Shown: positions 1 through 64,000 of the stretch, one piece after another | Layout of the letters: each line of letters begins with the position of its first letter | Numbering within the stretch: position 1 is the stretch's first letter | DNA from: Bugulina stolonifera | Lineage: Eukaryota; Bryozoa; Gymnolaemata; Cheilostomatida; Bugulidae | DNA: 64,000 nt | Assembly: GCA_935421135.1 (NCBI GenBank) | Contig: OW285194.1 | Coordinates: 10,315,376-10,379,375 of the forward strand | Direction: 5' to 3' | Notes under the pieces: model-generated | Database searches by the model: none | What the model was told of the DNA's origin: nothing | What the model saw: the letters and a program-made list of their open reading frames with translations, nothing else | Program-made: the position numbers and the translations under genes

Positions 1-608
1 GATAGAAGTGAGGGTGGCAATGGTCACACCTTGGTGTTAGTTTTCAGCTGTTAGGATTCAAGGCTTTGGTACCGCAGATGCCATCTCAATGTTGATTGGT
101 TAATAGGAAATTACTTCCCTGTTTTTCTGCCATTAGTCTGTGTTTCATATGCAAAATAATTATGGTTCAACAGACTCCTGTTGTTATGCTGGAACCACCA
201 TAACAAAGCATATAGCGGCCTGCAGCCTAAAATTATTCAGTCCTATGTAACTATCTGTACAACCTGAAATGCTGCGGTACATATCAAATCACGCCCCTTA
301 TGTTGCTATATCAGTTGCATATGTCACACAGTGAGAAAAGTATTACAAGTTAAATAGTCATGAATATTCAAAGGACTAGTGTTGTAATGAGAATTTCAAG
401 CAAATATTGCATAAAAAACGATGATCTCAAATGCTTAACTTTTATAAACCGTTATTTAGTTTTCATTACGTCCTTTATGTACCAGTAGCCAGGCAAATAT
501 TTGACCTAGCCTAGCATATCAAATCATATTAGAGATCTAGAGGAATTCCAAGTTCTACTGCACAGCTGTTAGCTACCAGCTCACTGCACATTGTTAAATT
601 CTCATATC
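1..608. other. Intergenic, no gene seen
   Basis: AT-rich non-coding DNA. I see no exon with conserved protein features and no clear repeat here. It ends at the 8-bp target duplication of the adjacent hAT-type MITE. Confidence 0.5.
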
Positions 609-1282
609 CAGGGTTGGGAACTTTGATCTACTTTTGCATTCGATTTCCGATTTTCGATTATGCTGACTAAACCAAAGAACACAAGCATTCGATTGTTACT
701 TTACCAAATCAATGATTGTACTTCAATCGATTTTACAATCGATGATGATTTTAGAAAATGCACATGTATATGGGTATAATTTTTGAAAAAATGGAGAAAT
801 TTATTGTCTTTACTAATTTTGTCTATTACTTTAAAATGTTATAACAACTGTGCCTAATATTACCAGTTTTATTTGCATTTGCTCATAGTTTAGAGTTATC
901 TTCTCTACCTTTATGTTTCTTTTTAGCCTCCAAATATTTATATGCACTGCAAATCTTAGCCAGAAATTTCAGGCTACTATTTCTTATTTGGTGCTAGCCA
1001 CTCACATTTTATCCTAGCTTGCAAATAGAAGCTATTATTTTGTTATTAAATAAAACAGCTCATCATCATTTTTTTTATTAAAAAGATAAGAACTAAGCTA
1101 CAAGGCTTTTCATTTATTTAGCAGCTTAGTGACAATCGAATGCAGCTGTAACCCTATAAAACCAACGAATACATGCATTTCAATGGCTTTGTTGGAAACC
1201 AACGATTAGGTGGAATCGATGGTGAATAGACCAAAGAAAATCGCCATCGAATATCGAATGCTATTGGCGATTCCCAACCCTG
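609..1282. mobile_element. Non-autonomous hAT-type transposon (MITE)
   Basis: The element starts CAGGGTTGGGAA and ends TTCCCAACCCTG, so its termini are perfect 12-bp inverted repeats of the CAGGG type usual for hAT transposons. It is flanked by identical 8-bp target duplications CTCATATC (601-608 and 1283-1290), the target length expected for hAT. The interior is AT-rich with many ATTCGAT/ATCGAA-like subterminal motifs near both ends, possible transposase binding sites. No transposase ORF is present, so it would have been moved in trans. The perfect duplication suggests a fairly recent insertion. Confidence 0.88.
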
Positions 1283-1595
1283 CTCATATCATACCATTTG
1301 AATAGCTTAGATTCCATCATTGACTCACCATGTAGCAAGTACATGTACTGTATATACATGTAGGTGCTGTGGCGTACGTGATGGATGTGGTAAATGTCAT
1401 GAAGTTATGTTTAGGTCATAGCTGTAACTAGCCTAACATGACCTACTAAACTATATATTGCTACAGTTGTAACACCATCAAGTCGATAAATTTAGATCTC
1501 TGGATCACGTATCCTCAGACTATATTTATTTATTGCCAAATCATCTATTGTAGAAGAAGTTGATGCAAATTAAGCTCATCGACACTACGCTTTCA

Positions 1596-1650
1596 TATAA
1601 TCCATCGTATAATCCATCGTATAATCCATCGTATAATCCATCGTATAATC
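1596..1650. repeat. 12-bp tandem repeat (TATAATCCATCG)n
   Basis: About 4.5 copies of the 12-mer TATAATCCATCG. Read in frame it would give Tyr-Asn-Pro-Ser repeats, but no convincing gene surrounds it. Confidence 0.85.
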
Positions 1651-1917
1651 TATTAAATGAATATAATGCGATGACGCCGGAGACACCCATGAATCATTAT
1701 TGCATATTCTTGTGTTTAGTATTAACAACACGTAAGGATAAGGAAATGCTTAGCATTTACCTGTGATCAATGTTACAAATTCATAATTATGTCATTTATG
1801 ACTGAAAATATTAGGTCATATCCTCCTTTCAAACAGTTTATTGAGTTTTAGTTGAATATTGTGTTGCTGAGTATTACATTTGTGAAGACTTGCTTACCAC
1901 TAAGATTATACAGTTTA

Positions 1918-2165
1918 TACAGTGTAGATGATGGGAACTGCCTAGTGGTAAGGGCTCTGGACTTTCATCTGGGAGTCCCAGGTTCGATTCCCATAAGGGT
2001 CATTGGTGGTGTTAGGAAGGGTATCCAACCTTTAATGCTCCTGTGCTACTTCAGTAGCTTCGCCATTGCTGAAGTGCCTTCTCCACCCCAAATATCTTTG
2101 ACTACTTACCTGAGATTGATAGCGAGAAGTGAAATAGGTAGGTTTTTTTTGTACAGTGTAGATGA
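1918..2165 (+). mobile_element. tRNA-derived SINE with target site duplication
   Basis: A 220-bp body is flanked by identical 14-bp direct repeats TACAGTGTAGATGA (1918-1931 and 2152-2165), the hallmark of target-primed retrotransposition. The 5' part is tRNA-like: an A-box-like stretch (CTAGTGGTAAGGG) followed by a canonical B box GGTTCGATTCC near 1981-1991. The body ends in a T-rich run just before the right target duplication. It is not a tRNA gene, because the acceptor stem does not close and the body continues for about 150 bp past the tRNA-like head. Any open frame across it is incidental. Confidence 0.8.
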
Positions 2166-2913
2166 AGGGCAAATCTTTGTAATTAGGCATAAAAATTATA
2201 ATGTTTTTTCCCTAATGTAACATTACAACATTCCTGATTGGTTACACATGCATAATATTAATTTTCCGATTGGCCTCATTGTGACAAATCACTTTTAGTG
2301 AGAATAAAATAAATTAGTACACATATATTGTAAGTGTGACCTATTACGTGATCAAAGACACAGAATGTCAAGACTGCATTAACTATTAGACATGGTAAAA
2401 AGTTTATTATCACTTAATTGGATGGAGGAGTTATCTTTCCATGACATAATTATGGGAATGCTACCTGGAAATTTGATTGCTTAGTAAGCCATCCCCTTTT
2501 CAGTAAATGTTAATGGAAATTCTTATGTTAACTGGAGAAGTTAACTACGAGTTAATAGAATAAATCACGTGTAGGTAAATGCACACACAGACTTTCTGAC
2601 TCGTGCGTATAAGACCTACGTTGTAGCCAGCATTGGCTCAGAATGCTGGACTAATCTCCCCTTTATTTGAAATTAGTGTGCACTGAAATTCTATATTGAT
2701 GTTTTACTGTTACCAAACGCACTTGTTAGGATCTTCATACTTCTCTTAATAATATATATGATGTATTTTTAGCAAGGAATTTCTCTTAATACAAAAAGCG
2801 GAGGCAAAGTGACATTTCCTTTGTCTGGAGAGAAAGCTAAGCTTTTATGGCTGATACTAAGGCAAAATTTGACTTAATCTGTCTAACAGTATATTGTTTT
2901 TACAAAATACAAG
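2166..2913. other. Intergenic, no firm gene
   Basis: AT-rich DNA. A short open stretch around 2774-2875 follows a possible splice acceptor (TTTTTAG) but has no recognisable domain, so I do not call it. Confidence 0.4.
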
Positions 2914-3174
2914 CAGCTACAAGGTGTGACCTCACCAGAAGAATTTGGATTACGAGAAAAACCAGGAAAAGAGAATAACTTTTTTTATAGAATACAGTAT
3001 AGTCATTCAGTATTAATCATCTACATTGCCTTATTAGAAATAGGTGTTGCAACTGTTGCCTTTGTAAGCTTTGAATCTGATAGAATGGTAACATTGGTGG
3101 CACTGGCTCTCTATGTCTCCATCAATCATGTTGGCAATTATATTATATCACAGTCCTGGAATCTAGACAAGTGA
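2914..3174 (+). CDS. Possible terminal exon of a two-helix membrane protein
   Basis: After a possible acceptor (ACAAG|CAG) an open frame of about 86 codons runs to TGA at 3172-3174. The peptide begins with a polar segment (TSPEEFGLREKPGKENN) and then has two hydrophobic stretches, roughly SVLIIYIALLEIGVATVAF and MVTLVALALYVSINHVG, which look like transmembrane helices, and a short polar end. I do not recognise the family. The upstream exons are not identified and no donor/acceptor pair is certain. It ends about 185 bp before the start codon of gene A, so if real it is the 3' end of an upstream neighbour. It could equally be a chance or decayed ORF. Confidence 0.3.
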   Translation, partial: QLQGVTSPEEFGLREKPGKENNFFYRIQYSHSVLIIYIALLEIGVATVAFVSFESDRMVTLVALALYVSINHVGNYIISQSWNLDK

Positions 3175-3197
3175 AAACCTGTATCATTGGATTGTTA

Positions 3198-3320
3198 TCT
3201 ACCCAAAATTAGCATTAGTTCCTTGTTGCTAGGGAACCGAGGTGTAAAAATAATACTGATTGATATGATGCTCAAGCCACTGAGTACTATATAAGTAAAA
3301 GTATCGTCCAGTAATAATCA
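3198..3320 (+). promoter_or_regulatory. Promoter of gene A: TATA box and X-box-like site
   Basis: TATATAAG lies at 3288-3295, with an initiator-like TCATTCACTC around 3318-3327, giving a short 5' UTR of about 40 bp. Upstream are GTTGCTAGGGAAC (3225-3237), resembling an RFX X-box (GTTGCY..RGYAAC), and TCTACCCAAAAT (3198-3209). Both motifs recur in swapped order before gene B, which supports a regulatory role. Confidence 0.6.
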
Positions 3321-3360
3321 TTCACTCTTCAGCATAGAAAGTGTTCACCAGAAAAAGAAT

Positions 3361-5782
3361 ATGGGTGAGTTAGCAGAAATTAAAGTTTTCTCTTTTGGTA
3401 TAACCTATCATATTAAGTTGTGTTAATAATAACGCTATCTTGTCAGAGCAAGCATCCTAAATGTAGTTGTGCATTTGATCATGTTAATAATGAAATATGT
3501 TTTATAATAATTGCAATGCACATTTGTAATATCATATTTTATACAAATTCTCATTAATTTACAGATAACAAAGTGTTGGTACTTCTTGGACTAGTTGCCG
3601 TGATTGGTGAGTAACATACTATAATTACTATAATTGCTATATAGTTTTATTCATGCAGATTCAGAGAGGGTTGACCTTCATGTGATTTGAGAAATAGATG
3701 AAACAAATTGAGAATAGCAACGTATTCTATTAATTATTTTTGTTTTGTTGAGCACATTGAACGTCCCATGCAGTTGATTTGTTGTTTTTACAGTTAAAAT
3801 ACTTGATCACTAACAAGTACTAGTTGAAATTGCTTTAGAACTAGGCCTACTGAACTACCAGCATGAGCAATTAAAACTGTATTAAATAAAATGTATTATT
3901 AATAAATTTCAGGTGCAGTAAGTGCCAGTTACCAGCGAAGCTATAGCCATGGTTCTCACAGTAGAACATACAGTAAGTTTAAAACTATTTTAATTTCCCT
4001 CCACTTATTGCATTTGCTGAGAAGATAAGCTAAGAATACAAACTGTATTTGAAATATGCAGCATACATACATGTAGATCTAGTGGCAATTTAGTTATCCT
4101 ATTAGGTTCAATTATGGTCACAGGCAGAGATAATAATATGAATCTAGAACTGGCAAAGGTAGTTTGAGTTATAACTTTTACATACAACTTAGATTTGTTA
4201 GAAATTTATTAACTAATTGGCAACATTTGGCATGTTCAACAATAGATAGTATACTAACATTTCAACCAGATTTGCAACAATATTACATGCATGTTTAACA
4301 ATACACAATCTCTATGTAGGTAAGAAAGAATGGTCACAATGGGGTGACTGGTCTTACTGTACCAAGACTTGTGGAGGAGGACTGAAGACCAGAAGCAGAA
4401 CCTGTGTGAGCCAAACAGTCCACTACTACAGTAATGCCAAACGCTGCTATGGTGCCTCAACCCAGTCTATGCAGTGCAACACTCAATGCTGTAAAGGTAA
4501 GGTGTGGGAGTTGAACTGATGAGAGATAATGAGGGTCTCATTGCTGGTTATGTTCTTAACATGCAGAAGTTAGAATAAATATTTAATGAAGAAGGGAATG
4601 TTGCTTACTGGTTAATTCAATGTGTGAATATGCGCCAAGCACGTAGTTTCTCCAACAATAGTGCTGTTTCAGAACCTTAGGAATTCTGCCTCTGAGATTC
4701 TGAGCTAAGCCACACTATGCTAAGCACAAATCCACTTCATTATCTCTTTAGTTTTTACATTGCGTGAATTAAAGGGACCTACATTGTAGTTTTCAATTTT
4801 TTTGCTACATGTGCATTGTGCTTTCCTGTTGAACGATAAATGCAACAATGCTTGACCACTACTTTTCTATTTCACTTATTTAGTGAACGGAGAATGGGGA
4901 CAATGGTCGCAGTGGGCAGCTTCCCATGGTGGTCACTATCAAGAGAAAAGAAGCAGAGTCTGTCTGTACCAAGTATGTGGAGGAAACAATTGTTATGGTG
5001 ACAGCATGGAAACCAGAGCCACTTACCACACCACCACTCAATACTATCCACCAACTACCAAGCATTATCAACCAACCACCAGATATCACCAAACCACCAA
5101 AGGATACCAGACCACTCGAGGTTACCAGACCACCAGAGGGTACCAGCCAACCACCCAATACCACGAAACCACCACCCAATACTACCCACCAACCACCAAG
5201 CATTACCAACCAACCACTAGATACCACCAAACCACCAAAGGATACCAGACCACCCGAGGTTACCAGACCACCAGAGGGTACCAACCAACCACTCAGTACC
5301 ATGAAACCACTACCCAATACTACCCACCAACCACCAAGCATTACCAACCAACCACCAGATATCACCAGACCACCAAAGGATACCAGACCACCAGAGGGTA
5401 CCAACCAACCACTCAGTACCATGAAACCACTACCCAATATTACCCACCAACCACCAAGCATTACCAACCAACCACTAGATATCACCAAACCACCAAAGGA
5501 TACCCGACCACTCGAGGTTACCAGACCACCAGAGGGTACCAACCAACCACTCAGTACCATGAAACCACTACCCAATATTACCCACCAACCACCAAGCATT
5601 ACCAACCAACCACCAGATATCACCAGACCACCAAGGGATACCAGACTACCAGAGGTTACCAGACTACCAGAGGTTACCAGACTACCAGAGGGTACCAGCC
5701 AACCACCCAATACCACGAAACCACCACCCAGTACTACCCACCAACCACCAAGCACTATCAGCCAAACAACCAATACTACTAA
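3361..5782 (+). CDS. Gene A: secreted TSR protein with long Tyr/Thr repeat tail
   Basis: Five exons: 3361-3364, 3565-3606, 3913-3972, 4320-4496, 4884-5782. They give 393 aa and all introns are phase 1. Residues 1-20 form a signal peptide (MDNKVLVLLGLVAVIGAVSA), 21-36 a short Ser/Tyr linker. Residues 37-94 are a thrombospondin type 1 repeat with WSQWGDW (C-mannosylation type WxxW), CTKTCG (O-fucosylation type CxxTCG) and seven cysteines ending in CC. Residues 95-135 are a second, degenerate TSR that keeps WGQWSQW and RSRVC but lacks the first cysteine pair. Residues 148-393 are a Tyr/Thr/Gln/Pro tail of five 40-52-residue repeats with Tyr about every six residues. The exon joins keep the frame and match gene B, which fixes the tail frame. 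A matrix or adhesive role is inference. Only one of the three open frames through the tail fits the splicing. I see no AATAAA close downstream. Confidence 0.85.
5042..5731 (+). repeat. Coding minisatellite, 138-bp unit, in gene A tail
   Basis: There are five tandem units of 46, 46, 40, 46 and 52 codons, each beginning YYPPTTKHYQ and ending HETTTQ. Within a unit the elementary period is six residues (YQTTRG). The unit lengths differ by whole six-codon steps, so expansion and contraction by slippage or unequal crossover has kept the frame. Units are nearly identical at DNA level, pointing to recent homogenisation. Confidence 0.9.
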
Positions 5783-5894
5783 GTTTTGTAGTTTCCTGTG
5801 CATTTCTTGAGCAAAGATGCAAATCACTCTGGAGTGGTACTAGTTGTTAATAATTTTTTATTTCTTTATTTATGGGCTTCGGAAACTGATTTCC

Positions 5895-6050
5895 TAATTT
5901 CATTTCTCTTGTTGATTTTAATAATTGCGTCCTCTTGTTCCTAGCTGTAGCAACATCTAATGCTTAGTTGTCTATTTGATTTGTAGAATATACTAATCGG
6001 TACACTTTCATCACTTTCCTTATACCTTTGTTACACTCTCATCGTCATAG
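5895..6050. repeat. Segment shared with 27660-27815
   Basis: About 150 bp downstream of gene A is closely repeated at 27660-27815, upstream of the lectin pseudogene. In the second copy it runs straight on into sequence matching 12370-12500, upstream of the intact lectin gene. It marks one edge of an old duplication or rearrangement. Confidence 0.75.
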
Positions 6051-6424
6051 GCAGTCTTGCCAACTCTACGACCTAAGTCGTATACATACGACTTTTCTCC
6101 CCCTACGTCCTACGACCACGACCTTTTACTAAATACACCTTTTCTATGACCTTGGAGTTATCTTCCCTCAAGGTCTATGATTTAGGATGGAATCATAGAA
6201 AGTCGTTGATAGAATATAAAAAGGTCAATGTCAGAGGTGTTTACACTCAATGAGAGATCCGTGGTCAGTGTTTCTAAGCTACTTTCTATTAGTAGAGGCT
6301 AGTGAGAGATCAATGTACTAAAAGTTGGGAAATCCAAACATATTGTAAGATTTGAAGCTATGTTTTTACAGCTTCCAGTCTATTTTCATTGTTTGAAAAT
6401 CTCTCAAGTAAATCCATTGATTAG

Positions 6425-6724
6425 AAAAATGAAAATGAGTCAAAAAAGGTATCATCAGAAATTGCTTTGCAAGATTGGTTTAAAGATCCTAAGTTTTCTC
6501 AGTCTGAAAAATATTCAGATTTCTTCTTCTTGGTAAAATGCCAGCTCTGCAGTACTAAAACTGTAAAGCCAGTTTTGGTAGATGTGAAAGGCAGGGGGAA
6601 AGCATGCTTGGTAAAACACGCCAACACAGAGAAACATCTGAAATTGATGGAAGAGGGAGTGAATGCTGACAAAGTAGTTTTTTCACAATCGACATTGGGT
6701 GATCACCAATCTCAATATAGAAAG
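6425..6724 (+). CDS. Single exon with transposase-type zinc finger
   Basis: An open exon lies between a possible acceptor (TTGATTAG) and a donor (AAG|gtatat). It encodes about 100 residues with a CQLC knuckle (CxxC), then about 26 residues later HANTEKH (HxxxxxH): an N-terminal TTF/BED-like zinc finger of the kind found in hAT-type transposases and host genes derived from them. The preceding residues (EIALQDWFKDPKF) also fit such proteins. No catalytic domain follows in the window. It is probably a remnant of an autonomous element, less likely the first exon of a domesticated gene. A TATA-like ATAAAAAG lies near 6215. Confidence 0.4.
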
Positions 6725-7199
6725 GTATATAGAATTTTTTATAATATTTTTTCAAAAAATTAGACACACTTGTTTTTGTATTTAATCATTTGATAAAAAA
6801 TAATTAGATGTTAAATAGTAAATTAATAAGAAAATGAACAGAATCATTGAACAATGAGCACTCTTTGATTGTACGCAGCATGAGGTGGTGAAGATGAATG
6901 GGCCAATGTCCTTTTTTGGTTTACCATTATTTACAAAACTGTGTAAACTAGGCCTCCTGGAGAATTAGACACAGGGCAGTGCACATGTACCTACCTCATT
7001 GAATATTAATGTCTTTTTAAATATGGATTTTCCTCAAATATCTATTGGTGATATATTTTAAAACTGCTGCCTTGTTAGTTGCGGTGAAGGCCTGTTGGAT
7101 TTGCACACCGAAACTGCTTTTTGGCATCAGGACTTAGCAGTAAGGGTCCAATTCAAATCTCCAAACTCTCCTAATTTGGTCTTTCCTACTTTTTGCACC

Positions 7200-7305
7200 A
7201 GTGTTAAAATGTATGTACATGTATGTACATACATATACATACATGTACATACATGTACATACATGTACATACATGTACATACATGTATGTACATGTATGT
7301 ACATC
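7200..7305. repeat. ACATGTACAT simple repeat
   Basis: About 100 bp of alternating TACATGTA/ACATACATG units, largely self-complementary. Shorter runs of the same motif are scattered through the window. Confidence 0.9.
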
Positions 7306-8181
7306 CATTTTATTCGCCATTTTCAACTGTACCTAGTTTGTTTGCTTTGATGTACATGTAAATTATTACAAGTTGCGCTTTCTTTGGTTTACAAGATAAA
7401 AATGACAAGATGTAATAAAATCTGTACAATTCAAGGAGTTATTCTTTCTCAAATGTGATTGACATAAGATAAGACAACTTCAACAACACTTGTGGAGGTA
7501 CCTCCTCTGTAACAACAATCCAGCATTATATCTGGAGTAGTTGACGCTCTACTGAGGTCATGTTAGTAGTTAGCGATATTAATATAAATTGTATTACTAA
7601 ACCACTGGGAACAACACTACGTATATGAAACTTTCCTCTCCTTCAATTTATTTTTAGTTGAAAGTTGTTACCAGCTGTTGTTACCAGCTGTGTACCATAC
7701 AGCATTAAATAAATATAACTATACAATTCCAATCAAACAGAATTCACCTTGTCAATACATATTGTATAATACAAGCTATTCCCCCCTCATTAATGATTAT
7801 TTTAGATTTTCTGGTTTTATCAAACTTATCAAACTTTATCAAACAACAACAGTTATTTTTTCTAAATCTACTGGTCCTACACTTCCTTGATGCTCTATCA
7901 AAAAAAGTGGACGTTTTGCTTCTCATAACAATTAATTGCAAAAAACACACCAGCACTAACACGACAGAGAAGATAGTTAACATTTTATTGATGTATGAGA
8001 CATTTTCATCACGAGTTGAAATAGTTTTTTTCACAACGATTTCTCAATCGAAGATAACCACTAAAATGAAGAGCTCTGTGATATTTCTTATGTTCTCAAG
8101 TACATTTATGTACTGTTTACAAATGAATTGTTTATATTTGGTGCTGTGTTGCACGTGTACCGTGAATAAAAGTCTTAACAT

Positions 8182-8345
8182 GTTTAGACTGAGTTCATAC
8201 AGGGTTAGACTGAGTTCATACTGGGTTAGACTGAGTTCATACTGGGTTAGACTGAGTTCATACTGGGTTAGACTGAGTTCATACTGGGTTAGACTGAGTT
8301 CATACTGGGTTAGACTGAGTTCATACTGGGTTAGACTGAGTTCTT
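8182..8345. repeat. 21-bp minisatellite, 8 copies
   Basis: Eight head-to-tail copies of a 21-bp unit containing TTAGACTGAGTTCATAC, the last seven almost identical. Because 21 is a multiple of three an open frame passes through it; I treat that as incidental. Confidence 0.92.
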
Positions 8346-9889
8346 AGTTCATACTGGGCTAATGTAAACCAGGTCTGAATTTTACAAATTTATACATTGA
8401 ATGACACTAACAACTCTCTACATTGTACATGCATCTACCTTGCCATGCTGTCTTCTCAGTCTACCAGTAAAATAAGAATTTTTTTCAAAGTTGAAAAGTG
8501 TTTGTTGTTACTGGAAGAACTACTTGGGGCTCTGCCAATTACATAACTCCGTTGCTAATTATAGGATGTCAAAAGCTATAGATGTATTGAATTATCAAAC
8601 ATCTCTCTTCCACCAGATGGCGGTGGAAGTCTACACCAACGAGGGTTATTCTTTTGATGATGGGAAAAGTGCACGGGAATAGGAAACTGAAAATATAAAT
8701 ATTTATCTTAATTTTATATCAGAACAATGTGCACCTACTTGTTCAGTCGATTTAACACAGTGGGATGCATTCTTATTAATTTTAATGTGAGTTATTCAAA
8801 AAAGTACAGCAGATTGATGCAACACATTGTCAAGAATTGCTCTTACTGTGATATTGTACTCAGAACTAAGTAAGCAGTGTTTGAAGTTGATATTTTTCTA
8901 TTCTTAAATAGAGAATAAAACTCATGTCTATTAATAGGCTACAGGCTATTAGCAAGTTCAATGAAGCTTTATTTCACCTAAATAAAAACTCTAATAAATT
9001 TACAACTAACATTAGAATAATATGCCCAAATAAGTTCAACTACCATAGCAAATGTTGTTTCCGACTTGACCCTTAGTCTATGATCCAAGTCAGAGACATT
9101 CAAATCTCTCCCTAGCCACATATTCAATGTGAATTCTTCATCACCTATTCTAATTAATTGCAAACAATCACAACAAATCAAGTTGATTTACACTATTATC
9201 TATTATAGTGGATGCTTTGCTAAAAGGACCAAGCTGTCTTTTACACGTACTTTGCCATCATTTATGGAATAATGCAAGAGGAAAGGTATCCCAAATACGT
9301 ACTTTTAGTGTGAGCAGTTGGTAGTCTACAGAGGTGCATTAGTGTTTGGGCATTCAGCACTGACGTAGTATAATATTATATAAACCCACATATTATTGTA
9401 ATATCATCATAATAGTGACCATCTGTAAAACATTTTAATTACAACAGAATATTTATAATGTACTTGCACAAATAATAAATGATGCCTGATGAAACAGAAA
9501 TGCATCATCGCAGTTACTGAATAGTTCATATTTTATATTTTTATGATATTCACTGCCATAGAAGTTAGTAGACTACTTTAAAATTATATATTACAATGCA
9601 TAAAAAAGTTTTAGTTAGTCATCACAAACCACATTTTGGAAGAATGAGGCTGCTTCATGCCAGCCATAAAGACGCTATCATATGTTGTGAAGAATATTAC
9701 AAAGTACTGAGTCAGGCCTGGTATGCCTCCAACACTTCAACATAATTAAGACAATACACTAATACCATTACTACATATTGTACAAATACATGCATATCAT
9801 TGGAGTCCTGGAATTCACGCAGTCAAAGTGCTGTGTCATCTAATATTCAATGCACAAATCTTCAAAGACTCAAAATATTAGTACATCTT

Positions 9890-9971
9890 GTTGCTAAGCA
9901 ACTAGCACAATGATAGCTGTCTACCCAAAATGACTAATGGGGTATTCCCAGACAAGAATTTAGTATATAAA
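9890..9971 (+). promoter_or_regulatory. Promoter of gene B: X-box and TATA box
   Basis: TATATAAA lies at 9964-9971, about 70 bp before the ATG. GTTGCTAAGCAAC (9890-9902) is a palindromic X-box-like site of the RFX type, and TCTACCCAAAAT (9920-9931) repeats the motif seen before gene A. Confidence 0.6.
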
Positions 9972-10039
9972 TAATCTTCAACCTGTAGTCAGCACTCACT
10001 CTTCAAGTCAGCAACTGATACAGTCTACTCATACTAGCC

Positions 10040-11711
10040 ATGGGTAAGTTAGTCACATGGAGTATTATAGCATTATACAGTAACCTCAAGGTTTACAGGT
10101 TACTAAAATTTGCTTTGTCTTGAGATATCAATTTTTAGCAAAATACTTTTCAATGTTTTAATTCATTTTGTTGCGTATGTACATCTTAATGTGTGCGTAA
10201 ATGTAAAATGTACTGCACTGTTATTGGCAATTTGTGTGTTGTTACAGATAGCAAAGTTCTGCTACTTATTGGGCTTGCTGCCGTGATTGGTAAGTAATTC
10301 CATGATTTAAATTTTGATTGACTGGAAACTGTATTTATTCTGGTTGTTTTCTTAACGTAGACAGTAAGGTTGACCAAAGTTGAATTTGGGAATACCCTAA
10401 GCACTATAATTATTATGGTGTGTTTGCAGGTGCTGCAAGTGCCAGCTACCAGCGGCAGCATAGACCAGCTCCCACTGGTGCAACTCAGCGTAAGTTATTC
10501 TTCGTGAAAAAGCTTTTTCATCAACCAATTTACATGTTCATGTAGGTGAGCTCCACCATGGAAATATATATTTTTTGTAAAACACATGTACTTCCAACTT
10601 CACTACCTTCTAGAGATTCATAAAATGTAATATTAGAGTAACCTGGAAAATAGGATATATACGCTAGTATTTGTATATCACTGTATTGATGAACCTGCAC
10701 ACTGTGAAGTTGATGATGTAACAGCAATATTAAAATTATTATAACTAGATGATGTTTTTGTTTCATATAACTGTGACACACCTGTTTAGATTATAAAGAA
10801 TGGTCACATTGGGGTCAGTGGTCTTACTGTACTAACACATGTGGAGGCGGAGTAAAGACCAGAAGCAGAACCTGTGTGAAAAAGACAGCCAGCCACTACA
10901 GCGGTGCTGGGCGCTGCTATGGGGCCTCAACTCAGTCTATGCAGTGCCAAGGTAAGGCACAAAGGTTGAATTTAAGGGAAAAGGATCCTGCATTTTTTGC
11001 TACATAGCAAAATGCTTCAACTGATAGCAAATGATAAACAAGTTTAGCTTTTTTGCAGTACATTTAAATAAATATCAGTAGTGGCTTTGTGAAATTATAT
11101 GAGTATACGCTTTCACCAAATAATATGAAGACATTATAAATCTTGATTTAGCGAAAGGCAAATGGGGACAGTGGTCACAGTGGGCAGCTTCTCATGGTGG
11201 TCACTATCAAGAGAAGAGAAGCAGAGTCTGTCTGTACCAAGCATGTGGAGGAAATAATTGTTATGGAGACAGCATGGAGACCAGAACTACTCACCAGGCC
11301 ACCACTCAATATCAACCGACCAACAGACACTACCAGACCACCACCCGACGCTATGAAGTCACCAGAAGGTACCGGCCAACCACTCAATACCATGAAACCA
11401 CCACCCAGTACTATCAACCAACGACCAAGCATTACCAGCCAACTACCAGAGGGTACCAAAACACCAGAGGTGACCAGACCACCAGAGGGTACCAGAACAC
11501 TAGAGGTTACCAGACTACCAGAGGGTACCAGAACACCAGAGGTCACCAGCCCACCAGAGGTTATCGGCCAAGGAGATATCAGCAGACCACCAGAGATTAC
11601 CAGACCACCAGAGGTTACCAGACCACCAGAGGTTACCAGACCACCAGAAGATACCAGACCACCAGAAGATACCAGACCACCAGAGGTTACCAACAACCCT
11701 ACCGATATTAG
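10040..11711 (+). CDS. Gene B: secreted TSR protein with Tyr/Thr/Arg tail
   Basis: Five exons: 10040-10043, 10248-10289, 10430-10489, 10790-10951, 11152-11711. They give 275 aa with phase 1 introns. Residues 1-20 are a signal peptide (MDSKVLLLIGLAAVIGAASA). The TSR exon (about 37-89) has WSHWGQW and CTNTCGGG, but is 15 bases shorter than in gene A and lacks the final CNTQCC-type cysteines. The second, degenerate TSR (90-130) is nearly identical to that of A (WGQWSQWAASHGGHYQEKRS). The tail (131-275) is built of shorter, less regular units such as GYQTTR and GYQNTR, and ends QQPYRY. Compared with A the tail is shorter and more Arg-rich, so charge and length differ between paralogues. An AATAAA at 11727-11732 sits only 16 bp past the stop. 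Confidence 0.85.
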
Positions 11712-11726
11712 GAATTCTGCTACCAG

Positions 11727-11732
11727 AATAAA
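11727..11732 (+). promoter_or_regulatory. Polyadenylation signal of gene B
   Basis: AATAAA 16 bp after the stop codon, implying a very short 3' UTR. Another AATAAA occurs near 11964 (within TTAATAAAC). Confidence 0.55.
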
Positions 11733-11759
11733 ACTTTGAACCACACAAGATGTCAATGG

Positions 11760-12640
11760 ATGCCCAAAATAATTCTTTGTTTTTATCGTTAACTATATAT
11801 ATCACACTGTTCATTGAATCCTGTTACATTTGAGTTGATTTGTTGAAATTCAGTTGAATGTTATGTAATTGTTGAATATTGTTGCTTACACGTTTTGTCA
11901 GATTGAACATTATCTATTGTATGTATGCCATACCTAGGATTAGTCCAATATTCTCCTTGACTTAATAAACATTTCAGAAAAAAAAGAAGCTCTATAATCA
12001 GAGTGTTCCTTAATGACATTATGACAGGCTGAATCATACAGACATATAAAACACATACAATGTATCAGGGGCATCATATCATTACTGTACATGTATATAT
12101 TCTGAAAAAATAGGTAAAGCAGAGAGAAGTTAGGTAGCATACAGTGTGAAGTGACAGTTTTATTGATTTAGTTGTAAAATGCACAACTTACGCATAGTTG
12201 AACTTCCATGGTTGAAAGTATTATATTTAAAGAAAAGCTATAATTAGGAGAAAACATTGCCTTTTAAGTTACATACTTGAGTAGAATATAAACTAATAAC
12301 TTTTAGAACAAATACAAATTTCATACTTTATTCCTCAAAATATTTCCATCAGCAGCATATTTCATTTTCTTTATTGATTTTCTGCAAACAATCACAAAAC
12401 TTCAAAGTCCTTTCAACTCTGTTTAGAAGCATTAGATGAAATATCTTTTCAATTGTAGCACTTATATCTGCGTTATATTGCGTGTTCCATTATATCAATA
12501 TTTTTAATTAGTACATTTTTTTTTTATTCATATCTACATGTATATCACCTGTCAATAGCAGATAATTATATCTCCTAAAAATTCTTTGAAACTCTCAGTC
12601 TAGCTGCGAGAGTGGAACCAGCAAGATCTCAAACATCATC
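11760..12640. other. Spacer and 5' flank of the lectin gene
   Basis: Non-coding. From about 12360 to 12640 it is repeated upstream of the lectin pseudogene (27815-27925 and 29670-29786), where a hAT-like element splits it. Confidence 0.55.
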
Positions 12641-14755
12641 ATGCTATTTATCACTGCTATTTTTGGTAAGTCCACAAGATTTGCATCAGATTTCAATAAA
12701 ATTGCTGAATATACATCTAGCATCTACCGAATTTAACCAGTTGTTAGCAAAAACATAGTTATGCCTAAATATAATATGCAAATACAGTCATGTGGTACAT
12801 GCAGGTAATTCTGCAGGTTTCATTACACGTGTTATATGTTTTTGTCATGTAACCTGTATTGTAAGCCTTCGTACAATATAATAATACTGTTCCAGATAAT
12901 TATTTCAATGGTAAATTTTAGCTCTTGTCATAATCCACGGAGTTGACTGCAGCTACCAGAAAGAGGGTGTGTTCAGAAGGTACAGGATTCTATTGGCTAA
13001 GTATGAAAGGACCACACCCACTACCAAAATTAGCATGTCTCATCGACGGTGTGTCCAGGAGTGTCTCAAAACAGATGGATGCCGAGGGGCAGCATATGGC
13101 GAGCAAGCTGGAAGCTGTGCGCTGGAAACTTGTGTCAACCCAAACCTTCTGTCTCTGCAGTCAAAGAGTAAGACTGGACTCTATGTCACTGGAGAGCCAA
13201 TGACGAAAAGGGAACTTGCAAGAGGTGAGGTGTAGTCAAGTAATCATTACATGGATGTACTTTTTAAATAAGCAACTTGTACAACATTTGGAAAAAACAA
13301 TGTCCAGTATGGTGAATTTCCCACTAAGTTCTATTGCTAGTGTACTGTCGATTAAAAACTAACAATCATGACAAGTTTTACATACTGTACAAGTCCAAAA
13401 TTTGAATTTTGATAGCAATGCCATAAATTGTTTGCCGTAAGTTGTTATACATAAAGAGACTAAAATTTTGAAAACGTTGCACTTGTGCATGTATGTACAT
13501 GTACGTGTACATGCTATGGTTCGCTTGAAACAAAATTAGTACACGCGGTTTAACGTATGTTGATTTTCAGCAAAGCAATACTAATTTTACACTTGTGTGT
13601 CAATAGATTTAGTCAGAGTCAAATTATCAAAGTGACATGCAAGTGCACATGAGTGTAGTGTTGAGGTCTATTAAATTCTATAACTACTGTACTAGCTATT
13701 AATCTAGGATAGTCCTTGCTCTTGTATCGTATAGGCAAACCAGCTGAACTATCCACTACTTACTCATCACCCTTGGATGCTTCCAAAGCTAATGATGGCT
13801 TGCCCATTGTGGAAGGTAATCTCTATCACTCACTAGTTAGCGGCCTTCACCAAAACAGACCTTGGTGGAGAGTAAACCTGAAGGAAGTTTACTGTGTCTG
13901 GGATGTGAATATCTTGAATAGAGCAAAAAGTATGTGTATAATATCAGTCACCTTGACCTACAGACATCTACCACGGGGTGGCACAGTTGGTGGCGTACAT
14001 GCACACAAACCGAGAGAGTGTGAGTTTAAACCCCCAGCTGTGTTATTTCTGGCAAAGGCCTCCAGCAAGCCTCTAACCCTAGCTGTGCCTGTTTGGATCA
14101 GGGCATATAAATAACACAGGAGGTCCCATGTAGTGTCTATATCAAAAACATGCACGCTAAAGGTCCGCATCTGCTTTTATTTGCAAAGAGAAGCCAGATT
14201 CTGGTGGGCTATGTGACTACATTGGGGGGGGGGGGGGGGCTGATGTAGTGCTCACTGACTATGCACTCTTGTTGTGGAAGGTGAACTCTTCCACTCAGAG
14301 CCCAGGTCCTGTCGCTCATACAAGTTTCATACTTCTGAGGTCCATTAAGTAGGATGGCCAAGTGGCTCGACAGCAACCGAATAAAAATAATAACACAATA
14401 TTATGTATAATATACATAATATTGTGTTATTATTTATTATGTCTCTAGAGTTGAATACTTCCTACATGTAACGCATAAATATTATTGCCTTTTTATATTG
14501 ATATTTGATAAAATTGCTGAAGGTGAATTCTGGGAGAGAACAAAGAATGCCGAGGTGACCGTTGCCATAGAAACAGCAGACCTAGTGTTTAGAGGATCTA
14601 ACCCAGAGGTTCTGTGTAACTACTATGATGGTATTCTGAACGAATATTACACTCTGATTACTTGTGATCAACCAATCAGAGGACGGTTTGTCCAGATTCT
14701 GCTAAATACAACAACGGTGCTGAGTATATACGAGGTTGAAGCGCATGGAATCTAG
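12641..14755 (+). CDS. Secreted PAN/apple plus fucolectin-type lectin
   Basis: Four exons: 12641-12665, 12922-13224, 13735-13929, 14523-14755. They give 251 aa with phase 1 introns. Residues 1-18 form a signal peptide (MLFITAIFALVIIHGVDC). Residues about 20-108 look like a PAN/apple module, with cysteines spaced as RRCVQECLKTDGCRGAAY and a later CALETC. From about residue 110 the protein matches the fucolectin/tachylectin-4/pentraxin (FTP) F5/8-like fold: GKPAELSTTYSS, DASKANDG, HSL, PWWRVNLKEVYCVWDVNILNR and the C-terminal IRGRFVQILL..LSIYEVEAHG. Such proteins bind fucose or other glycans outside the cell, so a role in recognition or in binding matrix sugars is likely but inferred. Intron 3 carries a SINE and a palindrome. 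The acceptor of exon 4 (GAAG|GTGAAT) keeps the frame and the lectin alignment but is the least certain join. Confidence 0.78.
13970..14384 (+). mobile_element. tRNA-derived SINE in lectin intron 3
   Basis: TGGCACAGTTGG (13979-13990) matches the Pol III A box, and AGTTTAAACCCC (from 14023) is a diverged B box at tRNA-like spacing. The tail includes a 16-base G run (14224-14239). I could not define target duplications, so the ends are approximate. Confidence 0.5.
14385..14435. repeat. Perfect 25-bp inverted repeat, 1-base loop
   Basis: The arms 14385-14409 and 14411-14435 are exact reverse complements around a single A at 14410, all AT-rich. It lies in intron 3 of the lectin gene directly after the SINE. 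It could extrude as a cruciform or fold as a hairpin in the transcript. Confidence 0.92.
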
Positions 14756-14814
14756 ATTTGCACTTTCATCTGCTTCTCAATCTGGCAATGGTTGTTTCAT
14801 TTAACTAAGCCATT

Positions 14815-14895
14815 ATACCTACATGTACATTATACCTGCATGTACATGTACTTGTACATGTACATTATACCTACATGTACATGTACATGTACTTT
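14815..14895. repeat. ACATGTACAT simple repeat in 3' flank
   Basis: Repeated blocks of TATACCTACATGTACAT and (TACATG)n just after the lectin stop codon, probably inside its 3' UTR. Confidence 0.8.
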
Positions 14896-15061
14896 ACTGC
14901 TAGATGTATATTGAAGCGCCTTGGTATTTGGTTTTTAAATGAAGTACATGTATTGTATTCTCCTAGTTGATTTTCTGTGTATTTTGATAGTGAATACAAT
15001 TTGTGGACATTGTTTGTCTGTAGTTTATGTCACTCTTCTTTCTTAGCATAATGCAATCTTA

Positions 15062-15067
15062 AATAAA
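15062..15067 (+). promoter_or_regulatory. Likely polyadenylation signal of lectin gene
   Basis: AATAAA about 310 bp past the stop; a second AATAAA lies near 15126. Confidence 0.4.
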
Positions 15068-15182
15068 CTGTTGTGTATATGCAATGTACAATGCGTTTAA
15101 GTACTACAATTATTATACAGTCACCAAATAAATTGTCTATAAAATTGGCAATAGGATGACGCATTTTATAGCCTTCTTATAT

Positions 15183-15710
15183 AGTTCAATAGTTCAATAG
15201 TTCAATGGTTCAATAGTTCAATAGTTCAATAGTTCAATAGTTCAATAGTTCAATAGTTCAATAGTTCAATAGTTCAATAGTTCAATAGTTCAATAGTTCA
15301 ATAGTTCAATAGTTCAATAGTTCAATAGTTCAATAGTTCAATAGTTCAATAGTTCAATAGTTCAATAGTTCAATAGTTCAATAGTTCAATAGTTCAATAG
15401 TTCAATAGTTCAATAGTTCAATAGTTCAATAGTTCAATAGTTCAATAGTTCAATAGTTCAATAGTTCAATAGTTCAATAGTTCAATAGTTCAATAGTTCA
15501 ATAGTTCAATAGTTCAATAGTTCAATAGTTCAATAGTTCAATAGTTCAATAGTTCAATAGTTCAATAGTTCAATAGTTCAATAGTTCAATAGTTCAATAG
15601 TTCAATAGTTCAATAGTTCAATAGTTCAATAGTTCAATAGTTCAATAGTTCAATAGTTCAATAGTTCAATAGTTCAATAGTTCAATAGTTCAATAGTTCA
15701 ATGGTTCAAT
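15183..15710. repeat. 66-copy octamer satellite (AGTTCAAT)n
   Basis: 528 bp of nearly perfect AGTTCAAT octamers, 66 units. The only variants I see are GGTTCAAT units, one near each end (about 15207 and 15703). Such homogeneity indicates recent expansion by slippage. Reading frames are interrupted, so it is not coding. Confidence 0.96.
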
Positions 15711-18252
15711 AGAGAAATAGAGAAATATTACTGAAACATATATGCTGATAAGTACAGAAGTACACTTACTAAACACTTACATTGTACTGTATGTCTAGAA
15801 ATCTAGAAAACTCTTGCAGCAAATTTTGGAGATAAATGTATCTTCATCGGTTTTTTCTCCTTTTAGCAAAATATAATAATATTATTAAAAATGTTTCTTA
15901 CAAAGGAAGGGGAGGGGATAACTCATAACTACCTGCAAATCTAACAACTGTATATTGTGTAATTCTGAACTTCCTACAATGTTAAAGTTTGTCTTCAAAA
16001 ATTTATGCCTACGTTGTACATTGAACTGGCGCTATGAAAACCTTATACAAAACTTTTGAGTGAAATGCAATATTTTAGAATTTCTACTAACAAGTAAAAT
16101 TAAGCAGACATATAACAGGCATATAGCAAATAGAATGGATGAAAAAATAGCTGTGACTTTATCTACATGTACAAGCATTGTGGTATTATAGGATATCATA
16201 AATTGGAAGGTGTTGTTCTCTCAATACAAACAAGGCAGCTTCACAATACAAGGTTACATTATAAAACTTTCTCATGTGGTGATAACTGCATGATACATGA
16301 TGGAGCTCACTGGAGCTTTCTACTTGGGTAGTCAATGGTAGCAGTTGATGCACACTAATTTGTTTAGGAGCGTTATACTTTGACAATCTTATTGCATGTA
16401 GGCCTACATGTATTATGCATATAAATAGCTATAATGTGGTCCATGTAAGAGTTGTCCACCCTTGAGATCAGTGCTAGAAAGAGAGCATAACTCTTGAACA
16501 CAGTGTTCTTTTGATGAACCCCTATATAGTCTGGAGGTCGTAGAAAAATACAGAACTAATATTTTGTCATGCGGAGCTTCCTAAACTGTAATGTGAACTG
16601 TGGGAATAATTATACAGTATTAATTTATGTCGCTATAGTCAATGTTTGTATAACAGCTTCCCAAACCATGACATGGACTCTGGAAATAATTACGACATTA
16701 TTCATCTACATTGTTGTAGTCAATGTTCTTATAACCTACCTACAACCTATGTACATTTTGTGTCTTTACATGTGTATAACGCAGAGTGACAGCTCATTTA
16801 ACACCAGTTACTATTTGTCTTGTACATACGTACACACAAATCCTTCACCAGTATTTTGACAGTATGTGCTATTGTATTGCCTATCTACATTGTATTATAG
16901 CCCTTTATACATAACCTGCGACTGAGGGCTTTTGGCAACAAAATAAATTAAGGGCTCAATGGCGCCTCAGGCCTTCGGCGGAACTGACTTTCTATGAAAG
17001 GCACCGCGTTTTACTTTGTTATTTAGTTGCAGTCAGCATTATGATGAAAATTGTTATACAGAGTCTGTGGTAGGCACCCCTCCATCCTCTACATCTTTTA
17101 GCTCTAGATTGCAGTCTACTACCTCACAAATCACTAGTCCACAGGCTAGCAATTTCCAGTCCACTCACAGCGGCTCCCATCGAATAAAGTACACAATCAA
17201 AGCCAACACTGATTGGACTTTGTATATGCTGAGCCCCCAAATGATCAGAGCACCTGCACTGTAGAGCGCCTGCACTGTGGAGTGCTTGCACTGTAGAGCG
17301 CCTGCACTGTAGAGTGCCTGCACTGTAGAGCACTTGCACTATAGAGCACCTGCACTGTAGAGTACCTATAAAGGATGTTTATACTAATTTTAGATATGGG
17401 GCAGGGCCAAACTTTAAGTTGCAAATTTAATTACATAATAAGGGGTGTCGAACCTGTTGGTCAGCTGTACATGTACGTGTGTAAGTGACTCTGTTGGTAA
17501 TTTTGGAAGTATTGTATTGTTGGATAAGTAATGAGTCAGCCGTAGACTACCCACATTCAGCTTCGGGAGAATCTATACAATGAGGCCATTATAAGCACAG
17601 AATAAACAAGTTTTCATAACATTTTTCCTTTTTTCCTCACTGGTGTTGCTTAGAAAAAACTCTGTGCAATATTACTTGATGATGCCTATCTGTGAAAAGT
17701 TGTCACTAATTTTCCACGATAATTCAGTTTTTCAAAAATAACCTTCCGATTAATTTGTACTGATTAAGTATTCCTAACTTTGTATCATGTTTTTAATGTA
17801 GAACAACAAAATTTATACTGATAGTTTGGCACACACATGTGCAAGCCTCGGCAAGCAGAATTTACTTTTGGCAACTTTACCATTTATCTCAAAGGTTTGA
17901 TTTAATATAAGATATATGTACATATTTGTTTTCATTAGCTACTAAGCATTGATGCTTTTTATTATTCTATTTCTTAAGAAGAAGTGATGTGAGTTTCTAT
18001 ACATGTACAAAGCAGTGCTTTTTTGTAAGATCAGTTGAGGGGGCTTCTTGCATATTTCAGATTCCCTCCCGCTCACACCTTCACACGTGCTACATAGAAC
18101 TCCTACTGAATCCGCTTGACATTATCATAGAACTCATGGTCAAATGTTTTGCGGAATATATAGCAAGGTGGCCGTAATGTGAGGGGTGCTTTGTGTGCAG
18201 TTGGCTCAGAGCATATCTACTGCTCCCTGGCAAAGCTTTTTTTAAGGTTGCT
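15711..18252. other. Intergenic, no gene seen
   Basis: About 2.5 kb without a supportable gene. It contains a 16-bp tandem repeat at 17247-17372; open frames are short and unconserved. Confidence 0.5.
17247..17372. repeat. 16-bp tandem repeat, about 8 copies
   Basis: Diverged copies of AGAGCGCCTGCACTGT in head-to-tail order. Confidence 0.88.
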
Positions 18253-18370
18253 GAGCTGGTGTAGCAGTAGTAGGGTCTGCTCACTGTGCTAGATGATTAG
18301 GTGCCGTAGAGGCGCCGGGTTCAATCCTGGTGAGGAACTGGTGATTTAATGGATGTCACACAAGTCTCTG
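18253..18370 (+). mobile_element. tRNA-like SINE fragment
   Basis: A-box-like GGTGTAGCAGTAG followed by a clear B box GGGTTCAATCC (18317-18327), with a non-tRNA body. Target duplications not found. Confidence 0.4.
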
Positions 18371-18719
18371 ATTGCTCAAAAGACAAATTCCTTGCAAACA
18401 AACCATCCTATACAGTATACATGTATAAGTGATTAGAGATGTATATTTGATATACACTGTACATGTACCAGGTAACATGTATGTTTATAATAGGATGCAT
18501 CATGTATGATGCCTGCTATGGCTACTTTTTAAACTTTTACTTTTATAATGGCAATTTGTTGGGGGGGGGTCCCAGGAGCCCCCCCAACAGACCATGATTT
18601 TTTGAGGGGGCTCCCGGGAGCCCAGAGAGCCCCCTACAAAAAAAGCACTGATACAAAGGACTTCCAATTTGGCTATAGGGCATTTAGGAACAAGATGTTG
18701 CATCCATGAAAATATCCAT

Positions 18720-18810
18720 TTCCAGACTGGGACTTGAACTTGAGACCTCTACAGAATCCAATCACCTAGAACATTAGACAGAACACATGACCACTACACT
18801 AGCTTAACAA
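18720..18810 (-). mobile_element. tRNA-derived SINE, reverse strand
   Basis: On the minus strand an A box (GCTAGTGTAGTGG, complement of 18791-18803) and a B box (AGTTCAAGTCC, complement of 18730-18740) stand at tRNA-like spacing. The same element is present at 30760-30850 in the duplicated segment, so it predates the duplication. Confidence 0.5.
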
Positions 18811-21800
18811 CTATGAAAAAGTAAGTTTCACTGGTGAGCATTGTACATTGCTCTCCTCCAACTGCACAAAAGGTACTCTTCACATTATGGCCTCCTTGCT
18901 ATAAAATAATGGGGTGGAAAGGGGCTTGGCTATTTATTATAACTAACAACACGTTATGGAAAAGTGGCCAAGCCCTCCACCACATCAAATTTTATTACAT
19001 ACCTTTTTTCTAGCCAATATATTGGCAAGAAAATATTTTTCAAGTAAAGAAGGAAACTTAGGAATTTGGTGAAGTTAAAATAGATCTAATCATAAATTGG
19101 AAATACATACACAGTGGAGATTAATGACCAAAATCATGTTTTACAGAAATCTTTCAAGCATAGAATAGCCATGCAATCCAATAAAAGAATAATATTAAAA
19201 AGCATTGTAGTAAATACATGTACATTTGTATGCGTAATTAAATACTATAATTAAAGTGAAAACTATGATTTAACCACATACTTTGATAATATGATATCAG
19301 GTATAAACTGGGAATATCCTGTGGAATTTTTACATAGTAATTTAATGTTAAGCTATATAGTATTCCTCTTCCGCTTAATTGTATATAGTCACACGACAAT
19401 TGCTCATCAATGATATGTGGAAGTTACCTGACAGGTGAATTATAAGACTTGATGATCAAATAGAGAAGAGTCATGCTTCTATTTACCTGCAGTTATACTG
19501 TTTAGCTAATAGAATATTTTATTATGCACACATTACTAATTGACCTTTGTAAATTGAATGACTTGCATAATATTATGCAAATAATATGTAATGCGCTACC
19601 TTTTACACTGTAGATAGAAAGGAATTTTCAGTACTTACATGTACAATGTAGTTCAAAATGTCAGAAAGTATTTTCTTTCTTACATTGTGCACTGGTGTAC
19701 ACTTGTGTTGCTAAATTAATTTTTAATACCAAAAGCAGCTTTAGTAGACCATCCTCCTTCTTATAAAAGAAGTACTTTCACAATTTTGAATACTTGAACT
19801 GATAAAATAAGTGATAATTAATACAATTTACTTGTGCCAAACAAATTTATTTCTGTACCAATTGACCTACAGTCTAGTTAAAAATCCAGTATCTGAAACG
19901 TAAAATTAGATAACTTGTGATTTTTAGAGGTTATACAATAACTGGGGAAATGCACCTGCACTTATAATAAACCACATTATGGTCCAGATTTTCAAATTGT
20001 TTGATTAACAACTCAGTCCTTCTCAGTGAACAGTCAATAAAGAAGATAATAGACCAGTCTTGTGTAATTATAACTTTAACGATATTATATTATTATAATG
20101 TAACTTTGTCCAGTAAAATTTTGACACATCGACAGTAGAGCTAACCATCTTAATATGATAAAAAAGAATACACACAGTCTAATAATATTATAAAGCTTTG
20201 CAAAATACAACACAAAGGTCAGGGATTTGAAAAATATTTTTATAATATTTTTTTAAATTTAACTGTGATTGATTAACTTACAATCTTGCAACAAATGCAA
20301 AACAAACTTATATCCAGCAAATTATGAAACCTTTTGTCTCACCTTTATGACAGTCAACTTATTGAAAGGAGCCAAGCAAATCATACAGACTAATTAATTT
20401 ATATTAACAGTCTGAATAACGCTGGTTATAAAATTAACACATCTAAGCCAAGCATGTCTGGTGTCACACTTGTAATGTATGTTAAATAATCATGCTTCTG
20501 ATTTTTTGGAAGCCTTCAACTTCATTCCAATAATTATTTGCTTCCTATCACATGCTTCAGTCATTCAGTTGAGGTGTCACGGCGAGCTTAGAACTTGGTT
20601 TGCATGTTGTTGATATCCCTTCACAAAAAACAATGAACAAAGCTGGAATTTCCATATTTAATGTAAAGTATCCACTCGTGAGAGTCTAATTTCCAGCGGC
20701 GGCAGCGGCAGCAGCAATGTTGGGATGTTTTCAATTTTTTGAAACAGGGAATGTAAAACATCATAGGGATAGATTTAGTAAGTCCCTTGGTGAAACTTTG
20801 TTAGAAATGAATAAAGTTTATGGGTTGTTTTGTGTATATCTAAATTTTGTCCTTCAGTTCAAACTTAACTAGTACACCTTATTTAGAATAGTAACAAAAT
20901 ACAAGTCTACCAAATCAATGGATTTAGCAGGAGACATGCATCAAATTTGAATATTTTTTTAGAGTTCCAAGTGCTTAGTTAATTAACTGTCTGCCTTGAA
21001 TAAGACTCATCTGCATGTAAAATACAAGTAAAACCTTACTAGGAGCACTGCAGGTTTCCTTTGCTTAGGTCTATCCAATGACTCAATAAGCATAATATTG
21101 TGGTATAAATTTAGTATTTCTGTCTGGCTGAAATTTAATGCAAGCTTTGTTTTAATCTACAATGTAGGGTTGACACAGAAATATCCTTTTCTGGGATAAT
21201 CTAGTGTTATCTCCTTTATTATAACACAGTAAATGTATAGTGAGAGGAGAGACTTTAAATAATCACTAAATTTCACCTCTTCCACTTTACCTCTAGTCTT
21301 GGTTAATCATTCTTCTGCTGATTCTCTAATCAACAAAACAAGAACAATCCATTGACCGTCATACCGTATTGAGCTGCCCAAAATGGTCATATTACCTAAG
21401 TTAATCCTTCTAAAGTGAAAGTCAAATAGAAACATGTTCGCACAGTGAGGTATAAGCCAGCTGTCTAGGGAGAACGGCCAGTGCAACCGTTCTCCCTTAT
21501 GCGTCTGACACTTTAATTAGGAGGGTTATAAATGCAGGACTATAAATATGACCTAGTTGACTTGAAGCAGGCATGTTTTTGGGCACCTGGTTTGCCTGCC
21601 AATGTGTCATCAATAAAAAATTTGAAACACACGCTTTTTCTGTTTTTAGCGACATGTAAAAGCGCAGCATAGTTATTGTTCCTCACAACCACTCTGTGTC
21701 TGAGATAAGAAACACCCTGTTCCTCACAGATAACCTCTACTAGAATAGCACACTGTAATAATATTTCTACTAATCGCTTGTATGTGTGCTTCTTCAGTTC

Positions 21801-22398
21801 ATTTAGACCTCAACTGTTCCGCTTTAATATTATATGTGGTAATATATACTGGAAGGAAGGTAGCTAAGCCTCGTGTCAAATCAGACCACAAGGTATTAAT
21901 TGAGGGTTACTTTAATTTTTTCACATAAGAAATTTGAATTATGGAGATTAATTGGTAGAGAGCTTAAAGTGACTGTGGAGGCGCTGAAAAGGTAAAACTA
22001 ATTGGAGTATCTTTCACGTTTCCACATATTTTAACAGATTAATTTCCTATCTTAGAATTTTTAATCATCGGGTATTTGAATACTTGCGGCTGATAGCATG
22101 AGGCAGAAGTGTGTAACCGGGCACTGATGTCTCATTTATCAGCAGTACAAGGAAGTATACACAAGAGATCAATTAAAATATACTGTGTAATTAGTTTACA
22201 TACAAACATGTAGAGTTCATATGTAATAGATCTCATAATTTTTATAAAATTTTATAAAAATTCTTGTGGCCATAAGTTATTCTTTTTTTATATCATAAAT
22301 TCAAAATTTAATCCTTCCTAAGGGCAATGCTGTGTGCATGGCTGAATTATCTGCCTGTCAGTGTTCCTCACATAGCTTGGATTTTATCAAGCTGTAGA
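18811..22398. other. Duplicated 5' flank of gene C, no gene seen
   Basis: Non-coding except for a possible ORF remnant near 21850-21990 (see 35890-36042). A 10-bp perfect stem GGGAGAACGG/CCGTTCTCCC (21468-21477 and 21487-21496) is conserved with one change at 35501-35529. Confidence 0.5.
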
Positions 22399-23094
22399 AT
22401 GGGTAAGTTGAAGCAGCTTAAAGTATTGACTATGCCTAGACATAAATATTTATTGGCATGCCAGCATACATGTACATATATAATCTTTGAGTAATTCATG
22501 TTTTGGGTTGATCAATGCTTCATACAATATCACAGAATATCACATTTTACATTTTATAGAATGAATACATCAACAAAAATTCTCCTGAAGCATTATTTTT
22601 AGGCTGTAGAGGCTATACCCAAGTCAACTTTATGTTATATGCTAAAATAAAACTATAACATTGATATGAATACAATTATTCTACTTAAATCCTTTTAAGG
22701 TCAAATAATTTGTTTTTCAGATTCCAAGATCTTGATGCTGCTGTTGGTGAGTTTCATGCTTTTGCATAATAAATAGGATCATTCTTTATAAATTATACGA
22801 TGTTTGCTTAGCCACTATGTTGAACTTTATTGTTTTATAGAAGTGTGATTATTACAGCTATTACATTGTAGATTGCGAGATGTTTATATTGAATGATTTT
22901 TACCAAACAGTCTTATAGTGCATATAGAAAAGCATTAGATTTCAAACATTGAATATTTATTTAAGTTTGACATGCATTTACGTGTAAGTTTAAACGTCAT
23001 TTGAACTTACAGCCTTGGTCAGCGCAAGTTACTCTCCAAGTAGCAACTACAAAAATGGCTACCGACAGCCCTCTTCTCATCAGAAATCATCCAA

Positions 23095-23325
23095 CTACCC
23101 TCGACAGTCCCGTGGCAGATCATATCCTCGACAGTCCCGTGGCGGAACATATCCACAACAGTCCTCTGGCGGATCATATCCACAACAATCCCATGGTGGA
23201 TCATATCCACAACAATCCTCCGGAGGATAATATCCTCAACAATCCCAAAGCAGATCATATCCACAACAATCCCCTGGGGGATCATATCCTCAACAATCCC
23301 ATGGCGGATCATATCCTCGACAAAA
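23095..23325 (+). repeat. 24-bp coding repeat in exon 3 of gene C
   Basis: About nine tandem units of 24 bp encode SYPQQSxGG-type octapeptides in the ancestral frame. Gene D has only a remnant of this region, so exon 3 is 189 bp (63 codons) longer in C. A point change in one unit creates the TAA at 23228. Confidence 0.85.
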
Positions 23326-24382
23326 TCCTCAAAGATACTGTAAGTTCAGTTACACATGTATAAGCTAGCAGTAGTTTAGTGTCTAATATAGCAATTACTA
23401 GTAATTTATACTCTGTTTATAAACAATGGATAATTCTCTTACTGCTTTATGTTTATAGTTATGACTATGACATGATGTCATGCGCGTATATGCGTGCTAA
23501 AATCTGGCACCAACAAACAGTCTGTGACAAATTTTAAGTTATTTTTCTCACAACTTTCAAAGTTTCAAATGCATGACACAGTATGATATAATTATGTATG
23601 AAGCAGTAGAGTATACAATGTCATGTAAACGTATGTGTGTTACCCTATAATATCGTTGCAGATGTAAGAGAATGGGGCAACTGGGGTCACTGGTCTCGTT
23701 GTGACAGAACTTGTGGAGGTGGAGTACAGAGGAGATACAGGAGATGTGACAGCTCACCCCGCTACGGATATGGACATTCTTCCAACGCAAACTGCCACGG
23801 TCTCAGAGACGCTCAAAGAAGGTGTAACACTCACTGCTGCCCGGGCAAAACATTATTCTCTTTTTTTTGAATTTTACAAATATTCTGAAGGTTATTACCA
23901 CTTGGTAAGTTAAATCATAAAGCAGCGCAAATTTTAAACATTTTTTGTGTGCATGTCAACTATAATTTAGATTTTATATTTACATATAGGTGCCCTTTGC
24001 ACTACTAAGCTAAAAAGTTGATTATTTTACACATAATTTGCATGTATAACGTCTAAAATGTATCTTATTATTTCATATACATGTACATGTATATGACACA
24101 CAAATACAATGACATGATGACACATTGTGTCTTCGTCTTTGTAGTTGATGGCCGATGGGGACAATGGAATAACTGGTCCATCAAACGGTACAGTCAATCA
24201 CATTCTTCACACGCCCGACAAACCAGAAGCCGATACTGTGAGAACCAGAGATGTGGCGGTAGAAGATGCCATGGCAGCGCTGATCAGACCAGATATGTCC
24301 CCAGTAAGTAAACTATATTGCTGCCAGCAGTTGGATCATAATTTTGTGATAAGCGTTTGTAGTAAATACTCATATATGCTAA

Positions 24383-25194
24383 AGGGTATGCTACATGGAC
24401 GCACAACTTCTGCGAATATCGCCAGTTTAAACAACGGAAAACGTTGTTAGGTGCTACACAGAAGTTGCGTTTTTATTGTAAATAAAAGAAGTTGTCTACT
24501 CATTAATTTAACTGAAGGCAAGAGTAAATAAATCTAAGGAATTATTGTAACCTGTGAACCTACAAAAAGATAATTGGGGGTTGTGATACATTTACATTCA
24601 ATCTCTTTAGGATTAGCCCCTCCATATTGTAGCTGAAATTAAAACCTCCACTATTTTAGCAATATATCAGAACACGCAGGTTGAAATATTTCTGCTTGGT
24701 GAAAACTAAGTTCAACTAAATGTTTCCTATACGTAACGAGCACCTGAGAGGCTTGACTTGAATTAATTTATGGTTTAGGATGCACACGATAGCTTGACTG
24801 TTGATTTAATTTATTTACCTTGTGCTTATAATAAGGATTGAACTTCTCCCACAACGCTGGTCTTTTGTTGGATTAATTTAAACAACATAGCTATACAGCT
24901 TTCGTCCATTTTGCGGTCAGTAGAGTATAGCACAAATTTAAATTAAATTATCAAATTAATTTTAATTTATTCAATGGTTTTATTTTATTATCCTAAAAGC
25001 TAAACTCAACTGCTAGCACTTTGTCAAAGCATCTTAAGTTAGCTGTAGCCAATCAACACTCGATTCGCATTTTGTAACGTTAAAAGTTTATAGCATGCAA
25101 TAAACATGCGATTTAGCAAAAGTTCAACATCAGTAATCGCAAAACGCAAAAGTTATGCGATTCGCATAAAGTTTGCGTTCGTGTAGCATACCCT
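24383..25194. mobile_element. Harbinger-like MITE in intron 5 of gene C
   Basis: Termini AGGGTATGCTACATGGACGCA and the complement of TGCGTTCGTGTAGCATACCCT are imperfect inverted repeats. The flanks are TAA (24380-24382) and TAA (25195-25197), a 3-bp TWA target duplication typical of PIF/Harbinger. Gene D at the same intron position has an empty site. There is no transposase ORF in the 812 bp, so it is non-autonomous. Confidence 0.85.
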
Positions 25195-25514
25195 TAATTA
25201 TGTTAACATTGCCAACTTGATGCTTGTAGAACCACCATCTTACTACAGCCCACCCAGACACTACAGCCCAGCCAGCCACCGCCAACCAGCCTACCCCAGA
25301 CAGTCTACCAGCAACCCTTGTTACTAAGCTAGTCACGGCCACTATTGCCAGATAGCCTGATGCTGCTGATGAAGTTTCTAAATGGTTGCTTATTGGATGT
25401 TTGCTTGTTGTTAATGTTGCTGCCAGTTTTAAAAGTGGCTTTATGTTACCTCTTTAAGTTTTAAATTTTTGAGAAAGTTTGTTATAATATCTATTTGATT
25501 AAAATTTGCTTTAA

Positions 25515-25520
25515 AATAAA
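25515..25520 (+). promoter_or_regulatory. Relic polyadenylation signal of gene C
   Basis: AATAAA at the position matching that of gene D (38845-38850). Confidence 0.5.
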
Positions 25521-26180
25521 CTATGCATGCCCCAGACTTTGATGCGGCCATATTCTGATTTATTTCCAGAGTACATATGCAGAGAGACAACCCCGATACT
25601 ATTAATAAATTACCAGAATGTAATATACTGAGTAAATACTATGATTGAATATAGTAACTGCGCTTGGAGTTGTCTACTCTATCTCCTGACTTCTTAAGAT
25701 AAATCAGAGCACATTTACTTTTGAGTTCATAAGTGAAGGTTAGGTTCTTTGCTGTTAAGTACGTATATGTACCTTGCACATTGTACAGGTATATGCAGGT
25801 CCTTTGTACATTTCACATGTGGTATAAATGTCAAGTAACCTGTCGCTAAACATATAAAATGCACAATTATTTCGCTGATACAGCTGACAAAAAACAACCC
25901 AAGTTTTGCAGTTTTTAACAATGACATTATAACTATCTGCAAAATAGACGTGATATCTAACCATGCTAGTGACAAGAGGGATTTAGCCAAAGAAGGTCCC
26001 TTTGTACAAAGAAAAAGGATCCTATATTTTACCGTTTTTAATCGTTGACAGTTTAGTTCTTGCGGTAATTAACCCTTTCTGCTACCAACTGCAGTACAAT
26101 ATAAAATCTGCAAAAAATTAGATGATAATTATTGAATGTCACCATTTTAACAAGGTGTGAGAAAGAGCTAAAGACATATT

Positions 26181-26510
26181 ATACATCAAGAAGTTATCTT
26201 CTCTTCAAACAAGCAAAATATATTATAATTGTACATCAAGAAGTTATCCCCTCTCCAGACAAGCAAAAGACATAATCGTACATCAAGAAGTTATCCTCTC
26301 TCTAAACAAGCAGAAGACATTATAATCGTACATCAAGAAGTTATCCCCTCTCCAAACAAGCAAAAGACATTAATTAGTCATACATCAAGAAGTTATCTTT
26401 TTTCCGAACAAGAAAAGAGCAATAAGTATTATATACCACAACCAAAGTTGTCTATATTATATCCCAAGAAGTTATCCTCTCTCTTCTAATAGCATAAGAC
26501 AATGTTATAG
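26181..26510. repeat. About 50-bp tandem repeat, 6 diverged copies
   Basis: Units contain CATCAAGAAGTTATCCTCTC followed by AAACAAGCAAAAGACAT. The last copies are the most degraded. Confidence 0.85.
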
Positions 26511-27659
26511 CCCCAACTATCTGTCACATTATTGAATACACAGGGTCTTTCTTAGTTAACCAATTAAATTGACTCTAAGTTTAAATAGAAGCTCCCTTAA
26601 CACCTGACAATATTTTAGCGCAATAATACTATAATTACTTATTTGTTAATTCGTAGTAGTATAATCAAGTCGCCATTCATTATTTTACGATCTCGTAAAC
26701 AGATTGTTCATTGTAATCTTTCTATTGGTATCTTAATGTACGTACAGATATTTATAATTTATATACTAGTAGGGTTATGGTTAAATAGACGTGTTAATTG
26801 GATTAAGAGATTTGTGTAAATAGAGTAAATAATTGTAGTCAAGTCAAATATAGATATACAAAAGTGTTGCAAATGAGAGATTTGGTTTATTGATCTTACA
26901 TGACATGAGATAGTAGAGAATACGTGATTGTAAGATACTAATCCCTGAAAATTGAGATAGATAAGCAAAAATTAAACTGGCGTTGTAAAATAAGTAACTG
27001 TCGAAATTGTTGGGCAGTAATTCATGATAAAGCGCAATAGTATTCTGGATCACTTACTGATTGCAAAATGAGGAAATTATGAAATAATAGTTTTATTTTG
27101 GAATAGTCGTATCGTATATAAATTGAAAGCTTGATGAAATACTTCCATAACAGTGTAAATTACGTGTAGTAATAGTAATCTTGTATACCTGTGTATCGGC
27201 TTATGTGCATTGCATGTTCAGTGAGCTTCCCTGAACTGGCCCATTTTCCAAGGACGACTGAATGATCCCTACTTACCTACTATGATATCCCCATTGGAGT
27301 CAACCAGCATCGTCATCTTTGGATGTATTTCCTTACTTCTTCGATAGTATCTCGATCTATCCTTGACTGTTCGGAGCTCCTGACGAGCCCCGCATTCTAT
27401 AACATTCATTGAACATTGACATTTGTAACTGGAATTATCCTTTAATACTGATTCGAAGTAGATGCTAATTAAGGTAAGTTAGAAGTTAGTATAAGTAAGT
27501 CACATTTTTAAAGGTAAATGTCTTAAATGGTCCCTCTTGAATCATCCCCACATAACTCATAACATAGTAGTTGTAGAAATTTTCTTCCCTCGGTGTTGAG
27601 AAGCATAAATAGACTCTAGTTTTAGTTCCATCACAAAGGGTAGATAACTCATAATTCCT
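26511..27659. other. Intergenic, no gene seen
   Basis: AT-rich spacer between the two segmental duplication copies. I find no exon or clear repeat. Confidence 0.5.
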
Positions 27660-27948
27660 AACTTCATTTCTCTTGTTGATTTTAATAATTGCCTCCTCTT
27701 GTTCTTAGCTGTAGCAACATCTAATGCTTAGTTGTCTATTTGATTTGTAAAATAATTATACTAATCGGTACACTTTCATCACTTTCCTTATACCTTTGTT
27801 ACACTCTCATTGATTTCCTACAAACAATCGCAAAACTTTAGAGTTCTTTCAACTCTGTTTCAGAAGCATTAAATGAAATACATTTTCAATTGTAGCACTT
27901 ACATGGCGTTCTATTATATCAATAATGGCAATGGTAATAATAAATATC
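27660..27948. repeat. Rearranged flank: joins two distant segments
   Basis: 27660-27815 matches 5895-6050 (after gene A), and the directly following 27815-27925 matches 12370-12500 (before the lectin gene). The two matches are 6 kb apart on the left side of the window but contiguous here. Confidence 0.75.
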
Positions 27949-29666
27949 TAGTGCTGGGCGGTTTTGATTTGCATGTGCATTCAGTTTTTTTGCCGATTTT
28001 TCTAAAAAAACTGAATGAAACCGAAGTTGTCTTTCCACCCTTGATTTGATTCAGTTTTTTTAATTCATAAAAAAACACCGAACCGAACCGGAAATGAAAT
28101 ACTCAATATTGGGAGTTGTTGCACCCTGCTTTTAAGCTGTAATGGCGGCCATTTTTAATTCTCCCTAACAAATTGTAACTATTAAATGACAATTATCCAA
28201 AATAATATAGAAGTATTGTAAAGGTCACGCGCAGCCTCCCGACTACATGACACTCTTTATATATTACTCATATTACTCATATACTCATCCTTGCATTATA
28301 TCTGCTTGTACCCATTGTCTATGTAGTTGAATGTTACCTGTACACTTTTTATATGCATTACTGAGTCGTTATACCCGTTTTATACCCATGTAAAGAGGCC
28401 CGTCCTCTCAGAATTACTTAATATTGAATCTGCATATGATCTAGATAATTTTAAGCATCTTTTGTCGACCTCGACCCATTTTAGGTTGGCCATCGGGCTT
28501 CCGGCCACCATATTGTTGTGCAATTTCCGAACGACCCTACGTCGTCTTTTTACGACACTACGTCGGCTTTTTTACTGGAACTTCCTCCGGAAGTTCTATT
28601 ACTATAATATAAAGGATTGTTTTTCCAATAGTTGTCTCAGTTCATGCTTTGATCTCAATAAAGACACATCTAATATACTTATATACAGAGACTTTTGCTT
28701 CGTAGTTAGGTCAGTCTAATTGTTAAGGTCTTCGAGCTTGCAACCCGAACTTTCTACTAGGTCGGATAAATCTCTTTCTCAATATAGCACACAAGCATTA
28801 ACTCGAAATCATATGGGTTGCCTTTAGTAGTTACTTGACTGCTAGTACCTGTTAATCTTTCATGTAATGAGAACGCCTAGCACCACTCATAGGCACTTCA
28901 TTTTGGACGCGGGAGTCGTCTTAGGATGACCTAAAAACCTAAAAACCGTTACAGTATAACAACTGGAATTCCGTGAGACTAAAGTAAATCATCTCTGGGT
29001 GACAATGATGGCTGTAGCCAAGTTTTTATTCAAATGATGACATGGAATTATAAAGATTGAAATATGAATAACATAAATTCACGCGTTCGGAGTTTCAGCT
29101 ATTACCGGAAATAGCCGCCGTTTTCATTTTGTTCAATAATTTGCAATAATTAATGTAAACATTAATTATTTATAAAATTATGCAAGTTTGACTACTAGAA
29201 TCAAATGAAAACTACAGTAAGCCCTTACTGGGGGACATTGATGGTTGCAGCTAAGTCTGTATTCCAAGGATGGCATCGAATTATAAGGATTAAAAGAAGC
29301 ACTAAAATGGCAGGCATTTTCATTTAGTTTAATAGTTAACAATTATTAAATATTTATTATTTATAATAATATGCAATCATAACTGCTATAATGGAGTGAA
29401 ACTACAATAAATAACCACTGGGTGATAATATTATGGTTGCAGCTAAGTCTAAATTCCAAGGATGGCATCGAATTATAATGATTGAAAGAAGCATAACATA
29501 AATTCACGTGTTTTCAGCGCCAGTCATTATTGAAAGTGGGTGCGCTAAGAGGCCAGGAACAGTTTGAATTTTAAAACCAAATAAACGTCTTAAATTTTGG
29601 CGGTCTTTGAACCGCAAGAAAAACAAACCGAAAAACTGAATGACACCGAAGCACCACTCAGCACTA
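27949..29666. mobile_element. hAT-like non-autonomous element, 1.7 kb
   Basis: Starts TAGTGCTGGGCGG and ends CCACTCAGCACTA, giving an inverted terminal match TAGTGCTGRGYGG. Its flanks TAAATATC and ATAATATC agree at 6 of 8 positions; a TA target duplication is the alternative reading. It splits the duplicated 5' flank of the lectin pseudogene. Inside, three diverged direct repeats of about 180-220 bp (from about 29000, 29225 and 29420) share GGTTGCAGCTAAGTCT and AAGGATGGCATCGAATTATAA. The open frame at 28327-28719 shows no transposase motif I recognise. Confidence 0.65.
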
Positions 29667-29786
29667 ATAATATCTATAATCACCATTAAATTACCTGCTA
29701 ATAGCAAATAATTATGCTTACTAAAAATTCTTTCAGTCTTTCTTTCGGGCTGTGGGAGCAGAACTAGCAAGATCTCAAACATCATC

Positions 29787-30214
29787 ATGATATTTATCAA
29801 TGCTGCCTTTGGTAAGTCTATGGGATTCACAACAGATTTTTAACAAAAAATGTTGTATATAGAATCTACCAAATTTAACCAGTTGTTAACAAAACCAAAT
29901 AGTTACACCAAAATAAAATATGTAAATATAGTCATAGCGTAGATAATCATGCACGTATTATATGTTTTTGTCATGTAACCTGTTTTGCAAGCCTTTGTAC
30001 AAATATAATAATAATGTTCCAGATAATTCATGATAAATTTTAGCTTTCGTCAAACATGTAATTTACAAAGTACACTGCAGCTACCAGAAAGAGGGTATGT
30101 TCAGAAGGTACAGAATTCCATTGGCTAAGTATGAAAGGACGACGCTTGCTACTAAAGAACAGCACATCTCATAGTGAATGTGTCCAGCAGTGTCTCAAAA
30201 CAGATGGATATTGA
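29787..30214 (+). pseudogene. Truncated pseudogene of the PAN/FTP lectin
   Basis: Exon 1 relic 29787-29811 (MIFINAAF then the gtaagt donor) and an exon 2 relic from about 30045 with SYQKEGMFRRYRI, LAKYERTT. A one-base insertion after ACTAAA breaks the frame just before the first PAN cysteines; the shifted frame continues as SECVQQCLKTDG and then ends in TGA at 30212-30214. After that point homology to the intact gene (12641-14755) stops: the rest of the PAN module and the whole lectin domain are missing. The following DNA to about 30700 is unrelated and not identified. Confidence 0.8.
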
Positions 30215-30759
30215 ATGGAGGCTGAGGAGGAAAAAAGAAGTCAGACAAGCCTATTTAGACAGTTGAAGCAAGGATTTCGAAGAGAAAAGAACAACTGATA
30301 CTGAGAAAGGACTGCTGTCTTAGTACATTGTATATATTGACATTGTGATCCTGCTTCTGTATTGCATTGTATTTTTGTTGTGAATATTTGTATTTTTAAA
30401 TCTATTCTCTTCCTGTTGTCATTGTAATTATTGTTATCATCCTTATCCTTAATTTATATTGACAAATTATGTATTATAAAAATCAAACAGTTGGTCATTC
30501 TGGTGCCTTCAGACACTCCATCTCTATTCAGCAGTAAATCTCCTAGCTTCATTCTATTTAGTTAGGCTTAGAGTTAGATGGCCACGCTCTTGGGAGAACC
30601 CTTAGTGTAATAGGGTTGTGTGTTCCTGCCTTCTGGTAGCAGACAATCGGCAAGTCTATTACAATATTTCTTGGGTGGATGTGATGTTAGTTTCTATACG
30701 AGAAATTTTCAATTTGACTATAGTTAGAAGCTCGATGTTGCATCCACAAAAATATCCAT

Positions 30760-30850
30760 TTCCAGACTGGGGTTCAAACCTGAGACCTCTACAGAATCCA
30801 ATCACCTAGAACATTAAACAGAACACATGACCACTACACTAGCTTAACAA
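30760..30850 (-). mobile_element. tRNA-derived SINE, reverse strand (second copy)
   Basis: Partner of the SINE at 18720-18810. The minus strand here has the better B box, GGTTTGAACCCC, and the A box GCTAGTGTAGTGG. Confidence 0.5.
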
Positions 30851-32073
30851 CTATGAAAAAGTAAGTTTCACTGGTGATCGCATTGTACATTGCCCTTCCG
30901 CAACTGCACACAAGGTACTCTTCACATTATGGCCTCCTTGCTATATAATAATGGGGTGACAAGGGGCTTGGCCATTTATTATAACTAACAACGCGTTATA
31001 GAAAATTGGCCAAGGCCCTTACCCTACCCATTACATGACACACCTTGTTTCTAGCCAATAGTTTATGGGAAGCAAAGAGTTTTTAAGTAAAGAATGAAAC
31101 TTTGGAATTTGGTTCACTTCATGTTGCGAAATCGCAATGGCGCTAATCACAAATTGGAAATGTATAATTATTCAGTAGAAAGTAGTGATCAAAATAGCAT
31201 TTTTCAGAAATATTTGAAGCATTGAATAACCATGTAATCCAATAAGTTACAAATATGATTAGTCATTGTAGTAGCTACATTTACATGTACATTTGTATGC
31301 TTAATTAAATACTATAATTAAAGTGAAAACTATGATTTAACCACATACTTTGATAATATGATATCAGTTATAAACTGGGAATATCCTGTGGAATTTTTAC
31401 ATAGTAATTTGATGTTGAGCTAAACAGTATTCTTCTTCCGCTTAATTGTATAAAGTCATACAACAATTGCTCATCAATGATATGTGGAAGTTACCTGACA
31501 GGTGAATTATAAGATCTGTTGATCAAAAAGAGAAGAGTCATGCTTCTATTTACCTGTAGTTATACTGTTTAGCTATTAGAATGTTTTATTATGTATACAT
31601 TACTAATTGACCTTTGTAAATTGAATGACTTACATAATATTATGCAAATAATGAGTAATACGCTACCTTTTACACTGTGGATAGAAAGGAATTTTTAGCA
31701 CTTATGTACAGTGTAGTTCAAAATGTCATAACGTATTTTCTTTCTTACATTGTGCAATGATGTATAATTGCGTTGCTAAATTTTAATACCAAAAACAGCT
31801 TGAGTGGAACATCTCCTTTCTTATAAAAGAAGTACTTTCACAATTTTTGGTCTTTGAACTGATAAAATAAGTGATAGTTAATATAATTTATTTGTGCCAA
31901 ACAAATTTATTTCTGTACCAATTGACCTACAGTCTAGTTAAACATTCAGTATCGGAAACATAAAAGTGAATAACTTGTGGTTTTTAGAGGTTATACAATA
32001 ACTGGGGAAATGCACCTGCACTAATAATAAACCACATTATGGTCCAGATTTTCCAATTGTTTGACTAACAACT

Positions 32074-32965
32074 CACTGTTTGCTATTGTTGAGATTATTT
32101 TACTAGAATGTAGAAACGTCATTGGTGTAAAACACTAAGCAGTAAATACTGCAATACCATCAAAATAATATTTTAGCTACATGTACATGTACACCTATGC
32201 ACATGTACATGTACACCTATGCACTTCTTTTAACATATTATCTACATTTATATACTTGTACATGTATATGTATATACAATATTCTCCGTAGGCCTAATCA
32301 TTACTATTATAACAATATTGCTAGGCCTTAATGCTCAGTTTTTTCTCTGTGAATATTAATATTGTTGTGATATCAGACCCTCATGACTCAGGTATTTATC
32401 TACACATGTATATGTACATGTATATGTGTAAACTTGTTGCATCAGCAGCAGCCATTCTCATAACATTTGTAGTTTTATTGTTTCGCAAGGCTGAGGCCAA
32501 CATTTCTTCTACCTAAATCCAGTTCTACACCCACACTTTTGGTACAGGCCCCTCTGGTGCCTCCTCGTATGTCTTAGTCATCCCTGCCAATGCCCTATTA
32601 CACTTTGAATAATTTATGTATTATTGTTTTAGTGGGTGATTCATGTAGGACGACTATCCATCGCCTACCCCTCTATCCCCACCAGCTGCAAACGGCAGCC
32701 ATTTTATTTTATATAAGGCGATATGTAATTTTCTATACTACGTGTAGTTCAGCTGCTGATGGGACTTCAATAAGGAAACCCATATTTCCTTAAATATATT
32801 CATATTTCTTCGGTGAACTCTAGGAGAATCTTAGCCTAAGCTCCTCCAATCAACTTAAGCCAATGCAACTAGGCCATACTTAATCATAAGTAAATAAAGA
32901 CAGCGCACTCGGACCCATTGTTCTTACTAAGGCCCAAGTATAAAGACATCATTGCTAGTTCATAC
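32074..32965. mobile_element. 890-bp insertion private to copy 2
   Basis: At 20010 in copy 1 the sequence AACTCAGTCCTTCTC is continuous; in copy 2 it is split, with ACTCA present at both edges (about 32069-32073 and 32966-32970), a possible 5-bp target duplication. The insert begins with ACATGTACAT repeats and has an AATAAAGAC motif near its 3' end. A solo LTR or a SINE-like element are both possible; I could not classify it. Confidence 0.5.
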
Positions 32966-34414
32966 TCAGCCCTTCTCCGTGATTGTTAAGTAAGGAAGAC
33001 AATAGACCACTCTTGGACCTCTAGTGCGCTTTAAACTTTTTAAAATAGTTATTACATTACAATGTAATTTCTTTCAACAAAATTATAACACATCAACGGT
33101 AGAGCTAAACATCTTATGGTAAAATAGACTGTACACAGTGCGCTATCAGCTTTTCTTGCACTAATTACTAAATGCAATTGTACATGTAGAGTATAGTGTT
33201 AACCCAATATTATTATAAAGCTTTGCAAGTACTGTAATAGACAACACCTACGCTGAGGTCAGGGATGTAAAAACTATTTTTATCTAATGGATTTTACCTT
33301 AACACTGATTGATTGACTTACAATCGTCTAACCAATGCAAAACAAAATTACATCCTGCAAATTAAGAAACACTTTGTCTGACCTTTATGACAGTCAACTT
33401 ATTACAAGAAGCCAAGCAAAACATACAGACTTAATTAATTTATATTAACAGTCTGAATAAAATTAACACCTCTTAGGCAAGCGTGTCTGGTGTCACACTT
33501 GTAATGTTAAGTAATCATACTTACGGTTTTTGGAAATCTTACACTTAATTCCGATAATTATTTGCTTCCTCTCACATGTTTCAGTCATGCAGTTGGTGTG
33601 TCACGGCCAACTTAAAAGTCGGTTTGCATGTTGTTGATATTCTCTACAGAAATAATAAAAAGTAAAACTGGAATTTAAATATTCAATTTACAAAATCCAC
33701 TCCTGAGATTACAGCATCCGGTGGCAATATCTACATGTATTTTGGTGTCATGCTGAGCATTGACAGCCAATGGCAGTGGACCACAATCTCTCCACGAGTG
33801 TGCTAGTACTAGAGTAATGCAGAATCCTACACTGCTGCAAGAGTGGTGTATATATTGCTGTAGAAGCTAAATTTAAATCAACACATTGGTGTAACGACAG
33901 CTGCAGCAATATTGGGACATTTCAATTTTTCAAACTGTGGATGTAAAATATTACTGATGAAACTTTTCTAAGAGAATATTAGAAATTAATGAAGTTTATG
34001 GATTGCTTTGTGTAAACCTAATTTTTTTCCTTCAGCTCCACATTTAACAGCTCAAACATACACACCTTATTTAGAATAGTAACCATGGTAATAGCCTACT
34101 GAATAAATAGATTTAGCTGAAGATTCCAATTCACCATTTGAATACTTTTTAAGATTCTAAGCATCTGATTAATTGCTGTCTGCCTTGGATAAAATTAATT
34201 TTAAATTGCATTAACGGCTTACAAGGAGTACGACAGGTCTCATTTGCTTAGGTATATCCGATGACTCAACAACCATATCTGGTATAAATTTGGTATTTCT
34301 GCCTGGCTGAAATTGAGTACAAGCTATGTTTTAAACCCAAGCTTAGGCTCAGCAAAATCCTTTTCAAGGATAATCTCGATAATGAAGTATTATTTCATTT
34401 ATTGTAATACAGTA

Positions 34415-35270
34415 AACAAACAAACAATTTAAACAGTCACAGTACACTGTGAAAATGAATAATACTCCTCTGGAATTTAAAAATGAAACAAAATTTCTTG
34501 GTATCACCCTCGATGCTAACATTACTTTCAAACCACATTTGGCTCTACTTTATCGAAAACTGAAGCTTATTTTATTAATGATGAAAGCTGTACGATCATT
34601 CTTTAACCAAAAAACAATGGTGGAACTTTATTATGCCTTTTTTTATCCCCATCTTTTATATGGAATCGATTCTGGGGGCATGCGAATAAGACTACACTTA
34701 AACGCATCGCAGTCCTCCAGAAGGCAACTGTTAGAGTAATTTTAAACATTAAACCGAGAGAACCTGTTACCTCTCATTTTAAAACCCTACAGTAAAAGTC
34801 ATGCCAATTAAAATGCTTTTTGAATTTACCCCTTTAAAACTACTACTTAAAACCTTTCCTCCAGAACTTTTATTTTCACTGATGACAAAAAGCCATCACA
34901 ACACACGGCAACAAAGTCTTAAAACAAAGAAAGCCAACAACAAACGAGGTGAAAGGTCCTTGTTGAACACAGGAATTGTCCTGTACAACAAATACCTAAT
35001 GGGGGTGGAGACTGGCACCGCTGCCTGTCGCGTGGATGGTCTGGCTGCCCTCATGTGGGGGGTCGCTTAGGGCCGGTGGAGACTGCATGTCCCTGCTGTC
35101 CTTGCGTGGGGTGGTTCTGGGGCGGTGAAGAGCTTTTTAGTTGGGCAGCCTTTTCTCTAGCTTCAGGCTATCTGGTTTGTCCCTTTGCTTTTTTTATATA
35201 ATATGTCTTTTTAATATATTTTATATCTTTCAAAAATAGCAATAAACGCACTAAACTAAAAAAAAAAATG
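34415..35270 (+). mobile_element. 5'-truncated non-LTR retrotransposon (LINE)
   Basis: Absent at the matching place in copy 1 (near 21230). It encodes the C-terminal part of a LINE reverse transcriptase: FLGITLDANITFKPHL, KAVRSFF and FYPHLLYGI in one frame (34449 on), then after a frameshift WGHANKTTLKRIAVLQKA, and a further frame with HNTRQQSLKTKK. A stop (TAA near 34793) and frameshifts show that it is dead. It ends in an A run before 35270. The family (jockey/CR1/RTE-like) cannot be set from this fragment. Confidence 0.75.
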
Positions 35271-35889
35271 TATATTGAGAGGAGAGGAGAGGTTGATCAC
35301 TTAATTCCACTTCTTTGACTTGACCTCTAGTCTTGGTTAATCACTGTTCTGCTGATTCTCTAATCAACAAAACAAGTACAATCCATTGACCATCATACCG
35401 TATTGAGCTGCCCAAAATGGTCATATTAGCTAAGTTAATTCTTCTAAAGTGAAAGTCAAATAGAAACATGTTCGCACAGTGAGGTATAAGCCAGCTGTCT
35501 AGGGAGAACGGCCAGTGCAACTGTTCTCCCTTCTGCGTCTAAGAAGGGTTATAAATGCAACACTACCAACATAACCTAGTTGACTTGAAATAGTCTTGGT
35601 TTTTGACACCTTTTGTCCATCCAATGTATCATCAATAAAACATTTAAAGCGCATGCTTTTCCTGTTTTCACCGACATGTAGAAGCGCCGCATAGTTATTG
35701 TTCATCACAATCTCTCTGTGCCCGAGATGAGAAGCACCCTGTTCCTCACAGGTAAACCTCTACAAGAATAGCATACTGTAATAATATTTCTACTAATTGC
35801 TTGTATATGTGCTCCTTCAGTTCATTTAGACCTCAACTGTTCCACTTTAAAATTTTGTGGTAATAGATACAGTATTGTATATGCCCAGC

Positions 35890-36042
35890 TTAGTAACCAC
35901 TGGAAGGAAGGCGGTCAAGTCTCGTGTCAAATCAGACCACAAGGTACTAATTGAGGATTACTTGATTTTTTCACATAAGAAATTTGAGTTATGGAGATTA
36001 ATTGGTAGACAGCTTAAAGTGACTGTGGAGGTGCTGAAAAGG
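35890..36042 (+). other. Possible ORF remnant, conserved in both duplicates
   Basis: An open stretch before a donor-like AAAAGG|TAAAA encodes TTGRKAVKSRVKSDHKV and KFELWRLIGRQLKVTVEVL. Copy 1 (21850-21993) keeps most codons but has a one-base insertion and then stops. I do not recognise the family and cannot tell a lost exon from chance. Confidence 0.2.
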
Positions 36043-36440
36043 TAAAATTAATTGGAGCATCTTTCACGTTTCCACATATTTTGACAGATTAATTTCCTAT
36101 TTTGGAATTTTCAATCATCGGACATTTGAATACTTGCGGCTGATAGCATGAGGCAGAAAGTGTGTAGCCGGGCACTGATGTCTCATTTATCAGCAGTAAA
36201 AGGAAGTATGCACAAGAGATCAATTAAAATATACTGTGTAATTAGTTTACATACAAACATGTAGAATGTATATACACTTGTATGTGTAGTAAATCTCATA
36301 ACTTTACTAATGTTTTGTAAAAATTCTTGTGGTCATGAGTTATTTCCTTTTTTATATCATAAATTCCAAATTTAATCCTTCCTAAAGGTATTTTAGGAAG
36401 ATAATATTGTGTGCATGGCTGACTTAGCTGCCACAGAAGG

Positions 36441-36448
36441 TATATAAG
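36441..36448 (+). promoter_or_regulatory. TATA box of gene D
   Basis: TATATAAG 63 bp before the ATG. It falls in a 35-bp stretch that is deleted upstream of gene C. Confidence 0.7.
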
Positions 36449-36510
36449 GCAGGATCCAACAGAGGGATGTCAGTGTTCCTTACATAGCTAGGATTTCATC
36501 AAGCTGTAGA

Positions 36511-38660
36511 ATGGGTAAGTTGAAGCAGTTTCAAGTATTGACTATGCCCAGACATAAATATTTATTGGCATGCCAGCATAAATGTATATTTTTTAATCAA
36601 TTCATGTTTTGGTTTGATCAATGCTTTATACAATTACAGAATATCACACTTCACGTTTTGTAGAATGAATATATCAACAAAAATTTTCCTGAAGCTGCAT
36701 CTACGTGTATTTTCAAACATACAACATAATTATATATAATGTATAATGTACATGTGTAGAGGCTACACAATTCAACTTTATGCTATAATTATGCTAAAAT
36801 AAATGTAGCAGCATTGATATGAATACAATTATTCTTCTCAATACTTTTAAGGTCAAATAATTTATTTTTCAGATTCCAAGATTTTGATGCTGCTGATCGT
36901 TGTTGCTGCCGTTGGTGAGTTTCATGCTTTTGCATAATAAATAGGATGACTTTTATAAATTTTACAACGTTTGCATAGCCACTATGTTGAACTTTCTTGT
37001 TTTCTGTAAAACGTGTGATTATTACAGCTATTGGATTACAAGATGTTTATATTGAATTATTTTTACAAAACAGTCTTATAATGCGTATAAAAAAGCTTTA
37101 GATTTCAAACACTGAGTTCTTTTATTGAATATTCATTCAAGTTTAACATGTAAGTTTAACTACCATTTAAACTTACAGCCTTGGTAAGTGCAACTTACTC
37201 TCCAAGTGGCAACTACAACAACGGCTACCGACAACCTTCTTCCTACCACCAATCGCCCAGCTACCGACAACCACCCCATTACAGATCATCTCCTCGACAA
37301 AGTCCTCAAAGATACTGTAAGTTCAGTTACACATGTATAAGCTAACAGTAGTTTACTGTCTAATATAACAACTACTAGTAGTTTATACTCTGTTTATAAA
37401 CAATGGATAATTCTCTTACTGCTTTATGTTTATAGTTATGTACATGTACTCACTACAGTATGTACATGTACATTGTACTTCACCGTAGTATGTAGATGTA
37501 CATTGTACTTCACTGTAGTAAGTACATGTACATGTGATATGTGTGTATGTGTGCTAAATTACAGTATCAACAATTATATAGTCTGTGACATCTTTAAAGT
37601 TATTTTTCTTACAGCTTTTAAGTCTCAAATGTATGACACAGTATGATATAGTTATGTATGAAGCAGTAGAGTATACAATGTCATGTAAACGTATGTGTAT
37701 TACCCTATAATATTGTTGCAGACGTAAGAGAATGGGGTAACTGGGGTCACTGGTCTCGTTGTGACAGAACTTGTGGAGGTGGAGTACAGAGGAGGTACAG
37801 GAGATGTGACAGCTCACCCCGTTATGGATATGGACATTCTTCAAACTCAAACTGCCACGGCCCCAGAGACGCTCAAAGAAGGTGCAACACTCACTGCTGC
37901 CCAGGTAAAATGTTATTCTCTTTTTGGAATTTTTCAAATATTCTGAAGGTTATTACCACTTGGTAAGTTAAATCATAAAGCAGAGAAAATTGTTCTGAGA
38001 TCTACAATGTACAGAGCGTAAACATGTCAACTACAATTTAAATTTCATGTTTGGGTACACTTTGCACTACTAAGCTAGAAAGTCAACTCTTTTACACATA
38101 GTTTGCATGCACAACTTCTAAACTGCATATTATTTGTTATACATGTACATGTACAATGTAGATGGCAGGATAATGCACAAAAATACGATGGCATGATGTG
38201 TTTTTGTCCTTGTAGTTGATGGCCGATGGGGACAATGGAATAACTGGTCCGACAACCGTTACAGTCAATCCCATTCTTCACACGCCCGACAAACCAGAAG
38301 CCGATACTGTGAGAACCAGAGATGTGGCGGTAGAAGATGCCATGGCAGCGCTGATCAGACCAGATATGTCCCCAGTAAGTAAACTATAAATGGCTCACCA
38401 CAATATTATCGTCAGCAGTTAGATTATGATTTCACAATAAGCGTTTGCAGTAAATACTTGCATATGCGGATTATGCTAACGTTGCCAACTTCATGCTTGC
38501 AGGACCACGATCTCACTACAGACAGCCACACTCTAGACCATCTACTCACTACAGCACACCCAGACACTACACCCCACCCAGACACTACACCCCACCCAGA
38601 CATTACCAACAACCGGCCTATCCCAGACCATCTACCCACTACAACAACCCTCATTACTAA
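36511..38660 (+). CDS. Gene D: secreted TSR protein with Tyr/His/Pro tail
   Basis: Six exons: 36511-36514, 36873-36914, 37179-37316, 37722-37904, 38216-38374, 38503-38660. They give 227 aa with all introns in phase 1. The signal peptide is about residues 1-21 (MDSKILMLLIVVAAVGALVSA). The linker (22-61) is rich in Tyr, Ser, Pro and Gln. Residues 62-122 are a TSR with WGNWGHW, CDRTCGGG and cysteines ending HCCP. Residues 123-175 are a degenerate TSR (WGQWNNWSDN, RSRYC, CGGRRCHG) that lacks the first cysteine pair. The tail (176-227) contains three PRHYTPP-like units and ends NNPHY. Unlike A and B, the second TSR and the tail are on separate exons. It is the intact partner of pseudogene C and the reference for C's lesions. 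Extracellular structural role is inferred. Confidence 0.87.
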
Positions 38661-38844
38661 GCTCGTAACTGCCACTATCGTAAGATAGCCTGATGCTGCT
38701 GATGAAGTTTCTAAATGGTTGATTATTGGAGTTTTACTTGTTGTTAATGTTGCTGCCAGTTTTAAAAGTGGCTTTATGTTACCTCTTTACGTTTTAAATT
38801 TTTGAGAAAGTTTGTTATAATATGTTTGATTAAATTTACTTTAA

Positions 38845-38850
38845 AATAAA
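38845..38850 (+). promoter_or_regulatory. Polyadenylation signal of gene D
   Basis: AATAAA about 185 bp past the stop, conserved in position with gene C. Confidence 0.6.
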
Positions 38851-39240
38851 CTATGCATACCTCAGACTTTGATGCTGCCACATTTTGATTTATTTCAAGA
38901 TTATGTACAGATAGAACAGCAATACTATTAATCAATTACTAAAAACATATAAAACGCACAATTATTTCACTGATACAGCTGACAATAAACAACTCAAGTT
39001 TTGCAGTTTTCAACAATGACATTATATCTGCAAAATAGACCTGAGGTTAAACTATGCTAGTGGCAAGAGGAGTTTAGCCAAAGAAGGTCCCTTTGTACAA
39101 AGAAAAAGCATCGTATATCTCGCTGTTTCTTACCATAGTCGTTTTAGTTCTTATAGTAATTAACCCTTTCTGCTAACAACTGCAGTGCAATATAAAATCT
39201 GCACTACATTGGATGATATTGAATGCCACTGTCTTAACAA

Positions 39241-40383
39241 GGGTAGGTAACTCATAATTCCATGTATGCTGTTCGACCCTTTGTCGATTTATCAGTGGTT
39301 GTCTAGTCTGCTAAGAATGATCAATTTAATTAATATATTCCTTGTCAGTATGACAAAAAAACCAAATACATGCCTGATGAAATGACTACAAACATATTGA
39401 TGCAGTATGAGGACTTTCGGGGTGTTTGGTTGGTCATGTCTATGTTAGAAATTGTTCTGTAGGAGTCTCATACTAAAGAAGTTGTCTACCCTCGACTATA
39501 TACATGTAGTGCAATTTTAATAGTACATGGTATCTCAATGATGATTATCAAAATATTAATATTATTATGCCTAATATACATGTACATACACAGGTAGGGT
39601 AGTCAGTAAACTGCTAACCGTGGGCTTAGGTAAATCTATGGGTATCTGATAATACATAACATACAATGCATACATACAGTAGCATCATTCACTAGTATCT
39701 AACATATTAAATATAAACAAGGCATGTACGGTTTCAAAAGTTGACCTCTCTCTATCAGATTTTGAGTGACACTTAAAGCACTTGGGTTAAGCAGAAAATG
39801 CGAATTATAGTACTAATGACGGAATTAGCTTGTGCATGCCTTGTGCACAGGAAGTTAACTGGATGAGGTAATCTTACTCTTATGCGATCTGCATGGGTTT
39901 AGCTTGAGTTTAGTTCTAATTTTGCTTCATTTCAGGTTCTCCCAAATAATTACTCTAAACCAGCTGAAAGATTGTTGGTAAATGCACAGTGCCTTAGTAA
40001 AAATATGTCTACTGACACGTGTACATAGAGGTAGAGAAAGGCCAATGTCCCAATCTACATGTACATGTAGTTTGCAACGAAAAGGCTGAGATACTCGAAC
40101 AGCCCAGATAAATAGTTGTTATTTGTTAGAATAGTCATGGGGGAGGTGAAATGACTGTGCCTTGCTTACTACATGTACATGTATATTCAACATACAATGT
40201 ACATACCTGATAAGGCAAGCGAAAAACATTAAAATATGAAAAGTCCATCATATGCAATAAATTATTAGATGCATAGTGTTTGTAAACCTCTGGTGATATG
40301 TGTCTTGTTCTACCATTCTAAGAGAAGGCAACTTCCAATTGATTTAATGTCAAGGATAATATTCTTCTCAATTAGAAAACTAG
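39241..40383. other. Intergenic, no gene seen
   Basis: AT-rich spacer with scattered ACATGTACATG motifs between the duplication and the pogo-like element. Confidence 0.5.
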
Positions 40384-40385
40384 TA

Positions 40386-41295
40386 CAGTGGAACTCGCTT
40401 AATTCAGCCGCAGTTAATTCGGAAACTTGGATAGTTCAAACTACTAACCTTGGTTATTATGATTGTATAATTCAAACTCCTACAGCTTGCTTTTCTTCCG
40501 TTAATGAAATAATAAATGTATTATTGCTAAGCCCCGAAGAGCACTTACCACTGCTTCAAATTTTAATTTAAATCCATAGCTGTTTATTAGAAATAATCTG
40601 CTAATAAACTAATAAAAGAGCATTTACCACTGCTTCCAATTTAATTTAAATCCATAGCCGTTTATTGGGAACCAAATCTGCTAATAAATCATTGTATAAA
40701 ATCTGTTGAATTAGCCTGGAAGCTTGTTTCAGTCGATTAGCTGAAGGCAATTGCTACTGCTTATCGGTAACATTTAAAGCCAGATACATTAGTCTACAAG
40801 CTTTTAGCCTGAGATCAAAGATTTTTACGATAACCATAGCTGTTTATGTTCATATTGTGAACCTTGCTCTGACAATAACACAGTGCCTTAGCTAATGGCT
40901 ATGAATTAAATATGAAGTTATCCTCTCCCAATTACAGCTTTGACTTACAAATTGAAGTTGTACTCTCTCAATGGCTTAAATTTGAAGTTATCCTCTCATT
41001 TACCTTCTTTTATCCCAGTAGAAAAATGTAGCCTCATACTACATGTATATATACAGTTGGAGCAAATGCAAACTCATGCACGCACACATGTGCATACAAC
41101 TAGGTCTACAAGTACAATAGGAATAGTATTATGCGAATAGGAATAGTACTATGCGAATAGGAATAGTACTATGCATAAAAATACGAGGACAAAATGTGAC
41201 GTATACAAAATTAGGTGATCACTTGAATCAAACTAGTGCCTAATTCAACCTAAAAGTGGCGGTCCCTTGGAGTTTAAATTCAGTAAGTTCCACTG
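40386..41295. mobile_element. pogo-like (Tc1/mariner) non-autonomous element
   Basis: Starts CAGTGGAACTCGCTTAATTC and ends in the complement of CAGTGGAACTTACTGAATTT. TA dinucleotides flank both ends (40384-40385 and 41296-41297), the Tc1/mariner target. CAGTGGAAC termini are common among pogo-like elements. The 910 bp hold no transposase ORF. Inside is a roughly 75-bp direct duplication (about 40540-40690) and a 20-bp repeat GCGAATAGGAATAGTACTAT (about 41130-41172). Confidence 0.75.
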
Positions 41296-41394
41296 TACAT
41301 GTATGTTGATTAAATTAGTCCAACTCAAGAACAGGGAATAATGTCAGATTAAAATACACCAGTCACAGCCCTAGGTTCAAGTAAACCCTCTCAG

Positions 41395-41603
41395 TAGATT
41401 GAAATGTAAATACACCACTACCCTCCAATTATCTTTTGTAGGTTCACAGGCTATATTAATTACTTAGGTTTATCTACCCTTGCTCTTCGTTGAATTAATG
41501 AGTGGACAACTTCTTTTATTTACAAGTACATGTAATGCACAACAGTGTGTAACACCTAACAACCTTGTTCGCAGAAGTTGTGCATCCATGCAGCATGCTC
41601 CTC
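41395..41603 (-). mobile_element. Degraded reverse copy of the Harbinger-like MITE
   Basis: Read on the minus strand this matches the left part of the elements at 24383 and 42185: TIR remnant near 41603 (GCATGCTGCATGGATGCACA), CACCTAACAAC, AATTAATGAGTGGACAACTTC and AATTATCTTTTGTAGGTTC on the plus strand all have counterparts. It is much diverged and lacks the other end. Confidence 0.65.
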
Positions 41604-42184
41604 CAAGCTTGACCTATATACATGTATTTATGGAAACAGCAGTGCATGATAACTTCGGTGTCTGTATGGGAAGTAAATCTTCGACAATAATTGCATAATG
41701 AAACTTCCCGGCCGTTGGACAACCTCTTAAAAACATGTCTAATGCATGAGGTACACAATCATTTCTACTGACCTTCTGGAGGAAGTCTAATTAAAATTTT
41801 ATTAAGACAATTAATCTCAAATATTCACCAAATCTAAAGTTGTATTTACCATAAAAACTAAGAATGCGAAAATCGTGCTACATTCTCAAAATTGCTCCAA
41901 TATTTAAGTGTAAAGACTACATGCAGGAGTTGTCACACCAGACACAATTAAAACTTTAATCTACATGTATATACTGTCTATTAGGCCATACTGATGAGCT
42001 ATTTTGATCACCCAAAATCAGAAAATCTCAGCATGCCAAATATTGGTTCAAATGGAATTAAGCTCCTAGATTTAAGCTTTCGTTTGCTCATAGAACAATA
42101 AAGCAAATTGTAGTGTACCTCTTCACAAGAAAAGTAAATCGTTATTAAATGGAACCTTGGTTAATTGGGACTTAGTCACATTTA

Positions 42185-43187
42185 AGGGTATGCTACATGG
42201 ACGCACAACTTCTGCGAATATCGCAAGTTTGAAAAACGGAAAACGTTGTTAGGTGCTACACAGAAGTTGCGTTTTTATCGTAAACAAAAGAAGTTGTCTA
42301 CTCATTAATTTAACTAAAGGCGAGAGTAGATAAATCTAAGGAATTATTGTAACCTGTGAACCTACAAAAAGATAATTGGGGGTTGTGATACATTTACATT
42401 CAATCTCTTTAGGATTAGCCCCTCCATATTGTAGCTGAAATTAAAACCTCCACTATTTTAGCCAGCCACCAGCCAGCCAGCCAGCCACCGCCAACCAGCC
42501 TACCCCAGACAGTCTACCAGCAACCCTTGTTACTAATTAATGCAGCCTGTTAGCCTACAAAATGATAATTGAGGGTTGTGATACATTTACATTCAACCTC
42601 TTTAGGACTTGCCCCTCCATATTGTAGCTCAAATTAGAACCTCTACTATTTTAGCAATATTTCGGAACACGCAGGTTGAATTATTTCTGCTCGGTGAAAA
42701 CTAAGTTGAACTAAATTTTTCCTATACGAAATGAGCACCTGAGAGGCTTTGCTTGAATTTATGGTTTAAGATGCACAACATGATAGCTTGTCTGTTGATT
42801 TATTTTATTTACCTCGCGTTTATAATAAGAATTGAACTTCTCCCACAATGCTGGTCTTCTGTTGAATTAATTTAAGCAGCATAGCTATGCAGCTGTTGTC
42901 CATTTTACAGTCAGTAGAATATAGCACAAATTTAAATTAAATATTAAATTGATTTTAATTTATTTAATGGTTTTGTTTTATTATCCTAAAAGCTAAACTC
43001 AACTGCTAGCGCCTTGTCAAAGCATCTTAAGTTAGCTGTAGCCAATCAACACTCGTTTCGCATTTTGTAACGTTAAAAATTTATAACATGCAATAAACAT
43101 GCGATTTCGCAAAAGTTCAACACCAGTAATCGAAAAACACAAAATTTATGCGATTCGCATAAATTTTGCGTTCGTGTAGCATGCCCT
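42185..43187. mobile_element. Harbinger-like MITE with captured exon fragment
   Basis: Same termini as the element in gene C. The flanks are TTA (42182-42184) and TTA (43188-43190), again a TWA target duplication. Compared with 24383-25194 it has an extra block: at about 42464-42537 it carries a stretch identical over about 58 bp to the last exon of gene C (25269-25326, up to its stop codon). After that an internal segment of the element of about 105 bp (42360-42460) is repeated at 42552-42660. Length 1003 bp. Confidence 0.85.
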
Positions 43188-43189
43188 TT

Positions 43190-46100
43190 ATATATATATA
43201 CATTGAAAGATAATGTTGCTCACAGTTGTTTTGTTTAACAACCCATACTCCAGTTTCCGAAGGTCAAAGTTGATAAGTTGATAAGCCTATTTAGGAATGA
43301 TGAGGATTTATTTTAATTCATGATGAGAAGTGCTGCAGGGAAGCTTTGTGTCAAATAATATGGCATATTAGTTAATATTTCTTCGAAGCAATATAGTATA
43401 CAGCAACCTATTAGTTATTGCTAATGTCTGTTATACACGTACAATAACCCATCAGTTATTGCCAATGAGCTCTGTAGTTGAAGCCCACCCAAACTGGCCA
43501 ACTAATCAATCTTCCAGCAACAGGTCTCTGTTGCCATGGAAACGCACTATGTCATAATTGTTGCGCATAGACCACGGACATGCACAATTAAATGTATCGT
43601 GTATAAATTGGATTAAGCCGCTGGAATCACATGACTGAAGTAAAATGTTATAATATTTTGCTTCGGTGTCGGCAGCTGAATGTCGAGTAACAATTGAAAT
43701 GTCCACTAGCGCTCAAATACTCGTGTTGGTGTTTCTACCATTAGTATTGCTTTAACAGTACTACCTTAATATCCATCTATTCAACCATCCAACAAACAAT
43801 ATTCTATTAACAGCTTATCATATGTTAATGTGTTGTACATCACACTTCATACACGTTTCTAAATTGCAAGCATACAAGTCATGTAGTTTATTTAAGTCTA
43901 TTAGCTAACTTAGACAGATTAAATTATAGCAAACTACCTTCTTGGAAATGTACCAAAAAATGTTGCCACACAAATGCCAAATGAACGTTCCCTCCACCAT
44001 TCATATACTAGTAGCTTCGGCATTGTCTTGGACCTGCCGTTGAGAATATTTTCTGTAGATTTCCCTTTGGGATCATAGTTGGTTCTAAGCATAGCTGGTG
44101 ATCTGCACAGTGTACATTGTACACGTACATTTGATATAACTTGGTCATCTGCTAAGAACATTGGCCGGCTCTTAGAAGAACAGATACTTCGCTTCACTAT
44201 TACAATAATGGTATCTGTAAAGAAACTGTTAGCCAGGGGGATTCAGCATTTGGGTGGGGGTGTCCATTTTGGGTGGGGTACCAAAATTTAAGTTGGAAAT
44301 CAGGGAGTCTCCTGCGGAATCAGGGGGACTTGGTAAGCCTGCTGTTAGCATCAGAATCTTACATCTATTTACAGCCAATTTTCAAGGCCGATTTGTACAC
44401 AGAAAACAGAAAACATGGAAACAATCATCTGTCTAGCTGCTTAAACAAGTGAAGGCAGTTCTTTATTGGAATTAGGAAGTTTAAAATGTTACCATGGCAA
44501 CTAGCACTTTTCTCTTGCATGTTGTAGAAAATAATGATAAAGAAACATAGAATTCCATTTTATGGGCCTATTCCAGCCACTATGTTAATTTTTCCTTCAG
44601 GTTCAGTCTGTTATTAGCCCATTCCTTGAAATGATTTGTTTTTTTTCTGAAGGTATTTGTATATAAATAGACACTTCAACATCCAAAAATCTGTACAATT
44701 AAGGACTTCCTAGATTGAGATTACCTCAAGTGGGTGTAATCTAAAATCTTTATCATAAGATGGTATATGACACAGTATAAATTTGACCAAATATCCTATT
44801 TAATGCATATATTAATAGATCTGGCTAATTAAGTCACACTTGGAAGCAAGCAGTGACTAACAGTTCACTCTTTCTTCATTTCCTATTTAAACAGTTAGAT
44901 GGTAACTAATTCTGAGGAATGTCAGACCAATACATAACTAACACTATCAATTAAGATTATTGATGCTAAATAGTACCCACTGCATACCCGCACACAAGCT
45001 CGAGTCTTAGCAGTGTTATTTTGTAAAACTGCAATGATTAATTTACCTATGCTTCAGACCTGGCTAACATATTTCACAAAATCATATGACTATCAGACAT
45101 CACGTGCTGCAGGACTTATGAATGTAGTGCTTTAATCCCACTAGATGTATAGGTGTGTAGGTGAGCATGATAAATAGTACATTTTCTTCCTAACTAATTT
45201 ACAATATATAATTGTAGCGCACACGTTTTACATTTTATGCAACAGTGTGAAGCGAATTAAATTTTTGCTCACAATGCCGATTGAATTTACATGTGAACAT
45301 AAACCATTGTATACTAGGCTACCTAAGGCTGCAGCACTTTCAGATTTAAATCATAGCATAATGCATAATGCCTGCATGCATTTCATTCTACTTCTATGCA
45401 GTGTAGGCCTGTCAAAAAATTCTAAATAAATTGCTAAAGTTCATACATATATTATAATTTGTTTTCAAGCAATAAAACAATTACAAACAATTATAGGTTT
45501 TTATTGATACATATATCCATTATCCATATTGGAGCGAGAATATAGAGATATGCATGCCAAAATGATCATCTTTGTATTCCACAAAATATCTCTGTGTCCC
45601 ATTGCAGGCAGCAGGTATGGCAATGCATCCGATAAGTCGTTATAGGTCAGCCAACTACTTTAACTGGTAACCCAAACTATGTAGCAAAGTGAACGCACAC
45701 AATTTATAGTATTGAAAAGTAAGACGAAACAGATTTTTTATATTTTTATTGACTCCTAATATTTCGATGTATGTCTATACATCATCATCAGAGGAATGAT
45801 GATGATGTATGGACATTGTATGCTACTTGTATACTACATCTTTTCAGACAAAACTGTGTAAATTATTTGTGAAAGGTTGACATGTTTTTGGGAAGTGAAA
45901 AGCAAAAAAGGAACAACATAATTATCTTATAACTACCACAAAAATTGATGTAAAATTAGGAGTGATAACCTGGTGAGACAAGTCTGTAATCTGGAGACAT
46001 GCTTTAGGAAGTAAGTGATAAACTTGTTAGAGACGCTGATTGACATGTGAACATGAGGCTCTCAAACATTATCGCATTTTAGTCATTCCTGTTTCTTTTT

Positions 46101-47330
46101 GATTTCCATGTCTGTTTGATGCAATAGATATGGCACATGATTTTATAATAGTGTGCATTCAGTACCTTTAGTAAGGTACATGCATAATGAGTGAAACAAA
46201 GTGTGGAAGTGGCATAAAGCCATTGTAGTCAAGTTAGTCTGTAAAAATCACATTAACATAAACCAAAAACCATCCTCAGTTTAGAGTAAGAGGTAAGATT
46301 GCACCAGTCACAGCTTGCATAATGTTATCATAATTTTATTATAATTTTGTACAATGTGTATATTATGGAATGTGCCACTGAATATAATTTACTAAACAAA
46401 AACTATTACTTAGCAGAAATATTTTATCCATGACTTCAAAACCAGATAAACAGAAGATCAGCTCATTTCTAACACCAATGCTTTGATTCTACTAGTAAAC
46501 AGGCAAACTTGTGCCATGTGCACTCATCTCCCATCAATCAATTTAGTGAGTGTATTATGCAAAAGAGCACTCCGGCCAAATGCTAGTAAGTTTTGAACGA
46601 TTGGCTGAAATCAAAACTTGATTCATGCACTGGTTTAGGTGCTACCTGGTAATTTCTAGGTTTTAGAATTTAGGTATTGTGGTAAATTTATTCACTTTGA
46701 AATTATGTTAGAGCTCTATTTTGAGCATCGCAGTTTAGTGCTGTTTAGCATTGAGACAGTTACATAACTATCCCTTGGAGGAATAGTTCAATTATTGGTA
46801 TAGTTATAACAATGAGAATTAATTTTCAATTAAGCTAAAGCACGCATTGTTACAGCACAATGATTGTATTATTGGTCTGTTTGGAAATCATGCCAAAAAA
46901 CCACAGGAAGTGTGTGTGGCATGACTTTCACAGAAGTACTGTAGTTCTATGTCCTTTGCTGAACAGTTAAAACAATCATCCCTTTGTTGCTATAGAATAT
47001 ACCAATTCTCTTTTCAATTAATCTATAAGCTAATTATAACTGAATGAGTGGAAGAGATACAGAGTTTTCAGTTTTCAATCAACTGATCAGAGTTAGTTTC
47101 GATAATTATGACAATTAAAAAAGTAGAACTCTAGTTTAGGGGCCGTACAGGTACTTTTACTATACGATTGTGCCAATATAGCAGGAGAAGACATGATAAG
47201 AATATTGCATGATTCTCCCAACACCAATACAGCTGGCTGCAATTTACTGTCAGTTGAGAAGTTATATGTATATGTATAAGAGTAGCTACCAGCCATGCCA
47301 TCGATTGACAGAAATTGATATTACCTGCTA
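43190..47330. other. Intergenic, no gene seen
   Basis: About 4 kb without a supportable exon. The open frames at 43934-44197 (minus) and 44079-44291 (plus) overlap each other and carry no motif I recognise. A 19-bp hairpin lies at 45772-45815. Confidence 0.5.
45772..45815. repeat. 19-bp inverted repeat with 6-base loop
   Basis: The arms 45772-45790 and 45797-45815 pair at 18 of 19 positions (ATCATCATCA against TGATGATGAT at the loop). It may be the tip of a decayed long-TIR element or a stand-alone hairpin. Confidence 0.8.
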
Positions 47331-47339
47331 TTAGATGTC

Positions 47340-47420
47340 ATTACCTGACAGCAGTTTAAAGTAGTTGACAGCAGTTCACAGTAGCTGGAAGCAGTTCGCA
47401 GTAGCTGACAGCAGTTGTAA
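47340..47420. repeat. Diverged GACAGCAGTT repeats upstream of gene E
   Basis: About four units of roughly 21 bp (GTAGCTGACAGCAGTT). Related arrays occur at 54165-54240 and 59455-59545, at comparable distance before genes F and G. Confidence 0.7.
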
Positions 47421-48054
47421 ATATAGTAGATGATGCCCACATCACAGAGATTAACAGTGATTGACAGTATTTTAAAGTTATTCTCTGAAAGTTAGTGCTA
47501 AGCCACAATCTCTCTCGCCAGTAAAACATTTCCAGTAGACCAACTGTTAAGTAGTGTTATTGTATTACACTCCAGGACAGTTCCGTTTTGGTGGCATGAA
47601 ACCATTGGTAGGGATAAATTTTACCCATTTTAGCTAGACTTAAACAGGTTTATGTACATGTTGTGAAAACTTTTGGCCATGACTGTACATGGTATGTCCA
47701 TTGTATGTGTAGCAGATCGTCCTCTAGTGGACAAGTCCATCATCAAGATGACAAGCTATCAGTATTAGAGGCCAGTTCGACACTCAAGTGAAATACATGC
47801 GAGCCTGCTTGACAGTGATGGAAAATTGGAAATTGCCCAACTATTAATTGTTTTCTCCAACTCCTATTGCTCCAGAATTCTGTACCATTCTTCACCTAGT
47901 CCCATACACTTCCGATTTCTTTCGTAGTGACTATTTGAGGTTGTGTACAATGTAGTAGAATAATATACCAAACAAATTAACAAATTGGAACCTCCAAACT
48001 GATTGATGGAACAGTTCCACAATGAACTCATTTATTGAAATTAGTCGTTAGTCA

Positions 48055-48250
48055 CCTTTCGAATTAACTTAATTAGCATTCAAATATAGAATGCTGTAAT
48101 CACCATAAATCATCTTAAACACTTCCTAGTTCTAGCTGGTACAGCAATGTCTGCAATGGTAGGTGCAGTGGGTGAATATTTTGTATAAAAGCTGGATTTA
48201 TACATCAGTTAGTCAGTCTTCTCTTGAATCCCTTCAGTAGATCATCAAAC
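48055..48250 (+). promoter_or_regulatory. Promoter of gene E
   Basis: TATAAAAG at 48184-48191. From about 48055 to the ATG the sequence is nearly the same as before F (from about 54885) and G (from about 60200). It includes a conserved TTAATTAGCATTCA and AGAATGCTGTAATCACCAT block that could bind homeodomain factors, and GCTGGATTTATACATCAGTT just after the TATA box. Confidence 0.65.
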
Positions 48251-50419
48251 ATGGGTAAGTCTGTACTTCTTTATATTATCTAAATATTTACCAAAAACGA
48301 GCTTGAAAATAATATAGCATTGTTTTAGTTGAAAGTCCTCAAAGAGTAAAAAAACATTCTGTTTACTTGGTTTAAGCAAATTAATTTAATTATTCTAAAA
48401 CAATCTCAGTTAAGGCTAAGCCTTTCATTTGGAAAAGTACAATGCAGTTCAGATCAGTTTGGCTTCTGATATTTGGTTGTTTGCTGCTTAGCGTACTAGT
48501 CATTTGCTAATGACAGTATGCAGAATGAGCCATGATTGTTTTTATCACATCATATAGCACAAGGTTCAGATATGGAGCATTCAAAGCAGCTTCTTTTTGA
48601 ATTTTTGTTCATTTAATGGCTCACAGGGTAATTCTATATCTTTACTCATACATTGTAGCGTTCATTATCCAATCCTTGAACTAAGTCTTCATATAGAAAC
48701 TCAAACACATATTTTTTATTACAGACAACAAGACCCTCATCCTTCTTGGCCTAGTAGTCATCCTTGGTAAGTATTACAACTATTCAATTTACAGCCACAT
48801 TCAATAGAAGTCTGGAATTGTTGCTAGTACTGATAATTATGTGTGCCGTAAACTAATTACATAGAACATACATGGAGAGATAACTTCTGTATTCTCAACG
48901 TATTGCATGCAGTTAGTTGATGTGTTCTGTGTATGTGCATGATGCCATATGAGTTTTACTCAAGTTAAGTTCAAATCTTCCAGTACTCAGAATATTTTGC
49001 AAGTCAAAAATGTGTAAGCACCTACATCTACCCACCCCAATTTAGTATTTGATAATTAATACATGGTATGACTGGTGCTCATTTGACTAGTTTAGATGGC
49101 TGCTAACCATTTTGTGCAATGTACTGATTTCAGGCTTGGTAAATGCCAGATACGGCTCTAGTTACAACAACAACAAACACCATCTAAGCACCAGCTACAA
49201 AACACACCAACCAAGCTACAACACTCACCACCAGACATCTTACTATGGTAAGCATCGTAAGACACACTACCAGAGTTATCTCACGCCGTAATATAAATAA
49301 CTTACATCTAATGTGTAACTTAACCATTCTTTATATATCACCCAATGTACAGTTACACATAGTCACACTCAAACATTGGATAACATCTTGAACATCTGCC
49401 CAAAATGTAACACAGTTTTTACAGTCAGTATTGCTATTTGTGACCAAACTTGTATGTAACCGCAAATTTGAAGGTGAATGTGTGTTCATATGCATTGCTG
49501 CATCTTACAGGACAATGGTCACAATGGGGTTACTGGACATCATGCACCAAAACTTGTGGTAGCTACGGGGAACAGAGACGGTACAGAACCTGCAGAAGTG
49601 GACATAAAGTGCTCCCAAATAGTAGATGCCATGGTAGCAATCTTGGTCGAAGACGATGCCACCAGAGAGCATGCCACAGTAAGTTGTTACTAAATAACGT
49701 TGTAAATTCTATTAAAAATATAACTGCTGGAACCTATTCTCAAATTAAACAATAAGTGAGAGCAATGATTGGTGAAGCACAGACAAACGTTGGGATGAAA
49801 TTCTTTGCTCAGTTCTGTTTTTCGGTGTATATTATTGGATTATTAAATCCAGGGGAAATTGGGCTATTATTTTACTGTGGAGTTCAAATAATGTCTTTTG
49901 AAAATTAATGACTTGAAGCCCATTGAAAAATATACTGCTCCTGAGACTTATTACTGAGCCAACTGCACTGAAAAAAATATTTTATGCAATGTCTTTTAAT
50001 CTGTAGGTTATAGAAGCCAGTCTCGCTACAACCCTCACAGCAACTACCGAAGCAACAGCAGGTACGCACCAACTGTTAGACCACACTACAACCGCGGAAG
50101 CAGATATCACACCACTAGAAGGTCACACTACAACCAGCAGTCTCGTTATGTCCCAACTACCTATGCTCCAAAAACCCACTACAACTCTCACAACAGCTAC
50201 CGCACCACCAGAAAACCACACTACAACCAGCAGTCTCATTATGTCCCAACCACCTATGCTCCAAAAACCCACTACAACTCTCACAACAGCTACCGCACCA
50301 CCAGAAAACCACACTACAACCAGCAGACTCGTTATGTCCCAACCACCTATGCTCCAAAAACCCATTACAACTCACACAATGCTGGAAAGTATCAGCACAA
50401 ATCATCCAACCGTTACTAA
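48251..50419 (+). CDS. Gene E: secreted single-TSR protein with Tyr/His/Asn tail
   Basis: Five exons: 48251-48254, 48725-48766, 49134-49247, 49511-49678, 50007-50419. They give 246 aa with phase 1 introns. The signal peptide is residues 1-20 (MDNKTLILLGLVVILGLVNA). The linker (21-53) is rich in Tyr, Asn, His and Ser. The single TSR (54-109) has WSQWGYW, CTKTCGSYG and the six cysteines of a canonical repeat (SC, TC, RTC, RC, RC, AC). The tail (110-246) has two full and further partial copies of a 31-residue unit (SYRTTRKPHYNQQ, YVPTTYAPKTHYNSHN) and ends SSNRY. Residue use (Tyr, His, Asn, Arg) differs from the Thr/Pro-rich tails of A and B. AATAAA lies at 50673-50678. The longer tail is the main difference from F and G. 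Confidence 0.87.
50110..50390 (+). repeat. 93-bp coding repeat in gene E tail
   Basis: About 2.7 near-identical units of 93 bp (31 codons). F and G have only the equivalent of one unit, so the array grew in E or shrank in F/G. The other frames also stay open, giving spurious ORFs on both strands. Confidence 0.88.
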
Positions 50420-50672
50420 ACATTTCCTGACGAGCCTGACAACTCCAGTTGAATTTCCTTCTCTCTATGAATTACCACAAAAAATATTGCTAAAATATTT
50501 TTGCTCAACGAAATAGAATATAATTTTCTATGAACTATATCTATATTGACAAGAAGCATTAATATGTTAACGATAGTTTTGCAAGTACAACTTGTTATGT
50601 TTTTGAATTATACCAGTTTGTTATCACTGCACAGATTCTGTGTACAGTTTTATTGTTTGTTTGAATTTGTGA

Positions 50673-50678
50673 AATAAA
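50673..50678 (+). promoter_or_regulatory. Polyadenylation signal of gene E
   Basis: AATAAA about 255 bp past the stop, in a 3' region shared with F (57322-57327) and G (62597-62602). Confidence 0.6.
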
Positions 50679-50699
50679 TTTAATGTTGCATCAATTAAA

Positions 50700-53140
50700 C
50701 CTTCACACATGAGCCTATTTAAAATCTTCTTCCTGCACACTACTAAACTACACTCTGCAATAGGTACAGTAATACAACGGATACTCATTGACAATTTATG
50801 CAATATCACTGTAGAATATGGCTATGTTTGTTGGCTGGACATCTGCAAAAACTATTCCTGGTACCTGTTATAAAATGACACAAATCCACTCAATTCAATT
50901 TAAATAGAAATACTGTAATTTGATTTTAATGTCAACCGTGCATTGTTAGCCACATTTAGATACTTACTTGTAAACTGTACTGCCAGAGTACACGTAGCTA
51001 CATACAATGTACTGTAGATGGGAAGAGAAGAGTAGTGATTAGCTAAGTGTAAAATATAAGATAAGATTGGCAAATTTATATTTAGAAATTAAATCTGAAT
51101 TTGAATGCTTTACTTGTTCTCTTTGGTTAATGGAAACTTCAGCTAATAGGTGTTTTGTGTGTTATTGATTATGGACTAGCATCTTAGGTGACTTCCCTGT
51201 GATACCATAAACCTAATCGAGCAGGGGCACTCTGAGATCCTGTGATGAGCAGGGGGTTACTCAAACCTGGTTACAATTAATTCATTAAAAGCAATTTAAT
51301 TTAATTAAATTTAGCAAATAGAAATATATATATGTATAAATTAAATAAAAACTCTCCTAGTGATAAAAAGTGACTCACATAATGCAGGAGATTGCTTGGA
51401 GAATGAACTCATTGACCGCTATTGATATTGATCAAGCCACAAGTTCAGGGTGACCAACCAAAATTTATGAAAATTAGTCGAAAAAATATAAAAATGAGTT
51501 GAACATGGTCAAGAAAAACTTTTTAGGATAGCTTCTGAATAATGACTGTACAGATGACATGGTAAAAGATTTTTGTACTATTGTACCAAATTGCATAGAT
51601 TATTTTAATAGTAGGATGTATTATATCTTTTTATCATTTAGCTTTAGGTGAACTACCAGACTTAATTTGATTAAATTGATGAAATGGACCCTGCATGACT
51701 TTCTATCTACATATTGTATTCTATTGCATTGTCAGACCAACTTTTATATAACATTTAGCAGAATAGATTTTACTAAAATGTTTGGGGCATAAAAGATGAC
51801 AACTCCCTAGAACTGTAAACAATGCTTAGAACCCTAAGCTAAGCCAAATAAGCTATTTAATAGCTAGATTGAAAGCACAGCTCACTGTAGCAAATTAATG
51901 AGTCCAGCTCCCAAAAAATTCGTCATATGGTCCATGAGTCCAACCAGCAAATTTTTCTCTAAAATGTGTCTGTGGACTCGTTATGCATCTTAGTTGGTCA
52001 GTATGACAATTTGTTATTATAGAACAACTGTCCTAGCAATCTCGGCCTACATCGCACTGGCTCAGAGATAATTTGATCTATTGGTGTTTTCATTGAGATT
52101 TGGCAGTCGACAACCCCACAGCATAATCACTTATGTAATATGGCACTGCATTGTATAGTTATACCCAAATACCCAACGTTGAACATCTAGGTGAAATCTT
52201 ATACAGTACAGCTGAACTGTGGTCACCAACATTGTACCTGTCCAGTATCTAGTAAGGTGTGGGCCTAGAACTATAGATTAATGGATTAATTTGTGGTAAA
52301 ATAAAAATATGTGGACTTTTCTAGTAAAAACAGAATTTAGTATACGGCAGTAAAATAATATCAACTGCTGAAATTTTGTGTTTCCTGTGTTGGTGAGCCT
52401 GCTACATTAATGGTAAAATTTATTAGGCTAATGCAGTTTGAATTGCAAGTAAACTTTCAGAAGTTGCCTTCTTCTGTATTTCCTACAAACGATCGCACAA
52501 CTCCAAATAATACAGATAAGTAAAATATCGACACAACTACAGATTCATTGGTTGTCCAAAAACACATGTACTAATTCAATTTTTAACAACAGCTACTTGA
52601 ATTAATTTCTTACAGTTGAACATAATATTATAGTAATTATAGTAATTATAGTAATAAGCAAGACCATAATATGACCGTAATTTACTTCAAACAAGGATAA
52701 TTATGAAGTGCAATGGATGATGCTGAGACTTAACTAGTTACACTGTACAAATTAGACTAGAACACATCTTCATTGCATATATATTATTGTTGTAATAATT
52801 GCTATGGCTTCACAGGTATTTCCCAGGTGACTTCTTTTTCACTTATGTACCCTTACCAAGACACAACTTCGAACTGATATACCGCCACTGCAGCCAACTA
52901 TAAGGGTAGCCTGTGAGTTTATGCTAGTCTAGACCCAAGTAAGTATACAAGCATACATTAGATGCAAATCAGGAGGTAATATCTCTAGGTAAAAGTAGTT
53001 GGGCATAATACAGATATAATATTATGTACTTGTACTTGTATATTATAAGATATACAAATGTAGGTATACACAATGTAGTTATGACCTTCACATTGAAAAC
53101 AGTGTTTTTACACATAAAATTATATGCAAAACCAAACTAT
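50700..53140. other. Intergenic; holds a block repeated at the window end
   Basis: No gene seen. 51180-51640 is similar to 63760-64000 (GAGCAGGGG, CTCTGAG, CCTGTGAT; then AGGGTGACCAACC and AAGAAAAA.TTTT.AGGAT). Confidence 0.6.
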
Positions 53141-54884
53141 TAGATATCAGATGGACAACAGTAATGGTGTTACATATACATGTACACGTACATGTAAAGA
53201 TGAACGAAGTGTTATTATTACTAGCATAACAAAACATAATATTATGGTAAAATAATAATTATAGACACAGTGCAACTGTGAGTAGATAATTATATGATAC
53301 AGTATCAGATCCAGTACCAGATACTGTCTCCGATACAATGTTAGAAAAGTAGAAGTCTTCCAGAAATAGAATGGTAAGGTTCAGCAAGCAAGATGTTGAG
53401 ACAGGGACTTGAGAATGTTGTCATGGGTAAACATGGAAAAAAATTGCCACATACGAGAAAGACTGAACAAATACACGTCAAGTACATGTAGTTTGTGTGA
53501 AAGCATTACGCTAATGAAAGACAATATTTAAAAGAATCTAATTATCATGTAGGAACTAGATTAGTTCAGCCAGTTTGTTTAGATTAATTGACTTTGTTTC
53601 CTAAGTCAATTTGAATAAATGCATGTGCAACAGTGTAGTTAGGTTTTAATGTAATAAATAAGATATTTCCGTTCAGGGTCGTAGCAGCCTAAGAAAAGTT
53701 GGTAGTGCCCAAAATATAAGGCAGGGGGTCCAGGGGGCTGCCTAGGCCACCTGGCGGAGTCTGGTGCTATTTAGAAAATAAAGCAAGGAATGATCCCAGG
53801 CCATGTAATGTAGCACAACCTAAACCTAGAAGTTTTAGAGTACACCTGTCAGTAGGCTACAAAGTAACTGCCTTCTAACTCTTATATGACATTGATTGCC
53901 TGACCAGAGATAAATGTAGAAATATTTACCTGCTGGGCTACAAGTAGTGCTAGACCCTAGTGTTGGGTTTACAAATCATGATTCCTGGAACATGTTGACA
54001 AAGCCCCCGGACCTTAGTACCTAACCAATGTGGGATGGGCATTATCATACCTGCCATATCAAAAGTTTTCTTAGGGTACTGAAGCTTTATTGCTGCGAAG
54101 TAATATGGCCATTTAGCCTGTACACCAGATGAGTGTCACACAAGTGCAAGGAGTAGGCATTATCAGCAGTTGTCAATAGCTCACGGCAGCGGTCAGTAGC
54201 TGGTGGCAGCTATCAGCAGGTGAAGTCAGTTAGAAGCAGATGACGTCCACATAACCGCGGTCAACAGTGATTGACGGTATTTTAAGGTCATCTTCTCAAA
54301 AGTTATGCTAAACCACAATTTGTTCTATCAGTAGTAGAGTTCCAGTAGGCCAATAATGATGTTCAGTAGTATTATCACTTCGTACCTGAAGAGTGCGTGA
54401 AACCGATGGTAGTGATAAATACTCAAACAAGTTTGGCTAATCATGCACATATGCAATGTATTTATAATAGTGTATTGGTTTCTCTTCAGAAAAGCTTTAT
54501 TGTAGAATAACTCGCTCAATATCAAAAATTAGTTTTAGGTATATTAATCCGATTCTTGTGTATGTGAATAGCGATAAGTTCACCATGGTGGAGGTTTGCT
54601 CCGCATTCTTTTAAAGCGGATGTAGGAATAGGATAGTGATGGCAAATTAGAAATTGCTGAACCATTAATTTTGTTCCCAATATCCCACTTTTCTAGAAGT
54701 GTGTACCATTCTTCACCTAGTCCCAAGTGCTTCCCTTTTCTTCCTTGTTGAAGTTTACTGTGATGTAGAATGTAGTAAAATGACATTCCACACAAATTTA
54801 ACAAATTACTACCTCCAAACTGATTAATGGATCTGTTCCACAACGAACTTTTTTATTAAAATTAGTGGCTGGTCACCTTTCAGA

Positions 54885-55084
54885 TCCACTTAATTAGCAT
54901 TCAGATATAGAATGCTGTAATCACCATTAATTAGCTTTAAAAACTTCCTAGTCATAGTTGGTACAGTACTTACAGTTGTAATGTCTGCAATGACAGGTGC
55001 AGTGGTTGAATATTTTGTATAAAAGCTGGATTTATACATCAGTTAGTCAGTGTTCTCTTGAATCCCCTCAGCAGATCATCAAAC
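54885..55084 (+). promoter_or_regulatory. Promoter of gene F
   Basis: TATAAAAG at 55018-55025, about 60 bp before the ATG, within the conserved 200-bp block described for gene E. Confidence 0.65.
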
Positions 55085-57067
55085 ATGGGTAAGTTAGTAC
55101 TTCTTTACATCATCTACATATTTTCCAAAAACAACTTTCATAATAATATTATAATATTATTTTAGTTGAAAGTTATCAAAAAATTAAAGAAAAGTATTTA
55201 TTCAGTTTATCTGGTTCAACCAAATTAATTTAATTATCCCAGATCAATCCCAGTTGAAGCTAATAATATTATTTGAATAGGGAAATTATCTACAGTAAGT
55301 TTGACTTCAATAATGTGACTGTTAGTGTCTTGCATAATAGTTATTTGATTATAACAGTCAAAGGACAGTGTAGTCATTAGTCACTGTCACTAGTTCAGAG
55401 GTTAAGTACTCTAAGTGTAAATTCACCAGAAGTTGTTTTTTCCCTACTTTTAGTTTATTTAATGGCTGGCAGCATCATTTCGTAGTATTATACATACCAC
55501 TGCATTATACGAGCAATTTAGACCTTGTAGATCCACATAATACCGATTACATAAATTCTTTTTAATTACAGACAACAAGACCCTCATCCTTCTCGGCCTA
55601 GTAGTCGTCCTCGGTGAGTATTGCAGTTATTCAATTTACAGCCACATTGAATAGAAGTCTGTAAGGGTTACTAGTACTAATAATTATGTGTGGGGTAAAC
55701 TAAGTATATAGAATATACAAGGGGAGATAACCTCTGTATTCAAACATATATTTTGGTCATGGTGTCAAATCAGTTTTACTGAAGGAAATAAAATTAGCCA
55801 ACAAGAGTGACAATGAGATATCTACCGAATGTATAGAATTAAAATTTACACAAGTGGTAGTGGGAAGGTAAGCCTAGACTTTGTAAGCACCTATATTTAA
55901 TCACTTCAAGTTAGTATTAAATATTTTATAATGCTCGTGCCTATTATTTGACAATTTTCCAAGAGGCTGATAACTAATTTGATAATTTAATGATTTCAGG
56001 CTTTGTAAATGCCGGATACGGATCGAATTACAACAGCCACAACCAATACCAGCCAAGCACCAGATACAATAGACACCAGCCAAGCTACAACTCCCACCAC
56101 CGAACATCCTACTATGGTAAGCATCGTTATACATGTATGACATTGTAATATACAATCATGTAGATTACATCTAACGAATAACTTACATGTAGAACAGTTT
56201 ACTTGCATTAGTATTATGGAGTTCAACAAAGTCTCAGTCAATCATCAAACTCTTTCTAGTGTACGCGTACATGTAGTTACGTCCAGGTACTGGATAGTAT
56301 CTTGAAGATTTGTACAAAGTGTAACAACACTTAACTTAGTTCTACATATTATACATGCATATACTTTCATATCTATTGGTGTATCTTACAGGACAATGGT
56401 CACAGTGGGGTTACTGGACATCATGCACAAGAACTTGTGGTAGCCATGGAGAACAGAGGCGGTACAGAACCTGCAGAAGTGGACATCAAGTGCTCTCAAA
56501 TAACCGATGCCATGGTAGCAATGTCGGCCGAAGGAAATGCAACCAGAGACCATGCCGCAGTAAGCTGTTATGAGTCACACTGTATTTCCTAGTGGAAATA
56601 TAACAACTGACTGGCGGCTATGCTAAAATAAAAAGATAAATAAAAGCTATGATGTGTAAAGCACAGACAGGCCTTAAAATGAAATTTTTAGCTCAGTTCA
56701 TTCGTCCAGTGTATATTGTTAGTAGGTCAAATCCAGAAGCAAGTTGGGCTATTATTTTACTCTGAAATTAAAATAATAATTTTTGAAGAGTAAGTACTAC
56801 TTATGTAACAGACTGCAAAATATTTTATGCAATATCTCTTAATTTGTAGGTTATAGAAGCCCATCTCGCTACAACCCTCACAGCAACTACCGAAGCAACA
56901 GAAGATATGCACCAACTGTTAGACCACACTACAACCGTCGTAGCCACTACCGAGCCACTAGACGCCCTTACTACAACAGATACCAGACCACCAGAAGGCC
57001 ATACTATGCCCCAAGGACCCGTTACAACTCTGGAAAATATCAGTACAACCGATTCAACCGTTACTAA
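55085..57067 (+). CDS. Gene F: secreted single-TSR protein with Tyr/Arg tail
   Basis: Five exons: 55085-55088, 55572-55613, 56000-56116, 56392-56559, 56850-57067. They give 182 aa with phase 1 introns. The signal peptide is residues 1-20 (MDNKTLILLGLVVVLGFVNA). The linker (21-54) is Tyr/Asn/His-rich (NQYQPSTRYNRHQPSYNSHH). The TSR (55-110) has WSQWGYW, CTRTCGSHG and six cysteines. The tail (111-182) is strongly basic, with motifs such as RYAPTVRPHYNRR, RRPYYNRYQTT and KYQYNRFNRY, and no long repeats. It is the closest relative of gene G, differing by a handful of residues; the intron sequences also align. The short exon 1 (ATGG) and the donor/acceptor pattern are the same as in the other six family members. 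Confidence 0.88.
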
Positions 57068-57321
57068 ATATTTCCTATTGAACTTGACGACTCCAGTTGA
57101 ACTTTCTTCTCTTCACGGACTACCGCAGTAAAATGTTGCTAAAATATTTTTGCTCAACGAAATAGAATATAATTTTCTATGAACTAAATCTATATTGACA
57201 AGTAGAATCAATATGTTAGCAATAGTTTTGCAAGTACAGCTTGTTATGTTTTTGAATTATATCAGTTTGTTATTACTGCACAGATTCTGTGTGAAATGTT
57301 ATTCTTTGTTTAAATTTATGT

Positions 57322-57327
57322 AATAAA
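57322..57327 (+). promoter_or_regulatory. Polyadenylation signal of gene F
   Basis: AATAAA about 255 bp past the stop, same position as in E and G. Confidence 0.6.
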
Positions 57328-60199
57328 TCTAGTGTTGCATCACTTTAAGCTTTGCACATGCGCCTACATCTATTTAAAATCTTCTTCCTGCACATTACTA
57401 AAATGCACCCTGCAATAAGCAATATAATGAATACTAATTCATAATAATTTGACAATTTATGCAAAATTAGAATAATCTTTGGCTATTGTTTGTTGGCTGG
57501 CCATTTGCAATAATTATTCCTGGCAAAAATAAATTCAATTCAATTTATATAGAAAAATTTCAAATTAACTTGAATGTCAATAACTTAAATTTCAACGATA
57601 CTTTGTTTGCCACATTTAGATCCATGTATAATGAACAACATAATTTTATAAATTAATATAGTCTCATAGGAGAGAATAACTCCAAAATAGACATTCCAGA
57701 AGGAAACTCCATAACTCTAGAGAAGACTACTCCAAAGTAATATAAATATTGTAGCTGACAAGTTACCTTCGCAAAGTGGAAGCAACTCCTGAATGAACTT
57801 CACAGGATCAAACACCCAGCACAAATACAAATAAACAACACTCTTCAACTGTAGCCACAGAGCAACGTACTACAATACTTATGCACTTCTACCATATTAA
57901 TAGCCAACAAATATGTCAGAATAACCAGTAACAGTAAGTGTAAGTCAAAGCAGTAATAGTATATCTAGGTAAGAGTAGTGCATGGCGTATAATAATATAG
58001 ATATACTAAGATATAATATGTACTTGTATGCAGTATATAGATAGTATAACACGAAATAAAATTGCACCAATGGCAAAAGTGCTCGATAAAACACGTTTAA
58101 AGCTAAAATGCATATAGCCAATAGCCACCCCATCTTTATAATATACATATACATTGTATATGATGCAGGTATATTTTTCACCACTCTAAACGATTATTTA
58201 TCTGATGAGTGTTTTTAACACGAAACTAATAGTAATAAAACAGTTTTGAACACTTTGGTCTGATTCTGAAACAATATATAGATATACATTGTAAAGATGT
58301 GAACTTTGCATTGAAAACAATATTTATACACATACAACTACATGTATATGCAAAACCGAACAACTAGATATCAGATGGACAGCAGTATTAAAGCTACATA
58401 TAAATAAGGATAAATAGTATTATGAGACACATTTTTTATATTTTATTGATTTATTATAGGCAATAAATAAAAAATAAAAAATGCGTCTCGTACTACTATT
58501 TATAATTAAAATATTAACCTACACCAACATTTTTGAAATTATGGACAAACTGTTACTCTAAGACTATCAGTACTATAACAAAACATAATATGATGATAAA
58601 ATAATTATATTGCAACTGCAAGTTGATATATGATACAGTATCAGATTCAGCATGAGAAAAGAAAAATTTTGAGAGAGGAATTTGAGAATGCTGCCATGGG
58701 TAAACATCTCTAGTCATGTGCAGAAATTGCCTCATCCGGGAAAGACTGAACAAATACACGCCATGTAGTTTGTGTGAAAGCATTAGGCTAATGAAAAATG
58801 ATATTTAATAGGATCTAATTATCATGTGTAGGAACTAGATACTAGATTAGTTTAGTCAGATTGTTTAGACTTAATTGATTCTGTTTCCTAAGTCAGTTTG
58901 GATAAATAGTTCGGTTAATTGTAATAAATAAGATATCTCTATTGACTATATTTTTATAATAAATTATTTTTAATGAATTTTAAACAAATTTGTGTATCAC
59001 CAGCATCGGATTGGGGGGGGGGAGTGAACTCCAGCCTTGTAATGTAGCACAACGTAAACCTAGAAGTTTTGGAGCACACCTGTCTGTAGGCTACAAAGAG
59101 TTTTATTTGCGTAGCTTTCTTATCTCTCTACATCCTTAAATTATATGCTATCCTACACATATGACATTGATTGGCTGGCCAGAGATCGATGTAGAACATT
59201 TTACTTACTGACCTACATGTGGTGCTATACCCTAGTATTGAGTTTACAAATCATGACATGATCCCTGAAACATGTTGACATAGCCCCAGGACCTTAGTAC
59301 CTAACCAATGTGGGATGGGCATCATACCTGCCGCATCAAAAAACTTTTCTAATGGTACTGAAGTTTTGGCATTCTTTGTTGCTGCAAAACGATATGAGCA
59401 TAGCCTGTGCACCAGCTGAGTGTCACACAAGTGCAGGGAGTTGGCTTTGTTAGCAGTTGTCAATAGCTCACGGCAGCAGTCAGCAAATTGTGGTAGTTGT
59501 CAGCAGGTGATGGCAGCTGTTAGCAGGTGATCTCAGTTAAAAGCAGATGACTTCCACATAACCGCGGTCAACAGTGATTGACGGTATTGGTCAAACTCTC
59601 AAAATGTATGCCAAACCGCAATTTGTTCTATCAGTAGTAAATTTCTAGTAGGCTAGACAGTGTTCAGTAGTATTATCACTTAGTACCTGAAGAGTGTCGT
59701 GAAACCACTGGTTGTGATAAATTTAAACAATTTAGGCTAATCATGTACATATTATGCAATGTATGTATATTTATAATAGTGTCTTGGTTTCTCTTCAGAA
59801 AAGCTGTATTGTAAAATAACTCGCTCAAAAGCAAAATTATTTTACATGTAGGTGTGTTAATCTACTTCTTGCATGTGTGAATATTGATGAGTTCAGCATA
59901 TTAGAGGTTCGCTCGACATTCGAGTAAAACGGATGTAGAAATATGATAGTGATAGAAAATTAGAAATTGCCGGACCATTAATTTTGTTCTCAGTATCCCA
60001 CTTTTCTAGAAGTGTGTACCATTTTTCACCTAGTCCCAAGTGCTTCCCTTTTCTTCTCTATTGACAGCTGTTTACTGTGATGTAGGATGTAGTAAAATGA
60101 CATTCCACGCGAATTTAACAAATTACTACCTCCAAACTGATTGATGGGCCCGTTCCACAATGAACCTTTTTTATTGAAATTAGTGGCTAGTCACCTTTC

Positions 60200-60402
60200 A
60201 GATCCACTTAATTAGCATTCAGATATAGAATGCTGTAATCACCATTAATTAGCTTTAAAAACTTCCTAGTCATAGTTGGTACAGTACTTACCGTTGTAAT
60301 GTCTGCAATGACAGGTGCAGTGGTTGAATATTTTGTATAAAAGCTGGATTTATTCATCAGTTAGTCAGTGTTCTCTTGAATCCCCTCAGCAGATCATCAA
60401 CC
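60200..60402 (+). promoter_or_regulatory. Promoter of gene G
   Basis: TATAAAAG at 60336-60343 within the shared block; almost identical to the promoter of F. Confidence 0.65.
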
Positions 60403-62339
60403 ATGGGTAAGTTAGTACTTCTTTATATTATCTAAATATTTACCAAAAAAAACTTTCATAATGATATTATAGTATTATTTTAGTTAAAAATCAAATAAAA
60501 GTATTTAGTTAATTTAAATATCCTGGAACAATCCCAGTTAAAGCTAGTAGGTTTATTTGGAAGCGAACAGTACCTAAGTTACGTCTTTAGTACCTTACTT
60601 GACTGTTTACTGTCTTGCATACTAGTTTTCAATTATAGCAGTAAACATAATGAGTCAATTGGTGGTTTTGTTCATCATATAGTACACAGTTCAGAGGTTA
60701 AGTGCTCTAAGTGAAATTGTAACAGAAGCTGCTCTTCCTTACTTTTAGCATATTTAATGGCTCACAGCATCATTTTGTAGTATTGCACATACCACTGCAT
60801 TATACAAGCAATTCGAAACTGGTAGATCCACATATAAAATCATTTAGAGTTTACATAATGTCTTTTTATTACAGACAACAAGACCCTCATCCTTCTTGGC
60901 CTAGTAGTCATCCTCGGTAAGTATTAGAGTTATTCAATTTACAACCACATTCAGTAGAAATCCGTAATGGTTACTAGTACGACAATTATGCGCGCAGCAA
61001 ATTAAGTACATAGAGTATACATGGGGAGAGAACCTCTGTATTCAAACATATTTTGGTCATGATGTCACATGAGTTTTACTGAAGGAAATAAGATTAACCA
61101 ACAAGAGCGACGATAAAATATTTACTAAATGTATAGATCTCAAATTTACAAAAATAATAGCGGGAAGCTAAAACTGAAATTTGTATGCACCCACTTTTAA
61201 CCACCTCAAGTTAGCAATAAATATTTTACATGATGTGTGACTATTTGACAAGTTTAAAAGGTTGCTAACTAATTTTTGTATTTTGATGATTTCAGGCTTT
61301 GTAAATGCCAGATACGGATCGAATTACAACAGCCACAACCGATACCAGCCAAGCACCAGATACAACAGACACCAGCCAAGCTACAACTCCCACCACCGAA
61401 CATCCTACTACGGTAAGCATTGTTATACATGTACATGTATGTCATTGTAATATACACGTAGACATCTAAAGCACAGCTTATAATGGTTTACTTGCATTAG
61501 TGTCATGGAGTTCAACAAAGTTTCAGTGAATCATCAAACTCCTTCTAATGCACACGTACATGTAGCTACGTCCAGGTACTGGATAATATCTTGAAGATTT
61601 GTACAAAATGCAACAACATTTAACTTAGTTCTACATATTATACATGTATATACTTTCATATCTATTGGCGTATCTTACAGGACAATGGTCACAGTGGGGT
61701 TACTGGACATCATGCACAAGAACTTGTGGTAGCCATGGAGAACAGAGGCGGTACAGAACCTGCAGAAGTGGACATCAAGTGCTCTCAAATAACCGATGCC
61801 ATGGTAGCAATGTTGACCGAAGAAAATGCAACCAGAGACCATGCCGAAGTGAGTTGTTATGAGTCACACTTTATTTCTTATTGGAAATATAGCAACTGGT
61901 AGCTATGATAAATAGATAAAATATATAAAAGCTATGACAAGTAAAGCTCAAACAGGCCTTAAAATAGAATTCTTAACTCAGTTCATTTGTTTAGTAGATC
62001 AAATCCAAGAGCAAGTTGGGCTATTATTTTACTTTGAAATTGAAATAATGATTTTTGAAGATCAATATCTGCTTTTGAAACACACTACAAAATATTTCAT
62101 GCAATGCCTTTTAATCTGTAGGTTATAGAAGCCCATCTCGCTACAACCCTCACAGCAACTACCGAAGCAACAGGAGATACGCACCAACTGTTAGACCACA
62201 CTACAACCGTCGTAGCCACTACCAAGCCACTAGACGCCCTTACTACAACAGATACCAGAACACCAGAAGGCCATACTACGCCCCAAGGACCCGTTACAAC
62301 TCTGGAAAATATCAGTACAACCGATACGGCCGTTACTAA
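60403..62339 (+). CDS. Gene G: secreted single-TSR protein with Tyr/Arg tail
   Basis: Five exons: 60403-60406, 60875-60916, 61296-61412, 61681-61848, 62122-62339. They give 182 aa with phase 1 introns. The layout equals gene F: signal peptide 1-20 (MDNKTLILLGLVVILGFVNA), linker 21-54, TSR 55-110 (WSQWGYW, CTRTCGSHG, six cysteines), basic Tyr-rich tail 111-182. Changes against F include Asn-Val-Asp-Arg for Asn-Val-Gly-Arg in the TSR and a C-terminus YNRYGRY instead of YNRFNRY. All exon lengths are identical to F, and no frame-breaking change is seen, so both copies are probably functional. AATAAA at 62597-62602. Confidence 0.88.
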
Positions 62340-62596
62340 ATATTTCCTATTGAACCTGACGACTCCAGTTGAACTTTCTTCTTCTCTTCACGGACTACCG
62401 CAGTAAAATATTGCTAAAATATTTTTGCTCAATGAAATAGAATATAATTTTCTAAGAACTAAATCTATATTGACAAGAAGAATCAATATGTTAGCGATAG
62501 TTTTGCAAGTACAGCTTGTTATGTTTTCAAATTATATCACTTTGTTATTACTGCACAGATTCTGTGTGAAATGTTATTCTTTGTTTAAATTTGTGA

Positions 62597-62602
62597 AATA
62601 AA
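62597..62602 (+). promoter_or_regulatory. Polyadenylation signal of gene G
   Basis: AATAAA about 258 bp past the stop. Confidence 0.6.
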
Positions 62603-63759
62603 TTTAGCGCTGCATCAATTTGAGCTTTACACATGAGCTTTTTTAAAATCTTCTTCCTGCCCGTTACTAAAATACACTCTGTAATAAGTGGTATAATGAA
62701 TACTAATTTATAATAATTGGACATTGTATGTAAAATTAGAGTAATCTTTACCTATGTTTGTTGGCTAGATAGTTGCAATAATTATTCCTGGTACCTCTTG
62801 TACATGACAAAAATCAATTCAATCTAGTTTAAATAGAAACATTTTAGTTTAATTTGAAGGTCAACTATACATTGTTAGGCACATTTGGATACAAGTCATG
62901 TAAATAGTCTAATTTTAGAAATATGGGGAACCTAACTCCAAAATAGACATTACAGACGGAAGTTCCATAACTCTAGAGAAGACTACTCCAAAGAAATATA
63001 AATATTGTAGAAGGCAAGTTAACCTCACAAAGTGGAAGCAACTCCTGAATGAACATCACAAGACCAAACATAAATGCAAATAGACAACACTCTTCAACTG
63101 TAACCTCCACCACTATATTAATAGCAAATACAAATATGTCAGAATTAACAGTAACAGTTATCCAGTGTACTGCAGTGTCTTTCTTAGCTAGCCAATATAA
63201 ATTAACTACATGTAGATAACCAAGCTCCCTATAACAGATTGGTATAACTGATGTTTTATAGTATACATTATATGAATATGTTAGCCAATTAGAAATAAGC
63301 CTGATATTATAATAGTGTCAGAAAAATTGCAAAAAGAAAGACATCATATTATTAGTCGCTGACCAATTTAGTCATCAATATTTTATCTACTTAGCTTTGT
63401 ATTTTAATGTGTGTACTGTGTATATTCCCTGTTGTCTTGATAAATTGATTGTGCATATACATGTAGAAGTCAAATAGAGAATGAATACAAATGGAATTAA
63501 CAGTTAGAGTTGTATATTGGGTATACATATAGGATGTCAATAAACGCAAAACGTGACGTAATATATTAATGCTTGAGCTAATGAGATATCAATATAGATA
63601 AATTGAATTGGTAATCAGTATATTGTGGATTAGACATACATGTACATGAGAATAATTAATAATTGAACTTGGGATTAGTGGAAGCAATATTGTATACTGT
63701 TTGTTGTAGTAATTGGATATACATGTACATGTAGATACACATTCGAAGATAATACATTA

Positions 63760-64000
63760 TGACTTGCACCTGATAGCTTAAACCTAACTGAGCAGGGGTA
63801 CTCTGAGGTCCTGTGATAATACTGATTTAGCCACAATTTCAGGGTGACCAACCGAAATTTGTAAAAAATGGGTCGAAAAATTATAAAAAAGAGTCGAACC
63901 TGCTTAAGAAAAATTTTTCAGGATGGCTGCTGAATAGTGACTGTACAACTGGCAATGGTAAAAAATTGCATAGATCTTGAAATAGGGAGGGCGTGCTATT
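63760..64000. repeat. Right-edge block matching 51180-51640
   Basis: Similar to the spacer between genes E and F. It shows that duplicated spacer DNA begins again at the window edge. Confidence 0.7.

What the first reader, a model, noticed from the sequence alone, without database searches (positions are those of the whole stretch)
3361..62339. Seven-gene cluster of secreted TSR proteins with Tyr-rich tails
Genes A-G share signal peptide, one or two thrombospondin type 1 repeats and a disordered, Tyr-rich basic tail, with the same exon plan. The TSR core is conserved while tails differ in sequence, length and repeat unit, as expected for a structural or adhesive protein family in which the tail sets the material property. 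TSR plus Tyr-rich tail is not a family I know by name. WxxW and CxxTCG motifs in the TSRs predict C-mannose and O-fucose. Tyr-rich tails could be oxidised or cross-linked (DOPA or dityrosine); that is inference.
Basis: partly seen in the sequence, partly recalled or inferred. Interest (0 to 1): 0.85.

Follow-up and report, generated by a model that had tools for sequence, protein, structure and literature searches.

The report
Tyrosine-tailed TSR gene cluster in bryozoan
A colony-forming sea animal (the bryozoan Bugulina stolonifera) carries a row of related genes for small secreted proteins that join a known folded domain to tyrosine-rich tails, which makes them good but untested candidates for parts of its body covering or its underwater glue.

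Summary
Seven tandem + strand genes (A-G, 3361-62339) encode a signal sequence, a linker, one or two thrombospondin type 1 repeats (TSRs) and a basic, Tyr-rich tail. Six are intact; C is a recent pseudogene. An eighth gene, H, lies just right of the window. The genome is Bugulina stolonifera, a cheilostome bryozoan, chromosome 8, identified by an exact scaffold-length match. Core and tail are both under purifying selection. Tyr tends to recur every 6-7 residues, and the seven intact models end in Tyr. The cluster is part of a larger family: at least 15 more chromosome-8 loci carry the same TSR doublet; one (7.005 Mb) has a Tyr-rich linker and tail. Best reading: secreted matrix or adhesive proteins whose TSR core anchors and whose Tyr/Arg tails associate and may be oxidised. 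Expression, tissue and cross-linking are untested. TSRs and Tyr-rich repeat proteins are each known; I did not find this combination in my searches. RNA-seq by zooid type exists for this species (PMC7534450), so the tissue question is directly testable.

The parts
3361..5782 (+). Gene A, 5 coding exons (3361-3364, 3565-3606, 3913-3972, 4320-4496 = TSR1, 4884-5782 = TSR2 + tail), 393 aa
   Evidence: spliced model, GT-AG, phase 1 throughout; Pfam TSP_1 39.8 bits; TATA-like box at about -73, no AATAAA within 900 nt after the stop
5018..5779 (+). Gene A tail, 254 aa, 18.1% Tyr, 31.9% Thr, imperfect tandem repeats with periods of 18-21 nt and 120-258 nt
10040..11711 (+). Gene B, 5 coding exons (10040-10043, 10248-10289, 10430-10489, 10790-10951 = TSR1, 11152-11711 = TSR2 + tail), 275 aa; TSR1 ends 5 residues early relative to A (no NTQCC)
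   Evidence: TATA-like box at about -76
11286..11708 (+). Gene B tail, 141 aa, 15.6% Tyr
   Evidence: tandem repeat of 18 nt at 11445-11692
22399..25327 (+). Gene C, broken copy of D: exon 2 is 16 nt shorter than D's (frame lost), in-frame stop in exon 3, GC instead of GT after exon 4, no TATA-like box
36511..38660 (+). Gene D, 6 coding exons (36511-36514, 36873-36914, 37179-37316 linker, 37722-37904 TSR1, 38216-38374 TSR2, 38503-38660 tail), 227 aa; tail 52 aa, 15.4% Tyr
   Evidence: TATA-like box at about -70
48251..50419 (+). Gene E, 5 coding exons (48251-48254, 48725-48766, 49134-49247 linker, 49511-49678 TSR, 50007-50419 tail), 246 aa; tail 137 aa, 16.1% Tyr, 93-nt repeat
   Evidence: TATA-like box at about -67
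55085..57067 (+). Gene F, 5 coding exons (55085-55088, 55572-55613, 56000-56116, 56392-56559 TSR, 56850-57067 tail), 182 aa; tail 20.8% Tyr
   Evidence: TATA-like box at about -67
60403..62339 (+). Gene G, 5 coding exons (60403-60406, 60875-60916, 61296-61412, 61681-61848 TSR, 62122-62339 tail), 182 aa; tail 22.2% Tyr
   Evidence: TATA-like box at about -67. Gene H, a further F/G-like copy, lies outside the window at chr8:10384150-10386097 (L069)

Best explanation
A tandem array of small secreted extracellular-matrix proteins, either exoskeleton (cuticle) or attachment material, in the bryozoan Bugulina stolonifera. Signal peptide removal would leave a protein that begins with x-Tyr and ends in Tyr. 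A disulfide-stabilised TSR core (one TSR in E-H, a TSR plus a reduced second TSR in A-D) provides the binding or anchoring surface. The flanking linker and tail act as flexible arms with Tyr 'stickers' about every six residues among Arg, Lys, His, Thr and Pro; several such arms could associate (Tyr-Arg and Tyr-Tyr contacts) and be fixed by oxidation to DOPA or dityrosine. Tandem duplication and repeat slippage vary arm length and unit while Tyr spacing is kept, so copies would differ in material property rather than in target. Shown here: gene models, domain content, selection on core and tail, Tyr spacing, family spread. Inferred: secretion, matrix role, association, oxidation, tissue.
For: Signal-like exon, TSRs, phase-1 exons; TSP_1 hits. 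Ka/Ks A/B core 0.33, tail 0.25; E/F 0.30 and 0.30; F/G 0.17 and 0.44. Tyr pairs at distance 6 exceed 1000 shuffles of the same tail in A (22 against mean 7.9), B (10 against 3.2) and E (12 against 3.3), 0 of 1000 reaching the count; in F 16, H 42, D 49, G 58 of 1000 reach it. Last residue Tyr in 7 of 7 intact models A, B, D-H, and an even Cys count in 7 of 7 (10, 8, 10, 6, 6, 6, 6). TATA-like box 67-76 nt before ATG in 6 of 6 intact window genes, none in C. A Tyr-rich linker and tail also in L015 at 7.005 Mb. A comparable protein type in byssus: Dbfp2 of quagga mussel, with Pro/Tyr/Lys/Thr-rich repeats and conserved Tyr spacing (PMC6474901, passages). TSRs occur in the flatworm adhesive protein Mlig-ap2 (PMC6410801, passages).
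Against: No transcript, peptide or tissue evidence. A, B and E tails are tandem repeats, so part of their Tyr periodicity is inherited from copying; in D, G and H it is marginal. B's linker has little Tyr. A has no AATAAA within 900 nt after its stop. The flatworm authors say that no adherence of TSP-1 domains to inorganic substrates is described (PMC8621496, passages). Only one tyrosinase exon match in the genome; heme peroxidase could not be searched (tool not answering). The zooid RNA-seq paper has no 'thrombospondin' in its main text. Several chromosome-8 relatives seem to have short tails with little Tyr, so the TSR doublet evidently works without a long Tyr tail.
Confidence: 0.5

Rival explanations
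1. Matricellular or signalling TSR proteins (as spondin or isthmin): the TSR core is the active part and the tails are solubility or proteoglycan-binding ballast that drifts in sequence.
For: TSP-1 domains bind matrix proteins, receptors and growth factors (stated in passages of PMC8621496); relatives with apparently short tails exist.
Against: Tails are under purifying selection comparable to the core in A/B and E/F; Tyr spacing and C-terminal Tyr are kept across tails with different units; linkers on the other side of the TSR are Tyr-rich as well, except B's.
Confidence: 0.2
2. Humoral defence proteins: secreted TSR proteins that bind microbes or host ligands (properdin-like use of TSRs), with cationic Arg/His/Tyr tails acting on membranes. 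Tandem copies and variable tails would reflect diversification against microbes.
For: Basic tails, pI 9.7-11.3; properdin chains are the second and third best of 34 solved-structure matches to the A1 profile; large, locally duplicated family on one chromosome.
Against: No excess of amino-acid change: over the seven pairs within A/B and E-H, Ka/Ks is 0.12-0.36 in the core and 0.25-0.54 in the tail, not the pattern of an arms race; regular Tyr spacing is not a known need of cationic peptides (recalled); the best match is thrombospondin-1, and likeness to properdin is likeness of a common domain.
Confidence: 0.15
3. Chance or decaying repeats: low-complexity DNA that happens to be open, with no protein made.
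For: C shows that copies do decay; tails are repeat-rich DNA.
Against: Seven intact models A, B, D-H with conserved splice sites and phases, Ka/Ks below 1 in all nine pairs tested, TATA-like boxes in 6 of 6 intact window genes, TSR domains over the Pfam cut-off in A and F.
Confidence: 0.03

Closest known systems
Pfam TSP_1 domain proteins (thrombospondins, properdin, spondin, ADAMTS)
   Same: TSR signature W..W..W, CxxTCG, R-R layers, six Cys
   Different: only TSP1-type families found in B, D, E, F, G at E<=0.1 and in A's first 157 aa at E<=1; TSR2 lacks the first two Cys; Tyr-rich arms beside the TSR
Multi-TSR protein P0003 (EukProt transcript, species not given)
   Same: TSRs that end CN..CC followed by VDG.W, and a third TSR with RTCGG..CPG like TSR2 of A-D; E 4.4e-14 to gene D
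   Different: four TSRs and no Tyr-rich tail
Freshwater mussel byssal proteins (Dbfp2, Dbfp5, Dbfp9)
   Same: repeated, Tyr 11-23% with conserved Tyr positions; Dbfp5 combines repeats with a six-Cys region (PMC6474901, passages)
   Different: the word thrombospondin does not occur in that paper's main text; partly Gly-rich; single hydroxylated Tyr seen by mass spectrometry there, nothing measured here
Flatworm adhesive protein Mlig-ap2
   Same: secreted adhesive protein with TSP-1 domains beside long repeats (PMC6410801, passages)
   Different: very long multi-domain protein with vWD, TIL and LDL domains; the word tyrosine does not occur in that paper's main text

Membership tests
TSP_1 (PF00090) domain superfamily | profile match over the curated cut-off of 21.6 bits | tested here: met
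   F 31.4 bits, A 39.8 bits; B, D, E, G match, their scores not printed
TSP_1 (PF00090) domain superfamily | second repeat of A-D also over cut-off | tested here: not met
   D's TSR2 alone 13.5 bits; in A one TSP_1 stretch only; chromosome-8 relative L018 16.2 bits. B's and C's TSR2 not scanned alone
Thrombospondin proper | EGF, TSP type 3 and C-terminal domains beside TSRs (recalled) | tested here: not met
   only TSP1-type families at E<=0.1 in 5 models and at E<=1 in A's first 157 aa
Tyr-rich repeat adhesive or sclerotin proteins (mussel foot protein type) | secreted, repetitive, Tyr-rich, basic | tested here: met
   secretion by inspection of the signal sequence only; F-H tails have no clean tandem unit
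Tyr-rich repeat adhesive or sclerotin proteins (mussel foot protein type) | Tyr converted to DOPA or dityrosine; protein found in the material | not testable with these tools
   no peptide data; one tyrosinase exon match in the genome, peroxidase search did not complete
Mlig-ap2 type adhesive | vWD, TIL and LDL domains with TSP-1 | tested here: not met
   none of these (A only to 157 aa)

The most novel reading that the evidence does not exclude
A bryozoan material-protein system: one chromosome carries more than twenty genes built on a small TSR unit, in which one branch has grown Tyr-hexad arms on both sides of the TSR (mature protein starting x-Tyr and ending in Tyr). It would supply the rhizoid or ancestrula cement or the tanned ectocyst of cheilostomes, with copy-to-copy change of arm length tuning stiffness or stickiness. 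It would be the first molecular candidate for bryozoan attachment or cuticle cross-linking that I know of.
Probability: 0.3. Interest if true: 0.7.

Novelty: new variant of a known kind. Interest (0 to 1): 0.5.

Why it matters
Bryozoans are an old phylum of sessile, often fouling animals. None of the papers listed by three searches (5 of 5 listed; 15 of 43; 12 of 34) names bryozoan attachment or cuticle proteins in its title. These genes give intact candidates in a species that can be cultured and for which RNA-seq of autozooid, avicularium and rhizoid exists (PMC7534450). If they are matrix or cement proteins, they show a design (folded anchor plus Tyr-sticker arms of evolvable length) different from the Tyr-rich byssal proteins of mussels and the giant multi-domain glue of flatworms.

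Tried and rejected
Sponge origin: I first suspected a sponge because TACATGTA is about 20-fold enriched, searched sponge papers and read passages on spongin tyrosines (PMC11906918). Rejected: the complete mitochondrial COX1 reads by code 5 (AGR=Ser, ATA=Met), and the longest scaffold equals that of Bugulina stolonifera to the base.

Homologues in the protein collection: an alignment of 5 models found none at 1e-5; D alone found 2 at 0.01, both multi-TSR proteins; A's first 216 aa found none at 0.01. That collection cannot prove absence in animals.

One clade for all Tyr-tailed genes: a TSR tree of 19 rows (7 genes, 12 loci) had 1 well supported fork (A+B) of 16 inner branches and did not group A/B, D and E-H. 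19 of the 31 loci tried were dropped because my pattern found nothing; 17 of the 19 are minus-strand loci that I had not turned. I later turned 23 minus-strand loci, these 17 among them, for domain reading but did not rebuild the tree. Searches had the same strand blind spot.

Structure: single-sequence AlphaFold2 of A's last exon, mean pLDDT 32.5, uninformative. No Rfam family and no tRNA in the window.
Full report
What is there. Seven genes stand head to tail on the + strand between 3361 and 62339. Each starts with a coding stub ATG-G, then a 42-nt exon for the signal-sequence core (26 nt in the broken C), then a linker exon, a TSR exon, and either TSR2 plus tail in one exon (A, B), separate TSR2 and tail exons (C, D), or a tail exon only (E, F, G). 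In the six intact genes every donor is GT, every acceptor AG, and every intron falls in phase 1. The inferred signal cleavage (by eye, A-x-A rule, recalled) leaves mature proteins starting SY, TY, RY or GY. The seven intact models, H included, end in Tyr. H (182 aa, F/G-like) lies at chr8:10384150-10386097, beyond the window.

Gene C is a pseudogene. Against D it has a 16-nt shorter exon 2, an in-frame stop in exon 3, GC in place of GT after exon 4, some 815 nt more in its last intron, and lacks the TATA-like box which the six intact window genes have 67-76 nt before ATG. Exons 4 and 5 of C and D are still 172 of 183 and 154 of 159 identical, and 12 of the 16 differences are at third codon positions, so the loss looks recent. 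AATAAA follows the stop within 900 nt in 5 of the 6 intact window genes (not in A).

Organism. The window lies at G000:C8:10315376-10379375. C1 is 36,811,656 bases long, exactly the longest scaffold given for Bugulina stolonifera tzBugStol2.1; the sizes of chromosomes 1, 3, 6, 7, 8 and 11, the ones I could compare, agree (PMC10213821, part 1 of 2 of the text and passages). The assembly held here has 234,951,659 bases in 27 contigs against 234,982,697 in 30 scaffolds in print. The complete mitochondrial COX1 on C27 reads by the invertebrate code, as expected for a bryozoan. It is a lightly calcified, erect, fouling species with autozooids, avicularia and anchoring rhizoids.

Is it more than chance. 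Tails of the six intact window genes have 15.4-22.2% Tyr against a mean of 5.7%, 95th percentile 11.7% and maximum 18.0% in 106 other open frames of at least 60 aa. Tyr is coded mostly by TAC (111 TAC to 34 TAT over the seven tails A, B, D-H), in tails of 48-53% GC inside 34-38% GC DNA. Ka/Ks, core and tail: A/B 0.33 and 0.25; E/F 0.30 and 0.30; E/G 0.33 and 0.31; E/H 0.36 and 0.27; F/G 0.17 and 0.44; F/H 0.17 and 0.54; G/H 0.12 and 0.26; D/E and A/D are near saturation. The F/G/H pairs rest on only 2 to 10 changes per class. Only aligned codons count, and repeat tails can be aligned in more than one way. So the tails are constrained protein, not open junk.

The rule in the tails. The repeat units differ (A and B: TTRGYQ-like; D: HYTPPR; E: a 31-residue unit; F-H: no clean unit), but Tyr follows Tyr at 6 residues more often than in shuffles: 0 of 1000 reach the observed count in A, B and E, 16 in F, 42 in H, 49 in D, 58 in G. 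In A, B and E this is partly a consequence of tandem copying. Linkers before the TSR are mostly Tyr-rich too: 3 of 19 residues (A), 8 of 45 (D), 6 of 35 (E), 7 of 36 (F, G, H); B's has 8.7%. The design is thus a folded core with Tyr-rich arms on both sides.

Cysteines. E-H have six Cys, all in the TSR. TSR1 of A, C and D ends in an extra Cys (CN..CC), giving seven; the reduced TSR2 has three; B lacks the last two of TSR1. Totals are 10, 8, 10, 6, 6, 6, 6 in A, B, D-H. A bond between TSR1's extra Cys and the CGG Cys of TSR2 would pair all in A and D; that is inference, helped by P0003, a multi-TSR protein of unnamed species whose third TSR carries both the CGG Cys and the CC ending. In some relatives TSR2 has four Cys (L017, L031), so the rule is not general.

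The family is larger than the window. In a search with D's protein, 118 exon matches were found (150 of 221 candidates scored), of which I count 106 on chromosome 8 (7% of the genome); with F's, 73 of 82 (150 of 200 scored). Many of these are ordinary multi-TSR genes (8.33-8.43, 14.1 and 14.48 Mb). But 15 loci outside the window, all on chromosome 8, show both a TSR1 with the CC ending and the reduced TSR2: L015, L016, L017, L018, L019, L020, L021, L022, L023, L025, L026, L030, L031, L032, L060; three more (L035, L036, L038) show such a TSR1 only in the stretch fetched. I examined only the loci fetched with the best 30 matches of each search, so this is a lower bound. L015 (7.005 Mb) has a Tyr-rich linker (AINAAGYGYGNSYHTTKSYHQVHHSY) and, in the TSR2 exon, a tail HYTPRPHYNTKSYHHQPSYHRPSSYHK. 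Read to the next stop, with splicing not excluded, L025, L026 and L032 have short C-termini that end in Tyr (WGY, WGY, VY), while L017, L019 and others have short ends without it. Long Tyr arms therefore look like extensions of a short stub in a doublet family. A TSR tree could not decide whether A/B, D and E-H form one clade.

How it most likely works. Secreted; TSR core anchors or binds; Tyr/Arg/Lys arms associate with one another and may be oxidised. That the arms associate rests on the general behaviour of Tyr/Arg-spaced disordered chains (recalled), not on a test. [quoted passage not shown] zooid walls have a cuticular, often calcified ectocyst (PMC7317743, passages). These, and the rhizoids, are the tissues where such proteins would be looked for. 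Tyrosinase is represented by one exon match (a search by exon can miss most of a split gene).

What is known. Paper searches 'bryozoan, thrombospondin, Bugula' (5 papers, all listed), 'bryozoa, adhesive, DOPA, Bugula, tyrosine' with at least 4 terms (43 papers, 15 listed) and 'bryozoan, larva, adhesive, internal sac, rhizoid, cuticle' with at least 4 terms (34 papers, 12 listed) listed none that by title and abstract start describes such proteins; beyond the listings I read passages of two papers only. A search on adhesive proteins with TSRs (82 papers, 15 listed) led to the analogues below. The zooid RNA-seq paper on this species (PMC7534450, outline and passages) has no 'thrombospondin', 'tyrosin' or 'cuticle' in its main text; its supplements could not be read. 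Nearest analogues by design are mussel byssal proteins and the TSP-1-bearing flatworm glue protein; membership in those families is not claimed.

Noticed in passing
L072 (C26:34375-36051) and C12:7199-8926: A second COX1 on C26 encodes a protein with a long insertion that looks like a ciliate mitochondrial COX1 (recognised by eye); a similarly split match is on C12 (not read). Probably DNA of ciliates living on the colony that stayed in the assembly.
   Followed up: partly
C8:8.31-8.43 Mb, 14.09-14.13 Mb, 14.47-14.49 Mb; C5:8886368-8889001: Dense islands of further TSR exons on chromosome 8 and an open frame of 921 aa with TSRs on chromosome 5: the genome seems rich in TSR genes (150 matches scored of 433 candidates).
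   Followed up: no
window, whole: The palindrome TACATGTA occurs 74 times against 3.6 expected from dinucleotides, often in ACATGTAC runs.
   Followed up: no
15181-15712: Nearly perfect 8-nt satellite ATAGTTCA, 66.5 copies, 99% matches.
   Followed up: no
12915-14755: Open frames with weak PAN_1 (19.9 bits, cut-off 21.4) and galactose-binding-like (18.4 bits, cut-off 27.8) matches, probably exons of a secreted lectin-like gene between B and C.
   Followed up: partly
34416-35070: Open frames that look by eye like the end of a non-LTR retrotransposon reverse transcriptase, left of D; a Pfam scan of 34416-34739 gave no reverse transcriptase match at E<=1.
   Followed up: partly
L021 (chr8:10211337-10214516), locus positions about 1720-2120: A long tandem run open in two frames (YVLYYSV / SMYYITA repeats) on the strand opposite to the TSR gene there.
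   Followed up: no
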